In this document: positions 1 to 64,000 of the stretch, piece by piece
Layout of the letters: the number at the start of each line of letters is the position of its first letter
Position numbering within the stretch: position 1 is the stretch's first letter
NCBI GenBank assembly: GCA_029207755.1
Contig: JARCOQ010000017.1
Span: forward strand, 9,560,945 to 9,624,944
Reading direction: 5' to 3'
From: Chamaea fasciata
Taxonomy: Eukaryota; Chordata; Aves; Passeriformes; Sylviidae
DNA length: 64,000 bases
Notes under the pieces: model-generated
Database searches by the model: none
Told to the model about the DNA's origin: nothing
The model's input: the letters and a program-made list of their open reading frames with translations, nothing else
Made by a program: the position numbers and the translations under genes

Positions 1-1844
1 TCAGGTGTGCTGGGATGGGGGAGACAGGACTGACTGCTCTGTGCTTTGTCCAGGACATCCCACCTGGGGATGCTGCCCCTGTTCCCCACCCAGCTGAGCA
101 TGCCTGGGCAGCAGCTCCTCCATTTGTGAATGCAAGAGTGGGCTTCGCTGGGAAGGATACATGGAAAAGGGCTGGCCTCCACTCCTACCTCTGTGCACAC
201 CTTCCTGCCACCTGAGAAAAACTTTTGGAGCTTCTTTATTGCCATCCTTTGCCCATGATCCAAGGAAGTGGGGCACTGTGGGGATGCAGGTCAGGGCAGC
301 ACTGAGACAGCAGATGCCAGAAATGCACATCAGCCCTTCAGCTTCCACGGGAGGCCTCCAGCTGCACAGGAACCTCCCTGTGGTGGTGATGGCTCCTCCA
401 AGAAACAGGGAGAATGGCACCATCCCAGCTCCTGGGTGCAGCCCTGGGTTTGCCTCTCCTGGAACCCTGGGGACTGTCACAGGGTGTAGGGGCACTGGGA
501 CTGAAAATACTCATCAAGTCCCAGCCGTGGTTACAGTCTGTCCAGTGACATAGCCTACCCCCCCACAGCTCAAACCCTGCCTGCTCCCAACAGGGCACCC
601 AGGAAACTCCTGGCAATGTTCTCCAATGGGTAAAGGACTCACCCCTCAGCTGGTCCTGTGTCTGGGAGGTATAAATCAGCCCAAAGGACAGTGCTTCTCT
701 TTCAGGGAGAAGTTAACTTTCCACTGAATGCACTGAGCTGACAAGCAGTAAAGCTTTGGCTGTTTACCCCAGAGCCCAGGCGTCATGGTCCACATGGCTG
801 GAAGTCTCAGCAGGGCTCTATTCACTTTGATTTTACACCAGGGTTAACTAGACCCCGGTAATTATCCCCTTTTAACAAGGCAGTGTTTACACCTATGAGA
901 AAGGGTCAGCCCCTGACTTGCTCACTTCGGCTGGAAGGCGAGTATTGCTCATGGCAGCTGGAGAGGTGATGTGACCGTAGGGGGGAAAGAAAAGATGGGA
1001 AGAAAGAAAGAAGTGGAAATAGGAAAGGTGATCTTAAAGCTCAGATGAAAAATATCCCCCATGATCCCTGACTCCACAGCTTGCTCCTTCCCTATCCCTC
1101 CTTCCCCCACCATGATGCGATGCAGCCTCAGAGTGCACACAGATAGTTGGAAGCTGGGATATGTTGATGGATTTCTTAGCTCCTGGGCTATTAAATGTCT
1201 GGACCAGCTAATTTTAAAGCAAACAAGCAAAGGCCAAATGACAAATTGTTTGGGAGGCCCTTCAGGAGGAGGATGGAGTTTTACGACCACCAAGGGCACT
1301 GTTGCTGCCATTAAATCTGTGGATAGAGGGGAAAAATAAGATCTGATTTATTTGGTGATGGTGGAAAATATTATCCAAGCTATAATTTATTGATCATTGC
1401 ATCCTCCCAGTTTTCAAGGCCTTTTTCTCGTGCATATGGAACATATACATATTTTTCCACACATATGAGGCTGAACACATAGTGACTCCTGCACCTAAGG
1501 AATTTTTGCATGCTCTGCTCGCCGTGGGGCAGCAGCCAGCAGAACAGGGCTGTGGAGCAGCTCTCTACAGTAACGGATAGGTCACTTTGGGGCTGGGGCT
1601 GCTCTTCAATCAGGCAAGGAGCTGTGGGATTACTGGGAATCCCTTGACACTGGCAGGTCTCTTCCTTCCTGCTGGACACTGATCACCAGGTCACTGCTAT
1701 AGGATCCTTCCTGTCCCATCCTGCCCCCTCGACCCTGTGCCTGCCCTACCTGCTGGTCCCCAGAGCGTCGTGGAGACATTGAATAGTTCCTGTTTGGAAA
1801 AAACTGCAAGATGTGTCCAAGTGTGTCATAGACGTGAGACACAG

Positions 1845-2100
1845 ACATTAACCCAGCACTGCCAAGGCCACCACTAATCCACGTCCCCAAGTGTCACATC
1901 CACACGTCTTTTAAATCCCTCCAGAGATGGTGACTCCACCACTGCCTTGGGCAGCTTGTGCCAAGGCTGGAGAACCCTTCACATGAAGAAATTTTTCCTG
2001 ATCTCCAAGCTAAACCTCCCCTGGCACAAGCTGAGATCATTTTATCTTGTCCCGTTGCTTCTTGCTTAGGAGAGACCTGCCCTTACCTCACATCCACAAG
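1845..2100 (-). mobile_element. CR1 LINE 3' fragment
   Basis: Read on the - strand this matches the familiar avian CR1 3' region. On the + strand the recognisable reverse-complement phrases occur in order: TTAACCCAGCACTGCCAAGG, then CACACGTCTTTTAAATCCCT, GATGGTGACTCCACCACTGC, GAAGAAATTTTTCCTGATCT and CTAAACCTCCCCTGGC. It is a 5'-truncated, diverged fragment with no open reading frame. The family call is from remembered consensus, not a search. Confidence 0.8.
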
Positions 2101-2532
2101 GAGGAATGCTGTCCCTGGGGAAGGATAAACTGGCCTAAACACCCCTGCACACCCATGGTGAGGGGAAGGCAGACCTTGGGGAGGTTTGGTCTTTGCAAAG
2201 GGGAGCAGGGACACACAGCAAAGTACTGTCATCAGTGTTTCCCAGTGCTTCCAGCCAGGCTCAGAGGCCTGTGGAGCCCAGCTGCCTCCATTGCCTGGCT
2301 CGGGGAGCAGGATTGCTTCCCACAGCCAGCACGGGTGGTGGGAGCAAAATTCAAGATGGCAAATGAAAAGAGGGCAGCTTTGGGCCCCCAGGAACCTTTC
2401 TGGAGCTGGAGGCTCTCTAAGCCAGTCCATCTGGAGAAGAGAGAGCCAGGCTCTGCAGGGATAGCCGGAAATAACAGCAATTTATGCAGTTATGTTTCCA
2501 GATTTTTTTCCTCTAACCATCAAATAATACCA

Positions 2533-2573
2533 TAAGGAAAAAATAAAAAATTAAAAAAAAAAAAACAAGGAGA
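2533..2573. repeat. A-rich tract
   Basis: Nearly pure A run with scattered T and G. It may be the tail of an unrecognised retroelement or plain low-complexity sequence. Confidence 0.6.
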
Positions 2574-5500
2574 AAGGAAATAGAAAAAGCAATATAGGGA
2601 CCAGAGCTTTTAATCCTCCTGCGTTCCCAGAGAAATCCAGGGCCTCTTTCCCCCCTTTAACTCACTCCTGCTCTCCATTAAAGCCTCCTCCAGTAGACCC
2701 AGGGAGAGGAGCCCAACTGTTCTACACACGTTCTGGGACACCTTTTCCCTGTACAAACAATCAGATGCAAAACCTGATCCCTGCAGCTTTTGGGGGTGAC
2801 CCTGGTGGCCCTTCTGTGGCAGGTGACATTTGCAGAGCCTCACGCTCCTCCAGGCTGGCAGCCCAGGGAAAGCAGGAGCTTACGCTGGGGGATCTGTATA
2901 AGCCAAGCACTGCTCCTGGAGCAGCAGGGAGACTGTGGCCTCCCACCCTGCCAGGGGGATGCTGATTCCCAGTCAGACACAGCGTTTCCCCCGGTGTCTC
3001 CGTCCATTATCCCAGCCCAAGGGGTGCGCCCAGGTGCCAGCTGTGATGGCATGGACGTGCCTGGATCTCCAGCGTCCTGCTTGGAAGGAGGGCACAGGCA
3101 AAGAGCAGCTGGGAAGGCAGTGAGGCAGAGCCCTGTGAGCACAGAGCCCCTGCAGTGCCACACTTTTGTTTTCCCTGATTTGGGGAGCAAAGGCCGGGGC
3201 AAAGGTGGGTTGCCCAGACCACCCACAGCCCTCGGTGGTGACAGGGAGTGATGAGCCCAGAGGGACCTGCCATCCCCTCCACAGCACAGCCACAGCCAGG
3301 CAGGGCATGCAGAGGGGATGAGCACAAGCTGCAGCAGGGACGGATTCCTCTGGTGGTGCCTGGCTGCTCCCATCAGTGAGGATGGGTGAGGGCCTGGATT
3401 GCCTGGACAGCAGTGTTAAATCCAATAAACCGTAAATAGCACAGTCTGCTTTTCCTCTAGCATAGCATCTGGAAATGAGGTGAAGAAAACATTTTTTGAG
3501 TGGATTGAGTGTTCCCATTGCACCCATCAGATTGGGAATCAGGGAAAAGATGGATAACTGTATCCTCCCACCTGTCAGGCAGAAAATAAACAGTGCTCTG
3601 AGAGCTGCTGGGGCTCTTGCCTGTGACACAGATGGACCAGGCTACAGGTCCTCATGCCTAAATGTCCTCTTTGGAGACCAGTGAGAGTATTTAAGTGAAT
3701 GGAATGTCCCAATGAATGCCCTCTCCTAAGGCCCCTCTCTTGCTGGGGTTAGAGGAAGTGGTACCCAACCAGACTGTCCTGATCAGTGAGGAGAGGGGGC
3801 CCCGGGAATGATGATTTCCTGCCTCAGCCCTGAATTAAACAGCAAATATTTTTTCCTTTTCTTGGAACAAACTGGGAAGAGAGTTGTGCTGCTTCCAGGA
3901 GAGAGCAGAGCCTTTCAGCATGCTCATGCATCAGTTGGACTGGATGCCCAAAGCACAGTGCAGGATTTCTGGCATCACCCAGGCTGGCTGGACGAGCTTC
4001 TCCAGGGACAGACAGAGCTCAGGGTGAGCCAGCCCCTGTCAGCACAGACCCCCCTCGATGGGTGCAGACAGAGGACATGCAGCCCTCACACTGTGCAAAC
4101 AGAAGAGGATCTCTCTTGGCACTGGAGCTGTTTTCCCTTCCCAGAGTAAAATGCCCAAGCACTTGCTATATTTAGACAGCGGGGTTGTTCAGGAAGCACA
4201 AAGAAGCTTGTGTGAAGCTCCATATTCACCTCTGGACATGGCTCCTGGCCTCCTGACTAGGGCTGGCTCCAAAGGCCATTGTTGCACTGGTGCCAACCCC
4301 ACATGTCCTTCCTGCCCCACTGGGCTTCCCACAGGCATTGGGGGTGCCTGAAAAGCCCTTGGCCCGGGGCAAGCTCTGTGGGCTCTGACCAGCCCCCCTT
4401 TTTACACGGGGAAAGGTTTAGGAAAGCTGAGGGAAGGCCAGCTCTGCAATGGGGAAGAGCAGCAGTGCCTGACTCCAGCTGCCACCCAGCCCTGGCAGCA
4501 AAGGCTGCTGCTGCTGGACGGCACAGGGCACTGAAGGTGGCAAAGCCATCCCATGCAAAAAGATTCTCCAGCCTTAAATGTTCTCACTACCTGGAGAGAA
4601 AAAGAAAAAGGTTGCGTTTTTGTCTAAGTTAAAGGCTGGCTACCCCTCCTTGTGGTGCCCGGGCTGGGGTCCCCATCCCTGTCACCCACCCTCAGCTGCA
4701 GGGCAGCGCTCCCTCCAGCGCTCCCCTTTTCCAACTGGACGGCTTCCCAGCAAGGAGCAGCAGGAGAAATCTTGGCTTCTGGTGGGGAAAGGCAGCCAGC
4801 GGCAGGGAAGGGCGGGGAAGAAAGCGATGCATTTCCAGTGCTCCAGCGCACCATCCTCGCAAGCATCCCCGTAATTGCAGCCACATGCTGGCTCCCACAG
4901 CCCTCGCCTCGGAGCCCCAGACCCCCTTCTCCGCTCCTGGGGCTGCTGTACAGCCCTCCCCGGCCCAGACATGCCTTTCATCTCCTGCTTCAGGCCAAGA
5001 CAGAGCTGCACCCGTTCTGCATCACGGACCTGTAAACCCAGCGGGGGCAGCAGGGAACTTCCAGCACACCCTTAAGCCACAGAGAAAAATGACGGACCCT
5101 GGATTATACCGGTCCCCAGGCCCTTCTTTCTCTTTCTTTCCTCCCTCTCTCCTCCAACATGAATATTTATCCCCCGGTCTGGGCTGTCTTCTCGCCGGCC
5201 GTCGCCATCGGCATTCCTGCAGGAATTCCTCCTTCTCCCGCCACCGAGTGCAGCCCGGGGCCGGGGCGAGGGGGAGGCAGCCCTTTTCATTCCCAATCCC
5301 CCCATCCTCGATGGAGAGTAAACATTGTTCCTCTCACAAAGGCGGGTATTGTGGCAGGACGGGGGGAAGGCGAGCGGGAGGAGGCGCGGGGGAGATGAAG
5401 TGCGAGCTGGAGGGAGGGAGGGCACGGGAGAGTCCCCTGAGAAGAAGGCGAACGGGATGTGAATATAAATTCTGTAAATATTTTCTTTAAGGTGCTGGGT

Positions 5501-8500
5501 GTAATCCCAGGAAATAGATCCAGTTTCATGGCAGAGTGGGGGGAGCGGGACTGACTTTGCCACGGGTTTCTCCACATCGATTGAAACCCTGATGGAGAGG
5601 TGGGGGGAGCACCCCAGGCAGCTCGGGAGAGCACCAGAACCTCCCTCTGCCACCGTCCTGCCTCCCCTCCACGCCCAGCCAGCAGCCAGCAGTGCCTGGC
5701 CCCCTGTGCTGTCCCCACTTGCACTCTTCAGGCTCTTCTCCCGCAGGACGACACCTGGCCAGGATGGTAAAGCAGAGGAAAATGAGGCTTCAGTCCTGCA
5801 GCAAAGGGTTTAGACTCCATCAGGCACATCACCCCGAGCAGGGACAAGGTTCTAGGTTGAGGTGGGGGCACGTGGCACCCAAGGGAGGTGTAGGGACAGC
5901 TCAGCCTGGCCATGACCCCATGAGTCAAGTGCAAAGTTTGAGATTTGTCTAAAGGGGACAACCCTGGTGATAGTGTGCCATGGGCAGCAGCAGCAGCCAT
6001 GGGACAGACCCACGGTCCCCTTTCCTGCCCAGGAGCTGCTGTGCCCATTCCTCACCCTCCTGGGCCAGCTGCCCTTTGCCAGGGAGGGGACAGGAGGTGG
6101 AATGCCTCGGACTGGCACTGCCGGCCATGCAGAGGGGGCACTGCTGTCTGCCCCCCTTGGTGGGGCAGGGGCTTTCCCAGCCCTCCCACAGAGCTGCTCC
6201 GGGAGGATGAGCCTTTGCCCCGTTCCGGTTGGACAAGCCATTGAGTCTCCTTCAGAAAAGGATTACCAAAACATCCAATTATGCTTTCCTTTCTGCCTGT
6301 CTCGCCTCCTTTTGATGGTCTTTGTCATTGTATGAAACAACTGTGTCCAGAAGTCAGGCTTTCCATGGACACTTGCTTTAATGGTGATTCTTCACATGCC
6401 CAGAGCCTCATTTGCCCTCCTGCAGGCACAGCTGATCTCCCCACCCCACAACCCTCTTGCCTCAGGGCTCTGAGCAAAGCACTCACTGCTGGGCAGGAGC
6501 CAGGACCATCTCTGCATCCCATCACTCACGTGGGAGCTCATCCACAGCCTCAGTTCAGGCCTCTGGGGCAGAGGACCTCCCAATGCTTTTGGTTATCCCA
6601 CATCATCCCCCCACAAAGGACAGAGGCTGGGAGGCAACCATGCTCCCACCTGCTCCCTGAGCCATGTGCAAGCACAGAAATCCCTGATTCTAAGGCATTT
6701 CTAGGAATTCAGCTGTTACCCTCTATAATTGCTATTATCCCCTTGCTCACAGGGGATCCCTGCCACCACCAGCTGGTCCCCCACGACCCCAGGGGAATGC
6801 ATGCCATGGTCACAGTCCCCTTTCACCAGGGGCACCGTGAAATGTGACATCCGTGGTGGGGCAGTGGGGAGGTCAGGAGTGTAACCGCATTGCAGAAGAG
6901 ATTAGAGCAGTTCAGGGAGGTCCCGGGGGGCTGCAGGGGGCTGACCTGGAGGTGTGCCTCACCCTTTCACTGCCAGGAGCATCCCTGCACACTTACTTCA
7001 TTCCTCCTTCCCCAGTTCCTGTCGCGGGCTCATATTTGAGAGGTGACATGGGGCTCCCCAGGCCTTTGATCTGCTCCAGCACAGCTGTTCCCAGACCTTT
7101 ATGTAAGGGACAAGAAATGTGACTGAAATAACCGACAGAGTGAACAGAAGCAAGTGTGAAAGGTTTTAAATAAATATGACACAATAGCTGTGGTCACTGC
7201 TAAATAAGTTTTGAATTGAATTGATGGTATAAATAGAGTCGAAAGCAAAGATGCCACCAGCAGGTGACATGGATTTGAGGTGGGGAGCGACCAGGGTGAT
7301 GCAAGTGCAAGCACGTTTTCTCATTGCCCTGTTCCACCCTTGCTGTCTGTCAGCCATGGAAGTGGTTGTTTTCCTTTTCCTACTTTGCAAGGCCTGTTGA
7401 GCAACAGCCAGTCCTCAGCAGTGAGTCCTCCTGAGGGTCAGAGTGCCCCTGAGAGGGCAGAGGGGTACAGTGGGATGGGGAAAAGCCCGTGGGACCCTGA
7501 GACTCCTCCTTCCTTACCTCCCCTTGGCCATGCTGGGCGTGAATGATCCAGGCAGGCTGGGATGTGCCTGCCCAGCCCTCGAGGTACATGAAGAAGGTCG
7601 AGGCCCTTTGAGGGATGTAGAAGCTCAGGCCCCTCTTACCACCCTCCCAGAGCCCCCTTGCACAGCTGACAGACTCACATGAGGCCTCCATGCAGCCATT
7701 AAATGGAGTTTACATTTCACTTTCAATGTTTAAACTCTTTTCTCCCTTTCCTTTCCCTTCTTTCCCCAGCAGATGTGCTGTCCCTCGCTCGAGCAGGTCC
7801 TGGCCCTTCACAGGGCTGCAAGACTTGGCAACAAGAGCTGTGCCTGCATTGACTCCCTTGCTGGCTGATGCAGAAGACTTGTGAGCTCCTTAAACCAGTC
7901 ATTTTGCACCTATCCCTCAAATTCCAGAGGCACAAATGCTCTGGACACCTCAATTCCAAATCCATCTAAGAGTGCAAGGGCTGTTTCTGGTATAAGCCCT
8001 GCAGCTCCCATGTAACCAGGGCACCATCCCATGTGCTCAGCCACAAAAACAGACCAAGGAGCAGAGCCAGGGTCCTGCCCCTCCTTGGCTGACCTTACTC
8101 TTCTGGGCACAGCAATTCAGCAACACCCCAGAGATGCTCAGCAAATGCTGAACACTGAGATCAGCCAGAGGAGATTCTGGTGGGGGCAGCGATGTGCTGC
8201 TGCCCAAGCCATGCCACAAAGGGGCTCACCCTGCCAACCTCCATCAGAGCCAGCACAGGATGCTGCCAGCTCCACAATGCTCAGCAGCACGTGGGAGGAC
8301 ATCCCACCCATGACTGGTGGGGCAGAGACCTCCTCTGATTTCACTCATGGATGATTTGCCCAGCTCAGATTCACAGCAATCCTGGCAGGCTGGAAAACTT
8401 CGCCACTCTTTTCTCCCTCTTTTCCACCTTCCTTGCTGTGGGTCCAAACCAATCTCTCTCCCAATTAATATTTGGGCAAACACCCCCCCTTGGTAGAGAG

Positions 8501-8639
8501 CTCTGGGCTGGCTTCAGCCCCGTGCACGGGCGCCGCGGGAGGACAGGGGGGAACGTGTGGGAAGGGGCGAGGGGGCTGCAGATCAGGGCTGATGTGGCCT
8601 GGCATTTTGGCAGAATTTTCTAGGACAGTTTGTACAGTG

Positions 8640-8800
8640 TCTTCCCCATACAATGGTTATGTCTAGCCGCCGCGCTGCAGCTCTCATTTCCATGAGCAAG
8701 GAATTCAACCGAAAAGTAAACAGGAAAAAACGTTACATCTCACAGTTTATAAATATATACGGAATTATTTAGGCAGTCAGGCCAATTTGCACAGATGCCA
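8640..8800. promoter_or_regulatory. Candidate conserved non-coding element
   Basis: An AT-rich block with an organised look, set in GC-richer flanks. It contains a forkhead-type GTAAACA core (near 8716), a MEF2-like TTTATAAATATA (near 8746) and neighbouring homeobox-like AT cores. No open reading frame or repeat family is apparent. It may be an enhancer of EMILIN3 or of the upstream gene. This is inference from motif density only. Confidence 0.25.
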
Positions 8801-10576
8801 CATATATGCTGTGACAGATCTCTGTGTTGTTTTGGAGCCACCCCTTGTGAATGGGAAACAGGGCTGGTTTCTCGCCATGTCTGCATGAAATATCGGTATC
8901 CTCCTGCAAGCTGGCTGCCAGCAGCGAGTGCTCCGGCTCTTGGGAACAGCTCTGGGAGCTGATGTGAGCTATTTGCACGTAGTGCTCACAGATTCGAGCC
9001 CCCACGTTTCCAACTTGGGCTGCACAAAGTCTTGGGAAGAAGCAGGGGAGTTTTTCCTGGGGATTGCATTGGGGATTTCAGCCTGGGATCCGATGGGACA
9101 AACCGTGCTTTGCTGGGATGGGGGCAGGATTGCCCTGGCACACACATCTCCGTGAGGGTGAGTCAGCATTCTGGAGTCCCAGTTCCCTGTGTCTCACAGG
9201 CTGGAGCAACAGGTTCCCAGAGCCTGGGGGAGGAAATGGGCACAGGCAGGGCAGAATTGCCTCCTACTCCACACTGCCCAGGGGAACAAGGGACCTGAGT
9301 CCTCATCCCATCAACCTCCTCCACAGGGAGCATCCCACTGTGCCCCAAACCAAAGCCACAGTTCAGACCAAAATGATGGAACTGGGCTTTTTCACTTCCT
9401 CCCCCTCTCACACCCAGCCTGAGCCCAGAGGTTTATTCAACCTGACAGCCGAGTGACTTGATCGTTCAAAGTGATGTCTTAATTACAGGACATCCTCCAT
9501 GGCGTTTTCTGGCTACGGCCAGTACAAGAAACTTCTCTTTGCCTTCCTCCCTCTGCCCCCCCAGCACCACTGAGCCATGCCGAGCCATGAGAGCTGCCCA
9601 GACAGTGGAGATATTGTTTTGGCCATTGCCTGAATGGCCCAGCCTCCTCAGCTGTAAAATTACCTAGAGGATAACTAAACAAACCCCAGACAAACACTTC
9701 TTTAAAGGCGCTGCTTACTTTGCAGCAGCCACTTCCCCCTGCCTGCCACATGTGCTCATGCTGAGTTTTCTTTTCCTGCCTTTCTCAAGGATGACACAGT
9801 TGCAATGCCCTTGCAAGGCATTGAATGGGAAAGGAGGGACAGCAAGACATGGGGGGACCTGGGGGGATGCCATGGGCTCTTCTGGGCCAGGCTCTGCTCA
9901 ACCCAAACCCAGGAGATGGAGACCTTGCAATGCCAAGGCATCCTGAGCAAATAGGGAGGCAGAGAGCAGTTCCCCGGGCTGGTCCGTGTTGGAGCTGGGA
10001 GGAGGATGGTGTTTCTAAGGGTTCAGCTCTTACCAGTTGCCTGCAGGGTCTGGGGTTTTTCCCAAAATAGCATTGCTGGCTCACAGGAATTCTGGTCCAA
10101 AGTCCACCGAAGCCAGTGAAAAGCTGTCCCAGCCCCCAGCACCATGCATGACCCAAGGGGGTTGCTGAGCTCCTACGGGCAAACCCAAGAGTTAAGGGAT
10201 GATAAAACCCCTCTGAACTGTACTGGTTAAACAGGGAGGTCAGCACAGGTCCCCTCTGGGAGGTTTTGCTGTTTTCCAACTATCCCTTATAAATAGGAGA
10301 AAAGTTCTGGCCAAATCCTCCTTCAGAGTCAATCTAAGCATTTCCTGAATCGGTGTTGATTTCACAGATTAAAGCTGGTCAAAAACAACCTGGTTGCAAT
10401 CCAGACAGCATTAATTTTTGGAAAAAGACTTTGAGGAATTTTGTTTGAGTTTGTTCCGAGGGTAGGGGCTGCGCTCTTCCCACCCAGAACCTTGTTTGCT
10501 TTTGGAACACATGCGATAAACACATGAACACTGAGCCCCAGCTACAAGCAGAAAGGCTGCCTTCTGCTGCAAAGGC

Positions 10577-10630
10577 TTTTATTTTATTTTATTTTATTTT
10601 ATTTTATTTTATTTTATTTTATTTTATTTT
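10577..10630. repeat. (ATTTT)n microsatellite
   Basis: About 54 bp of uninterrupted TTTTA pentamers. Confidence 0.97.
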
Positions 10631-11103
10631 GTAAAAATATGGTTTACTAGTTAAGCTGAGGTTATGCCTTTAATTCCAGGCCTGCCAGTGAGCCACTAAC
10701 CCAAAGTATTACAACTACACCCAAGTTTCCATGTTCACGAGGGCTGCAGTAAAAGCCTGGGTTTTGGCATGGGGAAGCAAGACAGGGATTTAGGACCAAA
10801 AATCCCATTGATCCCATAATAAAGGGATGTTAAATAAATCCCTCTGTATCTCTGCAGCCAGTCAGAGGGAGACTTTCCTTTCTGTTGTAGTTGACCCATT
10901 CAGAGAGAGTGTGCCCTTGCAAAGACAGGAGTGGAAACCTAAAACACACCACAGCGTGTGCTCTGGAAATACGCACAGCCCAACCGAGGCCGATCCCAAA
11001 TTTTGGCAGATTCCTGAGATCAGGAAATTCCTTGAGAGTTCGGGAAATTCTCCAGTACTGAACCCAAGCTATGTCACTTGCAGAAGATATCAAGCTCTCC
11101 TCC

Positions 11104-11165
11104 TGTTGTTTTTGTGTTTGTTTTTTTTTTTGTTTGGTTTTTTTTTTGTTGTTGTTGTTGTTGGT
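11104..11165. repeat. T-rich and (GTT)n simple repeat
   Basis: Poly-T runs broken by single G, ending in a short GTT trinucleotide array. Confidence 0.9.
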
Positions 11166-12406
11166 GATGGGTCAGTGGGACTTTGGCGAGCGCACGTTGC
11201 TGTACAGTGAGACAGAGGATTAGCAAACACTGCCAAGGGCCAAGTACAGATGCAGGGCCTGCAGGAACAGCTGCTTGCAAAGGGAAGCGGGTGAAGCCAA
11301 GTATCAGCCATGAGCTCCAAGCAGGTCTGGAAGGAGCCCAAGCTGGTATCAGTTACACTCCCTTCCCTGTGCATAAATAACCACCTGTTATTTATGGCTA
11401 TTCGCATCGCGCCCGCGTGCCTGCCGTGCCGCCTCAGAGGATGGGGCAGAGCTGGCTGCAGCAACAGGACATGAAGGGCCTCCCCTTGAACCCAAAAATA
11501 ACTGCCACTCATCCCCTTGCCTTGAGCGATGTGGATGATGGCAGGGTTTCAGCCCAGCTGTTCCCACATTTGGTATATCCAGAGTCACCCAGTGCTTGGG
11601 GACATGTGGGAGCCGTGCTGCCCATGGCTTGGAACAAGCAGGTCATGAGCACAGCCAAGAAAAGGCAGACCTGAGGTATGGGAAAACTTCCTGCTGTGCC
11701 AGGGCCCCATCTCCAGGCAAAGTGTCCATGGCTAGGCAAAAATAGGTACAAAATAGAGAATCAGATGTGCAGGATAACTTCTCCCAGGCGGGCTGCTCTC
11801 CATCCTTTGCCACAGAAACACTCATTTGCCACTGGGACAATCTTCACCCAAGCAGGCTGTTGGTGCATCCCAGGAAGTTCTATGTGGCTTGTGCCTCTAA
11901 AATGCAGGAGATGGGGGAGAGAGCACAAACCTCAGGCTGCTTCTTCACGGAGCCCTGCAGCAGCCTCTGCACTTGGCCATCACCCCTGTGGGCCCACCAT
12001 GTCCAGGGAAACCTGTGTCCACAGCTGTCCCCCTCTCTTGCTGAAGTCACCCCAGCAGACCTGGCTTCCTGTCCTTCCCTTGCTTGCACCAACCAGATGC
12101 CCGTGGGCGAATTAAAAAAAAAATCACCCAGGAAGTTTGTTTGTATTATTGCCCTTCAATATACCCACATGCCAAAGGAGAAGTATCTTCTTCCTGCTCC
12201 TGTGGTGCTTTTCTTCCACTGTGTGCAGCAGTGAGGACACTGAGCAGAGGTTTTGTGACTCGGTTGCTGGGTGTCTGCCATCATCCTGTTCCCAGGAAAG
12301 GCAGAAGGTGACTCAGGTGGACATACAGCTATGAGAATATGGATCTTCCTATAATCCAAAGGCACAGCTCTGCAAAGCACCAGGCTGAGCCATGGAACAG
12401 GAATCA

Positions 12407-12452
12407 AACATATCAGCTGGTTTGGGCTGGAAGGCACCTTAAAGGTCATCTA
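12407..12452 (-). mobile_element. Short CR1 3'-end fragment
   Basis: The + strand reads GGTTTGGGCTGGAAGGCACC followed by TTAAAGGTCATCT. This is the reverse complement of the terminal part of avian CR1, just inside its 3' octamer repeats. Homology is lost abruptly on both sides. Confidence 0.6.
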
Positions 12453-14569
12453 AACAGTTCTGGGGCATTTCTTTGAACCAAAAGTAATGAAACTGTTTCT
12501 TGCTCCAGGGACAGTCCCTACAGAAGGACACTGACACAGGAGCCCTGAAGCCCTGCAATTCCCCAAAGCCAGGGCCCCTCAGGCCCTGCAGGCAGCAGTC
12601 TGTAGGACAATGTGTTGCTGCTGGGGATGAGCTGCACCAAGCCCCTCTCCCACATCCATGGGACTGGCACCTCAGACACCTCTTCTCATGGCTGATCCTC
12701 TGTGGGGACACTGCACCAGGGACCCCCATGGGCTCAGCCAGGCTGAACAAGCCCACTGCCTGCTGCCAGAGTCCTCTCCAGCAAAGTCAGGATGGACAAG
12801 AATCACCTTGCAAGGACCCCTGCTGCCAAAGCTCCCCAGCTGCACCAGGACCTTCCCTCACAGCACGTGGCTTCAGTCCTGCTCCTCCCAGCACAGCTCC
12901 GTGCCTGACAGCCTCAAAGCCCGAACTCTGAAGGCATTTTCCTCTCCTACCACTTTCCTTTGGCTTCAGGGATATCCTTTCAGGTAGGCAGGAGCTGACT
13001 AACTTTTTTCTTGCCCTAGGGAACCCTCTCAGATCTTTACCTGCCCACAGAGCAACCTTTTCTCTCATACCCTGGATAGCCTGGGGAAAAAAAACCCTAC
13101 TCCTCCCTGGCCCTGGGCACCAGCCTTTTAAAGCATTCCCAGACTCCTGCTCAGCTGAGATCAGGGCTGCTCCTCCTTGGGGCTCACAGGGCCAGACACC
13201 CCACCACCACAGGGCCCCAGTGCCCCACCATCAGCATGCTGGGGTTTACTGGGAGGGTGTCATCTCCTCCTTTCCTCATCCTCTCCATCCTGACCTGTGT
13301 GCTGCTAAATCCTGGGACTGCTCCTGCTCCATCTCCATGGTGGTTGCCTGTTAATGCTCTCATCCCTGGAGTCCTGGCATAGCTGGGAAAAGTTTTTTAA
13401 GCACATCATCTCCTGCCTGCCCCTCTTCCTTGCTAAATCTCCCACTGCCAGTCTCCCTGCACATTTTCCTGAAGGAAAGACGCTAATGGATATACAAATA
13501 AAGCAACCTGTGTATTCTTTTCCCTGCTCAGAGCTTGTGTAACCTGTGGTTGACCCCTCCTAGTCCTCCCCAAACCACAACCCCAGAATGTGCTGCCGCC
13601 GCTGCTGCTGCTGCTCTGGCATTTTTATGAATGGCTGTGAGCCCAGGGAAGAGATGTGAGCATGGATTTGGAACAGCTCCATCCCTTCTACCGCACGCGC
13701 TAATCTTGACAAATGATCAGCGTGTGGCTTTCGAAACCAGAGATAAGGCTGTCTGACCACTTCAAGTCACTCTGCTTTCCCACGAAGAAAGGGATTTTGT
13801 TCTCAGCCCCCGGCTGCAGCTTCCTCCAGAGCCTGGGCAAGCCCAGGTGCCCCCACCCCATGGTTTGGGGGACACACACTGCAATCACACCCCTGCAGCT
13901 GGGGCCAGGGGCTAGTTCAGAAAAAAACCTTGGCAACCTCCAGACAAGGCAAATGTTGTGACCTTGCCTGGGTTTCTGGTGCACCAGGGATGCCTCCTGC
14001 CTGCACACCTTCCTCCCTTCCCGTTGAGACCAATGGGAGAAGTGGTCCATGCCCAGAAAGGAGCAGGGATGTGGCAAAAGCATGTGCTAGAAGCCAAAAA
14101 GAGCTTCCACGAGCTCAACTATGAGCATGGTGGACTTCCTTGAGCTCAGTTTTAGCTGAGAACTGGAGCAACTGAAGAACTATCACTGTTCTCCTTTGAA
14201 CTGGTATCCCACTGCACTGCTGTGGCATTTGGGACATGCGTCCTGCCTGACAGTTCGGGAAACACAGTGTCCCCATCCCTCCCAGGGGCTGGGAAAGCAG
14301 TGTGGGATAGCTGTGGGATCTTCCCAGGGATTATGACATGGGAGAATGAGCCCTGAGTGGGTCCTGATGGATGTGCACCTGGGAAATCCAGGCTGTCCAG
14401 AAGGTTCCCTCTCTCACACAGACACAGACCCGCTGCCAAGAGAAAAGGCCTCTGTGAGTGCCAATTCAAGGAATGCCTTTGATCCAGTGGGAATCACTAG
14501 GGAGAAACTCTGCCTCTAAATAGAGCTGCTCTCTTGCCTTGCCACTTTGGGAAATGAATTTGTACTTGG

Positions 14570-14830
14570 AAAAACTCAGGCTGGGAGAGCTCTTGGGAAG
14601 CCATCCAATCCATTTTCCTACCCCAAATTGGTCCTGACAGGTTGTTTTTTTTAATCTAACCTTTCCTTTAAAATCTCCAGATGGCTCAATACAGTCTCCT
14701 CCAGGGCTATATTATTTTTACTAGTAGATACCATTTGATTATTAATATTCAACTTAAATTTCCCTTGCTGCAATCTGCTCCTATCCCACGGCAACAGAGA
14801 GAGCAACTGCCCCCTCATTGCCCAGCATGG
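14570..14830 (-). mobile_element. Old CR1-like fragment
   Basis: Diverged sequence with the phrase order of an ancient CR1 3' end read in reverse: GAGAGCTCTTGGGAAGCCAT, then TAAAATCTCCAGATGGCT, and later TTAAATTTCCCTTGCTGCAA. Several positions have decayed and an AT-rich stretch interrupts it. Confidence 0.5.
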
Positions 14831-16300
14831 TTGGGGGGTTTTCCACCAGTGGCACCTATTTAAAGCTCAGCATTAGGGTGGGCAAGGCTGGTCCTGGCCA
14901 AGATCAAGCTGAGTTGCAGAGCTCCTGGGCTGTGCAACCACTTTTGCTGTCACTGTGGATCTGGTGGTACAAGAGCACACACCCACTGCACCCTGTGCAG
15001 GCACCAAACCTCATACCCAGCTGGGAACGGGAGGTCAGGGGCTGCTGGCTTGTTGACCCATGAAGGGAGGCAATTACTTGGCTGATGAGGCCATGCGAGT
15101 GTTAATTAAAAAGCATGGGAAGCAGAACAGGTCACTGTTTGGTGTCATCTGCTTGTGAAATTAACCGCGTGGTGGTTGCCCCAGCCCTCCCGTGGAGTGG
15201 GAGCAGGGGAGTGGCTGCCCGTAGTGCCTCTGCTCTTGCCTCTCATCTCTTCCTGCTCAGCTCCTGTTTCTAGGTGCCTCCTGTGTCCTGCATAATGTCG
15301 TCTGCTGGATCCTTGGTAGGCAAAAACTTCTACCTGTTCATTTCTGGACTGGCTTGGATCACAGCTGTGCAGGAGTGAGAGGCGGAACCGAAATAATCAG
15401 CTCCTAGCAGCCCAAGTGGAGAAAGAAGTTCCCTAGGCACATGGTGAGCCATTGTGGGATGTGCTCATATGGAATCAGTGATGGACACAACCCTCCTGAT
15501 TAGGTAGCCCTGTGGGCAGGGTTTTCCCAGCATCCAGATTCGTGCAGCAGCTCCAATCTGATCCCCTTTACTCTCCAGGTGAAGCCAGGGGAGAAAGCAG
15601 ATCTTTCCTCTGTGAAACACCCAGAGCAGAGAGCAGCTCTGCAGAGCCTTTTGGCAGCAGTTCAGCTTGGCAAAGTCCTTCCATCCTGCTGGAGAGCTCA
15701 GTGCTCAGCATGTGCTTCACAGCTCTGGGAGATGGGCTCGGCATCTTCTCTATCAGCCCTGGGACGTGCCCATGTTGGAAGGATGCCCTAGGAGGAAGGA
15801 TTCTCCTGATTGTTCTCCACATGAGACCTCTCCAAAGCCAGGTTGCCATGCCAGGCTCCTCATGGGCACCCTCCTGTTCCTGGCCAGAGCTTGCAGTGTG
15901 GTGGGGACTGGCAGAAGCACAACTGAGCACCAAAGAGTTTAACCTGAGCGGCTCCCTGATAAGAGCAACTTCACAAATCCCAGTTTCCTGTTGCTCTGCC
16001 TCATGGCTGGATTAGCTCACAGCTATTAAGGCACATGAGAGTTTTCCCCATTGTTTGGGGCACCCATAATGGCTCTCTCCTGTATGGATTCCTTGATGTC
16101 TTACAAAAGAGCTGATGATGAATCCATTTCCTCAGCTGGGACCTAAGCTTGGCGTTCTCTTGTCTACTCAGATGTCTTTTTTCATAAACAATTAGACAAT
16201 AGAACAAGAAAATGGGATTCAGTCTCTCTGAGGATCCTGCCTCACTCTGAAATCTGGCAGAAAGGGATCTGGTGTTTCCAAGGTGGGTTTGGGCAGCAGT

Positions 16301-16320
16301 GACAGACAGACAGACAGACC
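16301..16320. repeat. Short (GACA)n tract
   Basis: Four to five tandem GACA tetramers. Confidence 0.8.
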
Positions 16321-17408
16321 CACCCAAGTGCAATGGCTCCCACCTCCCTCCCTTTCCCAGCCAAGCTGGTGAGAATGAAGGAGCACTTTTAACTCAGCTC
16401 TGTTGTACCCATTGAGCACAGCACAGGCTCAAAGGCCGGGGCCAGGGGCTCTTTCTGAAACCGTGCAACTCCAGATGTTTTTTTCCGGAGGCCTCAGACA
16501 CACACGTGCAGCTTGCTGTTATTAGAACTGGCTCACACTCCCTGCGCACAGGGAAAAAAAATTAAGGCTCTGCTCAAGCTTCGTTCTCCACTTTGGCATC
16601 CAGCATTAAACCAGGCAGACTCGGCCGGCCTTTATTTGTTTTTATAGAGTTGCTGATGGACCATCCCTCCTGCAGCATCCCAGTGGAGCAGAACAATTCA
16701 CTGCACCATCTGGATGAGGATTGCTTCAAGTGCTGCCAGACATACCACGTACAAACCACGCTGCAGCACCTCTGGGGTGAAGCCTGACAGGAGCATGGCT
16801 GCTCAGCAACACCCTGCAGCAGCTTGAACCGGGAGGATGCACTACTCCGGTGCTCAGGCTTCCTCCTCTTGGTTTTCTGCCTGCTCTGTCCAGCTTGCCT
16901 CTCCCAGCTCAGCCTTCTGATGGATTTTTCTTCTCCTGATAATGTTTCCGTACTCACCTCAGACTGAGCCAAAGACTCATTTTAACTGAAAAAGGCTGTT
17001 TGTCTCAGTATCTTATCATCTTTGTCTCAGCCCAAGCTTTGAAGTGTCAGTGTCAGCCCAAACCTTGATGCCTCCTTCCCCCAGCAGCAGGTTTCACTCC
17101 TTCATTTGGAATTTCACCCAGCCACCTTTTTGTAGCAACCTCTTGTTTTCCTCCAAGAGTTTTGGAGAAGCATGGCACTCCTTGTCATGGTGCTTCCCTG
17201 GTTTAAAGCTGGCTTGTGCCAGCCAAGACAAGAGTCTCATCAAAAGACCTCTGGTGAGGTCTTGGTGGGATGCCCAAGGGTATAACTGTCTGCAGATATC
17301 ACAAAATTTCTTGCTCCCTGGCATGGCTTGACCTCTGCAGGGCTTCATTATGACCTCCACTGGGTAGCACTGGGGATGTTACCCCCTCCCAAAATGCCCA
17401 GTATCTCG

Positions 17409-17432
17409 GGGGGGGTCCTTCCCCCCCCCCTA
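17409..17432. repeat. Adjacent poly-G and poly-C tracts
   Basis: A run of eight G is followed six bases later by a run of ten C. Such opposed homopolymers can fold back and are prone to sequencing length errors. Confidence 0.85.
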
Positions 17433-17919
17433 ACAGCTGTGGCTCACACAAAGGGTCTTGAACCGCTGTGGTTAATGGTGTGGAGCCTGGGGAGGGCTGG
17501 CAGGGCAGGGCAGGGCAGCGTGCTCAAGGGTGCACCTCTGGGTGGGGGCATGGGGTGCAGGTTAGCAGGGATCTCTGCAGGGCAGGATGGCAAGGAGACA
17601 CAAACATGCCTTCCAGAGCCATGAAAGATGAAATGTGTTTGACTGTGGGAGATCCAGGGGTCTGCAGGGAAAGGTGAGGGATTTCCCCCTCTCTCCTGGA
17701 GCCTGGATCCAAACCCCAAATCTGGGGAGGGCTCCAAAATAGCACTCCTTCCCTCTCCCTCTTCCTGCAGGTGCTGGGTTCGCTGAGGGATGCTCGATGT
17801 GCCAGGCTGGTGCCAGCCATGTGACTGACAGCTGCCAAACTACAGCAGCACGGATGTCCTCGGGGGCAGACTTAGGGTCTTCTTCAGCCTTTCTCTCCCC
17901 TGTGCTCCGGGATGCAGCA

Positions 17920-18760
17920 GGGCAGAGCTGCGGACTAGGGGGGACCAGAAGCCAGAGGGCTCCAGACCCCGCTGCACCTGCTACCCCGCGGGGGCAAACG
18001 CCCAGTGCGCAGGGAGGGAGCATCGGGAGAAGGGGAGAAGAGGGGCCCGGGGCCGGGAGAGGGTGCGAGCCCCTCGCAGCCCCCGCCGGGGTCGGCAGCG
18101 CGCTCCGCCCGGGCTGCAGCACCGCTGGCGGGGGCTGGACGGGGGGAGAACGACGTCGGGGGGCTTCGCTTTGTCTCCCCGCCCGCGGGGCCGGGGTCGG
18201 CGGCCGTGGGAGGGCGGGAGGAGGAGCGCGGCCCGCCCCCGCCGCCGCCGTACAAAAGGGGACGGGTGGGCGGCGGAGCGGCGTGTGCCGCCGGGCAGGG
18301 CCGGGCAGGGATAGGGACGAGGACAGGGGACAGGCAGGGCAGGGGCCGGGCAGGGCGCAGCGGGCGGCGCTCCGGTCCCTTCCGCAGCGCTGTCCCGGCG
18401 GGGCCCCGCGGCCGCCCCGTCCCATCTCATCTCATCCCATCTCATCCCGCTCCGCCGCCGCCGGGCCGGGACCATGCGGCGGGCGCGGGCGCTGCGCCGC
18501 CGCGGAGCGCTGCTCGCCTGCCTCTCCTTGGGGACGCTGCTGGCCCTCGCCGACGCCAAGGGTGCCTTCTACCCCCCCGCCGCCCCCCTGCCCTACGGCG
18601 GCAGGTACAGCCTCTACACGGCCGGCTCCAGCCCGCAGCTCGGCCCCGGCAAGCCCGTGGGCAAGCACAAGTAAGCGACCCGCGGCCGCGCAACCCATCC
18701 GGAGGGCACCGGGAGCCGCCGCCTCCGGGACCCGAGCCGGGTCTCCGTCGGGCATCCCTT
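17920..18760 (+). promoter_or_regulatory. EMILIN3: CpG island and promoter of EMILIN3
   Basis: Dense CpG over about 0.8 kb, unlike the CpG-poor flanks, spans the first exon. GC-box-like GGGCGGG motifs occur near 18214. A TATA-like TACAAAAGGG at 18251-18260 would place initiation near 18280. Downstream, the presumed 5' UTR has GCCGGGCAGG-type tandem repeats (about 18290-18360) and a short CATCTCATCC-type repeat (about 18420-18448). No ATG occurs between 18280 and the EMILIN3 start, so the assigned ATG would be the first in the message. Confidence 0.65.
18474..18670 (+). CDS. EMILIN3: EMILIN3 exon 1, signal peptide
   Basis: Begins at ATG in the context GGGACCATGC. It encodes an Arg-rich n-region, a hydrophobic core and a small-residue cleavage region (ALADAKG), then a Pro/Gly/Tyr-rich linker. 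It ends with two bases of a Lys codon before donor gtaagc. Confidence 0.93.
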
Positions 18761-21700
18761 ACCGGGAACAGACCGCGGCCACCGGGCACCGGTCTGGGCT
18801 CTACAGGCAGCACCCTCGGGGGACCCAAACCCCGGTGCCGACCTTGGGTACATTCCCCAGGGCTCGCCTGCGGGCATCCCTGCCTGGGCAGGATTCCCTG
18901 GGTGCTGCCGCGGGCATCCCTTGCTCCGTATCCTCCGCCAGGTACTGAGCAATGGCTGGCGGCAGCGCAGCGGTGGCCGTCTGTCTCAGTGCCCCCCTCC
19001 ATCTAGAGGAGGGTCCGGGAGTTGTGTTTCCAAGAGGGAACGGGCTGCGTGCGGTGGGGACGCGTGTGCTACGGTCCGGTGCGGGACGGGGCTGGCGGAG
19101 GTGGGGATGGGGATGCCGTCTGTGGTTTTTGGGGTAGGTGCATGTACCTGCTCTGTGTGACTTGGGCGCGGGAGGGGAGGGAGTTGTGATGTGCGGGGGA
19201 GGAGGATGGCAGTGCACGGACCTACGTGAGAAAGCAGGTTGGTTTGGAGGGAATTTGCTTGTAAAGTACATACTGGAGTTTAAATACGTTTTCAAGAAAC
19301 CTGGAAAGCTGGGGCAGTGAGGAATGTGAGTTTCACACATACTGTAGACTTTTTCCGTTTAGTTGCATAAGAGCTGTTACATTGGGGGCGGAGAGGGGGG
19401 TGTCACTTCCCTCCCTGCCTGTTTGCTAGAGCAGTTTCTGCCGGGCCCCTTTGAAAGAGGGAGGATGTGGGGTTATGAACAAGCTGAAATGAATAAAGTA
19501 ACACTCGGGATGAACAATACTGGCAGTGCCAGTGAGAGCTTTCAAAAACCCATAACATTTTCCAGCTGCTCGCTCTAAAAACATCAGGCTGGAGCTATAA
19601 AACTGTTTGCCACAGGTGTGTGAGAAGGGAAGGGGTTCTGAGAGGGAGAGTGAGCCAGAGCAGTCACAGGTAGGCAGTGTTTATTAGTAGTGGCTGGTAG
19701 ATCTGCCTGCATTGGCCACTAGCTAACTTAGAGGCACTTGGTGATGTGTTTGTAAGCAAGTCCTGGATTTATGGATAGATGGTGATCCTAAGTTTCCACA
19801 TACACGCATGAACTCCCATGCCTCCAGCTAAGAGAAGTGACTGGCCTTCCTCCTCCTGTGGTCCCGTGCACGGATGAATGACTCACTTGTGGAGGAGCAG
19901 GGAGCAGCACAGGGCCCTGCTCATGCTCTGAGCCTGGCAGCCCCTTGCCAGGACAGAGCTGCTCAGGTCTGGGCGGGCTGGAAATGCCAATCACAGATGG
20001 GAGTTGTGTGCCCATCCCAGGGGATCAGAGGGAGCCCTCGGTGAGGAGCTGGGATGGATGTGCTGGTGCAGGTCCTGAGGGGAGCAAATGGGATGTGCTG
20101 GGGGTGTGGGATCAGGGGATCCCTGCTGGAAGGGGGCAGAGAGAGGCTTGGAGGGAGGATGACCTTGCTCACACCTTGCTGCTTCACAGTGAGAACTCCT
20201 GCCCCGGATGGGCTGTTGGAGATCGTGTAGCCTGCTCAGGGCATCTGAATGGGGGCACTGGGAGGCAGCTGGGGTTGGTGCAGCTCAGCTGCCTGGTCAC
20301 AGGCAGGGATGCATTTGGCATTCCCTGGCGTGGCCATCACACAGCCTGTGGAGAACAGCCTTAGGGCTGAGCACAGAAATGAGCTGCAGGGCCTCAGCCC
20401 AGCTCTCATGGGCTTGCCATGACGGTCTGGATGATGTTGAGACACCTCTGGCAGGTGAAGACAGGGGAAAGGGACTGTGACTGTCAGGACGAAGCAGAAG
20501 GGTTTGGTAAGAAGGGCTGTGGTGTCTCCTGTTGGAGTGTGTGTGTGCATGCACAGGGTGGGTGTGCACAGCCCTCCGCCAGCCCCCAGCATGTCACTCC
20601 CAGGGGCCAGAGCAGCAGGACTTTGGCTGGCCCTGAGGGGGGAAAGATCGATGAAGGAGGGACAAGCACTGATGGCAAACAGGTGAAGACAAATACGTTC
20701 CCTGCCCACCCATACCAAGCCCCCCAGCTGGCACAGGGGAAGCCACGTCCTCCCGCCTCACTGAACACCTCTCTGCACCTGCAGCTCGCGCTGGCCCATC
20801 TGCTCCATCCCGCTGACCTCCTGCCTCAGCTCTGCTCTGCTCCGTGGGCCTGTGCCCTCCTCTCCTCCCGCTCTGCCGTCTGCCACATCCCCCTGTCCTT
20901 AATCCCTGCCTCACCACACATCTCTGCTGTCTCTGCCCCTGTGGACCAAGTCCATCTGCTCCTGCCGGCAGCCCTGCCTTCAGCTGGAACAGCCTTGGCC
21001 TCCATCTGTCCTACCAGCAGCCCTGCATCCTTCCCACACTCTGCTTTCCTCCCAGCCAGCTAATCCCCAGCGCCTGCCTTTGCTGCTTGGCTCAGGAAAG
21101 CTGACTGGTACCTGTGGCACCCAGCTGCAGGTGGATGGCAGGAGGGAAGAGGCTCTCTACTAACTGCCCTAGAGATCTGAGGGAGTTTCCAGCCTCCATC
21201 ACAGATCTACCCCGTGTCCCTGCCACCATGATGGAGGGACCCACAATGCTGCAGCCCTACAGAGCAGCATCTCTTCTCTGTGCCTTGCCTGTGGCAGCAC
21301 CCACAGCAAAGGCTGAAGGCTTTTGGGTTGGCCCCTGCACTGGTGGCACTCCAGGAGCTGCAGCAGGACACACCACCCCTGCCAGGCACTGCTGGAGCTA
21401 TTTCTGGGATGCTATTCCTACAGCTGCTGCTGCTGCTGGGATTCTGATTGTCCTCACAGCCTGTCTCACCACACAGTCCATGCTGTGCCAAGCACAGCCC
21501 AGCTCTGGGGACACCACCAGCACTGGTGACAAGGTGGCTGTGACAGGAACCATGCTCCTGCAGCCTGGTTGTGATGCCCTTCCCCAGCAGCTGCCCAAGC
21601 TGGAGGGTTTCTTCCAGCTCCTGCCCCCCAGACCTGGCTGGCAGTGGCTGGCAGTGCAGGCACTGCTGTCTGCTGGACAGGGGGTGACAGTGTCTCCTTT

Positions 21701-24700
21701 TTTTCCCCCCAGGAGCTACTGTGCCTACGTGGTGCAGCGCAATGTGACGTGCACGCTGCAGGACGGGGCTGAGAGCTACGTCAAGGCCGAGTACCACAAG
21801 TGCAGCTGGGGCCCCAAGTGCCCAGGGAAAGTGCTGTGAGTATGGGGGACACTGGGGCATGGCTCCCTTCCCTTCCCAAAGACCTCTCTGTCCTGAGACC
21901 CTGTGCCACCTTTCTGACCGTGAGCCCACACTTTCCAGAGGGCAGTGAGAGGGGCTGAAGGACTTTTCTTGGACGGGGCAGTCAGTGGCAGGGCTGTGGT
22001 GTTGGGAGGAGGCAAGGTGGGATCTGTCAGGAGGGAGAGGGAGCTCTATCCCTCCTCAGAAACTGTCAGGGGAGGTTTAGATTGGGTATCAGGAGGTCTT
22101 CACCCAGATGAGCACTGGAAAAGGCTTCCCAGGGAAGTTGATCACAGCACCAAACCTGCAGAGTTGAAGAAGCATTTGGACAATGCTCTCAGGCCCATGC
22201 TGTGATTTTGGGGGTGTTGTGTACAGTTGCTGGGTGCAATGATCCTTATGGGTCCCTTCAAACTCAGGATAGTCTATGATTCAGAAATAAATCTGGAAAT
22301 CATGGGAAATGGGGAGGTGCCTGTGTACGTGTGTAGGGAAGCAGTTTGTCATGGACCTGCAATGTGGCAGAATGATGGCAGCTCAGTGAGAACCTGACTG
22401 AGAGGATGAGGAAATGGGGCTTGTGGCTGGGGATGGCTCAGTGCTTCCTGCTCCGGAAAAATATTTGTAAAACTCTTTGCCACCTCATAGATGCTGGAAG
22501 GAAACACTTTACTGTGCCACAGCTGGAGCCTCCTGTGGTGCAGGGCAGACACTGAGGCTTTGTGCTTCACCACCCTCCAGGAACGCTGCTCCATGGGGAA
22601 AAGCTGTTCTCCTGCCTGCCCCCAGGCTTGAGAAGTGGAGCACAGCTGAGCACAGAGGAAAACCGAGATGAGAGAAGTTTTTGTCAGAGTCTAGTACCCA
22701 CCCTGTGGCAGCTGGCTGGGACTCTCCATGTGCTGGTGGTGCTGTGGGCTCTACTGGCATCCTCTGCTGGCAGAGACAGGCAGCCAGACCCACTCACTCA
22801 CTTGTTCTTTCCACCACAAGTGTTTTAGCAGCATTCGGGGACTTCAGGACATCCTGCAGCTGCTGGTACCCGTGGAGGAGATCTCCAAAGCTTTTCCCAT
22901 CTCCACGATGTCCTCTCTTTGTCTCCTTCAAACAAAACCAGGGTGAAACCAGGGTGTTTTCTGAAGGCAGATGGACCCACAGCCAAATTTGCTGCAGAGC
23001 CTCAGATGCTGCATCCATGGACTAGAGGGAAACGTGGGTTTTCCATGTGCTGGGGCCATCAGCTAATGTTTGTGCAGCTGGCTGCAAATACTTCCCCTTG
23101 CTGCCGTTTGGAGCAGGGGTAGAAAGATTTGGAGGTGCCCAAGGCTTTGAGCTCCTCTACAGAGGCTGGGATGACACAGGGAAGGTGCTCTGCCTTTTGG
23201 TTGTCATCCTCCTCCTTTCTTCACCCCCTGACAGTGGCTGGAGCAGCAATCTCCCGTGGTACATTCAGGCATGTTTCTACACACTACAACAGAAGGAAAA
23301 ATCGTTGAAACTCAGGAGCATCTGTGAAGAGGAGTAACAAGAAGAGCTTGTTTTGAAACTGTCCCTTTGGGAAATTGATGTTGAGGAATTTTGAAGAGAG
23401 TCAAGGAGCAGAGGATTTTGGTTTGGTTTATCCCTCTGCCCTCTGGTGTGGATGGATGTGTCTGTCTCTCTGTGGACGCAGTACTGCCAGGGGCTGCAGC
23501 CTGGGCTGGGGACACTGGATTCAGACAAGGACATGGATGGCAGGGAATCAGCCTCATGTGCTGCCCTGACTGATGGATAAATGCCGTCTGCAGCCCCTCT
23601 GCAGCATGGATGGCTGTGCTGCTCCTCCATGACATTCTGCTGAACGTGCTGGAGTAGAACAAGAGGCTGACTGTGTGTGTTAGTGCAAAACAGCAAACTT
23701 CAGGGTTTTCAGGCTCTGGTAAATTCTGACTGGAGATTTCCAAAAGGCAGACTTAAAGCACTTGTATTTAGAGGTGGTGAGAAAAGTGCCATGTTCAGCC
23801 CTGTATGGCTCAGCTCAGCTGGTGGGGGAAGACAGGAGCCAGCAGGGTCCTGTCCCATCACTGCTGCCTCACAGGGAAGTGCCAGGGAGAAGCAGGGAAC
23901 AGCTGAATCCCTCCACCATGGCTGGTTGGACCCCATCCAGAGCGAGAGCAGAGGGGGAAGGTGTTAGGTGGGCTTGCACCTGGTGTTCTGGGTAGGGGAG
24001 GACCAATGCTGTAGTACCCAAATCCATGATGGAGACATTTCCCAGGACATCTCAGCTGGGGCAGGGGGCAGTGGGCAGTGTAAGGAGCCATTCCTCTGTG
24101 CACATCACAGCATCACCCTGGAGACCCTCACCAGGCCAGCCCAAGCCCCTTTAGGCTTCCCAGCAAACTGATGCCCTCCACACAGAGAGAAAACACTTTC
24201 CAAAGATATTTCAGCCCTCAGGGGGGCTTCCAGACAGGATTACAGTTGAGAAGAGGATTTTTTTGATCCCACTAGGAAATTCTGTAGGTCAGTTCAAAGT
24301 GCAAACCACTTTTACAAGCAGTCCACTTCCCTCTTGGAAGCGATGTGAGCTTGCAGGGCTTTTGAACTCAGTTCCATCACTTCATCTTGTACTCTGCTGG
24401 CCAGAAGTTGCCCTACAGTGTGGTATCTGTCAGAGTGGTCACATATCAGGCCAGGAACTGCAGTGATACACTTAGAGCTGCAGTTCTAAATCAACACAGT
24501 GTCCCAGGTTAAAAAATACTCGACTAAAACCCCACTGTAATGCTACACTGAGCTATGGTGCAGGCAAAGCTCTTGGAGAAGATGGGCCATGGTCTGCAGG
24601 TGCAGCACAAGGGTTTCAGCCAGGCTTTCCCGTGTGCCCAGATCTCCCACATCCAGCAGGACCATGACCTTGTTCTGTTGTTTGATGTTGAGGTTGCTTC

Positions 24701-27386
24701 TCTAAACTGTCTTCTCTCTCCCTCCCCTCTCACGGAAAGGTACCGCACCTTCTTCAGGCCCAAATACAAGATTGGATACAAAACAGTGACCGAGCTGTCC
24801 TGGAGGTGCTGCCCAGGCTTCATGGGAGAAGGGTGCCATGACAGCCCGACAGACCAGCCTGGCCTTCTGCCCCAGCATCCCAGCCCTAAAATGCCTCCCG
24901 GGCAAAAGATGTTTCCAATGCCCAGACTTCCTCCCTATCCCAAAAGCCACCCTGACCTGTTCCCAGGACCAAAGAAGAATCAATATGGTGAGATCTCGCT
25001 CCTGCTTCATGTCCCCCGGTCACCACACCATTGTCATGCCGTCAAACCTCCAAGTTCTCTCTGTTCCAGCGCAGAGCATGAACCTGGCAAAAATTCAGTG
25101 GATGATATGTTTTCTATCAGAGATCTGACATTTGATTGCTTTGAGGACCATTTGCATTTTATATCTTGTTCCTTTCAAGACGTGCAGTTTCAAAATTACC
25201 TTTCCTCATTGATTTAAAGCATTTCTCCATTAATTATGGGGTTGATAGGTTGTGTCTCAAGATTAGGTCCTCCTGGGCTATTATCACCACCTACTGTTGA
25301 ACTTGGGAACAGAAGACCCCAAGAGGAAAGGGGGTTTCCTGATAGCTTAAGGAGAGATGTGGGCTGAGATTTTGCTGAAATGACAATAACAGAGGGCAGG
25401 ACACAAGGCTATTTTGGGAAATGACTTGAAGGAGGGAAGTTAAAGGAGCGCCAGCCCTCACTGTGCCCTCTCTATTTCTTTCCCTGCGCAGGCAGGAAGC
25501 TGCCTGGCCTCTTTGGGGACCGCCTGGATCGGCTGGAGGAGGAGGTGAGGCGCCTTTCCCAGTCCTACGACAGCCTGCACACCATGGTGAGTGGGCTGGG
25601 GGACCGCCTGCGCTTGGCCATCCAGGAGGACACCACCAAGATGATTGGCTCCCTGATGAACAGCCCGGGCACGCCAGACTCCTCCGTGGGCTTCGGCATC
25701 ATTCCCGACGGCCTGGTGGACGTGGCAGACAAAGCCGACATGGCCACCTACCCTCCCGTGGGGGAGATCCTGACCAAAGTGACCGAGGTAAGCGACGTGC
25801 TGAAAACCAAGGCGGATCTGCTGCACGAGGTCCGGGGCATGGTCCTGGACCACGATGGGCAGATCAAGCACCTGCTGGAATCCGCCCGGCCCTCGCCCCT
25901 CACCTCCATCGACCTGCTGGAGGAGTATGTGGACACGAGGCTGAGCAACCTGCGTGGAGAGCTGCTCGACGGCTTCGAGAAGAAGCTGGGCAAGATCCAG
26001 ACCACGTGTGATTTCCGCATCCAAGAGGTGCGGCAGCAGTGCGAGGAGGAGAAAGCTGCCAACCTGCGGCTGCAGCAGACGCTGGATGGGAAGGAGCTGG
26101 AGATCAAGAAAGAGATCTCTCAGCTGGAGACCCAGATCCAAGGGCTGACGGTGGTTGAAAGCTGCTGCAGCAATCTGGACTACCTCACCGATCGCATGAA
26201 CATCCTTGAGAAAGGCCTTCACAGCATCTCCGAGTCCCAGAAGAACCTGCACTCACGCCTGGATGGAGAAATCTCCACTGTCGCCCTAGGGAACCTCTTT
26301 GAAGGGCGCTTCGAGGACCTGGAAGCCAGGCTCAATGCGACAGAGGGGGAAACAGGGAGCTGCTGCTCTGGTATAGAGGACAGCATGAAAGGCACAGTGG
26401 TAGCAGAGGTGGATGGCATGAGGACTGCCTTTGAAGACAAAATGCAGACCCTGGAGGACAGGTTCATGACCATTGTGGGGGAGCTGAACAATGTCAGTTC
26501 TCCCATGGGCATGGATGGAGCAGTGGTGCCTGTGCTGGAAGGGGAGCTTGCCAGCATGAGGAAACGGACAGACGAGACACTGGAGGCATTGCAGAATCGC
26601 CTCATCACTCTGGAGAGCACCTGCTCCCTGGGCTGCACCTCTGCCTCCAAAGATGTGGAGACCTTTCGGACGGAGATCGAGGATTGCCAGAACAAGAACC
26701 AGGACCTGCTCCTCCGGATGGACAGCAATTACGACCTCCTGCGCAAGCTGAACGCCACCATCCTGGAGATCCAGCGGCGAATCGAGGAAGAGGCATCGGG
26801 GGCTTTGCAAGGGGAGATCACCTTGCTAAAGATCAACCTGAACACCGTAAGCAAGTCTCTGACAGGGCTCAAGGACTCCGTGTCCCAGTACTCAGACACC
26901 GTGACACATGTCAACTCCTCCCTAGATGAGCACGAGCGGAAGATTGAGGATGAGGTCCACTCCATCCAGGAGAAAGTCAACGACCAAGGCTCCCAGCTTT
27001 TCTTCAGCAACCGCCGTGTCCTGAACCTCAAGGGAGACCTGGAGCGACTCAAAGCCAGGATTGTCAGCGACCTGAGCTCCTGCAAGGACGTGGCCTACGG
27101 CCTGCAGCAGGAGGTCTCTCACTTTGACGAGCGGGTGGCGCGGGTGGAGAGCGCCTGCGGCAGGCTGGGGGCCATCACTGGCAGCCTGAGTGACATCAGG
27201 GAGGAGCTGGAGAAACACACGGGCAGTCTGTGGGACTACATGGACCATGTGAACGGGACACTGGCTGCCCACTCTCAGGAAATAACAGGGCTGAAGGACA
27301 ACTTGCTTGACTGCCAAGCCAAGGTCTCTGAGCTGGCAGAACAGGTCGGGCACTTGGAGGAGAAGGCAGAGAGGAGGCAGCATTAG
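18474..27386 (+). CDS. EMILIN3: EMILIN-3, elastin microfibril interface protein
   Basis: Secreted extracellular-matrix glycoprotein of the EMILIN family. Four coding exons join with matching phases: 18474-18670, 21713-21835, 24740-24987 and 25492-27386, giving 820 codons (the human protein is about 766). The order is a signal peptide (Leu-rich core, residues about 12-28), a short linker, a cysteine-rich EMI domain (about 67-139, ending in the family hallmark WRCCPGF), a Pro-rich linker (about 140-190), then a long coiled-coil region to the end. The C1q domain of EMILIN1 and EMILIN2 is absent, as expected for EMILIN3. The block GEITLLKINLNTVSKSLTGL is strongly family-like. N-glycosylation sequons (NATE, NVSS, NATI, NSSL, NGTL) lie in the coiled coil. 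The four-exon structure and the tail-to-tail position with LPIN3 both fit EMILIN3. All frames are open. Confidence 0.95.
21713..21835 (+). CDS. EMILIN3: EMILIN3 exon 2, first half of EMI domain
   Basis: Acceptor is a pyrimidine tract ending in cccccag; donor is gtgagt. The exon encodes SYCAYVVQRNVTCTLQDG and then GPKCPGK, carrying four of the EMI cysteines. It is 123 nt, phase 2 on both sides. Confidence 0.95.
22060..22285 (+). mobile_element. CR1 LINE 3' end in EMILIN3 intron 2
   Basis: Sense-oriented CR1 3' sequence: GGGGAGGTTTAGATTGGGTA, CTTCCCAGGGAAGTTG, ATGATCCTTATGGGTCCCTT, and an end resembling the CR1 terminus (TCTATGATTC). It is 5'-truncated and diverged, consistent with a C/F-type avian CR1. 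Confidence 0.8.
24740..24987 (+). CDS. EMILIN3: EMILIN3 exon 3, second half of EMI domain
   Basis: Starts after cacggaaag and completes the split Leu codon. It then encodes YRTFFRPKYKIGYKTVTELS and WRCCPGF. The remainder is a Pro-rich linker, usually poorly conserved. Donor is gtgaga; the exit phase is 1. Confidence 0.94.
25492..27386 (+). CDS. EMILIN3: EMILIN3 exon 4, coiled-coil region and stop
   Basis: Only the AG at 25490-25491 gives the phase required by exon 3; the AG four bases later does not. The exon encodes about 630 residues of heptad-patterned, Glu/Leu/Lys-rich coiled coil broken by Cys pairs, with TAG at 27384-27386. An open frame can be read from ATG 25545, but that Met is internal. 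Confidence 0.95.
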
Positions 27387-29921
27387 CCACACTGCCGTGC
27401 CACATGTCTTTCTTCTCCTGCTGTGAAGGACAGGATTAAATTATATCACACAGACTCGCTCCAATGTGACAACTGTTCTTGGGATAATTTTTTTATAAAA
27501 AGCTGCTACTTTTTTTTTTTTTTTTCCCTAATCTTGTTGGCCCCAGTTCTCCTTGACTTCACCGTGCTGGTACTCCCCTCCTAATGCTCAGCAACCGTCC
27601 TGAGCCTGGTGCAGCAGGTCCTGACCTGGTGTTGCTTTGGCTCCTGGGCTGCTGACTCCAGAACGACAATTCAAGAGTAAGCTGGAGGCAGAAACATTTT
27701 TTTAAATTTTATTTTTGTGGATTTGTCATTTCTTGAAGAATAAAACCCTGCAGTTATCAGCTGAGGAATAGTTTCTCTGACCTAAAGACCAGCTGCATCT
27801 TAATCCAGAGACTGAGCAGAGCCAGGGCTCCTTGCAGGGAACAAAATTCACCATAGGAACTGTAGATTTCAAAGAACACACGTATTCACACGTCCCTCCA
27901 GGAACTGGCTTCCCTTCTCCAAGATGGCAGCCCTTCTTGTGTCTGGTAAATCCATTTTTAATGTTCCCTCCTCCATGCAGATGCACATGCCTTATGGAGC
28001 ATACGAGGGTGTGCATTAGGAAAACACATATGCATATGTATTTGTATATATATGGTATGTGTATGTATATTTTTGAACAATCCTGTGTCATGGTGCTCAT
28101 CTGATTCTAGTTCCCTAATGCTGCCCCCATGTCCTTTGCCATATTCCAAAGACCCACACTGAGTAGCTAAAAGCTGTGGCAGCAGTGTTTAGAGAGAGCC
28201 CCATGGGGCTTCTGTGCTTTGCGATCCCACTTTGCTGGGCTCTCTGGTTCCGTCTGAGCTCTCTGGTTGTGGAAAACACATCTCTTCCCCGAGGAGAAGT
28301 GTGTCCATAGGTCTCTGCAGAGACCAGGCTGGGCACAGAGCAGCCCTGTCCTCCAGCTCTGGCTCTCTCCTGTTTTATTGCTTAAACTATTAACTCCATC
28401 ATCTTGTCCCAGGCAGGAGAGTTCCAGCTGCTCCAGGGTGTGAGTGCAGCAGTGAGTCTGCATCCTCCTCATGCTCTTCTGATCCCACTGGGATGCCTGT
28501 AGCCCTGGGACCAACACCAATGTGAAACAAGGCAGGGCATCTGTGAGAACTCTTCTGGAGACCTGTCCTCAGCTCAGAATGAAAAACTGACATCATTTAC
28601 CCAGCTTGACTCTGGTTCCCCAGGAATAGGCAGGCTGGAAAACATCCACATTCCTGAGCAGCTCCAGCCTTGCCCTGCAGAGCTGTCGCACACAGAATCC
28701 ACCTCTCCCATGGGCACACTCTGCTGATCAGCCAATGGGGACTCCATTACTAGGATGAGGAGGAAATAAAAGAGCCTCTGTTCAAGCAGCTCTGGCACTT
28801 TATAGCAGAGGAACACGTTTTTCTCTCAGCATTGTAGCTCACAAACCCTTCCACCCCAGCCTGCCTTTGGTTCTCACACAGTGCCTGTCACCCTGACCAG
28901 GCTGTCCCTGCTCTTCTGCACCATGATTCCCTCCCTGATCCCCCCGATTGCACAAAGGAGCAGCTCTGTGCTCTGATTAGCACAAACCAGCAGCAGTTCT
29001 CAGCAGAGATGCATCTGGGCACCTTTTCTCCCCCAGAAAATCTGGGTGAGCTCCCTTAAACATGCTTCCAGGCCAGGGAGAACCACAGGGATCACTGAGT
29101 CCAGTAGACACACCATGTTGCCCTGAGGCAGTAAAAGCTCATTCCCCTGCCAGAGGACATGAGCTATCAGCTGTGGGAGCATAGAGAGGACATGTGGCTC
29201 CCCCACCACCTGCCCAGCCCTGCCAGGTGCTCACAGCACCAGAATCCACTGTCACTGCTCTGGGCTTTGCTGATTTGGAGCTACCCTCCAGCTGCTGAGA
29301 CACTTCTCCAGCTGAGGAACGACCTCCTGCTGCCATTGGACATCCTGCAAAACCTGCTCCTATTTTCCTCCTGCCTAAGAAAAGAGTCTCAAGCCAACTC
29401 TCAGGACTTTGTGATGGGCCAGGGGAGCCCTCACCCTGCACAGGGGCAGCATCCTGCCTAAGCTCCCTTTCCATCCCCTGATAACAGGGAGAAAACCAAA
29501 GAGAAAACCAAGCCAAGGGCCAGGCTCCCTGTTCCCTAACCAGGGCTGGGTCAGAGTGGCTAAGAGGAGCAGCGTCCTGGAAAAGAGGGTGCCAGGACTG
29601 ACCATAACAAAACTAGGACAAGGAAGAAGTCTGACCTTCCAGAAAATGGTGCTATGTTTGGGCTGTTCCTGCCTCGTCACTTGAAGCTATGGACAGTTTG
29701 TTATTTCAGTTCTCAGCTATTCATGTTTAAAAAGTGAAAAAGGACTTTGTACAAAACCGGGCATTTTTGAAAAAATTGCTTGCAGAGTAAAGAAATGGTG
29801 CCCATAGGGTTGTCTTCCATGGGCAGCTTTCGGAGGCAGTTGATAACTGATCCTGTTAAAAGACTGTGTTATATTGTTTTTAAAGCCATGTCTATTTGTT
29901 CAGATTTTAAAAGCTGAAAAA
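27387..29921 (+). other. EMILIN3: Probable EMILIN3 3' UTR and downstream flank
   Basis: No coding sequence seen. Two AATAAA signals could end EMILIN3: a proximal one at 27739-27744, and a distal one at 29945-29950 just inside the first macrosatellite unit. A T-rich tract at 27507-27528 and an AT-rich dinucleotide-like stretch at about 28020-28075 (TATGTATTTGTATATATA) are the only simple repeats noticed. Confidence 0.5.
27739..27744 (+). terminator. EMILIN3: Candidate proximal EMILIN3 poly(A) signal
   Basis: AATAAA about 350 nt after the stop codon. No strong GT-rich element directly follows, so use is uncertain. Confidence 0.4.
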
Positions 29922-29944
29922 ATGTTTGTACTGGAAAGGAAAAA

Positions 29945-29950
29945 AATAAA
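29945..29950 (+). terminator. AATAAA at macrosatellite entry / distal EMILIN3 poly(A) candidate
   Basis: Lies 24 bp inside the unit and is repeated in every copy. In unit 1 it follows unique EMILIN3-side sequence and could be the original EMILIN3 distal poly(A) signal captured by the duplication. In later units it follows the preceding unit's end. Confidence 0.4.
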
Positions 29951-30134
29951 GTATTTCTTGCTGAGGTTTCCAAGATCAAAATGACTTGTGTGGCTTCCTG
30001 AAGTGGCAGACAAGGAGATGACTTAGACACACACAGGAGTCATGGAAGGAGAAGGTAGATGCCAGACTGGAGGAAGGAGCCCAGCAGTGCTCCTGCTTTC
30101 GTTTTACTTTATAACCACCCATGAAGAGAGAGCG

Positions 30135-30482
30135 GGGGATGCTCAGGCTGGAGAAGAGAGGGCCATGGGGACGCCTCGCTGTGACCGTGCAGGACTTGAA
30201 GGGTCCCACAGGAAAGATGGGGACAGAGTGTTCAACAGGGTCTGTGGTGGGAGGAGAAGGGGGGATGGCTTTCAACTGCAGGAGGTCGATTTGGGCTGTA
30301 CCTAAGGAAACCGGCATTTTACAGTAAGGGTGGTGAGGCACAGGCCCAGGCTGTGCACAGAGGCTGGGGATGCCCCACCCCTGGGAACGTGCAAGGCCAG
30401 GCTGGAGGAGGCTCTGAGCAACCTGGTCTGGGGGGAGTTTGCTCCGGTTGGAATAAGATGAACTCTAGGGGCCTTTCCGAGC
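30135..30482 (+). mobile_element. CR1 3' fragment inside each unit (unit 1 copy)
   Basis: Sense-oriented, decayed CR1 3' sequence. Landmarks in order are GCTCAGGCTGGAGAAGAGAG, CACAGGAAAGATGGGGACAG, GGGTGGTGAGGCACAGGCCC, GCCCCACCCCTGGGAACGTG, AGGCCAGGCTGGAGGAGGCT and TCTGAGCAACCTGGTCTGGG. The same segment sits at unit offset about 213-560 in all 13 units, so the insertion predates amplification. Confidence 0.8.
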
Positions 30483-30594
30483 AAAATCAGGACAGGATTA
30501 GACCATTCAATGGTCCCTGTTGCCCAAAGTGGAGCGGTCCTGCAACTCCTGTAAGTCATAACGGAACAGTGCCCAAACGTTCCAACGCTTAACA

Positions 30595-31143
30595 ATGTAC
30601 CCACAATGCCATGATGTGTCCTGCAGCCCAGAAGAACCACACCCTGCTCAAAGGGTGCACCTGACAGTGCACGCGGCAAAGCGGGAAAGCGCAACTTTGA
30701 CACTGCTGTCAGAAGCGGTATCTCTCTGGTGCCTGGATCTTGCCATCCATCCCTGCAGGATGCCCACTTTTGCCCCAATGAAGGTACAGTGCCATTCCAT
30801 GGAGGTGGACACCCCCAAGTGCCTGGGTGGGCTGGAGCTCTGTGGGGATGGTGTGGGACAGGGACCCCACCGCGAGGTTTTGCTCCCTATGCAGGCTGGC
30901 ACAGACACTGAGGAAGCGATGGAGGTGGATGTGCAGGAGGAGATGGAGGAAGCGATGGAGGTGGATGTGCAGGAGGAGATGGAGGAAGCGATGGAGGTGG
31001 ATGTGCAGGAGGAGATGGAGGAAGCGATGGAGGTGGATGTGCAGGAGGAGATGGAGGAAGCGATGGAGGTGGATGTGCAGGATTACATTGAAGACATGGA
31101 TGTAGATGAGGAAAGTGAGGAGGAGAAGATGGTCTTGGGATGA
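30595..31143 (+). CDS. Unit 1 acidic-repeat open frame, 182 aa, unknown
   Basis: Unrecognised. From ATG 30595 the frame has about 100 non-repetitive residues with several Cys, then five copies of an acidic 12-aa unit (EEMEEAMEVDVQ) and the tail DYIEDMDVDEESEEEKMVLG. No signal peptide or membrane segment; a very acidic C-terminal half suggests a soluble or nuclear protein. A splice-acceptor-like cctatgcag before the repeat (about 30890) and tgcag before an internal ATG at about 30760 mean the true first exon may differ. A donor lies 24 nt after the stop, too close to provoke nonsense-mediated decay under the usual rule. The same frame is open in all 13 units, but units are so similar that this is weak evidence, and the 36-bp repeat is open in every frame. 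Coding status is unproven. Confidence 0.4.
   Translation: MYPQCHDVSCSPEEPHPAQRVHLTVHAAKRESATLTLLSEAVSLWCLDLAIHPCRMPTFAPMKVQCHSMEVDTPKCLGGLELCGDGVGQGPHREVLLPMQAGTDTEEAMEVDVQEEMEEAMEVDVQEEMEEAMEVDVQEEMEEAMEVDVQEEMEEAMEVDVQDYIEDMDVDEESEEEKMVLG
30681..30689 (+). promoter_or_regulatory. E2F-like motif in unit 1
   Basis: GCGGGAAAG fits an E2F core. It is present in all units except 2 and 7, where it reads GCGGAAAAG. It lies downstream of the ORF start assigned here, so it would be regulatory only if transcription starts nearby. Confidence 0.2.
30913..31080 (+). repeat. 36-bp minisatellite nested in unit 1
   Basis: Four full 36-bp repeats plus a 24-bp partial, starting GAAGCGATGGAGGTGG. The repeat is purine-rich on the + strand (GGAGG, GGTGG runs) and a multiple of three. 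It therefore reads as acidic (EEAMEVDVQEEM), basic (RWRWMCRRRWRK) or, on the other strand, Pro-rich or His/Leu-rich peptides without stops. Confidence 0.97.
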
Positions 31144-31167
31144 AGAGGGAGCCCAGCAGCAGCACAG

Positions 31168-31485
31168 GTAGGTGCTGGCCATGCCCTGCCCACAGGCAGA
31201 GTGGGTGCCCTGCTGCCAGGCTGGGGCTGGGCTGGGTGTCCCCACTCAGGGACACGGTGCCCGGGGGGGCCCTGGGTTCTGGTGGCACAAACACCACCCC
31301 CAGCCCGCCCTGGGCTGGCTTTGGGCCAGGCTTTGGGTCCCACTGCCTGGGGCCCAGCCCTCAGCCCCAGCCAGGCTCAGTGCTGGCAGCAGAGTCCCTC
31401 TCTGCCAGCGTGTCCCAGCCTGGGGGCACAGGGAATAGCCCTCTGTGCCTGCCTGGAGTGACCCTGTCACTTGCTTTTCTTCCAG
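31168..31485 (+). other. Predicted intron after the unit ORF stop
   Basis: Donor CACAG|gtaggt and acceptor ttgcttttcttccag|GG bound 318 bp. The sites are identical in all units. The intron begins 24 nt after the stop codon, so the third exon would be entirely 3' UTR. Confidence 0.5.
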
Positions 31486-31657
31486 GGCTGATGGAGATGC
31501 CGGGCTGGGATGCCACCCCTCTGGATACATGTTTTGGAGTTTGTTGTTACATTTTCATCTGTAAATATGTTTCAGAGTTTGTTGTTCTCTTCTGTATGGT
31601 TCATACATTGTTATATAGGTTTTTGTAATGTAAATACGTTTTAAAGACTGTTGTTGT

Positions 31658-31663
31658 AATAAA
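31658..31663 (+). terminator. Unit poly(A) signal (unit 1 copy)
   Basis: AATAAA within TGTAATAAAGATTC, followed about 30 nt later by GT-rich sequence (TAGTTTGTTTTTGTTGCTGC). This is the classic arrangement of a working poly(A) site, about 170 nt into the predicted last exon. Present in every unit. Confidence 0.6.
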
Positions 31664-31728
31664 GATTCTTACATTGAAAATGCCTCATATAGTTTGTTTT
31701 TGTTGCTGCTCTTCTGTAAATAAGCAAT

Positions 31729-31738
31729 CTTTATTTTT
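31729..31738 (-). terminator. Opposite-strand AATAAA facing the unit poly(A) signal
   Basis: On the + strand AATCTTTATT, that is AATAAAGATT read on the - strand. It mirrors the + strand AATAAAGATT about 65 bp to the left, forming an inverted pair repeated in all units. Confidence 0.4.
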
Positions 31739-31906
31739 CACACCCCAGCTCTACTTGCATTGGCTTTGGGTGCAGGGAGCATTTGCAGGGTTGTGGGTGC
31801 CTGGGGCTGGAGGTCCCTGGGGCTGTTGCCATGGTCATCCTTTAGTACAGAGGGTCCCAGTGACAGGTCACACTCTCCTTGCAGGTGCTTTGGACATGCA
31901 TGGTAC

Positions 31907-33855
31907 ATGTTTGTACTGGAAAGGAAAAAAATAAAGTATTTCTTGCTGAGGTTTCCAAGATCAAAATGACTTGTGTGGCTTCCTGAAGTGGCAGACAAGG
32001 AGATGACTTAGACACACACAGGAGTCATGGAAGGAGAAGGTAGATGCCAGACTGGAGGAAGGAGCCCAGCAGTGCTCCTGCTTTCGTTTTACTTTATAAC
32101 CACCCATGAAGAGAGAGTGGGGGATGCTCAGGCTGGAGAAGAGAGGGCCATGGGGACGCCTCGCTGTGACCGTGCAGGACTTGAAGGGTCCCACAGGAAA
32201 GATGGGGACAGAGTGTTCAACAGGGTCTGTGGTGGGAGGAGAAGGGGGGATGGCTTTCAACTGCAGGAGGTCGATTTGGGCTGTACCTAAGGAAACCGGC
32301 ATTTTACAGTAAGGGTGGTGAGGCACAGGCCCAGGCTGTGCACAGAGGTTGGGGATGCCCCACCCCTGGGAACGTGCAAGGCCAGGCTGGAGGAGGCTCT
32401 GAGCAACCTGGTCTGGGGGGAGTTTGCTCCGGTTGGAATAAGATGAACTCTAGGGGCCTTTCCGAGCAAAATCAGGACAGGATTAGACCATTCAATGGTC
32501 CCTGTTGCCCAAAGTGGAGCGGTCCTGCAACTCCTGTAAGTCATAACGGAACAGTGCCCAAACGTTCCAACGCTTAACAATGTACCCACAATGCCATGAT
32601 GTGTCCTGCAGCCCAGAAGAACCACACCCTGCTCAAAGGGTGCACCTGACAGTGCACGCGGCAAAGCGGAAAAGCGCAACTTTGACGCTGCTGTCAGAAG
32701 CGGTATCTCTCTGGTGCCTGGATCTTGCCATCCATCCCTGCAGGATGCCCACTTTTGCCCCAATGAAGGTACAGTGCCATTCCATGGAGGTGGACACCCC
32801 CAAGTGCCTGGGTGGGCTGGAGCTCTGTGGGGATGGTGTGGGACAGGGACCCCACCGCGAGGTTTTGCTCCCTATGCAGGCTGGCACAGACACTGAGGAA
32901 GCGATGGAGGTGGATGTGCAGGAGGAGATGGAGGAAGCGATGGAGGTGGATGTGCAGGAGGAGATGGAGGAAGCGATGGAGGTGGATGTGCAGGAGGAGA
33001 TGGAGGAAGCGATGGAGGTGGATGTGCAGGATTACATTGAAGACATGGATGTAGATGAGGAAAGTGAGGAGGAGAAGATGGTCTTGGGATGAAGAGGGAG
33101 CCCAGCAGCAGCACAGGTAGGTGCTGGCCATGCCCTGCCCACAGGCAGAGTGGGTGCCCTGCTGCCAGGCTGGGGCTGGGCTGGGTGTCCCCACTCAGGG
33201 ACACGGTGCCCGGGGGGGCCCTGGGTTCTGGTGGCACAAACACCACCCCCAGCCCGCCCTGGGCTGGCTTTGGGCCAGGCTTTGGGTCCCACTGCCTGGG
33301 GCCCAGCCCTCAGCCCCAGCCAGGCTCAGTGCTGGCAGCAGAGTCCCTCTCTGCCAGCGTGTCCCAGCCTGGGGGCACAGGGAATAGCCCTCTGTGCCTG
33401 CCTGGAGTGACCCTGTCACTTGCTTTTCTTCCAGGGCTGATGGAGATGCCGGGCAGGGATGCCACCCCTCTGGATACATGTTTTGGAGTTTGTTGTTACA
33501 TTTTCATCTGTAAATATGTTTCAGAGTTTGTTGTTCTCTTCTGTATGGTTCATACATTGTTATATAGGTTTTTGTAATGTAAATACGTTTTAAAGACTGT
33601 TGTTGTAATAAAGATTCTTACATTGAAAATGCCTCATATAGTTTGTTTTTGTTGCTGCTCTTCTGTAAATAAGCAATCTTTATTTTTCACACCCCAGCTC
33701 TACTTGCATTGGCTTTGGGTGCAGGGAGCGTTTGCAGGGTTGTGGGTGCCTGGGGCTGGAGGTCCCTGGGGCTGTTGCCATGGTCATCCTTTAGTACAGA
33801 GGGTCCCAGTGACAGGTCACACTCTCCTTGCAGGTGCTTTGGACATGCATGGTAC
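31907..33855 (+). repeat. Macrosatellite unit 2 (4 minisatellite copies)
   Basis: 1949 bp. Minisatellite 32898-33029. Shares the GAAAAG variant (Lys for Glu, AKRKSA) and the four-copy state with unit 7. Unit-closing segment has the GAGCGTTTG variant. Confidence 0.97.
32580..33092 (+). CDS. Unit 2 acidic-repeat open frame, 170 aa
   Basis: Same frame as in unit 1 with four acidic 12-aa repeats. One non-synonymous change in the N-terminal part (AKRKSA instead of AKRESA). Coding status unproven. Confidence 0.38.
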   Translation: MYPQCHDVSCSPEEPHPAQRVHLTVHAAKRKSATLTLLSEAVSLWCLDLAIHPCRMPTFAPMKVQCHSMEVDTPKCLGGLELCGDGVGQGPHREVLLPMQAGTDTEEAMEVDVQEEMEEAMEVDVQEEMEEAMEVDVQEEMEEAMEVDVQDYIEDMDVDEESEEEKMVLG

Positions 33856-35912
33856 ATGTTTGTACTGGAAAGGAAAAAAATAAAGTATTTCTTGCTGAGG
33901 TTTCCAAGATCAAAATGACTTGTGTGGCTTCCTGAAGTGGCAGACAAGGAGATGACTTAGACACACACAGGAGTCATGGAAGGAGAAGGTAGATGCCAGA
34001 CTGGAGGAAGGAGCCCAGCAGTGCTCCTGCTTTCGTTTTACTTTATAACCACCCATGAAGAGAGAGCGGGGGATGCTCAGGCTGGAGAAGAGAGGGCCAT
34101 GGAGACGCCTCGCTGTGACCGTGCAGGACTTGAAGGGTCCCACAGGAAAGATGGGGACAGAGTGTTCAACAGGGTCTGTGGTGGGAGGAGAAGGGGGGAT
34201 GGCTTTCAACTGCAGGAGGTCGATTTGGGCTGTACCTAAGGAAACCGGCATTTTACAGTAAGGGTGGTGAGGCACAGGCCCAGGCTGTGCACAGAGGCTG
34301 GGGATGCCCCACCCCTGGGAACGTGCAAGGCCAGGCTGGAGGAGGCTCTGAGCAACCTGGTCTGGGGGGAGTTTGCTCCGGTTGGAATAAGATGAACTCT
34401 AGGGGCCTTTCCGAGCAAAATCAGGACAGGATTAGACCATTCAATGGTCCCTGTTGCCCAAAGTGGAGCGGTCCTGCAACTCCTGTAAGTCATAACGGAA
34501 CAGTGCCCAAACGTTCCAACGCTTAACAATGTACCCACAATGCCATGATGTGTCCTGCAGCCCAGAAGAACCACACCCTGCTCAAAGGGTGCACCTGACA
34601 GTGCACGCGGCAAAGCGGGAAAGCGCAACTTTGACGCTGCTGTCAGAAGCGGTATCTCTCTGGTGCCTGGATCTTGCCATCCATCCCTGCAGGATGCCCA
34701 CTTTTGCCCCAATGAAGGTACAGTGCCATTCCATGGAGGTGGACACCCCCAAGTGCCTGGGTGGGCTGGAGCTCTGTGGGGATGGTGTGGGACAGGGACC
34801 CCACCGTGAGGTTTTGCTCCCTATGCAGGCTGGCACAGACACTGAGGAAGCGATGGAGGTGGATGTGCAGGAGGAGATGGAGGAAGCGATGGAGGTGGAT
34901 GTGCAGGAGGAGATGGAGGAAGCGATGGAGGTGGATGTGCAGGAGGAGATGGAGGAAGCGATGGAGGTGGATGTGCAGGAGGAGATGGAGGAAGCGATGG
35001 AGGTGGATGTGCAGGAGGAGATGGAGGAAGCGATGGAGGTGGATGTGCAGGAGGAGATGGAGGAAGCGATGGAGGTTGAAATGCAGGATTACATTGAAGA
35101 CATGGATGTAGATGAGGAAAGTGAGGAGGAGAAGATGGTCTTGGGATGAAGAGGGAGCCCAGCAGCAGCACAGGTAGGTGCTGGCCATGCCCTGCCCACA
35201 GGCAGAGTGGGTGCCCTGCTGCCAGGCTGGGGCTGGGCTGGGTGTCCCCACTCAGGGACACGGTGCCCGGGGGGGCCCTGGGTTCTGGTGGCACAAACAC
35301 CACCCCCAGCCCGCCCTGGGCTGGCTTTGGGCCAGGCTTTGGGTCCCACTGCCTGGGGCCCAGCCCTCAGCCCCAGCCAGGCTCAGTGCTGGCAGCAGAG
35401 TCCCTCTCTGCCAGCGTGTCCCAGCCTGGGGGCACAGGGAATAGCCCTCTGTGCCTGCCTGGAGTGACCCTGTCACTTGCTTTTCTTCCAGGGCTGATGG
35501 AGATGCCGGGCAGGGATGCCACCCCTCTGGATACATGTTTTGGAGTTTGTTGTTACATTTTCATCTGTAAATATGTTTCAGAGTTTGTTGTTCTCTTCTG
35601 TATGGTTCATACATTGTTATATAGGTTTTTGTAATGTAAATACGTTTTAAAGACTGTTGTTGTAATAAAGATTCTTACATTGAAAATGCCTCATATAGTT
35701 TGTTTTTGTTGCTGCTCTTCTGTAAATAAGCAATCTTTATTTTTCACACCCCAGCTCTACTTGCATTGGCTTTGGGTGCAGGGAGCATTTGCAGGGTTGT
35801 GGGTGCCTGGGGCTGGAGGTCCCTGGGGCTGTTGCCATGGTCATCCTTTAGTACAGAGGGTCCCAGTGACAGGTCACACTCTCCTTGCAGGTGCTTTGGA
35901 CATGCATGGTAC
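33856..35912 (+). repeat. Macrosatellite unit 3 (7 minisatellite copies)
   Basis: 2057 bp. Minisatellite 34847-35086. The last repeat ends GTTGAAATGCAG (EVEMQ) instead of GTGGATGTGCAG, as in units 5 and 9. Confidence 0.97.
34529..35149 (+). CDS. Unit 3 acidic-repeat open frame, 206 aa
   Basis: Seven acidic repeats, the last with EVEMQ in place of EVDVQ. Otherwise as unit 1. Coding status unproven. Confidence 0.38.
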   Translation: MYPQCHDVSCSPEEPHPAQRVHLTVHAAKRESATLTLLSEAVSLWCLDLAIHPCRMPTFAPMKVQCHSMEVDTPKCLGGLELCGDGVGQGPHREVLLPMQAGTDTEEAMEVDVQEEMEEAMEVDVQEEMEEAMEVDVQEEMEEAMEVDVQEEMEEAMEVDVQEEMEEAMEVDVQEEMEEAMEVEMQDYIEDMDVDEESEEEKMVLG

Positions 35913-37969
35913 ATGTTTGTACTGGAAAGGAAAAAAATAAAGTATTTCTTGCTGAGGTTTCCAAGATCAAAATGACTTGTGTGGCTTCCTGAAGTGGCAG
36001 ACAAGGAGATGACTTAGACACACACAGGAGTCATGGAAGGAGAAGGTAGATGCCAGACTGGAGGAAGGAGCCCAGCAGTGCTCCTGCTTTCGTTTTACTT
36101 TATAACCACCCATGAAGAGAGAGCGGGGGATGCTCAGGCTGGAGAAGAGAGGGCCATGGGGACGCCTCGCTGTGACCGTGCAGGACTTGAAGGGTCCCAC
36201 AGGAAAGATGGGGACAGAGTGTTCAACAGGGTCTGTGGTGGGAGGAGAAGGGGGGATGGCTTTCAACTGCAGGAGGTCGATTTGGGCTGTACCTAAGGAA
36301 ACCGGCATTTTACAGTAAGGGTGGTGAGGCACAGGCCCAGGCTGTGCACAGAGGCTGGGGATGCCCCACCCCTGGGAACGTGCAAGGCCAGGCTGGAGGA
36401 GGCTCTGAGCAACCTGGTCTGGGGGGAGTTTGCTCCGGTTGGAATAAGATGAACTCTAGGGGCCTTTCCGAGCAAAATCAGGACAGGATTAGACCATTCA
36501 ATGGTCCCTGTTGCCCAAAGTGGAGCGGTCCTGCAACTCCTGTAAGTCATAACGGAACAGTGCCCAAACGTTCCAACACTTAACAATGTACCCACAATGC
36601 CATGATGTGTCCTGCAGCCCAGAAGAACCACACCCTGCTCAAAGGGTGCACCTGACAGTGCACGCGGCAAAGCGGGAAAGCGCAACTTTGACACTGCTGT
36701 CAGAAGCGGTATCTCTCTGGTGCCTGGATCTTGCCATCCATCCCTGCAGGATGCCCACTTTTGCCCCAATGAAGGTACAGTGCCATTCCATGGAGGTGGA
36801 CACCCCCAAGTGCCTGGGTGGGCTGGAGCTCTGTGGGGATGGTGTGGGACAGGGACCCCACCGTGAGGTTTTGCTCCCTATGCAGGCTGGCACAGACACT
36901 GAGGAAGCGATGGAGGTGGATGTGCAGGAGGAGATGGAGGAAGCGATGGAGGTGGATGTGCAGGAGGAGATGGAGGAAGCGATGGAGGTGGATGTGCAGG
37001 AGGAGATGGAGGAAGCGATGGAGGTGGATGTGCAGGAGGAGATGGAGGAAGCGATGGAGGTGGATGTGCAGGAGGAGATGGAGGAAGCGATGGAGGTGGA
37101 TGTGCAGGAGGAGATGGAGGAAGCGATGGAGGTGGATGTGCAGGATTACATTGAAGACATGGATGTAGATGAGGAAAGTGAGGAGGAGAAGATGGTCTTG
37201 GGATGAAGAGGGAGCCCAGCAGCAGCACAGGTAGGTGCTGGCCATGCCCTGCCCACAGGCAGAGTGGGTGCCCTGCTGCCAGGCTGGGGCTGGGCTGGGT
37301 GTCCCCACTCAGGGACACGGTGCCCGGGGGGGCCCTGGGTTCTGGTGGCACAAACACCACCCCCAGCCCGCCCTGGGCTGGCTTTGGGCCAGGCTTTGGG
37401 TCCCACTGCCTGGGGCCCAGCCCTCAGCCCCAGCCAGGCTCAGTGCTGGCAGCAGAGTCCCTCTCTGCCAGCGTGTCCCAGCCTGGGGGCACAGGGAATA
37501 GCCCTCTGTGCCTGCCTGGAGTGACCCTGTCACTTGCTTTTCTTCCAGGGCTGATGGAGATGCCGGGCAGGGATGCCACCCCTCTGGATACATGTTTTGG
37601 AGTTTGTTGTTACATTTTCATCTGTAAATATGTTTCAGAGTTTGTTGTTCTCTTCTGTATGGTTCATACATTGTTATATAGGTTTTTGTAATGTAAATAC
37701 GTTTTAAAGACTGTTGTTGTAATAAAGATTCTTACATTGAAAATGCCTCATATAGTTTGTTTTTGTTGCTGCTCTTCTGTAAATAAGCAATCTTTATTTT
37801 TCACACCCCAGCTCTACTTGCATTGGCTTTGGGTGCAGGGAGCGTTTGCAGGGTTGTGGGTGCCTGGGGCTGGAGGTCCCTGGGGCTGTTGCCATGGTCA
37901 TCCTTTAGTACAGAGGGTCCCAGTGACAGGTCACACTCTCCTTGCAGGTGCTTTGGACATGCATGGTAC
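35913..37969 (+). repeat. Macrosatellite unit 4 (7 minisatellite copies)
   Basis: 2057 bp. Minisatellite 36904-37143. Carries CCAACACTTAAC (instead of CCAACGCTTAAC) just before the ORF and GAGCGTTTG in the closing segment, both shared with unit 6. Confidence 0.97.
36586..37206 (+). CDS. Unit 4 acidic-repeat open frame, 206 aa
   Basis: Seven acidic repeats, all EVDVQ. Identical at protein level to units 6, 8, 11 and 13. Coding status unproven. Confidence 0.38.
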   Translation: MYPQCHDVSCSPEEPHPAQRVHLTVHAAKRESATLTLLSEAVSLWCLDLAIHPCRMPTFAPMKVQCHSMEVDTPKCLGGLELCGDGVGQGPHREVLLPMQAGTDTEEAMEVDVQEEMEEAMEVDVQEEMEEAMEVDVQEEMEEAMEVDVQEEMEEAMEVDVQEEMEEAMEVDVQEEMEEAMEVDVQDYIEDMDVDEESEEEKMVLG

Positions 37970-40026
37970 ATGTTTGTACTGGAAAGGAAAAAAATAAAGT
38001 ATTTCTTGCTGAGGTTTCCAAGATCAAAATGACTTGTGTGGCTTCCTGAAGTGGCAGACAAGGAGATGACTTAGACACACACAGGAGTCATGGAAGGAGA
38101 AGGTAGATGCCAGACTGGAGGAAGGAGCCCAGCAGTGCTCCTGCTTTCGTTTTACTTTATAACCACCCATGAAGAGAGAGCGGGGGATGCTCAGGCTGGA
38201 GAAGAGAGGGCCATGGGGACGCCTCGCTGTGACCGTGCAGGACTTGAAGGGTCCCACAGGAAAGATGGGGACAGAGTGTTCAACAGGGTCTGTGGTGGGA
38301 GGAGAAGGGGGGATGGCTTTCAACTGCAGGAGGTCGATTTGGGCTGTACCTAAGGAAACCGGCATTTTACAGTAAGGGTGGTGAGGCACAGGCCCAGGCT
38401 GTGCACAGAGGCTGGGGATGCCCCACCCCTGGGAACGTGCAAGGCCAGGCTGGAGGAGGCTCTGAGCAACCTGGTCTGGGGGGAGTTTGCTCCGGTTGGA
38501 ATAAGATGAACTCTAGGGGCCTTTCCGAGCAAAATCAGGACAGGATTAGACCATTCAATGGTCCCTGTTGCCCAAAGTGGAGCGGTCCTGCAACTCCTGT
38601 AAGTCATAACGGAACAGTGCCCAAACGTTCCAACGCTTAACAATGTACCCACAATGCCATGATGTGTCCTGCAGCCCAGAAGAACCACACCCTGCTCAAA
38701 GGGTGCACCTGACAGTGCACGCGGCAAAGCGGGAAAGCGCAACTTTGACGCTGCTGTCAGAAGCGGTATCTCTCTGGTGCCTGGATCTTGCCATCCATCC
38801 CTGCAGGATGCCCACTTTTGCCCCAATGAAGGTACAGTGCCATTCCATGGAGGTGGACACCCCCAAGTGCCTGGGTGGGCTGGAGCTCTGTGGGGATGGT
38901 GTGGGACAGGGACCCCACCGTGAGGTTTTGCTCCCTATGCAGGCTGGCACAGACACTGAGGAAGCGATGGAGGTGGATGTGCAGGAGGAGATGGAGGAAG
39001 CGATGGAGGTGGATGTGCAGGAGGAGATGGAGGAAGCGATGGAGGTGGATGTGCAGGAGGAGATGGAGGAAGCGATGGAGGTGGATGTGCAGGAGGAGAT
39101 GGAGGAAGCGATGGAGGTGGATGTGCAGGAGGAGATGGAGGAAGCGATGGAGGTGGATGTGCAGGAGGAGATGGAGGAAGCGATGGAGGTTGAAATGCAG
39201 GATTACATTGAAGACATGGATGTAGATGAGGAAAGTGAGGAGGAGAAGATGGTCTTGGGATGAAGAGGGAGCCCAGCAGCAGCACAGGTAGGTGCTGGCC
39301 ATGCCCTGCCCACAGGCAGAGTGGGTGCCCTGCTGCCAGGCTGGGGCTGGGCTGGGTGTCCCCACTCAGGGACACGGTGCCCGGGGGGGCCCTGGGTTCT
39401 GGTGGCACAAACACCACCCCCAGCCCGCCCTGGGCTGGCTTTGGGCCAGGCTTTGGGTCCCACTGCCTGGGGCCCAGCCCTCAGCCCCAGCCAGGCTCAG
39501 TGCTGGCAGCAGAGTCCCTCTCTGCCAGCGTGTCCCAGCCTGGGGGCACAGGGAATAGCCCTCTGTGCCTGCCTGGAGTGACCCTGTCACTTGCTTTTCT
39601 TCCAGGGCTGATGGAGATGCCGGGCAGGGATGCCACCCCTCTGGATACATGTTTTGGAGTTTGTTGTTACATTTTCATCTGTAAATATGTTTCAGAGTTT
39701 GTTGTTCTCTTCTGTATGGTTCATACATTGTTATATAGGTTTTTGTAATGTAAATACGTTTTAAAGACTGTTGTTGTAATAAAGATTCTTACATTGAAAA
39801 TGCCTCATATAGTTTGTTTTTGTTGCTGCTCTTCTGTAAATAAGCAATCTTTATTTTTCACACCCCAGCTCTACTTGCATTGGCTTTGGGTGCAGGGAGC
39901 ATTTGCAGGGTTGTGGGTGCCTGGGGCTGGAGGTCCCTGGGGCTGTTGCCATGGTCATCCTTTAGTACAGAGGGTCCCAGTGACAGGTCACACTCTCCTT
40001 GCAGGTGCTTTGGACATGCATGGTAC
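37970..40026 (+). repeat. Macrosatellite unit 5 (7 minisatellite copies)
   Basis: 2057 bp. Minisatellite 38961-39200. Shares the terminal EVEMQ variant and GAGCATTTG closing variant with unit 3. Confidence 0.97.
38643..39263 (+). CDS. Unit 5 acidic-repeat open frame, 206 aa
   Basis: Seven acidic repeats, last with EVEMQ; identical at protein level to the unit 3 frame. Coding status unproven. Confidence 0.38.
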   Translation: MYPQCHDVSCSPEEPHPAQRVHLTVHAAKRESATLTLLSEAVSLWCLDLAIHPCRMPTFAPMKVQCHSMEVDTPKCLGGLELCGDGVGQGPHREVLLPMQAGTDTEEAMEVDVQEEMEEAMEVDVQEEMEEAMEVDVQEEMEEAMEVDVQEEMEEAMEVDVQEEMEEAMEVDVQEEMEEAMEVEMQDYIEDMDVDEESEEEKMVLG

Positions 40027-42083
40027 ATGTTTGTACTGGAAAGGAAAAAAATAAAGTATTTCTTGCTGAGGTTTCCAAGATCAAAATGACTTGTGTGGCT
40101 TCCTGAAGTGGCAGACAAGGAGATGACTTAGACACACACAGGAGTCATGGAAGGAGAAGGTAGATGCCAGACTGGAGGAAGGAGCCCAGCAGTGCTCCTG
40201 CTTTCGTTTTACTTTATAACCACCCATGAAGAGAGAGCGGGGGATGCTCAGGCTGGAGAAGAGAGGGCCATGGGGACGCCTCGCTGTGACCGTGCAGGAC
40301 TTGAAGGGTCCCACAGGAAAGATGGGGACAGAGTGTTCAACAGGGTCTGTGGTGGGAGGAGAAGGGGGGATGGCTTTCAACTGCAGGAGGTCGATTTGGG
40401 CTGTACCTAAGGAAACCGGCATTTTACAGTAAGGGTGGTGAGGCACAGGCCCAGGCTGTGCACAGAGGCTGGGGATGCCCCACCCCTGGGAACGTGCAAG
40501 GCCAGGCTGGAGGAGGCTCTGAGCAACCTGGTCTGGGGGGAGTTTGCTCCGGTTGGAATAAGATGAACTCTAGGGGCCTTTCCGAGCAAAATCAGGACAG
40601 GATTAGACCATTCAATGGTCCCTGTTGCCCAAAGTGGAGCGGTCCTGCAACTCCTGTAAGTCATAACGGAACAGTGCCCAAACGTTCCAACACTTAACAA
40701 TGTACCCACAATGCCATGATGTGTCCTGCAGCCCAGAAGAACCACACCCTGCTCAAAGGGTGCACCTGACAGTGCACGCGGCAAAGCGGGAAAGCGCAAC
40801 TTTGACACTGCTGTCAGAAGCGGTATCTCTCTGGTGCCTGGATCTTGCCATCCATCCCTGCAGGATGCCCACTTTTGCCCCAATGAAGGTACAGTGCCAT
40901 TCCATGGAGGTGGACACCCCCAAGTGCCTGGGTGGGCTGGAGCTCTGTGGGGATGGTGTGGGACAGGGACCCCACCGTGAGGTTTTGCTCCCTATGCAGG
41001 CTGGCACAGACACTGAGGAAGCGATGGAGGTGGATGTGCAGGAGGAGATGGAGGAAGCGATGGAGGTGGATGTGCAGGAGGAGATGGAGGAAGCGATGGA
41101 GGTGGATGTGCAGGAGGAGATGGAGGAAGCGATGGAGGTGGATGTGCAGGAGGAGATGGAGGAAGCGATGGAGGTGGATGTGCAGGAGGAGATGGAGGAA
41201 GCGATGGAGGTGGATGTGCAGGAGGAGATGGAGGAAGCGATGGAGGTGGATGTGCAGGATTACATTGAAGACATGGATGTAGATGAGGAAAGTGAGGAGG
41301 AGAAGATGGTCTTGGGATGAAGAGGGAGCCCAGCAGCAGCACAGGTAGGTGCTGGCCATGCCCTGCCCACAGGCAGAGTGGGTGCCCTGCTGCCAGGCTG
41401 GGGCTGGGCTGGGTGTCCCCACTCAGGGACACGGTGCCCGGGGGGGCCCTGGGTTCTGGTGGCACAAACACCACCCCCAGCCCGCCCTGGGCTGGCTTTG
41501 GGCCAGGCTTTGGGTCCCACTGCCTGGGGCCCAGCCCTCAGCCCCAGCCAGGCTCAGTGCTGGCAGCAGAGTCCCTCTCTGCCAGCGTGTCCCAGCCTGG
41601 GGGCACAGGGAATAGCCCTCTGTGCCTGCCTGGAGTGACCCTGTCACTTGCTTTTCTTCCAGGGCTGATGGAGATGCCGGGCAGGGATGCCACCCCTCTG
41701 GATACATGTTTTGGAGTTTGTTGTTACATTTTCATCTGTAAATATGTTTCAGAGTTTGTTGTTCTCTTCTGTATGGTTCATACATTGTTATATAGGTTTT
41801 TGTAATGTAAATACGTTTTAAAGACTGTTGTTGTAATAAAGATTCTTACATTGAAAATGCCTCATATAGTTTGTTTTTGTTGCTGCTCTTCTGTAAATAA
41901 GCAATCTTTATTTTTCACACCCCAGCTCTACTTGCATTGGCTTTGGGTGCAGGGAGCGTTTGCAGGGTTGTGGGTGCCTGGGGCTGGAGGTCCCTGGGGC
42001 TGTTGCCATGGTCATCCTTTAGTACAGAGGGTCCCAGTGACAGGTCACACTCTCCTTGCAGGTGCTTTGGACATGCATGGTAC
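40027..42083 (+). repeat. Macrosatellite unit 6 (7 minisatellite copies)
   Basis: 2057 bp. Minisatellite 41018-41257. Matches unit 4 at all diagnostic sites noticed. Confidence 0.97.
40700..41320 (+). CDS. Unit 6 acidic-repeat open frame, 206 aa
   Basis: Seven acidic repeats, all EVDVQ. Coding status unproven. Confidence 0.38.
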   Translation: MYPQCHDVSCSPEEPHPAQRVHLTVHAAKRESATLTLLSEAVSLWCLDLAIHPCRMPTFAPMKVQCHSMEVDTPKCLGGLELCGDGVGQGPHREVLLPMQAGTDTEEAMEVDVQEEMEEAMEVDVQEEMEEAMEVDVQEEMEEAMEVDVQEEMEEAMEVDVQEEMEEAMEVDVQEEMEEAMEVDVQDYIEDMDVDEESEEEKMVLG

Positions 42084-44032
42084 ATGTTTGTACTGGAAAG
42101 GAAAAAAATAAAGTATTTCTTGCTGAGGTTTCCAAGATCAAAATGACTTGTGTGGCTTCCTGAAGTGGCAGACAAGGAGATGACTTAGACACACACAGGA
42201 GTCATGGAAGGAGAAGGTAGATGCCAGACTGGAGGAAGGAGCCCAGCAGTGCTCCTGCTTTCGTTTTACTTTATAACCACCCATGAAGAGAGAGCGGGGG
42301 ATGCTCAGGCTGGAGAAGAGAGGGCCATGGGGACGCCTCGCTGTGACCGTGCAGGACTTGAAGGGTCCCACAGGAAAGATGGGGACAGAGTGTTCAACAG
42401 GGTCTGTGGTGGGAGGAGAAGGGGGGATGGCTTTCAACTGCAGGAGGTCGATTTGGGCTGTACCTAAGGAAACCGGCATTTTACAGTAAGGGTGGTGAGG
42501 CACAGGCCCAGGCTGTGCACAGAGGCTGGGGATGCCCCACCCCTGGGAACGTGCAAGGCCAGGCTGGAGGAGGCTCTGAGCAACCTGGTCTGGGGGGAGT
42601 TTGCTCCGGTTGGAATAAGATGAACTCTAGGGGCCTTTCCGAGCAAAATCAGGACAGGATTAGACCATTCAATGGTCCCTGTTGCCCAAAGTGGAGCGGT
42701 CCTGCAACTCCTGTAAGTCATAACGGAACAGTGCCCAAACGTTCCAACGCTTAACAATGTACCCACAATGCCATGATGTGTCCTGCAGCCCAGAAGAACC
42801 ACACCCTGCTCAAAGGGTGCACCTGACAGTGCACGCGGCAAAGCGGAAAAGCGCAACTTTGACGCTGCTGTCAGAAGCGGTATCTCTCTGGTGCCTGGAT
42901 CTTGCCATCCATCCCTGCAGGATGCCCACTTTTGCCCCAATGAAGGTACAGTGCCATTCCATGGAGGTGGACACCCCCAAGTGCCTGGGTGGGCTGGAGC
43001 TCTGTGGGGATGGTGTGGGACAGGGACCCCACCGCGAGGTTTTGCTCCCTATGCAGGCTGGCACAGACACTGAGGAAGCGATGGAGGTGGATGTGCAGGA
43101 GGAGATGGAGGAAGCGATGGAGGTGGATGTGCAGGAGGAGATGGAGGAAGCGATGGAGGTGGATGTGCAGGAGGAGATGGAGGAAGCGATGGAGGTGGAT
43201 GTGCAGGATTACATTGAAGACATGGATGTAGATGAGGAAAGTGAGGAGGAGAAGATGGTCTTGGGATGAAGAGGGAGCCCAGCAGCAGCACAGGTAGGTG
43301 CTGGCCATGCCCTGCCCACAGGCAGAGTGGGTGCCCTGCTGCCAGGCTGGGGCTGGGCTGGGTGTCCCCACTCAGGGACACGGTGCCCGGGGGGGCCCTG
43401 GGTTCTGGTGGCACAAACACCACCCCCAGCCCGCCCTGGGCTGGCTTTGGGCCAGGCTTTGGGTCCCACTGCCTGGGGCCCAGCCCTCAGCCCCAGCCAG
43501 GCTCAGTGCTGGCAGCAGAGTCCCTCTCTGCCAGCGTGTCCCAGCCTGGGGGCACAGGGAATAGCCCTCTGTGCCTGCCTGGAGTGACCCTGTCACTTGC
43601 TTTTCTTCCAGGGCTGATGGAGATGCCGGGCTGGGATGCCACCCCTCTGGATACATGTTTTAGAGTTTGTTGTTACATTTTCATCTGTAAATATGTTTCA
43701 GAGTTTGTTGTTCTCTTCTGTATGGTTCATACATTGTTATATAGGTTTTTGTAATGTAAATACGTTTTAAAGACTGTTGTTGTAATAAAGATTCTTACAT
43801 TGAAAATGCCTCATATAGTTTGTTTTTGTTGCTGCTCTTCTGTAAATAAGCAATCTTTATTTTTCACACCCCAGCTCTACTTGCATTGGCTTTGGGTGCA
43901 GGGAGCATTTGCAGGGTTGTGGGTGTCTGGGGCTGGAGGTCCCTGGGGCTGTTGCCATGGTCATCCTTTAGTACAGAGGGTCCCAGTGACAGGTCACACT
44001 CTCCTTGCAGGTGCTTTGGACATGCATGGTAC
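42084..44032 (+). repeat. Macrosatellite unit 7 (4 minisatellite copies)
   Basis: 1949 bp. Minisatellite 43075-43206. Its first half matches unit 2 (AKRKSA, four copies, GCG Ala codon). Its second half has GCTGGGATG and TTTTAGAG, as in units 10, 11 and 13, so it looks like a crossover product. Confidence 0.97.
42757..43269 (+). CDS. Unit 7 acidic-repeat open frame, 170 aa
   Basis: Four acidic repeats; protein identical to unit 2. Coding status unproven. Confidence 0.38.
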   Translation: MYPQCHDVSCSPEEPHPAQRVHLTVHAAKRKSATLTLLSEAVSLWCLDLAIHPCRMPTFAPMKVQCHSMEVDTPKCLGGLELCGDGVGQGPHREVLLPMQAGTDTEEAMEVDVQEEMEEAMEVDVQEEMEEAMEVDVQEEMEEAMEVDVQDYIEDMDVDEESEEEKMVLG

Positions 44033-46089
44033 ATGTTTGTACTGGAAAGGAAAAAAATAAAGTATTTCTTGCTGAGGTTTCCAAGATCAAAATGACTTGT
44101 GTGGCTTCCTGAAGTGGCAGACAAGGAGATGACTTAGACACACACAGGAGTCATGGAAGGAGAAGGTAGATGCCAGACTGGAGGAAGGAGCCCAGCAGTG
44201 CTCCTGCTTTCGTTTTACTTTATAACCACCCATGAAGAGAGAGCGGGGGATGCTCAGGCTGGAGAAGAGAGGGCCATGGGGACGCCTTGCTGTGACCGTG
44301 CAGGACTTGAAGGGTCCCACAGGAAAGATGGGGACAGAGTGTTCAACAGGGTCTGTGGTGGGAGGAGAAGGGGGGATGGCTTTCAACTGCAGGAGGTCGA
44401 TTTGGGCTGTACCTAAGGAAACCGGCATTTTACAGTAAGGGTGGTGAGGCACAGGCCCAGGCTGTGCACAGAGGCTGGGGATGCCCCACCCCTGGGAACG
44501 TGCAAGGCCAGGCTGGAGGAGGCTCTGAGCAACCTGGTCTGGGGGGAGTTTGCTCCGGTTGGAATAAGATGAACTTTAGGGGCCTTTCCGAGCAAAATCA
44601 GGACAGGATTAGACCATTCAATGGTCCCTGTTGCCCAAAGTGGAGCGGTCCTGCAACTCCTGTAAGTCATAACGGAACAGTGCCCAAACGTTCCAACGCT
44701 TAACAATGTACCCACAATGCCATGATGTGTCCTGCAGCCCAGAAGAACCACACCCTGCTCAAAGGGTGCACCTGACAGTGCACGCGGCAAAGCGGGAAAG
44801 CGCAACTTTGACGCTGCTGTCAGAAGCGGTATCTCTCTGGTGCCTGGATCTTGCCATCCATCCCTGCAGGATGCCCACTTTTGCCCCAATGAAGGTACAG
44901 TGCCATTCCATGGAGGTGGACACCCCCAAGTGCCTGGGTGGGCTGGAGCTCTGTGGGGATGGTGTGGGACAGGGACCCCACCGTGAGGTTTTGCTCCCTA
45001 TGCAGGCTGGCACAGACACTGAGGAAGCGATGGAGGTGGATGTGCAGGAGGAGATGGAGGAAGCGATGGAGGTGGATGTGCAGGAGGAGATGGAGGAAGC
45101 GATGGAGGTGGATGTGCAGGAGGAGATGGAGGAAGCGATGGAGGTGGATGTGCAGGAGGAGATGGAGGAAGCGATGGAGGTGGATGTGCAGGAGGAGATG
45201 GAGGAAGCGATGGAGGTGGATGTGCAGGAGGAGATGGAGGAAGCGATGGAGGTGGATGTGCAGGATTACATTGAAGACATGGATGTAGATGAGGAAAGTG
45301 AGGAGGAGAAGATGGTCTTGGGATGAAGAGGGAGCCCAGCAGCAGCACAGGTAGGTGCTGGCCATGCCCTGCCCACAGGCAGAGTGGGTGCCCTGCTGCC
45401 AGGCTGGGGCTGGGCTGGGGGTCCCCACTCAGGGACACGGTGCCCGGGGGGGCCCTGGGTTCTGGTGGCACAAACACCACCCCCAGCCCGCCCTGGGCTG
45501 GCTTTGGGCCAGGCTTTGGGTCCCACTGCCTGGGGCCCAGCCCTCAGCCCCAGCCAGGCTCAGTGCTGGCAGCAGAGTCCCTCTCTGCCAGCGTGTCCCA
45601 GCCTGGGGGCACAGGGAATAGCCCTCTGTGCCTGCCTGGAGTGACCCTGTCACTTGCTTTTCTTCCAGGGCTGATGGAGATGCCGGGCAGGGATGCCACC
45701 CCTCTGGATACATGTTTTGGAGTTTGTTGTTACATTTTCATCTGTAAATATGTTTCAGAGTTTGTTGTTCTCTTCTGTATGGTTCATACATTGTTATATA
45801 GGTTTTTGTAATGTAAATACGTTTTAAAGACTGTTGTTGTAATAAAGATTCTTACATTGAAAATGCCTCATATAGTTTGTTTTTGTTGCTGCTCTTCTGT
45901 AAATAAGCAATCTTTATTTTTCACACCCCAGCTCTACTTGCATTGGCTTTGGGTGCAGGGAGCGTTTGCAGGGTTGTGGGTGCCTGGGGCTGGAGGTCCC
46001 TGGGGCTGTTGCCATGGTCATCCTTTAGTACAGAGGGTCCCAGTGACAGGTCACACTCTCCTTGCAGGTGCTTTGGACATGCATGGTAC
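44033..46089 (+). repeat. Macrosatellite unit 8 (7 minisatellite copies)
   Basis: 2057 bp. Minisatellite 45024-45263. Has GAACTTTAGG (also in units 9 and 10) and the private change GGGGGTCC in the intron region. Confidence 0.97.
44706..45326 (+). CDS. Unit 8 acidic-repeat open frame, 206 aa
   Basis: Seven acidic repeats, all EVDVQ. Coding status unproven. Confidence 0.38.
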   Translation: MYPQCHDVSCSPEEPHPAQRVHLTVHAAKRESATLTLLSEAVSLWCLDLAIHPCRMPTFAPMKVQCHSMEVDTPKCLGGLELCGDGVGQGPHREVLLPMQAGTDTEEAMEVDVQEEMEEAMEVDVQEEMEEAMEVDVQEEMEEAMEVDVQEEMEEAMEVDVQEEMEEAMEVDVQEEMEEAMEVDVQDYIEDMDVDEESEEEKMVLG

Positions 46090-48110
46090 ATGTTTGTACC
46101 GGAAAGGAAAAAAATAAAGTATTTCTTGCTGAGGTTTCCAAGATCAAAATGACTTGTGTGGCTTCCTGAAGTGGCAGACAAGGAGATGACTTAGACACAC
46201 ACAGGAGTCATGGAAGGAGAAGGTAGATGCCAGACTGGAGGAAGGAGCCCAGCAGTGCTCCTGCTTTCGTTTTACTTTATAACCACCCATGAAGAGAGAG
46301 CGGGGGATGCTCAGGCTGGAGAAGAGAGGGCCATGGGGACGCCTCGCTGTGACCGTGCAGGACTTGAAGGGTCCCACAGGAAAGATGGGGACAGAGTGTT
46401 CAACAGGGTCTGTGGTGGGAGGAGAAGGGGGGATGGCTTTCAACTGCAGGAGGTCGATTTGGGCTGTACCTAAGGAAACCGGCATTTTACAGTAAGGGTG
46501 GTGAGGCACAGGCCCAGGCTGTGCACAGAGGCTGGGGATGCCCCACCCCTGGGAACGTGCAAGGCCAGGCTGGAGGAGGCTCTGAGCAACCTGGTCTGGG
46601 GGGAGTTTGCTCCGGTTGGAATAAGATGAACTTTAGGGGCCTTTCCGAGCAAAATCAGGACAGGATTAGACCATTCAATGGTCCCTGTTGCCCAAAGTGG
46701 AGCGGTCCTGCAACTCCTGTAAGTCATAACGGAACAGTGCCCAAACGTTCCAACGCTTAACAATGTACCCACAATGCCATGATGTGTCCTGCAGCCCAGA
46801 AGAACCACACCCTGCTCAAAGGGTGCACCTGACAGTGCACGCGGCAAAGCGGGAAAGCGCAACTTTGACGCTGCTGTCAGAAGCGGTATCTCTCTGGTGC
46901 CTGGATCTTGCCATCCATCCCTGCAGGATGCCCACTTTTGCCCCAATGAAGGTACAGTGCCATTCCATGGAGGTGGACACCCCCAAGTGCCTGGGTGGGC
47001 TGGAGCTCTGTGGGGATGGTGTGGGACAGGGACCCCACCGTGAGGTTTTGCTCCCTATGCAGGCTGGCACAGACACTGAGGAAGCGATGGAGGTGGATGT
47101 GCAGGAGGAGATGGAGGAAGCGATGGAGGTGGATGTGCAGGAGGAGATGGAGGAAGCGATGGAGGTGGATGTGCAGGAGGAGATGGAGGAAGCGATGGAG
47201 GTGGATGTGCAGGAGGAGATGGAGGAAGCGATGGAGGTGGATGTGCAGGAGGAGATGGAGGAAGCGATGGAGGTTGAAATGCAGGATTACATTGAAGACA
47301 TGGATGTAGATGAGGAAAGTGAGGAGGAGAAGATGGTCTTGGGATGAAGAGGGAGCCCAGCAGCAGCACAGGTAGGTGCTGGCCATGCCCTGCCCACAGG
47401 CAGAGTGGGTGCCCTGCTGCCAGGCTGGGGCTGGGCTGGGTGTCCCCACTCAGGGACACGGTGCCCGGGGGGGCCCTGGGTTCTGGTGGCACAAACACCA
47501 CCCCCAGCCCGCCCTGGGCTGGCTTTGGGCCAGGCTTTGGGTCCCACTGCCTGGGGCCCAGCCCTCAGCCCCAGCCAGGCTCAGTGCTGGCAGCAGAGTC
47601 CCTCTCTGCCAGCGTGTCCCAGCCTGGGGGCACAGGGAATAGCCCTCTGTGCCTGCCTGGAGTGACCCTGTCACTTGCTTTTCTTCCAGGGCTGATGGAG
47701 ATGCCGGGCAGGGATGCCACCCCTCTGGATACATGTTTTGGAGTTTGTTGTTACATTTTCATCTGTAAATATGTTTCAGAGTTTGTTGTTCTCTTCTGTA
47801 TGGTTCATACATTGTTATATAGGTTTTTGTAATGTAAATACGTTTTAAAGACTGTTGTTGTAATAAAGATTCTTACATTGAAAATGCCTCATATAGTTTG
47901 TTTTTGTTGCTGCTCTTCTGTAAATAAGCAATCTTTATTTTTCACACCCCAGCTCTACTTGCATTGGCTTTGGGTGCAGGGAGCATTTGCAGGGTTGTGG
48001 GTGCCTGGGGCTGGAGGTCCCTGGGGCTGTTGCCATGGTCATCCTTTAGTACAGAGGGTCCCAGTGACAGGTCACACTCTCCTTGCAGGTGCTTTGGACA
48101 TGCATGGTAC
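46090..48110 (+). repeat. Macrosatellite unit 9 (6 minisatellite copies)
   Basis: 2021 bp. Minisatellite 47081-47284, terminal EVEMQ variant. The unit starts with TGTACCGG rather than TGTACTGG. Confidence 0.97.
46763..47347 (+). CDS. Unit 9 acidic-repeat open frame, 194 aa
   Basis: Six acidic repeats, last with EVEMQ. Coding status unproven. Confidence 0.38.
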   Translation: MYPQCHDVSCSPEEPHPAQRVHLTVHAAKRESATLTLLSEAVSLWCLDLAIHPCRMPTFAPMKVQCHSMEVDTPKCLGGLELCGDGVGQGPHREVLLPMQAGTDTEEAMEVDVQEEMEEAMEVDVQEEMEEAMEVDVQEEMEEAMEVDVQEEMEEAMEVDVQEEMEEAMEVEMQDYIEDMDVDEESEEEKMVLG

Positions 48111-50167
48111 ATGTTTGTACCGGAAAGGAAAAAAATAAAGTATTTCTTGCTGAGGTTTCCAAGATCAAAATGACTTGTGTGGCTTCCTGAAGTGGCAGAC
48201 AAGGAGATGACTTAGACACACACAGGAGTCATGGAAGGAGAAGGTAGATGCCAGACTGGAGGAAGGAGCCCAGCAGTGCTCCTGCTTTCGTTTTACTTTA
48301 TAACCACCCATGAAGAGAGAGCGGGGGATGCTCAGGCTGGAGAAGAGAGGGCCATGGGGACGCCTTGCTGTGACCGTGCAGGACTTGAAGGGTCCCACAG
48401 GAAAGATGGGGACAGAGTGTTCAACAGGGTCTGTGGTGGGAGGAGAAGGGGGGATGGCTTTCAACTGCAGGAGGTCGATTTGGGCTGTACCTAAGGAAAC
48501 CGGCATTTTACAGTAAGGGTGGTGAGGCACAGGCCCAGGCTGTGCACAGAGGCTGGGGATGCCCCACCCCTGGGAACGTGCAAGGCCAGGCTGGAGGAGG
48601 CTCTGAGCAACCTGGTCTGGGGGGAGTTTGCTCCGGTTGGAATAAGATGAACTTTAGGGGCCTTTCCGAGCAAAATCAGGACAGGATTAGACCATTCAAT
48701 GGTCCCTGTTGCCCAAAGTGGAGCGGTCCTGCAACTCCTGTAAGTCATAACGGAACAGTGCCCAAACGTTCCAACGCTTAACAATGTACCCACAATGCCA
48801 TGATGTGTCCTGCAGCCCAGAAGAACCACACCCTGCTCAAAGGGTGCACCTGACAGTGCACGTGGCAAAGCGGGAAAGCGCAACTTTGACGCTGCTGTCA
48901 GAAGCGGTATCTCTCTGGTGCCTGGATCTTGCCATCCATCCCTGCAGGATGCCCACTTTTGCCCCAATGAAGGTACAGTGCCATTCCATGGAGGTGGACA
49001 CCCCCAAGTGCCTGGGTGGGCTGGAGCTCTGTGGGGATGGTGTGGGACAGGGACCCCACCGTGAGGTTTTGCTCCCTATGCAGGCTGGCACAGACACTGA
49101 GGAAGCGATGGAGGTGGATGTGCAGGAGGAGATGGAGGAAGCGATGGAGGTGGATGTGCAGGAGGAGATGGAGGAAGCGATGGAGGTGGATGTGCAGGAG
49201 GAGATGGAGGAAGCGATGGAGGTGGATGTGCAGGAGGAGATGGAGGAAGCGATGGAGGTGGATGTGCAGGAGGAGATGGAGGAAGCGATGGAGGTGGATG
49301 TGCAGGAGGAGATGGAGGAAGCGATGGAGGTGGATGTGCAGGATTACATTGAAGACATGGATGTAGATGAGGAAAGTGAGGAGGAGAAGATGGTCTTGGG
49401 ATGAAGAGGGAGCCCAGCAGCAGCACAGGTAGGTGCTGGCCATGCCCTGCCCACAGGCAGAGTGGGTGCCCTGCTGCCAGGCTGGGGCTGGGCTGGGTGT
49501 CCCCACTCAGGGACACGGTGCCCGGGGGGGCCCTGGGTTCTGGTGGCACAAACACCACCCCCAGCCCGCCCTGGGCTGGCTTTGGGCCAGGCTTTGGGTC
49601 CCACTGCCTGGGGCCCAGCCCTCAGCCCCAGCCAGGCTCAGTGCTGGCAGCAGAGTCCCTCTCTGCCAGCGTGTCCCAGCCTGGGGGCACAGGGAATAGC
49701 CCTCTGTGCCTGCCTGGAGTGACCCTGTCACTTGCTTTTCTTCCAGGGCTGATGGAGATGCCGGGCTGGGATGCCACCCCTCTGGATACATGTTTTAGAG
49801 TTTGTTGTTACATTTTCATCTGTAAATATGTTTCAGAGTTTGTTGTTCTCTTCTGTATGGTTCATACATTGTTATATAGGTTTTTGTAATGTAAATACGT
49901 TTTAAAGACTGTTGTTGTAATAAAGATTCTTACATTGAAAATGCCTCATATAGTTTGTTTTTGTTGCTGCTCTTCTGTAAATAAGCAATCTTTATTTTTC
50001 ACACCCCAGCTCTACTTGCATTGGCTTTGGGTGCAGGGAGCATTTGCAGGGTTGTGGGTGCCTGGGGCTGGAGGTCCCTGGGGCTGTTGCCATGGTCATC
50101 CTTTAGTACAGAGGGTCCCAGTGACAGGTCACACTCTCCTTGCAGGTGCTTTGGACATGCATGGTAC
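48111..50167 (+). repeat. Macrosatellite unit 10 (7 minisatellite copies)
   Basis: 2057 bp. Minisatellite 49102-49341. Carries the private GTG (HVAKRE) change in the N-terminal part of the ORF and TTTTAGAG in the last exon. Confidence 0.97.
48784..49404 (+). CDS. Unit 10 acidic-repeat open frame, 206 aa
   Basis: Seven acidic repeats; one private Ala-to-Val change in the N-terminal part. Coding status unproven. Confidence 0.38.
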   Translation: MYPQCHDVSCSPEEPHPAQRVHLTVHVAKRESATLTLLSEAVSLWCLDLAIHPCRMPTFAPMKVQCHSMEVDTPKCLGGLELCGDGVGQGPHREVLLPMQAGTDTEEAMEVDVQEEMEEAMEVDVQEEMEEAMEVDVQEEMEEAMEVDVQEEMEEAMEVDVQEEMEEAMEVDVQEEMEEAMEVDVQDYIEDMDVDEESEEEKMVLG

Positions 50168-52224
50168 ATGTTTGTACCGGAAAGGAAAAAAATAAAGTAT
50201 TTCTTGCTGAGGTTTCCAAGATTAAAATGACTTGTGTGGCTTCCTGAAGTGGCAGACAAGGAGATGACTTAGACACACACAGGAGTCATGGAAGGAGAAG
50301 GTAGATGCCAGACTGGAGGAAGGAGCCCAGCAGTGCTCCTGCTTTCGTTTTACTTTATAACCACCCATGAAGAGAGAGCGGGGGATGCTCAGGCTGGAGA
50401 AGAGAGGGCCATGGGGACGCCTCGCTGTGACCGTGCAGGACTTGAAGGGTCCCACAGGAAAGATGGGGACAGAGTGTTCAACAGGGTCTGTGGTGGGAGG
50501 AGAAGGGGGGATGGCTTTCAACTGCAGGAGGTCGATTTGGGCTGTACCTAAGGAAACTGGCATTTTACAGTAAGGGTGGTGAGGCACAGGCCCAGGCTGT
50601 GCACAGAGGCTGGGGATGCCCCACCCCTGGGAACGTGCAAGGCCAGGCTGGAGGAGGCTCTGAGCAACCTGGTCTGGGGGGAGTTTGCTCCGGTTGGAAT
50701 AAGATGAACTCTAGGGGCCTTTCCGAGCAAAATCAGGACAGGATTAGACCATTCAATGGTCCCTGTTGCCCAAAGTGGAGCGGTCCTGCAACTCCTGTAA
50801 GTCATAACGGAACAGTGCCCAAACGTTCCAACGCTTAACAATGTACCCACAATGCCATGATGTGTCCTGCAGCCCAGAAGAACCACACCCTGCTCAAAGG
50901 GTGCACCTGACAGTGCACGCGGCAAAGCGGGAAAGCGCAACTTTGACGCTGCTGTCAGAAGCGGTATCTCTCTGGTGCCTGGATCTTGCCATCCATCCCT
51001 GCAGGATGCCCACTTTTGCCCCAATGAAGGTACAGTGCCATTCCATGGAGGTGGACACCCCCAAGTGCCTGGGTGGGCTGGAGCTCTGTGGGGATGGTGT
51101 GGGACAGGGACCCCACCGTGAGGTTTTGCTCCCTATGCAGGCTGGCACAGACACTGAGGAAGCGATGGAGGTGGATGTGCAGGAGGAGATGGAGGAAGCG
51201 ATGGAGGTGGATGTGCAGGAGGAGATGGAGGAAGCGATGGAGGTGGATGTGCAGGAGGAGATGGAGGAAGCGATGGAGGTGGATGTGCAGGAGGAGATGG
51301 AGGAAGCGATGGAGGTGGATGTGCAGGAGGAGATGGAGGAAGCGATGGAGGTGGATGTGCAGGAGGAGATGGAGGAAGCGATGGAGGTGGATGTGCAGGA
51401 TTACATTGAAGACATGGATGTAGATGAGGAAAGTGAGGAGGAGAAGATGGTCTTGGGATGAAGAGGGAGCCCAGCAGCAGCACAGGTAGGTGCTGGCCAT
51501 GCCCTGCCCACAGGCAGAGTGGGTGCCCTGCTGCCAGGCTGGGGCTGGGCTGGGTGTCCCCACTCAGGGACACGGTGCCCGGGGGGGCCCTGGGTTCTGG
51601 TGGCACAAACACCACCCCCAGCCCGCCCTGGGCTGACTTTGGGCCAGGCTTTGGGTCCCACTGCCTGGGGCCCAGCCCTCAGCCCCAGCCAGGCTCAGTG
51701 CTGGCAGCAGAGTCCCTCTCTGCCAGCGTGTCCCAGCCTGGGGGCACAGGGAATAGCCCTCTGTGCCTGCCTGGAGTGACCCTGTCACTTGCTTTTCTTC
51801 CAGGGCTGATGGAGATGCCGGGCTGGGATGCCACCCCTCTGGATACATGTTTTAGAGTTTGTTGTTACATTTTCATCTGTAAATATGTTTCAGAGTTTGT
51901 TGTTCTCTTCTGTATGGTTCATACATTGTTATATAGGTTTTTGTAATGTAAATACGTTTTAAAGACTGTTGTTGTAATAAAGATTCTTACATTGAAAATG
52001 CCTCATATAGTTTGTTTTTGTTGCTGCTCTTCTGTAAATAAGCAATCTTTATTTTTCACACCCCAGCTCTACTTGCATTGGCTTTGGGTGCAGGGAGCAT
52101 TTGCAGGGTTGTGGGTGCCTGGGGCTGGAGGTCCCTGGGGCTGTTGCCATGGTCATCCTTTAGTACAGAGGGTCCCAGTGACAGGTCACACTCTCCTTGC
52201 AGGTGCTTTGGACATGCATGGTAC
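50168..52224 (+). repeat. Macrosatellite unit 11 (7 minisatellite copies)
   Basis: 2057 bp. Minisatellite 51159-51398. Private variants AGATTAAAATG near the start, GAAACTGGC before the CR1 end, and GGGCTGACTT in the intron. Confidence 0.97.
50841..51461 (+). CDS. Unit 11 acidic-repeat open frame, 206 aa
   Basis: Seven acidic repeats, all EVDVQ. Coding status unproven. Confidence 0.38.
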   Translation: MYPQCHDVSCSPEEPHPAQRVHLTVHAAKRESATLTLLSEAVSLWCLDLAIHPCRMPTFAPMKVQCHSMEVDTPKCLGGLELCGDGVGQGPHREVLLPMQAGTDTEEAMEVDVQEEMEEAMEVDVQEEMEEAMEVDVQEEMEEAMEVDVQEEMEEAMEVDVQEEMEEAMEVDVQEEMEEAMEVDVQDYIEDMDVDEESEEEKMVLG

Positions 52225-54245
52225 ATGTTTGTACTGGAAAGGAAAAAAATAAAGTATTTCTTGCTGAGGTTTCCAAGATCAAAATGACTTGTGTGGCTTC
52301 CTGAAGTGGCAGACAAGGAGATGACTTAGACACACACAGGAGTCATGGAAGGAGAAGGTAGATGCCAGACTGGAGGAAGGAGCCCAGCAGTGCTCCTGCT
52401 TTCGTTTTACTTTATAACCACCCATGAAGAGAGAGCGGGGGATGCTCAGGCTGGAGAAGAGAGGGCCATGGGGACGCCTCGCTGTGACCGTGCAGGACTT
52501 GAAGGGTCCCACAGGAAAGATGGGGACAGAGTGTTCAACAGGGTCTGTGGTGGGAGGAGAAGGGGGGATGGCTTTCAACTGCAGGAGGTCGATTTGGGCT
52601 GTACCTAAGGAAACCGGCATTTTACAGTAAGGGTGGTGAGGCACAGGCCCAGGCTGTGCACAGAGGCTGGGGATGCCCCACCCCTGGGAACGTGCAAGGC
52701 CAGGCTGGAGGAGGCTCTGAGCAACCTGGTCTGGGGGGAGTTTGCTCCGGTTGGAATAAGATGAACTCTAGGGGCCTTTCCGAGCAAAATCAGGACAGGA
52801 TTAGACCATTCAATGGTCCCTGTTGCCCAAAGTGGAGCGGTCCTGCAACTCCTGTAAGTCATAACGGAACAGTGCCCAAACGTTCCAACGCTTAACAATG
52901 TACCCACAATGCCATGATGTGTCCTGCAGCCCAGAAGAACCACACCCTGCTCAAAGGGTGCACCTGACAGTGCACGCGGCAAAGCGGGAAAGCGCAACTT
53001 TGACGCTGCTGTCAGAAGCGGTATCTCTCTGGTGCCTGGATCTTGCCATCCATCCCTGCAGGATGCCCACTTTTGCCCCAATGAAGGTACAGTGCCATTC
53101 CATGGAGGTGGACACCCCCAAGTGCCTGGGTGGGCTGGAGCTCTGTGGGGATGGTGTGGGACAGGGACCCCACCGTGAGGTTTTGCTCCCTATGCAGGCT
53201 GGCACAGACACTGAGGAAGCGATGGAGGTGGATGTGCAGGAGGAGATGGAGGAAGCGATGGAGGTGGATGTGCAGGAGGAGATGGAGGAAGCGATGGAGG
53301 TGGATGTGCAGGAGGAGATGGAGGAAGCGATGGAGGTGGATGTGCAGGAGGAGATGGAGGAAGCGATGGAGGTGGATGTGCAGGAGGAGATGGAGGAAGC
53401 GATGGAGGTGGATGTGCAGGATTACATTGAAGACATGGATGTAGATGAGGAAAGTGAGGAGGAGAAGATGGTCTTGGGATGAAGAGGGAGCCCAGCAGCA
53501 GCACAGGTAGGTGCTGGCCATGCCCTGCCCACAGGCAGAGTGGGTGCCCTGCTGCCAGGCTGGGGCTGGGCTGGGTGTCCCCACTCAGGGACACGGTGCC
53601 CGGGGGGGCCCTGGGTTCTGGTGGCACAAACACCACCCCCAGCCCGCCCTGGGCTGGCTTTGGGCCAGGCTTTGGGTCCCACTGCCTGGGGCCCAGCCCT
53701 CAGCCCCAGCCAGGCTCAGTGCTGGCAGCAGAGTCCCTCTCTGCCAGCGTGTCCCAGCCTGGGGGCACAGGGAATAGCCCTCTGTGCCTGCCTGGAGTGA
53801 CCCTGTCACTTGCTTTTCTTCCAGGGCTGATGGAGATGCCGGGCTGGGATGCCACCCCTCTGGATACATGTTTTGGAGTTTGTTGTTACATTTTCATCTG
53901 TAAATATGTTTCAGAGTTTGTTGTTCTCTTCTGTATGGTTCATACATTGTTATATAGGTTTTTGTAATGTAAATACGTTTTAAAGACTGTTGTTGTAATA
54001 AAGATTCTTACATTGAAAATGCCTCATATAGTTTGTTTTTGTTGCTGCTCTTCTGTAAATAAGCAATCTTTATTTTTCACACCCCAGCTCTACTTGCATT
54101 GGCTTTGGGTGCAGGGAGCATTTGCAGGGTTGTGGGTGCCTGGGGCTGGAGGTCCCTGGGGCTGTTGCCATGGTCATCCTTTAGTACAGAGGGTCCCAGT
54201 GACAGGTCACACTCTCCTTGCAGGTGCTTTGGACATGCATGGTAC
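52225..54245 (+). repeat. Macrosatellite unit 12 (6 minisatellite copies)
   Basis: 2021 bp. Minisatellite 53216-53419. Begins TGTACTGG, unlike its neighbours 11 and 13. Confidence 0.97.
52898..53482 (+). CDS. Unit 12 acidic-repeat open frame, 194 aa
   Basis: Six acidic repeats, all EVDVQ. Coding status unproven. Confidence 0.38.
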   Translation: MYPQCHDVSCSPEEPHPAQRVHLTVHAAKRESATLTLLSEAVSLWCLDLAIHPCRMPTFAPMKVQCHSMEVDTPKCLGGLELCGDGVGQGPHREVLLPMQAGTDTEEAMEVDVQEEMEEAMEVDVQEEMEEAMEVDVQEEMEEAMEVDVQEEMEEAMEVDVQEEMEEAMEVDVQDYIEDMDVDEESEEEKMVLG

Positions 54246-56302
54246 ATGTTTGTACCGGAAAGGAAAAAAATAAAGTATTTCTTGCTGAGGTTTCCAAGAT
54301 CAAAATGACTTGTGTGGCTTCCTGAAGTGGCAGACAAGGAGATGACTTAGACACACACAGGAGTCATGGAAGGAGAAGGTAGATGCCAGACTGGAGGAAG
54401 GAGCCCAGCAGTGCTCCTGCTTTCGTTTTACTTTATAACCACCCATGAAGAGAGAGCGGGGGATGCTCAGGCTGGAGAAGAGAGGGCCATGGGGACGCCT
54501 CGCTGTGACCGTGCAGGACTTGAAGGGTCCCACAGGAAAGATGGGGACAGAGTGTTCAACAGGGTCTGTGGTGGGAGGAGAAGGGGGGATGGCTTTCAAC
54601 TGCAGGAGGTCGATTTGGGCTGTACCTAAGGAAACCGGCATTTTACAGTAAGGGTGGTGAGGCACAGGCCCAGGCTGTGCACAGAGGCTGGGGATGCCCC
54701 ACCCCTGGGAACGTGCAAGGCCAGGCTGGAGGAGGCTCTGAGCAACCTGGTCTGGGGGGAGTTTGCTCCGGTTGGAATAAGATGAACTCTAGGGGCCTTT
54801 CCGAGCAAAATCAGGACAGGATTAGACCATTCAATGGTCCCTGTTGCCCAAAGTGGAGCGGTCCTGCAACTCCTGTAAGTCATAACGGAACAGTGCCCAA
54901 ACGTTCCAACGCTTAACAATGTACCCACAATGCCATGATGTGTCCTGCAGCCCAGAAGAACCACACCCTGCTCAAAGGGTGCACCTGACAGTGCACGCGG
55001 CAAAGCGGGAAAGCGCAACTTTGACGCTGCTGTCAGAAGCGGTATCTCTCTGGTGCCTGGATCTTGCCATCCATCCCTGCAGGATGCCCACTTTTGCCCC
55101 AATGAAGGTACAGTGCCATTCCATGGAGGTGGACACCCCCAAGTGCCTGGGTGGGCTGGAGCTCTGTGGGGATGGTGTGGGACAGGGACCCCACCGTGAG
55201 GTTTTGCTCCCTATGCAGGCTGGCACAGACACTGAGGAAGCGATGGAGGTGGATGTGCAGGAGGAGATGGAGGAAGCGATGGAGGTGGATGTGCAGGAGG
55301 AGATGGAGGAAGCGATGGAGGTGGATGTGCAGGAGGAGATGGAGGAAGCGATGGAGGTGGATGTGCAGGAGGAGATGGAGGAAGCGATGGAGGTGGATGT
55401 GCAGGAGGAGATGGAGGAAGCGATGGAGGTGGATGTGCAGGAGGAGATGGAGGAAGCGATGGAGGTGGATGTGCAGGATTACATTGAAGACATGGATGTA
55501 GATGAGGAAAGTGAGGAGGAGAAGATGGTCTTGGGATGAAGAGGGAGCCCAGCAGCAGCACAGGTAGGTGCTGGCCATGCCCTGCCCACAGGCAGAGTGG
55601 GTGCCCTGCTGCCAGGCTGGGGCTGGGCTGGGTGTCCCCACTCAGGGACACGGTGCCCGGGGGGGCCCTGGGTTCTGGTGGCACAAACACCACCCCCAGC
55701 CCGCCCTGGGCTGGCTTTGGGCCAGGCTTTGGGTCCCACTGCCTGGGGCCCAGCCCTCAGCCCCAGCCAGGCTCAGTGCTGGCAGCAGAGTCCCTCTCTG
55801 CCAGCGTGTCCCAGCCTGGGGGCACAGGGAATAGCCCTCTGTGCCTGCCTGGAGTGACCCTGTCACTTGCTTTTCTTCCAGGGCTGATGGAGATGCCGGG
55901 CTGGGATGCCACCCCTCTGGATACATGTTTTAGAGTTTGTTGTTACATTTTCATCTGTAAATATGTTTCAGAGTTTGTTGTTCTCTTCTGTATGGTTCAT
56001 ACATTGTTATATAGGTTTTTGTAATGTAAATACGTTTTAAAGACTGTTGTTGTAATAAAGATTCTTACATTGAAAATGCCTCATATAGTTTGTTTTTGTT
56101 GCTGCTCTTCTGTAAATAAGCAATCTTTATTTTTCACACCCCAGCTCTACTTGCATTGGCTTTGGGTGCAGGGAGCATTTGCAGGGTTGTGGGTGCCTGG
56201 GGCTGGAGGTCCCTGGGGCTGTTGCCATGGTCATCCTTTAGTACAGAGGGTCCCAGTGACAGGTCACACTCTCCTTGCAGGTGCTTTGGACATGCATGGT
56301 AC
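54246..56302 (+). repeat. Macrosatellite unit 13 (7 minisatellite copies)
   Basis: 2057 bp, the last complete unit. Minisatellite 55237-55476. Confidence 0.97.
54919..55539 (+). CDS. Unit 13 acidic-repeat open frame, 206 aa
   Basis: Seven acidic repeats, all EVDVQ. Coding status unproven. Confidence 0.38.
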   Translation: MYPQCHDVSCSPEEPHPAQRVHLTVHAAKRESATLTLLSEAVSLWCLDLAIHPCRMPTFAPMKVQCHSMEVDTPKCLGGLELCGDGVGQGPHREVLLPMQAGTDTEEAMEVDVQEEMEEAMEVDVQEEMEEAMEVDVQEEMEEAMEVDVQEEMEEAMEVDVQEEMEEAMEVDVQEEMEEAMEVDVQDYIEDMDVDEESEEEKMVLG

Positions 56303-56677
56303 ATGTTTGTACCGGAAAGGAAAAAAATAAAGTATTTCTTGCTGAGGTTTCCAAGATCAAAATGACTTGTGTGGCTTCCTGAAGTGGCAGACAAGGAGAT
56401 GACTTAGACACACACAGGAGTCATGGAAGGAGAAGGTAGATGCCAGACTGGAGGAAGGAGCCCAGCAGTGCTCCTGCTTTCGTTTTACTTTATAACCACC
56501 CATGAAGAGAGAGCGGGGGATGCTCAGGCTGGAGAAGAGAGGGCCATGGGGACGCCTCGCTGTGACCGTGCAGGACTTGAAGGGTCCCACAGGAAAGATG
56601 GGGACAGTCATCCTTTTGTACAGAGGGTCCCAGTGACAGGTCACACTCTCCTTGCAGGTGCTTTGGACGTGCATGGT
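56303..56677 (+). repeat. Truncated unit 14 with internal deletion
   Basis: 56303-56607 matches the first 305 bp of a unit, up to GGGGACAG inside the CR1 fragment. The sequence then jumps to the unit-closing segment (TCATCCTT, then GAGGGTCCCAGTGACAGGTC) at 56608-56677. About 1.6-1.7 kb, including ORF, minisatellite and intron, is missing. The closing segment ends GACGTGCATGGTAAACG and runs into unique sequence, marking the right edge of the array. Confidence 0.9.
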
Positions 56678-57155
56678 AAACGTAGAGGCAAATCCCAGCA
56701 GCCCATGGGATCCCATGAGGGACCAGGGCTGAGCCTGCATGGTCCAGTAGAGTCTCATCCAGGGCTCTTCCCTTGGTGTCCCTGGTGCTGCTGATGCTGT
56801 GCTGGGGTGCAGGTAACCCCTGCTGCCAGGCACCCGAAGGGGCTGGAGCCAGCCCAGAGTGATCCTCAGCACAGGGGCCTCTGATTTTTGCAAGGCCTCC
56901 TGTCCATTCAGCCCCATGGACATACAGAATAAGCCTGGATTTATTTTCTGTTTTTAATTAATTTTGCTACCTTAGCTAAATGCAGTAATTTAAAAAAAAT
57001 AGGAAAAGAAAGCCATTTTCGAGAAGTTGGTCCCATTGCCCCCAGGACCTACTTGGTAGCTGAATAAGGCCAATCACACTTTAGAAATAACTTGGAGCCT
57101 GGTTCCCATATCTAGGCACAGGGTTAGAGCAGACAAGAGGCAGCCTGGATTAAGA
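56678..57155. other. Spacer between macrosatellite and LPIN3
   Basis: Unique sequence with an AT-rich patch at about 56935-57000. No coding or repeat signal recognised. Confidence 0.6.
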
Positions 57156-57160
57156 CACTA

Positions 57161-57166
57161 TTTATT
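57161..57166 (-). terminator. LPIN3: Candidate LPIN3 poly(A) signal
   Basis: TTTATT on the + strand, AATAAA on the - strand, about 450 nt beyond the LPIN3 stop. The interval 57167-57611 would be 3' UTR and holds no other recognised feature. Confidence 0.5.
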
Positions 57167-57611
57167 ATTGCTTTTAGTTCAGAACACTCAAAACTCCAGT
57201 ATCCTCCATCAACCTCTACAAGTTGGTGGGCAGTTTCAGCTACCAAACTGCAGGTAGCTGGACTGTCTGGAACACTGGTCATACCAGAGGTAGTAATAAC
57301 TATGTCAGAAGCTCATCAAGAAATACAACAGGGAACAACCACCGCCTTTAAAGAGCCAGGCTTTAGAGGAGCTACAAACACCAGAAGAGACACAGCTTTC
57401 AGGAATTTGTGTTTAGCAACTGCCTTTTTTGTAATCGGAGCTCTCTCTTCCACCCCTCGGCTTCCTGCTACGGGGTGTCATATTACAACTACAAAATGCC
57501 CAAGCAGCCAACAGGAATGATGAGGTGCACCCGGATCATTTAGTCCTGCCAAAGAACATGCAGGAGAGCTGTGGCTCAGGTCTCCACTGGGATGGGGCTA
57601 GGGTAAGCAAT

Positions 57612-57714
57612 TCAAGTCAACATCAGGCTGTAGTCTGGGAAGGCCAGAGCAGTGCTCTTCCTCTGTCCCACAGGAGGGAAGAAGATCTCCACCAGCTCCA
57701 ACAGCTGTTCGTAT
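57612..57714 (-). CDS. LPIN3: LPIN3 last coding exon
   Basis: After cttaccccacag the exon encodes [16 protein letters not shown] and ends [12 protein letters not shown] at 57612-57614. Lipins normally continue with a short aromatic segment containing Trp-Arg-x-Pro-Leu, which is absent here. Confidence 0.8.
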
Positions 57715-57824
57715 CTGTGGGGTAAGAAAGAAGTTACATGGGGCTCATTGGGTGTTTGTTTGATGCTTCTCTGCATCAAAGCCGGGTCATCCCAAGGATG
57801 CTGAGGAGTAAACACTTTGCTTAC

Positions 57825-57928
57825 GCTGACTTTTGATCCTTTGTGAGCTCCTGGATCAGCTCTCCCTTGGGGTTTACCGTGAATATGTGGCTCTCTGGCA
57901 GCCCTACTTGCTTGTAAGCATAGACATC
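57825..57928 (-). CDS. LPIN3: LPIN3 exon: [14 protein letters not shown]
   Basis: Encodes [20 protein letters not shown] and [13 protein letters not shown], very close to the lipin C-lipin domain. Acceptor ttgggcag, donor gtaagc; enters in phase 0, leaves in phase 2. Confidence 0.92.
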
Positions 57929-58019
57929 CTGCCCAAGGAAGGCCAGCACGGGATGAGAGCTGCAGGAAGGCAGCACCACCCAGCCTGAGCCCTCCATGCA
58001 CACCTGGAGACCCACTCAC

Positions 58020-58131
58020 ATTGGGCCTGTTCCCAAAGCCTGCGTAGAAGGGACTCTTTGTAGCAAACAGTTTTCGGATGTCTGTCAAGCAGGTGACCTT
58101 GAACACCTCTGGCTTCTTCTCAAACACCTCC
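58020..58131 (-). CDS. LPIN3: LPIN3 exon: [12 protein letters not shown] to FGNRPN
   Basis: Encodes [20 protein letters not shown] and [12 protein letters not shown]. Acceptor gtgctgcag, donor gtgagt, exit phase 0. Confidence 0.93.
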
Positions 58132-58406
58132 CTGCAGCACAGGAGACACGGTCACAGTGGCATCAGCTGGCCGGGACTGTGGGCACCAAACCTGTCTGGG
58201 GCTGAGGGAAGTGATTTGCGCTTCAGTGTATCAGAAGCTTCACTGTGAAGCTCCAGCAAGGTCAGGCAGCTCCCTTGCTACCTCCCATGAAAGGCATTGT
58301 GCACCAAGGAGAGCAGAGCAGTTTAAGGCCAGGACGTCCCTCAGGGTCAAGCTGGGGAAGGGGGTGCTGTGCCCAGGGATACAGGAAGTGCAGGAAAAGA
58401 CGGTAC

Positions 58407-58559
58407 CTGTGGAAGGCAGACAAGAGGCTGCTGGGGGAAAGCAGCATGGGGCCCATGGGGAGGCCACAGCCTTGCTCACTGACCCATTTGAGGTACCCTT
58501 TGGTGAAGTCAGCCATGCCAATAGCCCTGGCCGAGCAGTAGAGGAACTTGTAGCCATTC
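58407..58559 (-). CDS. LPIN3: LPIN3 exon: [18 protein letters not shown]
   Basis: Encodes [20 protein letters not shown] and [14 protein letters not shown], core of the HAD-like phosphatase domain. Acceptor ttctctctag, donor gtaccg. Confidence 0.94.
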
Positions 58560-59491
58560 CTAGAGAGAACACAGGGAGCTCCTCTGAGCTGTGGCCTAGG
58601 CAAGGCATTCTCTTGCTCCGAGGAGGAAGAGGTAGCCAAGTACATAGCCTAAGACCAAATCTTATTCCAGTAGACCAGGGGGTTCCACAAAGAGCATGAA
58701 TCCCTTATCTGGAAACCCAGACTAAGCCAAATCCCCGCCTGCTTCACACTGGGAGTCCCTGCACCACCCTCCATGCTCCTCCCAGCAGCCACACACCCAC
58801 CCACCCATCCCAGCTGCACAGCACCCATTGCAGCTCAGCACCCTCACACAGCACTGCCACCCCACAGCACTGCCTGTCAATCGTGGAGGGCTCTACCCAA
58901 GCCTTGCTGACACCCCGGCCGGGGACAGCTCAGCACAGGTGGTTCCGGGTGGCCAGAGGCAGCCGAGGTGCCGGTCGGTCGAGTCCCTGCAATTCCCGGG
59001 AATTCATGCTCTCCGGGGCCTGAATGAGCCATCCTCGGGCCCGCAGTGCCTCTCAGTGGCCACAGGAGCCAGGTTCCAAGCTAGAGGCTCCACAGGGACT
59101 CTGCTGGTGTCACCCCTTCCAGGCAAGGCCCCTGGGCTGGGAAGGATCGATGGGTGCCCTGAGAGGTACCAGCACTGCAGTGCTGGGGACACCCGTGCCA
59201 CCACTCTCAGGTGTGACCTTAGGTGGTCTTGTCTCCTCTGCTGCCCAGCTAGATCTCCCCAGCAAAGCCTCCACTGACACACACTCCTTCCAGGGAAGGT
59301 AATGCCAGCATCTGCTCCCAGGGGACCCTCTGCTTTCACCCCTCAGCATCATGTAGGCAGTGCAGCCAGCATCAGCCACCACTGAGAGCAGATAGTGCAG
59401 CACTCTGGGCCTGCATCAGTGAGCAAGAAGCCCTGACTCTGACTCCATCAGCTTCCCACTTCCCCTTGGCCTCAGCTGGTGCAATACCTAC

Positions 59492-59578
59492 AGGTGGATT
59501 TTGTGGAAGAGTTTAACAATCCCACAGTGAGTCCAGTCTTTACTCAGCTGTGGCAAGATCTGTCCAAGAGCATCTGAC
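59492..59578 (-). CDS. LPIN3: LPIN3 exon: [14 protein letters not shown]
   Basis: Encodes [20 protein letters not shown] and [13 protein letters not shown] fits the LxxIL coregulator motif next to the catalytic site in lipins. Donor gtaggt, exit phase 2. Confidence 0.92.
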
Positions 59579-59741
59579 CTGAAAGGAAAGGAGGCCGGGT
59601 TTGTGTCATCCAACGTGGTCAGTATCCCCCCCACCCCAGTGGGGTTGGTGCTCCCTTCTGCCTGCTTATGTGAGCCTTTAAAGGAGACTTTCCCCTAACA
59701 GGGGAAAACAAGGAGTTTGGGGTGGGAGAAAGGCCTTTTAC

Positions 59742-59890
59742 TTGGTGACGGTGCCATCCATGTCTGAGATCACCACTTTTTCCTTCCAGTTCCACAGGTA
59801 GATGGCGGCCTCACAGCGGCACGTGCTCTGGTACTGAGTCGTCACGCTGAATGCCACCTCGTTGGGGCCATCCTGCAGATTCAACCTTCC
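59742..59890 (-). CDS. LPIN3: LPIN3 catalytic exon with DMDGT
   Basis: Encodes [20 protein letters not shown], then [20 protein letters not shown] and SDMDGTVTK. Both aspartates of DxDGT are intact. Enters in phase 0, exits in phase 2 at gtaaaa. Confidence 0.94.
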
Positions 59891-60107
59891 CTGGGGCAGA
59901 GGGGCACCAGCACCAATTCGCACCACTCCACGGCTTGCCAGAGGCCAGACTGCCACCCAGCCAAGCCAGAGATCCCAAGGGTGGCCAACAAGGCAAAATA
60001 TTTGGATGTCGTATGAAAACACGAGGTGAGGAGTAAAGAAATCCCTGTTTAAGGGTTGTCTTACCCCTAAACACATGGACAGTGAAGATGGAGGAATAAA
60101 TACATAC

Positions 60108-60237
60108 AATTTGTTTGGAGGAGAGCCGCAGGGATTTCTTGTAGGTTGGCAGAGGTTTCTGAGCAGAGGCTTCCACTGCCAATGTGTCCCCAGGGTGCAG
60201 GAGCTGATTGTCACTGAGTGATTCCTTTTCCTCCTGC
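60108..60237 (-). CDS. LPIN3: LPIN3 exon j, complete parent of the duplicated exon
   Basis: Encodes [20 protein letters not shown] then [17 protein letters not shown]; the final part is conserved in lipins. Acceptor tttgtgtag, donor gtatgt, entry phase 2, exit phase 0. Confidence 0.88.
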
Positions 60238-60382
60238 CTACACAAAGAAGGGAAGGGGTCAGACAGAGTCTTAACAAAGCTTTTTACCCTCTTTTGTTAG
60301 GCAAACTTGGGAATAACTCATGATGTAGAAGAGACCAGGAGCATACAGACTCCTGAAGGTGACCTGGGAGGGAGGCACTCCC

Positions 60383-60427
60383 CTCTGCTGAGCAGGGTCA
60401 GGCTGCAACATGCCCACATTGGCTTAC
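60383..60427 (-). pseudogene. Decayed copy of LPIN3 exon h
   Basis: Aligns with the 3' part of the exon at 60679-60740 (both end CTCAGCAGAG), but its donor has changed from GTGAGT to GGGAGT. It now lies in the intron between exons i and j. Confidence 0.75.
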
Positions 60428-60532
60428 CCTGTCTTGTAGGTTGGCAGAGGTTTCTTCGCAGGGACACCCATTGCCAACAGGTCCCCAGGGTGCTGGGGCT
60501 CATTGTCACTGGATGACTCATTTTCCCCCTGC
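60428..60532 (-). CDS. LPIN3: LPIN3 exon i, 35-codon exon born by duplication
   Basis: A 105-nt exon, phase 2 on both sides, so it adds or removes exactly 35 codons. It encodes QGENESSSDNEPQHPGDLLA then KKPLPTYKT, clearly paralogous to the exon at 60108-60237. Acceptor tttgtgtag matches that exon. Its donor GGGTAAGCC corresponds to coding sequence (GGGAAAGCC) of the duplicated neighbouring exon. Confidence 0.7.
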
Positions 60533-60678
60533 CTACACAAAGAAGGGAAGGGGTCAACCAGTCTTTAAAAAGCTTTCTACCCTCTTTTATCAGGCAAACT
60601 TGGGAATAATTAGTCATATAGGAGAAGAGGCCAGGAGTACCCAGACTCCTGAAGGTGACCCGAGAGGGAGGCACTCAC

Positions 60679-60740
60679 CTCTGCTGAGCACGATCACGCT
60701 GGTGTATTCCCACGCTGGCTTTCCCTGGAATCAGCTGCTG
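60679..60740 (-). CDS. LPIN3: LPIN3 exon h: QQLIPGKASVG
   Basis: Encodes QQLIPGKASVGIHQRDRAQQ. Acceptor ctgcctgcag, donor gtgagt, entry phase 0, exit phase 2, fitting both neighbours. This is a poorly conserved lipin linker, so the call rests on splice sites and phase. Confidence 0.65.
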
Positions 60741-60757
60741 CTGCAGGCAGAGAGAGG

Positions 60758-60890
60758 TGTGCTGGGTTTGGTTAATTTTCTTCACAGTGACTGGTATGGG
60801 GCTGTGTTCTGGATTTGGGCTCAACACAGTGATGATAACAGAGTTGTTTCTGTTATTGCTGAGCACTGCTCACACAGAGCTAAGAGCAAG
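60758..60890 (+). mobile_element. ERVL-like LTR fragment in LPIN3 intron
   Basis: Begins TGTGCTGGGTTTGGTTAATT and continues TTCACAGTGACTGGTATGGG, GCTGTGTTCTGGATTTGG and GTTATTGCTGAGCACTGCT. This phrase order is typical of avian ERVL-type LTRs. Non-coding, incomplete at the 3' side, antisense to LPIN3. Confidence 0.5.
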
Positions 60891-61272
60891 AGCAGGGGCT
60901 GCTTTGCTTTTTACCCAGTTGGAACAGCAATGCCTTCACAGGGACACTGCTGCTGGAAGAGGAAGCAGAGCCTGGTGCTGTGGTGGGGCAGGGAGACCGG
61001 TAAGCACAAATGGTGCCCAGGGACCTGGCATGATGAGCACATAGCAGGAGGTGTCACCACTACAGGGTCCACATTACTGCATTACCAGGTGTTACTCTGC
61101 TGTTCAGGCATTAACAGACCAAAGGGGATAAAGTAGCAACCTTAAGAAGTCACCTTGTCAGGTCCTGGATGTTCTCACAGTCAACCTCAGGCCATCCCCA
61201 GGACCCTGCCAGTCAGCAGAATGATGCCCATCCCCTGGGACATGGTTGTCATATCCACTGCTGCAAACATAC

Positions 61273-61365
61273 CCCCTCTGTTGGGAATTCTCTCCTCCTC
61301 CAGGCAAACCAACACCTTCTGTCCCTCCTAGGCATCTTCTCCTTCACCAATTTGTCAATGATGCT
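61273..61365 (-). CDS. LPIN3: LPIN3 exon: SIIDKLVKEKMPRR
   Basis: Encodes SIIDKLVKEKMPRRDRRCWF and AWRRREFPTEG, matching the KMPRKGGRWWFSWRR region of lipins. Phase 0 on both sides; acceptor ctttggtcgcag, donor gtatgt. Its acceptor lies only about 40 bp from the preceding exon's reading frame. Confidence 0.88.
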
Positions 61366-61401
61366 CTGCGACCAAAGCAGAACATGGGATGAGGTCAGTT
61401 C

Positions 61402-61555
61402 TCAGCCCAGGCCCCTGAGGCCCCCGCACAGTGACAGGGCAACTGTGGGCATTGAGTCAGAGTCCATGGGGCTGTTGGCAGGGAAGGTGGATGGCAGCCG
61501 CATACACAGAGGGTTGCTGGGGTCTGTCACAGGCCTCAAACTCTGCTCTGTGTCA
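61402..61555 (-). CDS. LPIN3: LPIN3 exon: ...ALSLCGG, donor lost
   Basis: After cccttgctgacag the exon encodes DTEQSLRPVTDPSN and ends MPTVALSLCGG, a lipin signature. No GT donor follows; the frame runs into TGA at 61402-61404 and then directly into the acceptor region of the next exon. The low-coordinate boundary is therefore undefined. Confidence 0.75.
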
Positions 61556-61675
61556 CTGTCAGCAAGGGAAGAAACAGTGGTGACATCAGACAATAGGTTT
61601 AAACATACCTCCATCCCTTGTGCCAGGGGAATTGCTCAAAAATGTCTGAGCTTGGCCAGCGGGGGCAGCTCATAC

Positions 61676-61739
61676 CTCTTGCGGAAATAGAGAGCCACTG
61701 GCTTGCTGTCCAGCTTGGAGAGGTCTTCCGCATAAATGG
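61676..61739 (-). CDS. LPIN3: LPIN3 exon: AIYAEDLSKLDS
   Basis: Encodes IYAEDLSKLDSKPVALYFRK, homologous to the lipin DIYLDDL...ALYFP segment. Of two overlapping AGs, the one giving CC as first bases agrees with the phase of the previous exon; exit phase 2 joins the ALSLCGG exon. Confidence 0.78.
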
Positions 61740-62385
61740 CTCTGGGACCCAAGGGAGGACTTTTGATGGATTCTCAATGCATAGACAGAAGAGAGAGAGT
61801 TTAGCTGAATCACCTTTCCAATCACTCCAACATCTATCAAGAAACCCAACAGCATTTTCCTCAATCATATCCATGTACCGTACAAACAGGGCAGCCGTTT
61901 TCCTACTGGAAAAAATTGCTGTAAGTCAGCAGCTACAGGAGTGCCTCAAGATGCCTGCACTAGCATGATCCTTAAATACACTGTGAAGAGGGCACATAAA
62001 TGCTTCCCCGTAATTTTCCCTGACTTTGCAAGCTCAGAATGAAGACATAAGTCATGCCAGGCACTGTTAGACACTTGAATTTAATGTATGGCCTGTACTG
62101 CTGAGAAATCTTCTAAGTATGCAAAAGCACAGACATCAAAGGATGGACTTCAGGGAACATAAGGCAAGAAAGCCTTCTTGGGAGCTGGGTGGTCACTGAA
62201 AGGTGGACACTTAAGGGATGTCTCTTCAAAGCAAAGGAGCTGGTAGCACACAGAGAAGGCAAAGCAAACACACCACAACCCAGAAGTCATGGAGTCACAC
62301 TGAAGGAATAACCCAAGTGCTGATCTGAGTCAGACACATCTGCAGGCTCAAACACCATTTCAAGCAGCACCAGTCGTCCACTTAC

Positions 62386-62821
62386 CTTGCCTACTCTGCC
62401 TCTCCAGCTGGGACTCGGGGCCTTATGAGCCTGCCTCTCTTGGAGCAGTGGCTCCCTCAAAGGGCTCTACATCTGCCTGAACCTCTGGCACAGCATTCAC
62501 ATCTCCCTTCTGTTTCTCTTGTGGGGGTGAGTAGGCCCCCAAAAATCTCTTTGCTCTGGCAGCATAGAGGATGTCCTTCAGCCTGGAGATGCTGTTCCCA
62601 GCCTGGGGTGCAAGTGTTGGCTCAGTTACAGACACAGCCAAGGAACAGGGTATGGCCTGTTGTTCTGCTGAGCTTGAATCCCTTCCCAGATGTTCAGAAG
62701 TGGCAACAAGAGGGGTTGCCTCATCCACTGGGACCAGTGTCAGTGTCACAGAAGTGGTGGTTGCTGCAGGACCAATGGTGTCTGTGGACTTGGCTGGTTT
62801 AACTCGCACCAATTTATTTAC
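62386..62821 (-). CDS. LPIN3: LPIN3 linker exon with premature stop
   Basis: Starts GTAAATAAATTGG after gctttccttgag and ends at a good donor, CAAG|gtaagt. The frame is open for 132 codons, then hits TAA at 62423-62425, twelve codons before the donor. Entry phase 0 and exit phase 1 fit both neighbours, so the stop is within a properly bounded exon. Confidence 0.7.
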
Positions 62822-62981
62822 CTCAAGGAAAGCAGAAGAACACGTCTGAGGATGGGAAGTTGCCCAAAGCATCCCACAGAAGAGGACAACTTCCCTAAGG
62901 CTACCTGGCCACAGCCTCCTCTACTTTCTGCAGGTCTTTTGGACACCCATTCCCAGCAAAAGAGCAAGAACAGAGACTCAC

Positions 62982-63102
62982 CTGAGGGACCTTCCCCCAG
63001 ATCCACTTTGGACGGGATTCAGCCCCCCGAGCAAAACTTTCCTGTGGTTTGATCTCCAGTTCAGAATCACTTTTGGAGGAAGATAGATGGGTCGGCATGA
63101 AG
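62982..63102 (-). CDS. LPIN3: LPIN3 exon: KSDSELE, KWIWGKVPQ
   Basis: Encodes FMPTHLSSSKSDSELEIKPQ and SRPKWIWGKVPQ, a recognisable lipin segment. Acceptor cttactgcag, donor gtgagt, exit phase 0. Confidence 0.88.
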
Positions 63103-63517
63103 CTGCAGTAAGAGAAGGTGAGGTGAGTCTTCACCTACACTTACAGCTCCATGCTCTCCTATCAGTGCAAGGACATTTAGGACCAAGAACCCTGTAACGC
63201 TGGTTTCCCATAAAGTCACTTCTACCCCATAAGACCTATGGAAGCTGAGGCCCAAAGAAGGAAAGTGCTATGCCAGCAGTTGCCCGGAGCAGCTCATCAA
63301 CAGATAGCCCTGTGCACACAGGCTTCTCACACCTGTGACCATGGCCACAAGTGTCCCTTGTGGTCTCTGAGCTTTCCTCCAGCCACACCATATCAGGCTA
63401 GGAAAACTCTCCTCTCCTGACACCTCCAAGTGACTTCTCCATACCTCCTTTCCTGCCATAGGACATGTGCCCTGCTCTCACCAGAGCTGCGCAGAACACC
63501 TTGGCTCTGCCCGTTAC

Positions 63518-63619
63518 CTGACTGCTGTGAGCAGCTCCCCATCGGAGTACGGGCGTATCTCTCGGGACTCCAACGACCCAGTTTCTTCAAGATCACCAAA
63601 GGATGAAGATGCTGCATCA
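63518..63619 (-). CDS. LPIN3: LPIN3 exon: REIRPYSDGELL
   Basis: Encodes DAASSSFGDLEETGSLESRE then IRPYSDGELLTAV; the PYSDGE segment is lipin-like. Acceptor cctttgcag, donor gtaacg, phase 2 in and out. Confidence 0.85.
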
Positions 63620-63842
63620 CTGCAAAGGAGGAGAGAGAGGCAATTTGTGCTACTCTCAAGCAGCAGTCTCCTCTCCAGAAAGCTGGCAATACCCAGCTTC
63701 ACCATTCCCCCAGCTTTCTACTCCACAGGAGGCTGGGCTTCAACCTGCAAACAGTTTCTCCCTGTTTCAGCACTGCTGGGCATCACCAAATGAACCCACA
63801 GGCTTGACTACTGCATCACTCTGCCCACACCAAGCAGCTCAC

Positions 63843-64000
63843 CTTGGGGCTGGCAGCTCACGTGGCTCCTTTATGGTCATCTGACTTTCACTCTCATCAT
63901 TGCTGTCAGAATCAAAGTCCAGCACCAATTTCTTCTTGGGCCTTCTCTTGCGTCGCCTCCTCTTGCGCAGGATCAATCCAGCACTGGTGACCTCCAGCCC
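63843..64000 (-). CDS. LPIN3: LPIN3 nuclear-localisation exon, partial at window edge
   Basis: Open in one frame from the window edge to donor gtgagc. It encodes a polybasic nuclear-localisation stretch (RKRRRRKRRPKKK) followed by an acidic segment (DFDSDSNDESES). Lipins carry such a signal shortly after the N-terminal domain, so the N-lipin exons lie beyond 64000. Confidence 0.85.

Follow-up and report, generated by a model that had tools for sequence, protein, structure and literature searches.

Macrosatellites whose kilobase-sized tandem units each bear an open reading frame (ORF) include TAF11-Like, PRR20, RS447 and D4Z4 in the human genome (PMC3018141). According to the same account, the TAF11-Like unit is 3.4 kb long with coding variants that preserve the frame, the TAF11-Like and PRR20 arrays are expressed in testis, and SST1 forms two arrays on the same chromosome, separated by 1 Mb; both testis expression and copy-number polymorphism have been demonstrated for human macrosatellite arrays. 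In Drosophila, Sdic is described as a lineage-specific tandem family of near-identical copies, forming a single cluster in one species and having a role in sperm competition (PMC7475035, PMC10589255). Genes unique to songbirds have also been reported, including TMRA, which encodes a 330-aa transmembrane C-type-lectin-like protein, and one gene without an identifiable parent gene (PMC4377847).

Here, we analysed a window of 64,000 nucleotides (the whole stretch of DNA under study, to which positions refer unless a contig is named) from contig JARCOQ010000017.1 of Chamaea fasciata, hereafter C17. The window contains an array that is known from the sequence of one assembly and that resembles the human macrosatellites in its kilobase tandem units with an ORF per unit. 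As far as those are described in PMC3018141, it differs from them in its predicted orphan acidic protein, its two introns, its CpG-poor units, its occurrence in at least three arrays on two contigs and a sister array that is inverted and sits within a resident paralog. The likeness to Sdic is close in evolutionary terms, that of a lineage-specific tandem family, but Sdic is described as a single cluster with a role in sperm competition, whereas the bird family has at least three arrays. Like TMRA, the family may be restricted to songbirds or passerines; the TMRA protein, however, is different, and we saw no acidic MEVD-repeat family in that account (PMC4377847). A literature search, covering mostly open-access papers and including several broad queries, showed no description of the array or the family among the papers listed. 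This is probably a new gene family with a known kind of architecture. The original prediction, a macrosatellite, was largely right about architecture, but what it describes belongs to a passerine gene family that forms at least three arrays in this genome.

Thirteen units between EMILIN3 and LPIN3

Thirteen complete head-to-tail units form the array in the window (array 1; Table 1), in agreement with the unit number, size of ~2 kb and orientation originally proposed. Pairwise identity across aligned bases ranged from 99.44 to 100%, and the length and identity of the array far exceed chance origin. Units 4 and 6 were 100% identical and units 3 and 5 99.95% identical, so a two-unit block has been duplicated within the array. 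Apart from ±1 base, unit length varied only in 36-bp steps of a 12-aa coding repeat. The truncated 14th copy at the right end consists of 306 bp at 99.7% identity (56302–56607), followed by the last 72 bp of the unit at 97.2% (56607–56678).

The gene to the left, on the plus strand, is presumably EMILIN3, based on an EMI domain and the gene neighbourhood. On the minus strand to the right lies what we take to be LPIN3, based on the neighbourhood and on DMDGT, the lipin catalytic motif. Because these genes lie on opposite strands and run towards the array, array 1 sits between two converging 3' ends.

Table 1. Positions of the array, its first unit and its neighbours in the window
Feature	Position	Strand	Basis or remark
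EMILIN3, last two large ORFs	21105..27386	+	Domain scan, ORFs; 21105-21836 (EMI domain) and 25425-27383 plus stop
Array 1, 13 complete units in head-to-tail order, each 1,949-2,058 bp	29921..56301	+	Unit anchor search
Unit starts in array 1	29921, 31906, 33855, 35912, 37969, 40026, 42083, 44032, 46090, 48111, 50168, 52224, 54246		Fuzzy anchor, ±1 base
Unit 1, CR1-like 3' fragment upstream of exon 1	30126..30520	+	Sequence, search counts; right end approximate
Unit 1, putative exon 1, coding part MPTFAPMK	30760..30783	+	Putative start; frame stays open further upstream
Unit 1, intron 1, 111 bp	30784..30894	+	Splice sites
Unit 1, exon 2 with 12-aa repeat	30895..31167	+	Stop codon 31141-31143
Unit 1, intron 2, 318 bp	31168..31485	+	Inside 3' UTR
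Unit 1, exon 3 (3' UTR)	31486..31690	+	AATAAA at 31658-31663; 3' end approximate
Incomplete 14th copy, joining unit positions 1-306 to 1986-2057	56302..56678	+	Alignment
3' flank common to four dispersed copies (C9, C46, C17:6.54 Mb, C17:6.57 Mb)	56617..56883	+	74-76% identity
LPIN3, motif DMDGT	59750..59764	-	Motif; gene runs towards array 1

Each unit has the parts of a small transcription unit. The donor and acceptor sites of the two introns, like the AATAAA context, were each counted in 13 of 13 units of array 1 within the window, as was an intact ORF. The expectation of an ORF, a spliceable intron and a poly(A) signal per unit was thereby borne out, down to the splice points themselves (last exon base 31167, exon 3 from 31486), and the 111-bp intron is an addition to it. 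The fragment upstream of exon 1 is one that we take to be CR1; at first look, a genome search returned 1192 candidates with the whole unit versus 57 with the ORF–intron piece.

Units of the D4Z4 type are CpG-dense. Along unit 4, the CpG observed/expected ratio was 0.07–0.48 and this profile contained no CpG island, so that the proposed likeness to D4Z4 holds for unit size and the ORF in each unit but not for CpG density. A structured RNA was rejected as a reading of the unit, with no Rfam match at E values up to 1 within 27000–36500; a tRNA scan, run under bacterial settings, also found none.

An inverted sister array, a third array and dispersed copies

Describing the array at the EMILIN3–LPIN3 interval alone is too restrictive: beyond the window, the same genome holds at least two further arrays and scattered copies. 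Array 2 comprises 15 nearly identical units on the opposite strand of the same contig (C17:9298750–9329011), 262 kb from array 1. All 15 have an intact ORF, and this stretch yielded 15 counts for each splice site and 14 for the poly(A) context. The neighbours of array 2 are a matrilin gene, recognised by VWA and matrilin coiled-coil domains, and a KCNS-like channel gene, with BTB and ion-transport domains, beyond which lies a SARAH domain of the STK4 type. In the first edge unit, old and diverged sequence gives way to array sequence at unit position ~800–840; in the last, diverged sequence returns at ~1500–1680. Because both edge units are hybrids, we read array 2 as array units lying in one block within a resident paralog.

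Several features bear on the direction of this transfer. Array 2 units begin with ~214 bp that otherwise belong to the array 1 site: unit positions 1–214 are continuous with the unique DNA that borders array 1 on the left and gave only chance-level matches when compared with 31 loci outside the arrays, which argues that the block came from array 1. Excluding the repeat, array 1 had a diversity of 0.0030 and array 2 of 0.0016, with 0.0046 between the two. Overall, we lean slightly towards array 1 as donor and array 2 as recipient. The diverged edges had raised array 2 as the older source, a candidate that we dropped because the edges are those of the resident paralog and array 2 is the less diverse.

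With units more than 99% identical, the second array or the unit number could in principle be a false duplication in the assembly. This is highly improbable, given the hybrid edge units and flanking genes peculiar to array 2, and because one column (1797) is fixed and three (393, 546 and 1934) are nearly fixed between the arrays. Two inverted arrays of such similarity would be a substrate for inversion of the intervening segment, and the pair predicts a recurrent 262-kb inversion between the matrilin gene and EMILIN3.

A third array, on another contig (C15:17074000–17118200), contains 16 units spaced 2,859–2,957 bp apart (~2.9 kb). Homology to the array 1 unit covers the gene part (positions 829–1419) at 72–75% identity, with a further match to positions 1710–1831 in one unit. 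The frame is kept to EEPMILG in 14 of the 16 copies (EEPMFLG in one of these) and shifted in the other 2; the position of the exon 1 ATG reads ATA in all 16.

The location of array 1 between converging 3' ends would suit an array that acts as DNA, either as a chromatin boundary or as a transcription stop, with the ORF incidental. This is very improbable in view of the other two arrays: the matrilin and KCNS-like ORFs around array 2 share one strand, with no convergence, and what the C15 array has in common is mainly the gene, not the spacer.

Further copies were found on C9 and C46 and at 6.54 and 6.57 Mb of C17; frame-shifted copies at 12.22, 13.42 and 14.08 Mb of C17; and, by similarity alone, four more at 14.13–14.28 Mb of C17. 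These counts are lower bounds, since 38 of 1192 candidates (whole unit) and 40 of 57 (ORF–intron piece) were scored. The scatter across several contigs, and the retrovirus-like sequence that some dispersed copies adjoin, might suggest a mobile element or gene cassette spreading via its own ends. However, introns are retained and the limits of homology vary from one locus pair to another, which favours duplication at the DNA level and disfavours a mobile element; moreover, the matches listed lack common termini. Spread of this kind is therefore extremely improbable, and we rejected a transposable element class for the unit.

The right flank of array 1 resembles the 3' flanks of four dispersed copies (Table 1) and, on this evidence, is probably the trace of a single family gene that preceded the array at this site. 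The original prediction that the array replaced a single-copy spacer was half right, in that the spacer probably already held one family gene. We propose that this single gene between EMILIN3 and LPIN3 was duplicated, the resulting tract running from ~29,921 to the 3' flank at ~56,678; that the array would then have grown by unequal crossing-over; and that a block from it may later have been copied into the matrilin–KCNS paralog by ectopic recombination.

Coding potential and passerine relatives

Across the 111-bp intron, array 1 units encode MPTFAPMK followed by AGTDTEEAMEVDVQ and several copies of the EEMEEAMEVDVQ block, and end in DYIEDMDVDEESEEEKMVLG, with a single variant block in the encoded repeat of V3-type units. 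ORF length was 114 aa in 8 of the 13 units, 102 aa in 2, 90 aa in 1 and 78 aa in 2. The predicted protein is a low-complexity, very acidic MEVD repeat; acidic MEVD-type repeats and a C-terminus that is D/E-rich and then reads M-V/I-L-G are present in 13 of 13 array 1 ORFs.

A protein search with a single sequence returned 4 relatives. Scoring the best 8000 candidates in each case, a profile of 7 sequences found 44 relatives (29 named, from 13 species) and a profile of 18 sequences found 41 (32 named), adding Prinia. All 14 named host species are passerines, among them Lepidothrix, which a taxonomy lookup placed in Passeriformes, Pipridae; 15 of the 44 and 9 of the 41 matches carry no species name. 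The canonical C-terminus was present in 30 of the 44 relatives, while the other 14 end differently. It also ends the relative from the manakin Lepidothrix, for which the two isoform models are distinguished by how intron 1 is spliced. In the hawfinch, 13 member sequences lie on one contig, which suggests that this species also carries a family array.

Coding constraint on the family is likely, judging from several sequence comparisons. Between array 1 and C15, pN/pS was 0.27 over 20 codons; it was 0.5–0.7 in other cross-group pairs, with similar values where one copy is frame-shifted, and 0.45–0.91 within the C9 group. Across 26 units, the 345 coding columns held one three-site change, against 32 variable sites among the 1714 columns outside the coding sequence (P = 0.018, with the three coding sites counted, by our choice, as one event). 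At non-repeat coding sites alone, 0 of 102 were variable, a deficit that is not significant (P = 0.16). Periods of the coding repeat are multiples of 3 in separate arrays, being 36 bp in array 1 and 33, 66 and 30 bp in a 10-kb stretch of C15.

These data have to be weighed against a macrosatellite that expands passively by unequal crossing-over and whose ORF, having no selected product, would be a remnant or side effect of a GA-rich minisatellite. The 28 intact frames of arrays 1 and 2 are not independent, because homogenisation keeps near-identical units alike and could by itself have preserved them; the constraint statistics are weak, CpG content is low in the units, and frame shifts occur in several dispersed copies. 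The ATA in place of the exon 1 ATG and the two frame-shifted copies in C15 also count against coding. Passive expansion is nonetheless harder to reconcile with splice sites retained in 28 of 28 units, with in-frame repeat periods in the separate C15 array and with a C-terminus shared by most relatives across passerines, and we consider it rather doubtful, though with real weight. The coding capacity of the family is moderately supported by these sequence features. We are fairly confident of the joint claim that this is a gene family and that it is coding, and array 1 probably arose by amplification of one member of a multi-copy orphan gene family of passerines that encodes small, very acidic MEVD-repeat proteins and has been amplified in tandem more than once.

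For such an amplified gene, the array might increase protein dosage, with the germline, and testis above all, as the likeliest site, although a germline dosage role is put forward by analogy and only tentatively. A fuller account would have the protein-coding family arise in early passerines from a GA-rich minisatellite beside CR1 and become an autosomal ampliconic gene that formed macrosatellites recurrently, at several sites and in several species, under selection for germline dosage or through conflict, with the inverted pair exchanging sequence and recurrently inverting the 262 kb between them; it is unlikely to hold as a whole. If expressed, the family would be an avian autosomal counterpart to ampliconic and macrosatellite genes known from mammals and flies, and its clear landmarks would suit tests of how genes are born, of concerted evolution and of dosage.

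Expression would also make this a perching-bird gene family that annotation has dispersed under unrelated names. Names given to relatives include ASF1-like, LAS1L-like, TRIM44-like and HDT2-like, and labels of the kind 'histone chaperone ASF1-like' have no support. None of the 12 family proteins scanned matched a Pfam family above the cut-off, and on this basis we rejected ASF1 or another known family; the relative P0001, with the database name histone chaperone ASF1, matched no Pfam family at an E value of 1. Sub-threshold Pfam matches (MpsC, HrpB_C, SVA, Inhibitor_I53, NusG_II and MalQ_N) resemble low-complexity noise. Two weak or odd matches of the 18-sequence profile, to an olfactory-receptor-like protein and to a protein with a reverse-transcriptase domain, are probably due to chance or to fused models.

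Base composition and annotation of the family

Using 1-kb windows, GC skew was positive in every window of array 1, the 13-unit array (30001–56000; 0.135–0.290), and mostly small and of either sign outside it. The positive skew tracks the G-rich coding repeat and the reading strand.

In public databases, this one passerine family bears at least eight unrelated automatic names (differently named records from the profile search: P0001, P0010, P0018, P0019, P0023, P0031, P0033 and P0035), apparently owing to low-complexity similarity.

Copies outside array 1

Family loci from the genome similarity search (C17, contig carrying the window; C9 and C46, other contigs)
Loci	Position	Description
L002–L007	C17:13.42 and 14.08–14.28 Mb	six family-member copies, among the matches listed
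L023–L026	C17:6.54 and 6.57 Mb, C9, C46	four mutually similar loci

Five of the L002–L007 copies lie at 14.08–14.28 Mb; the spacing between neighbours is 45.4 kb in three cases and 64.7 kb in one. The copies at 13.42 and 14.08 Mb share 8.5 kb at 99.7% identity, and both are frame-shifted. By eye, we also recognised retrovirus-like sequence beside the copy at L002.

Long matches among L023–L026 (94.6–98.3% identity, up to 5.3 kb) mark a segmental duplication, and the family members within it form another subfamily, with an altered C-terminus.
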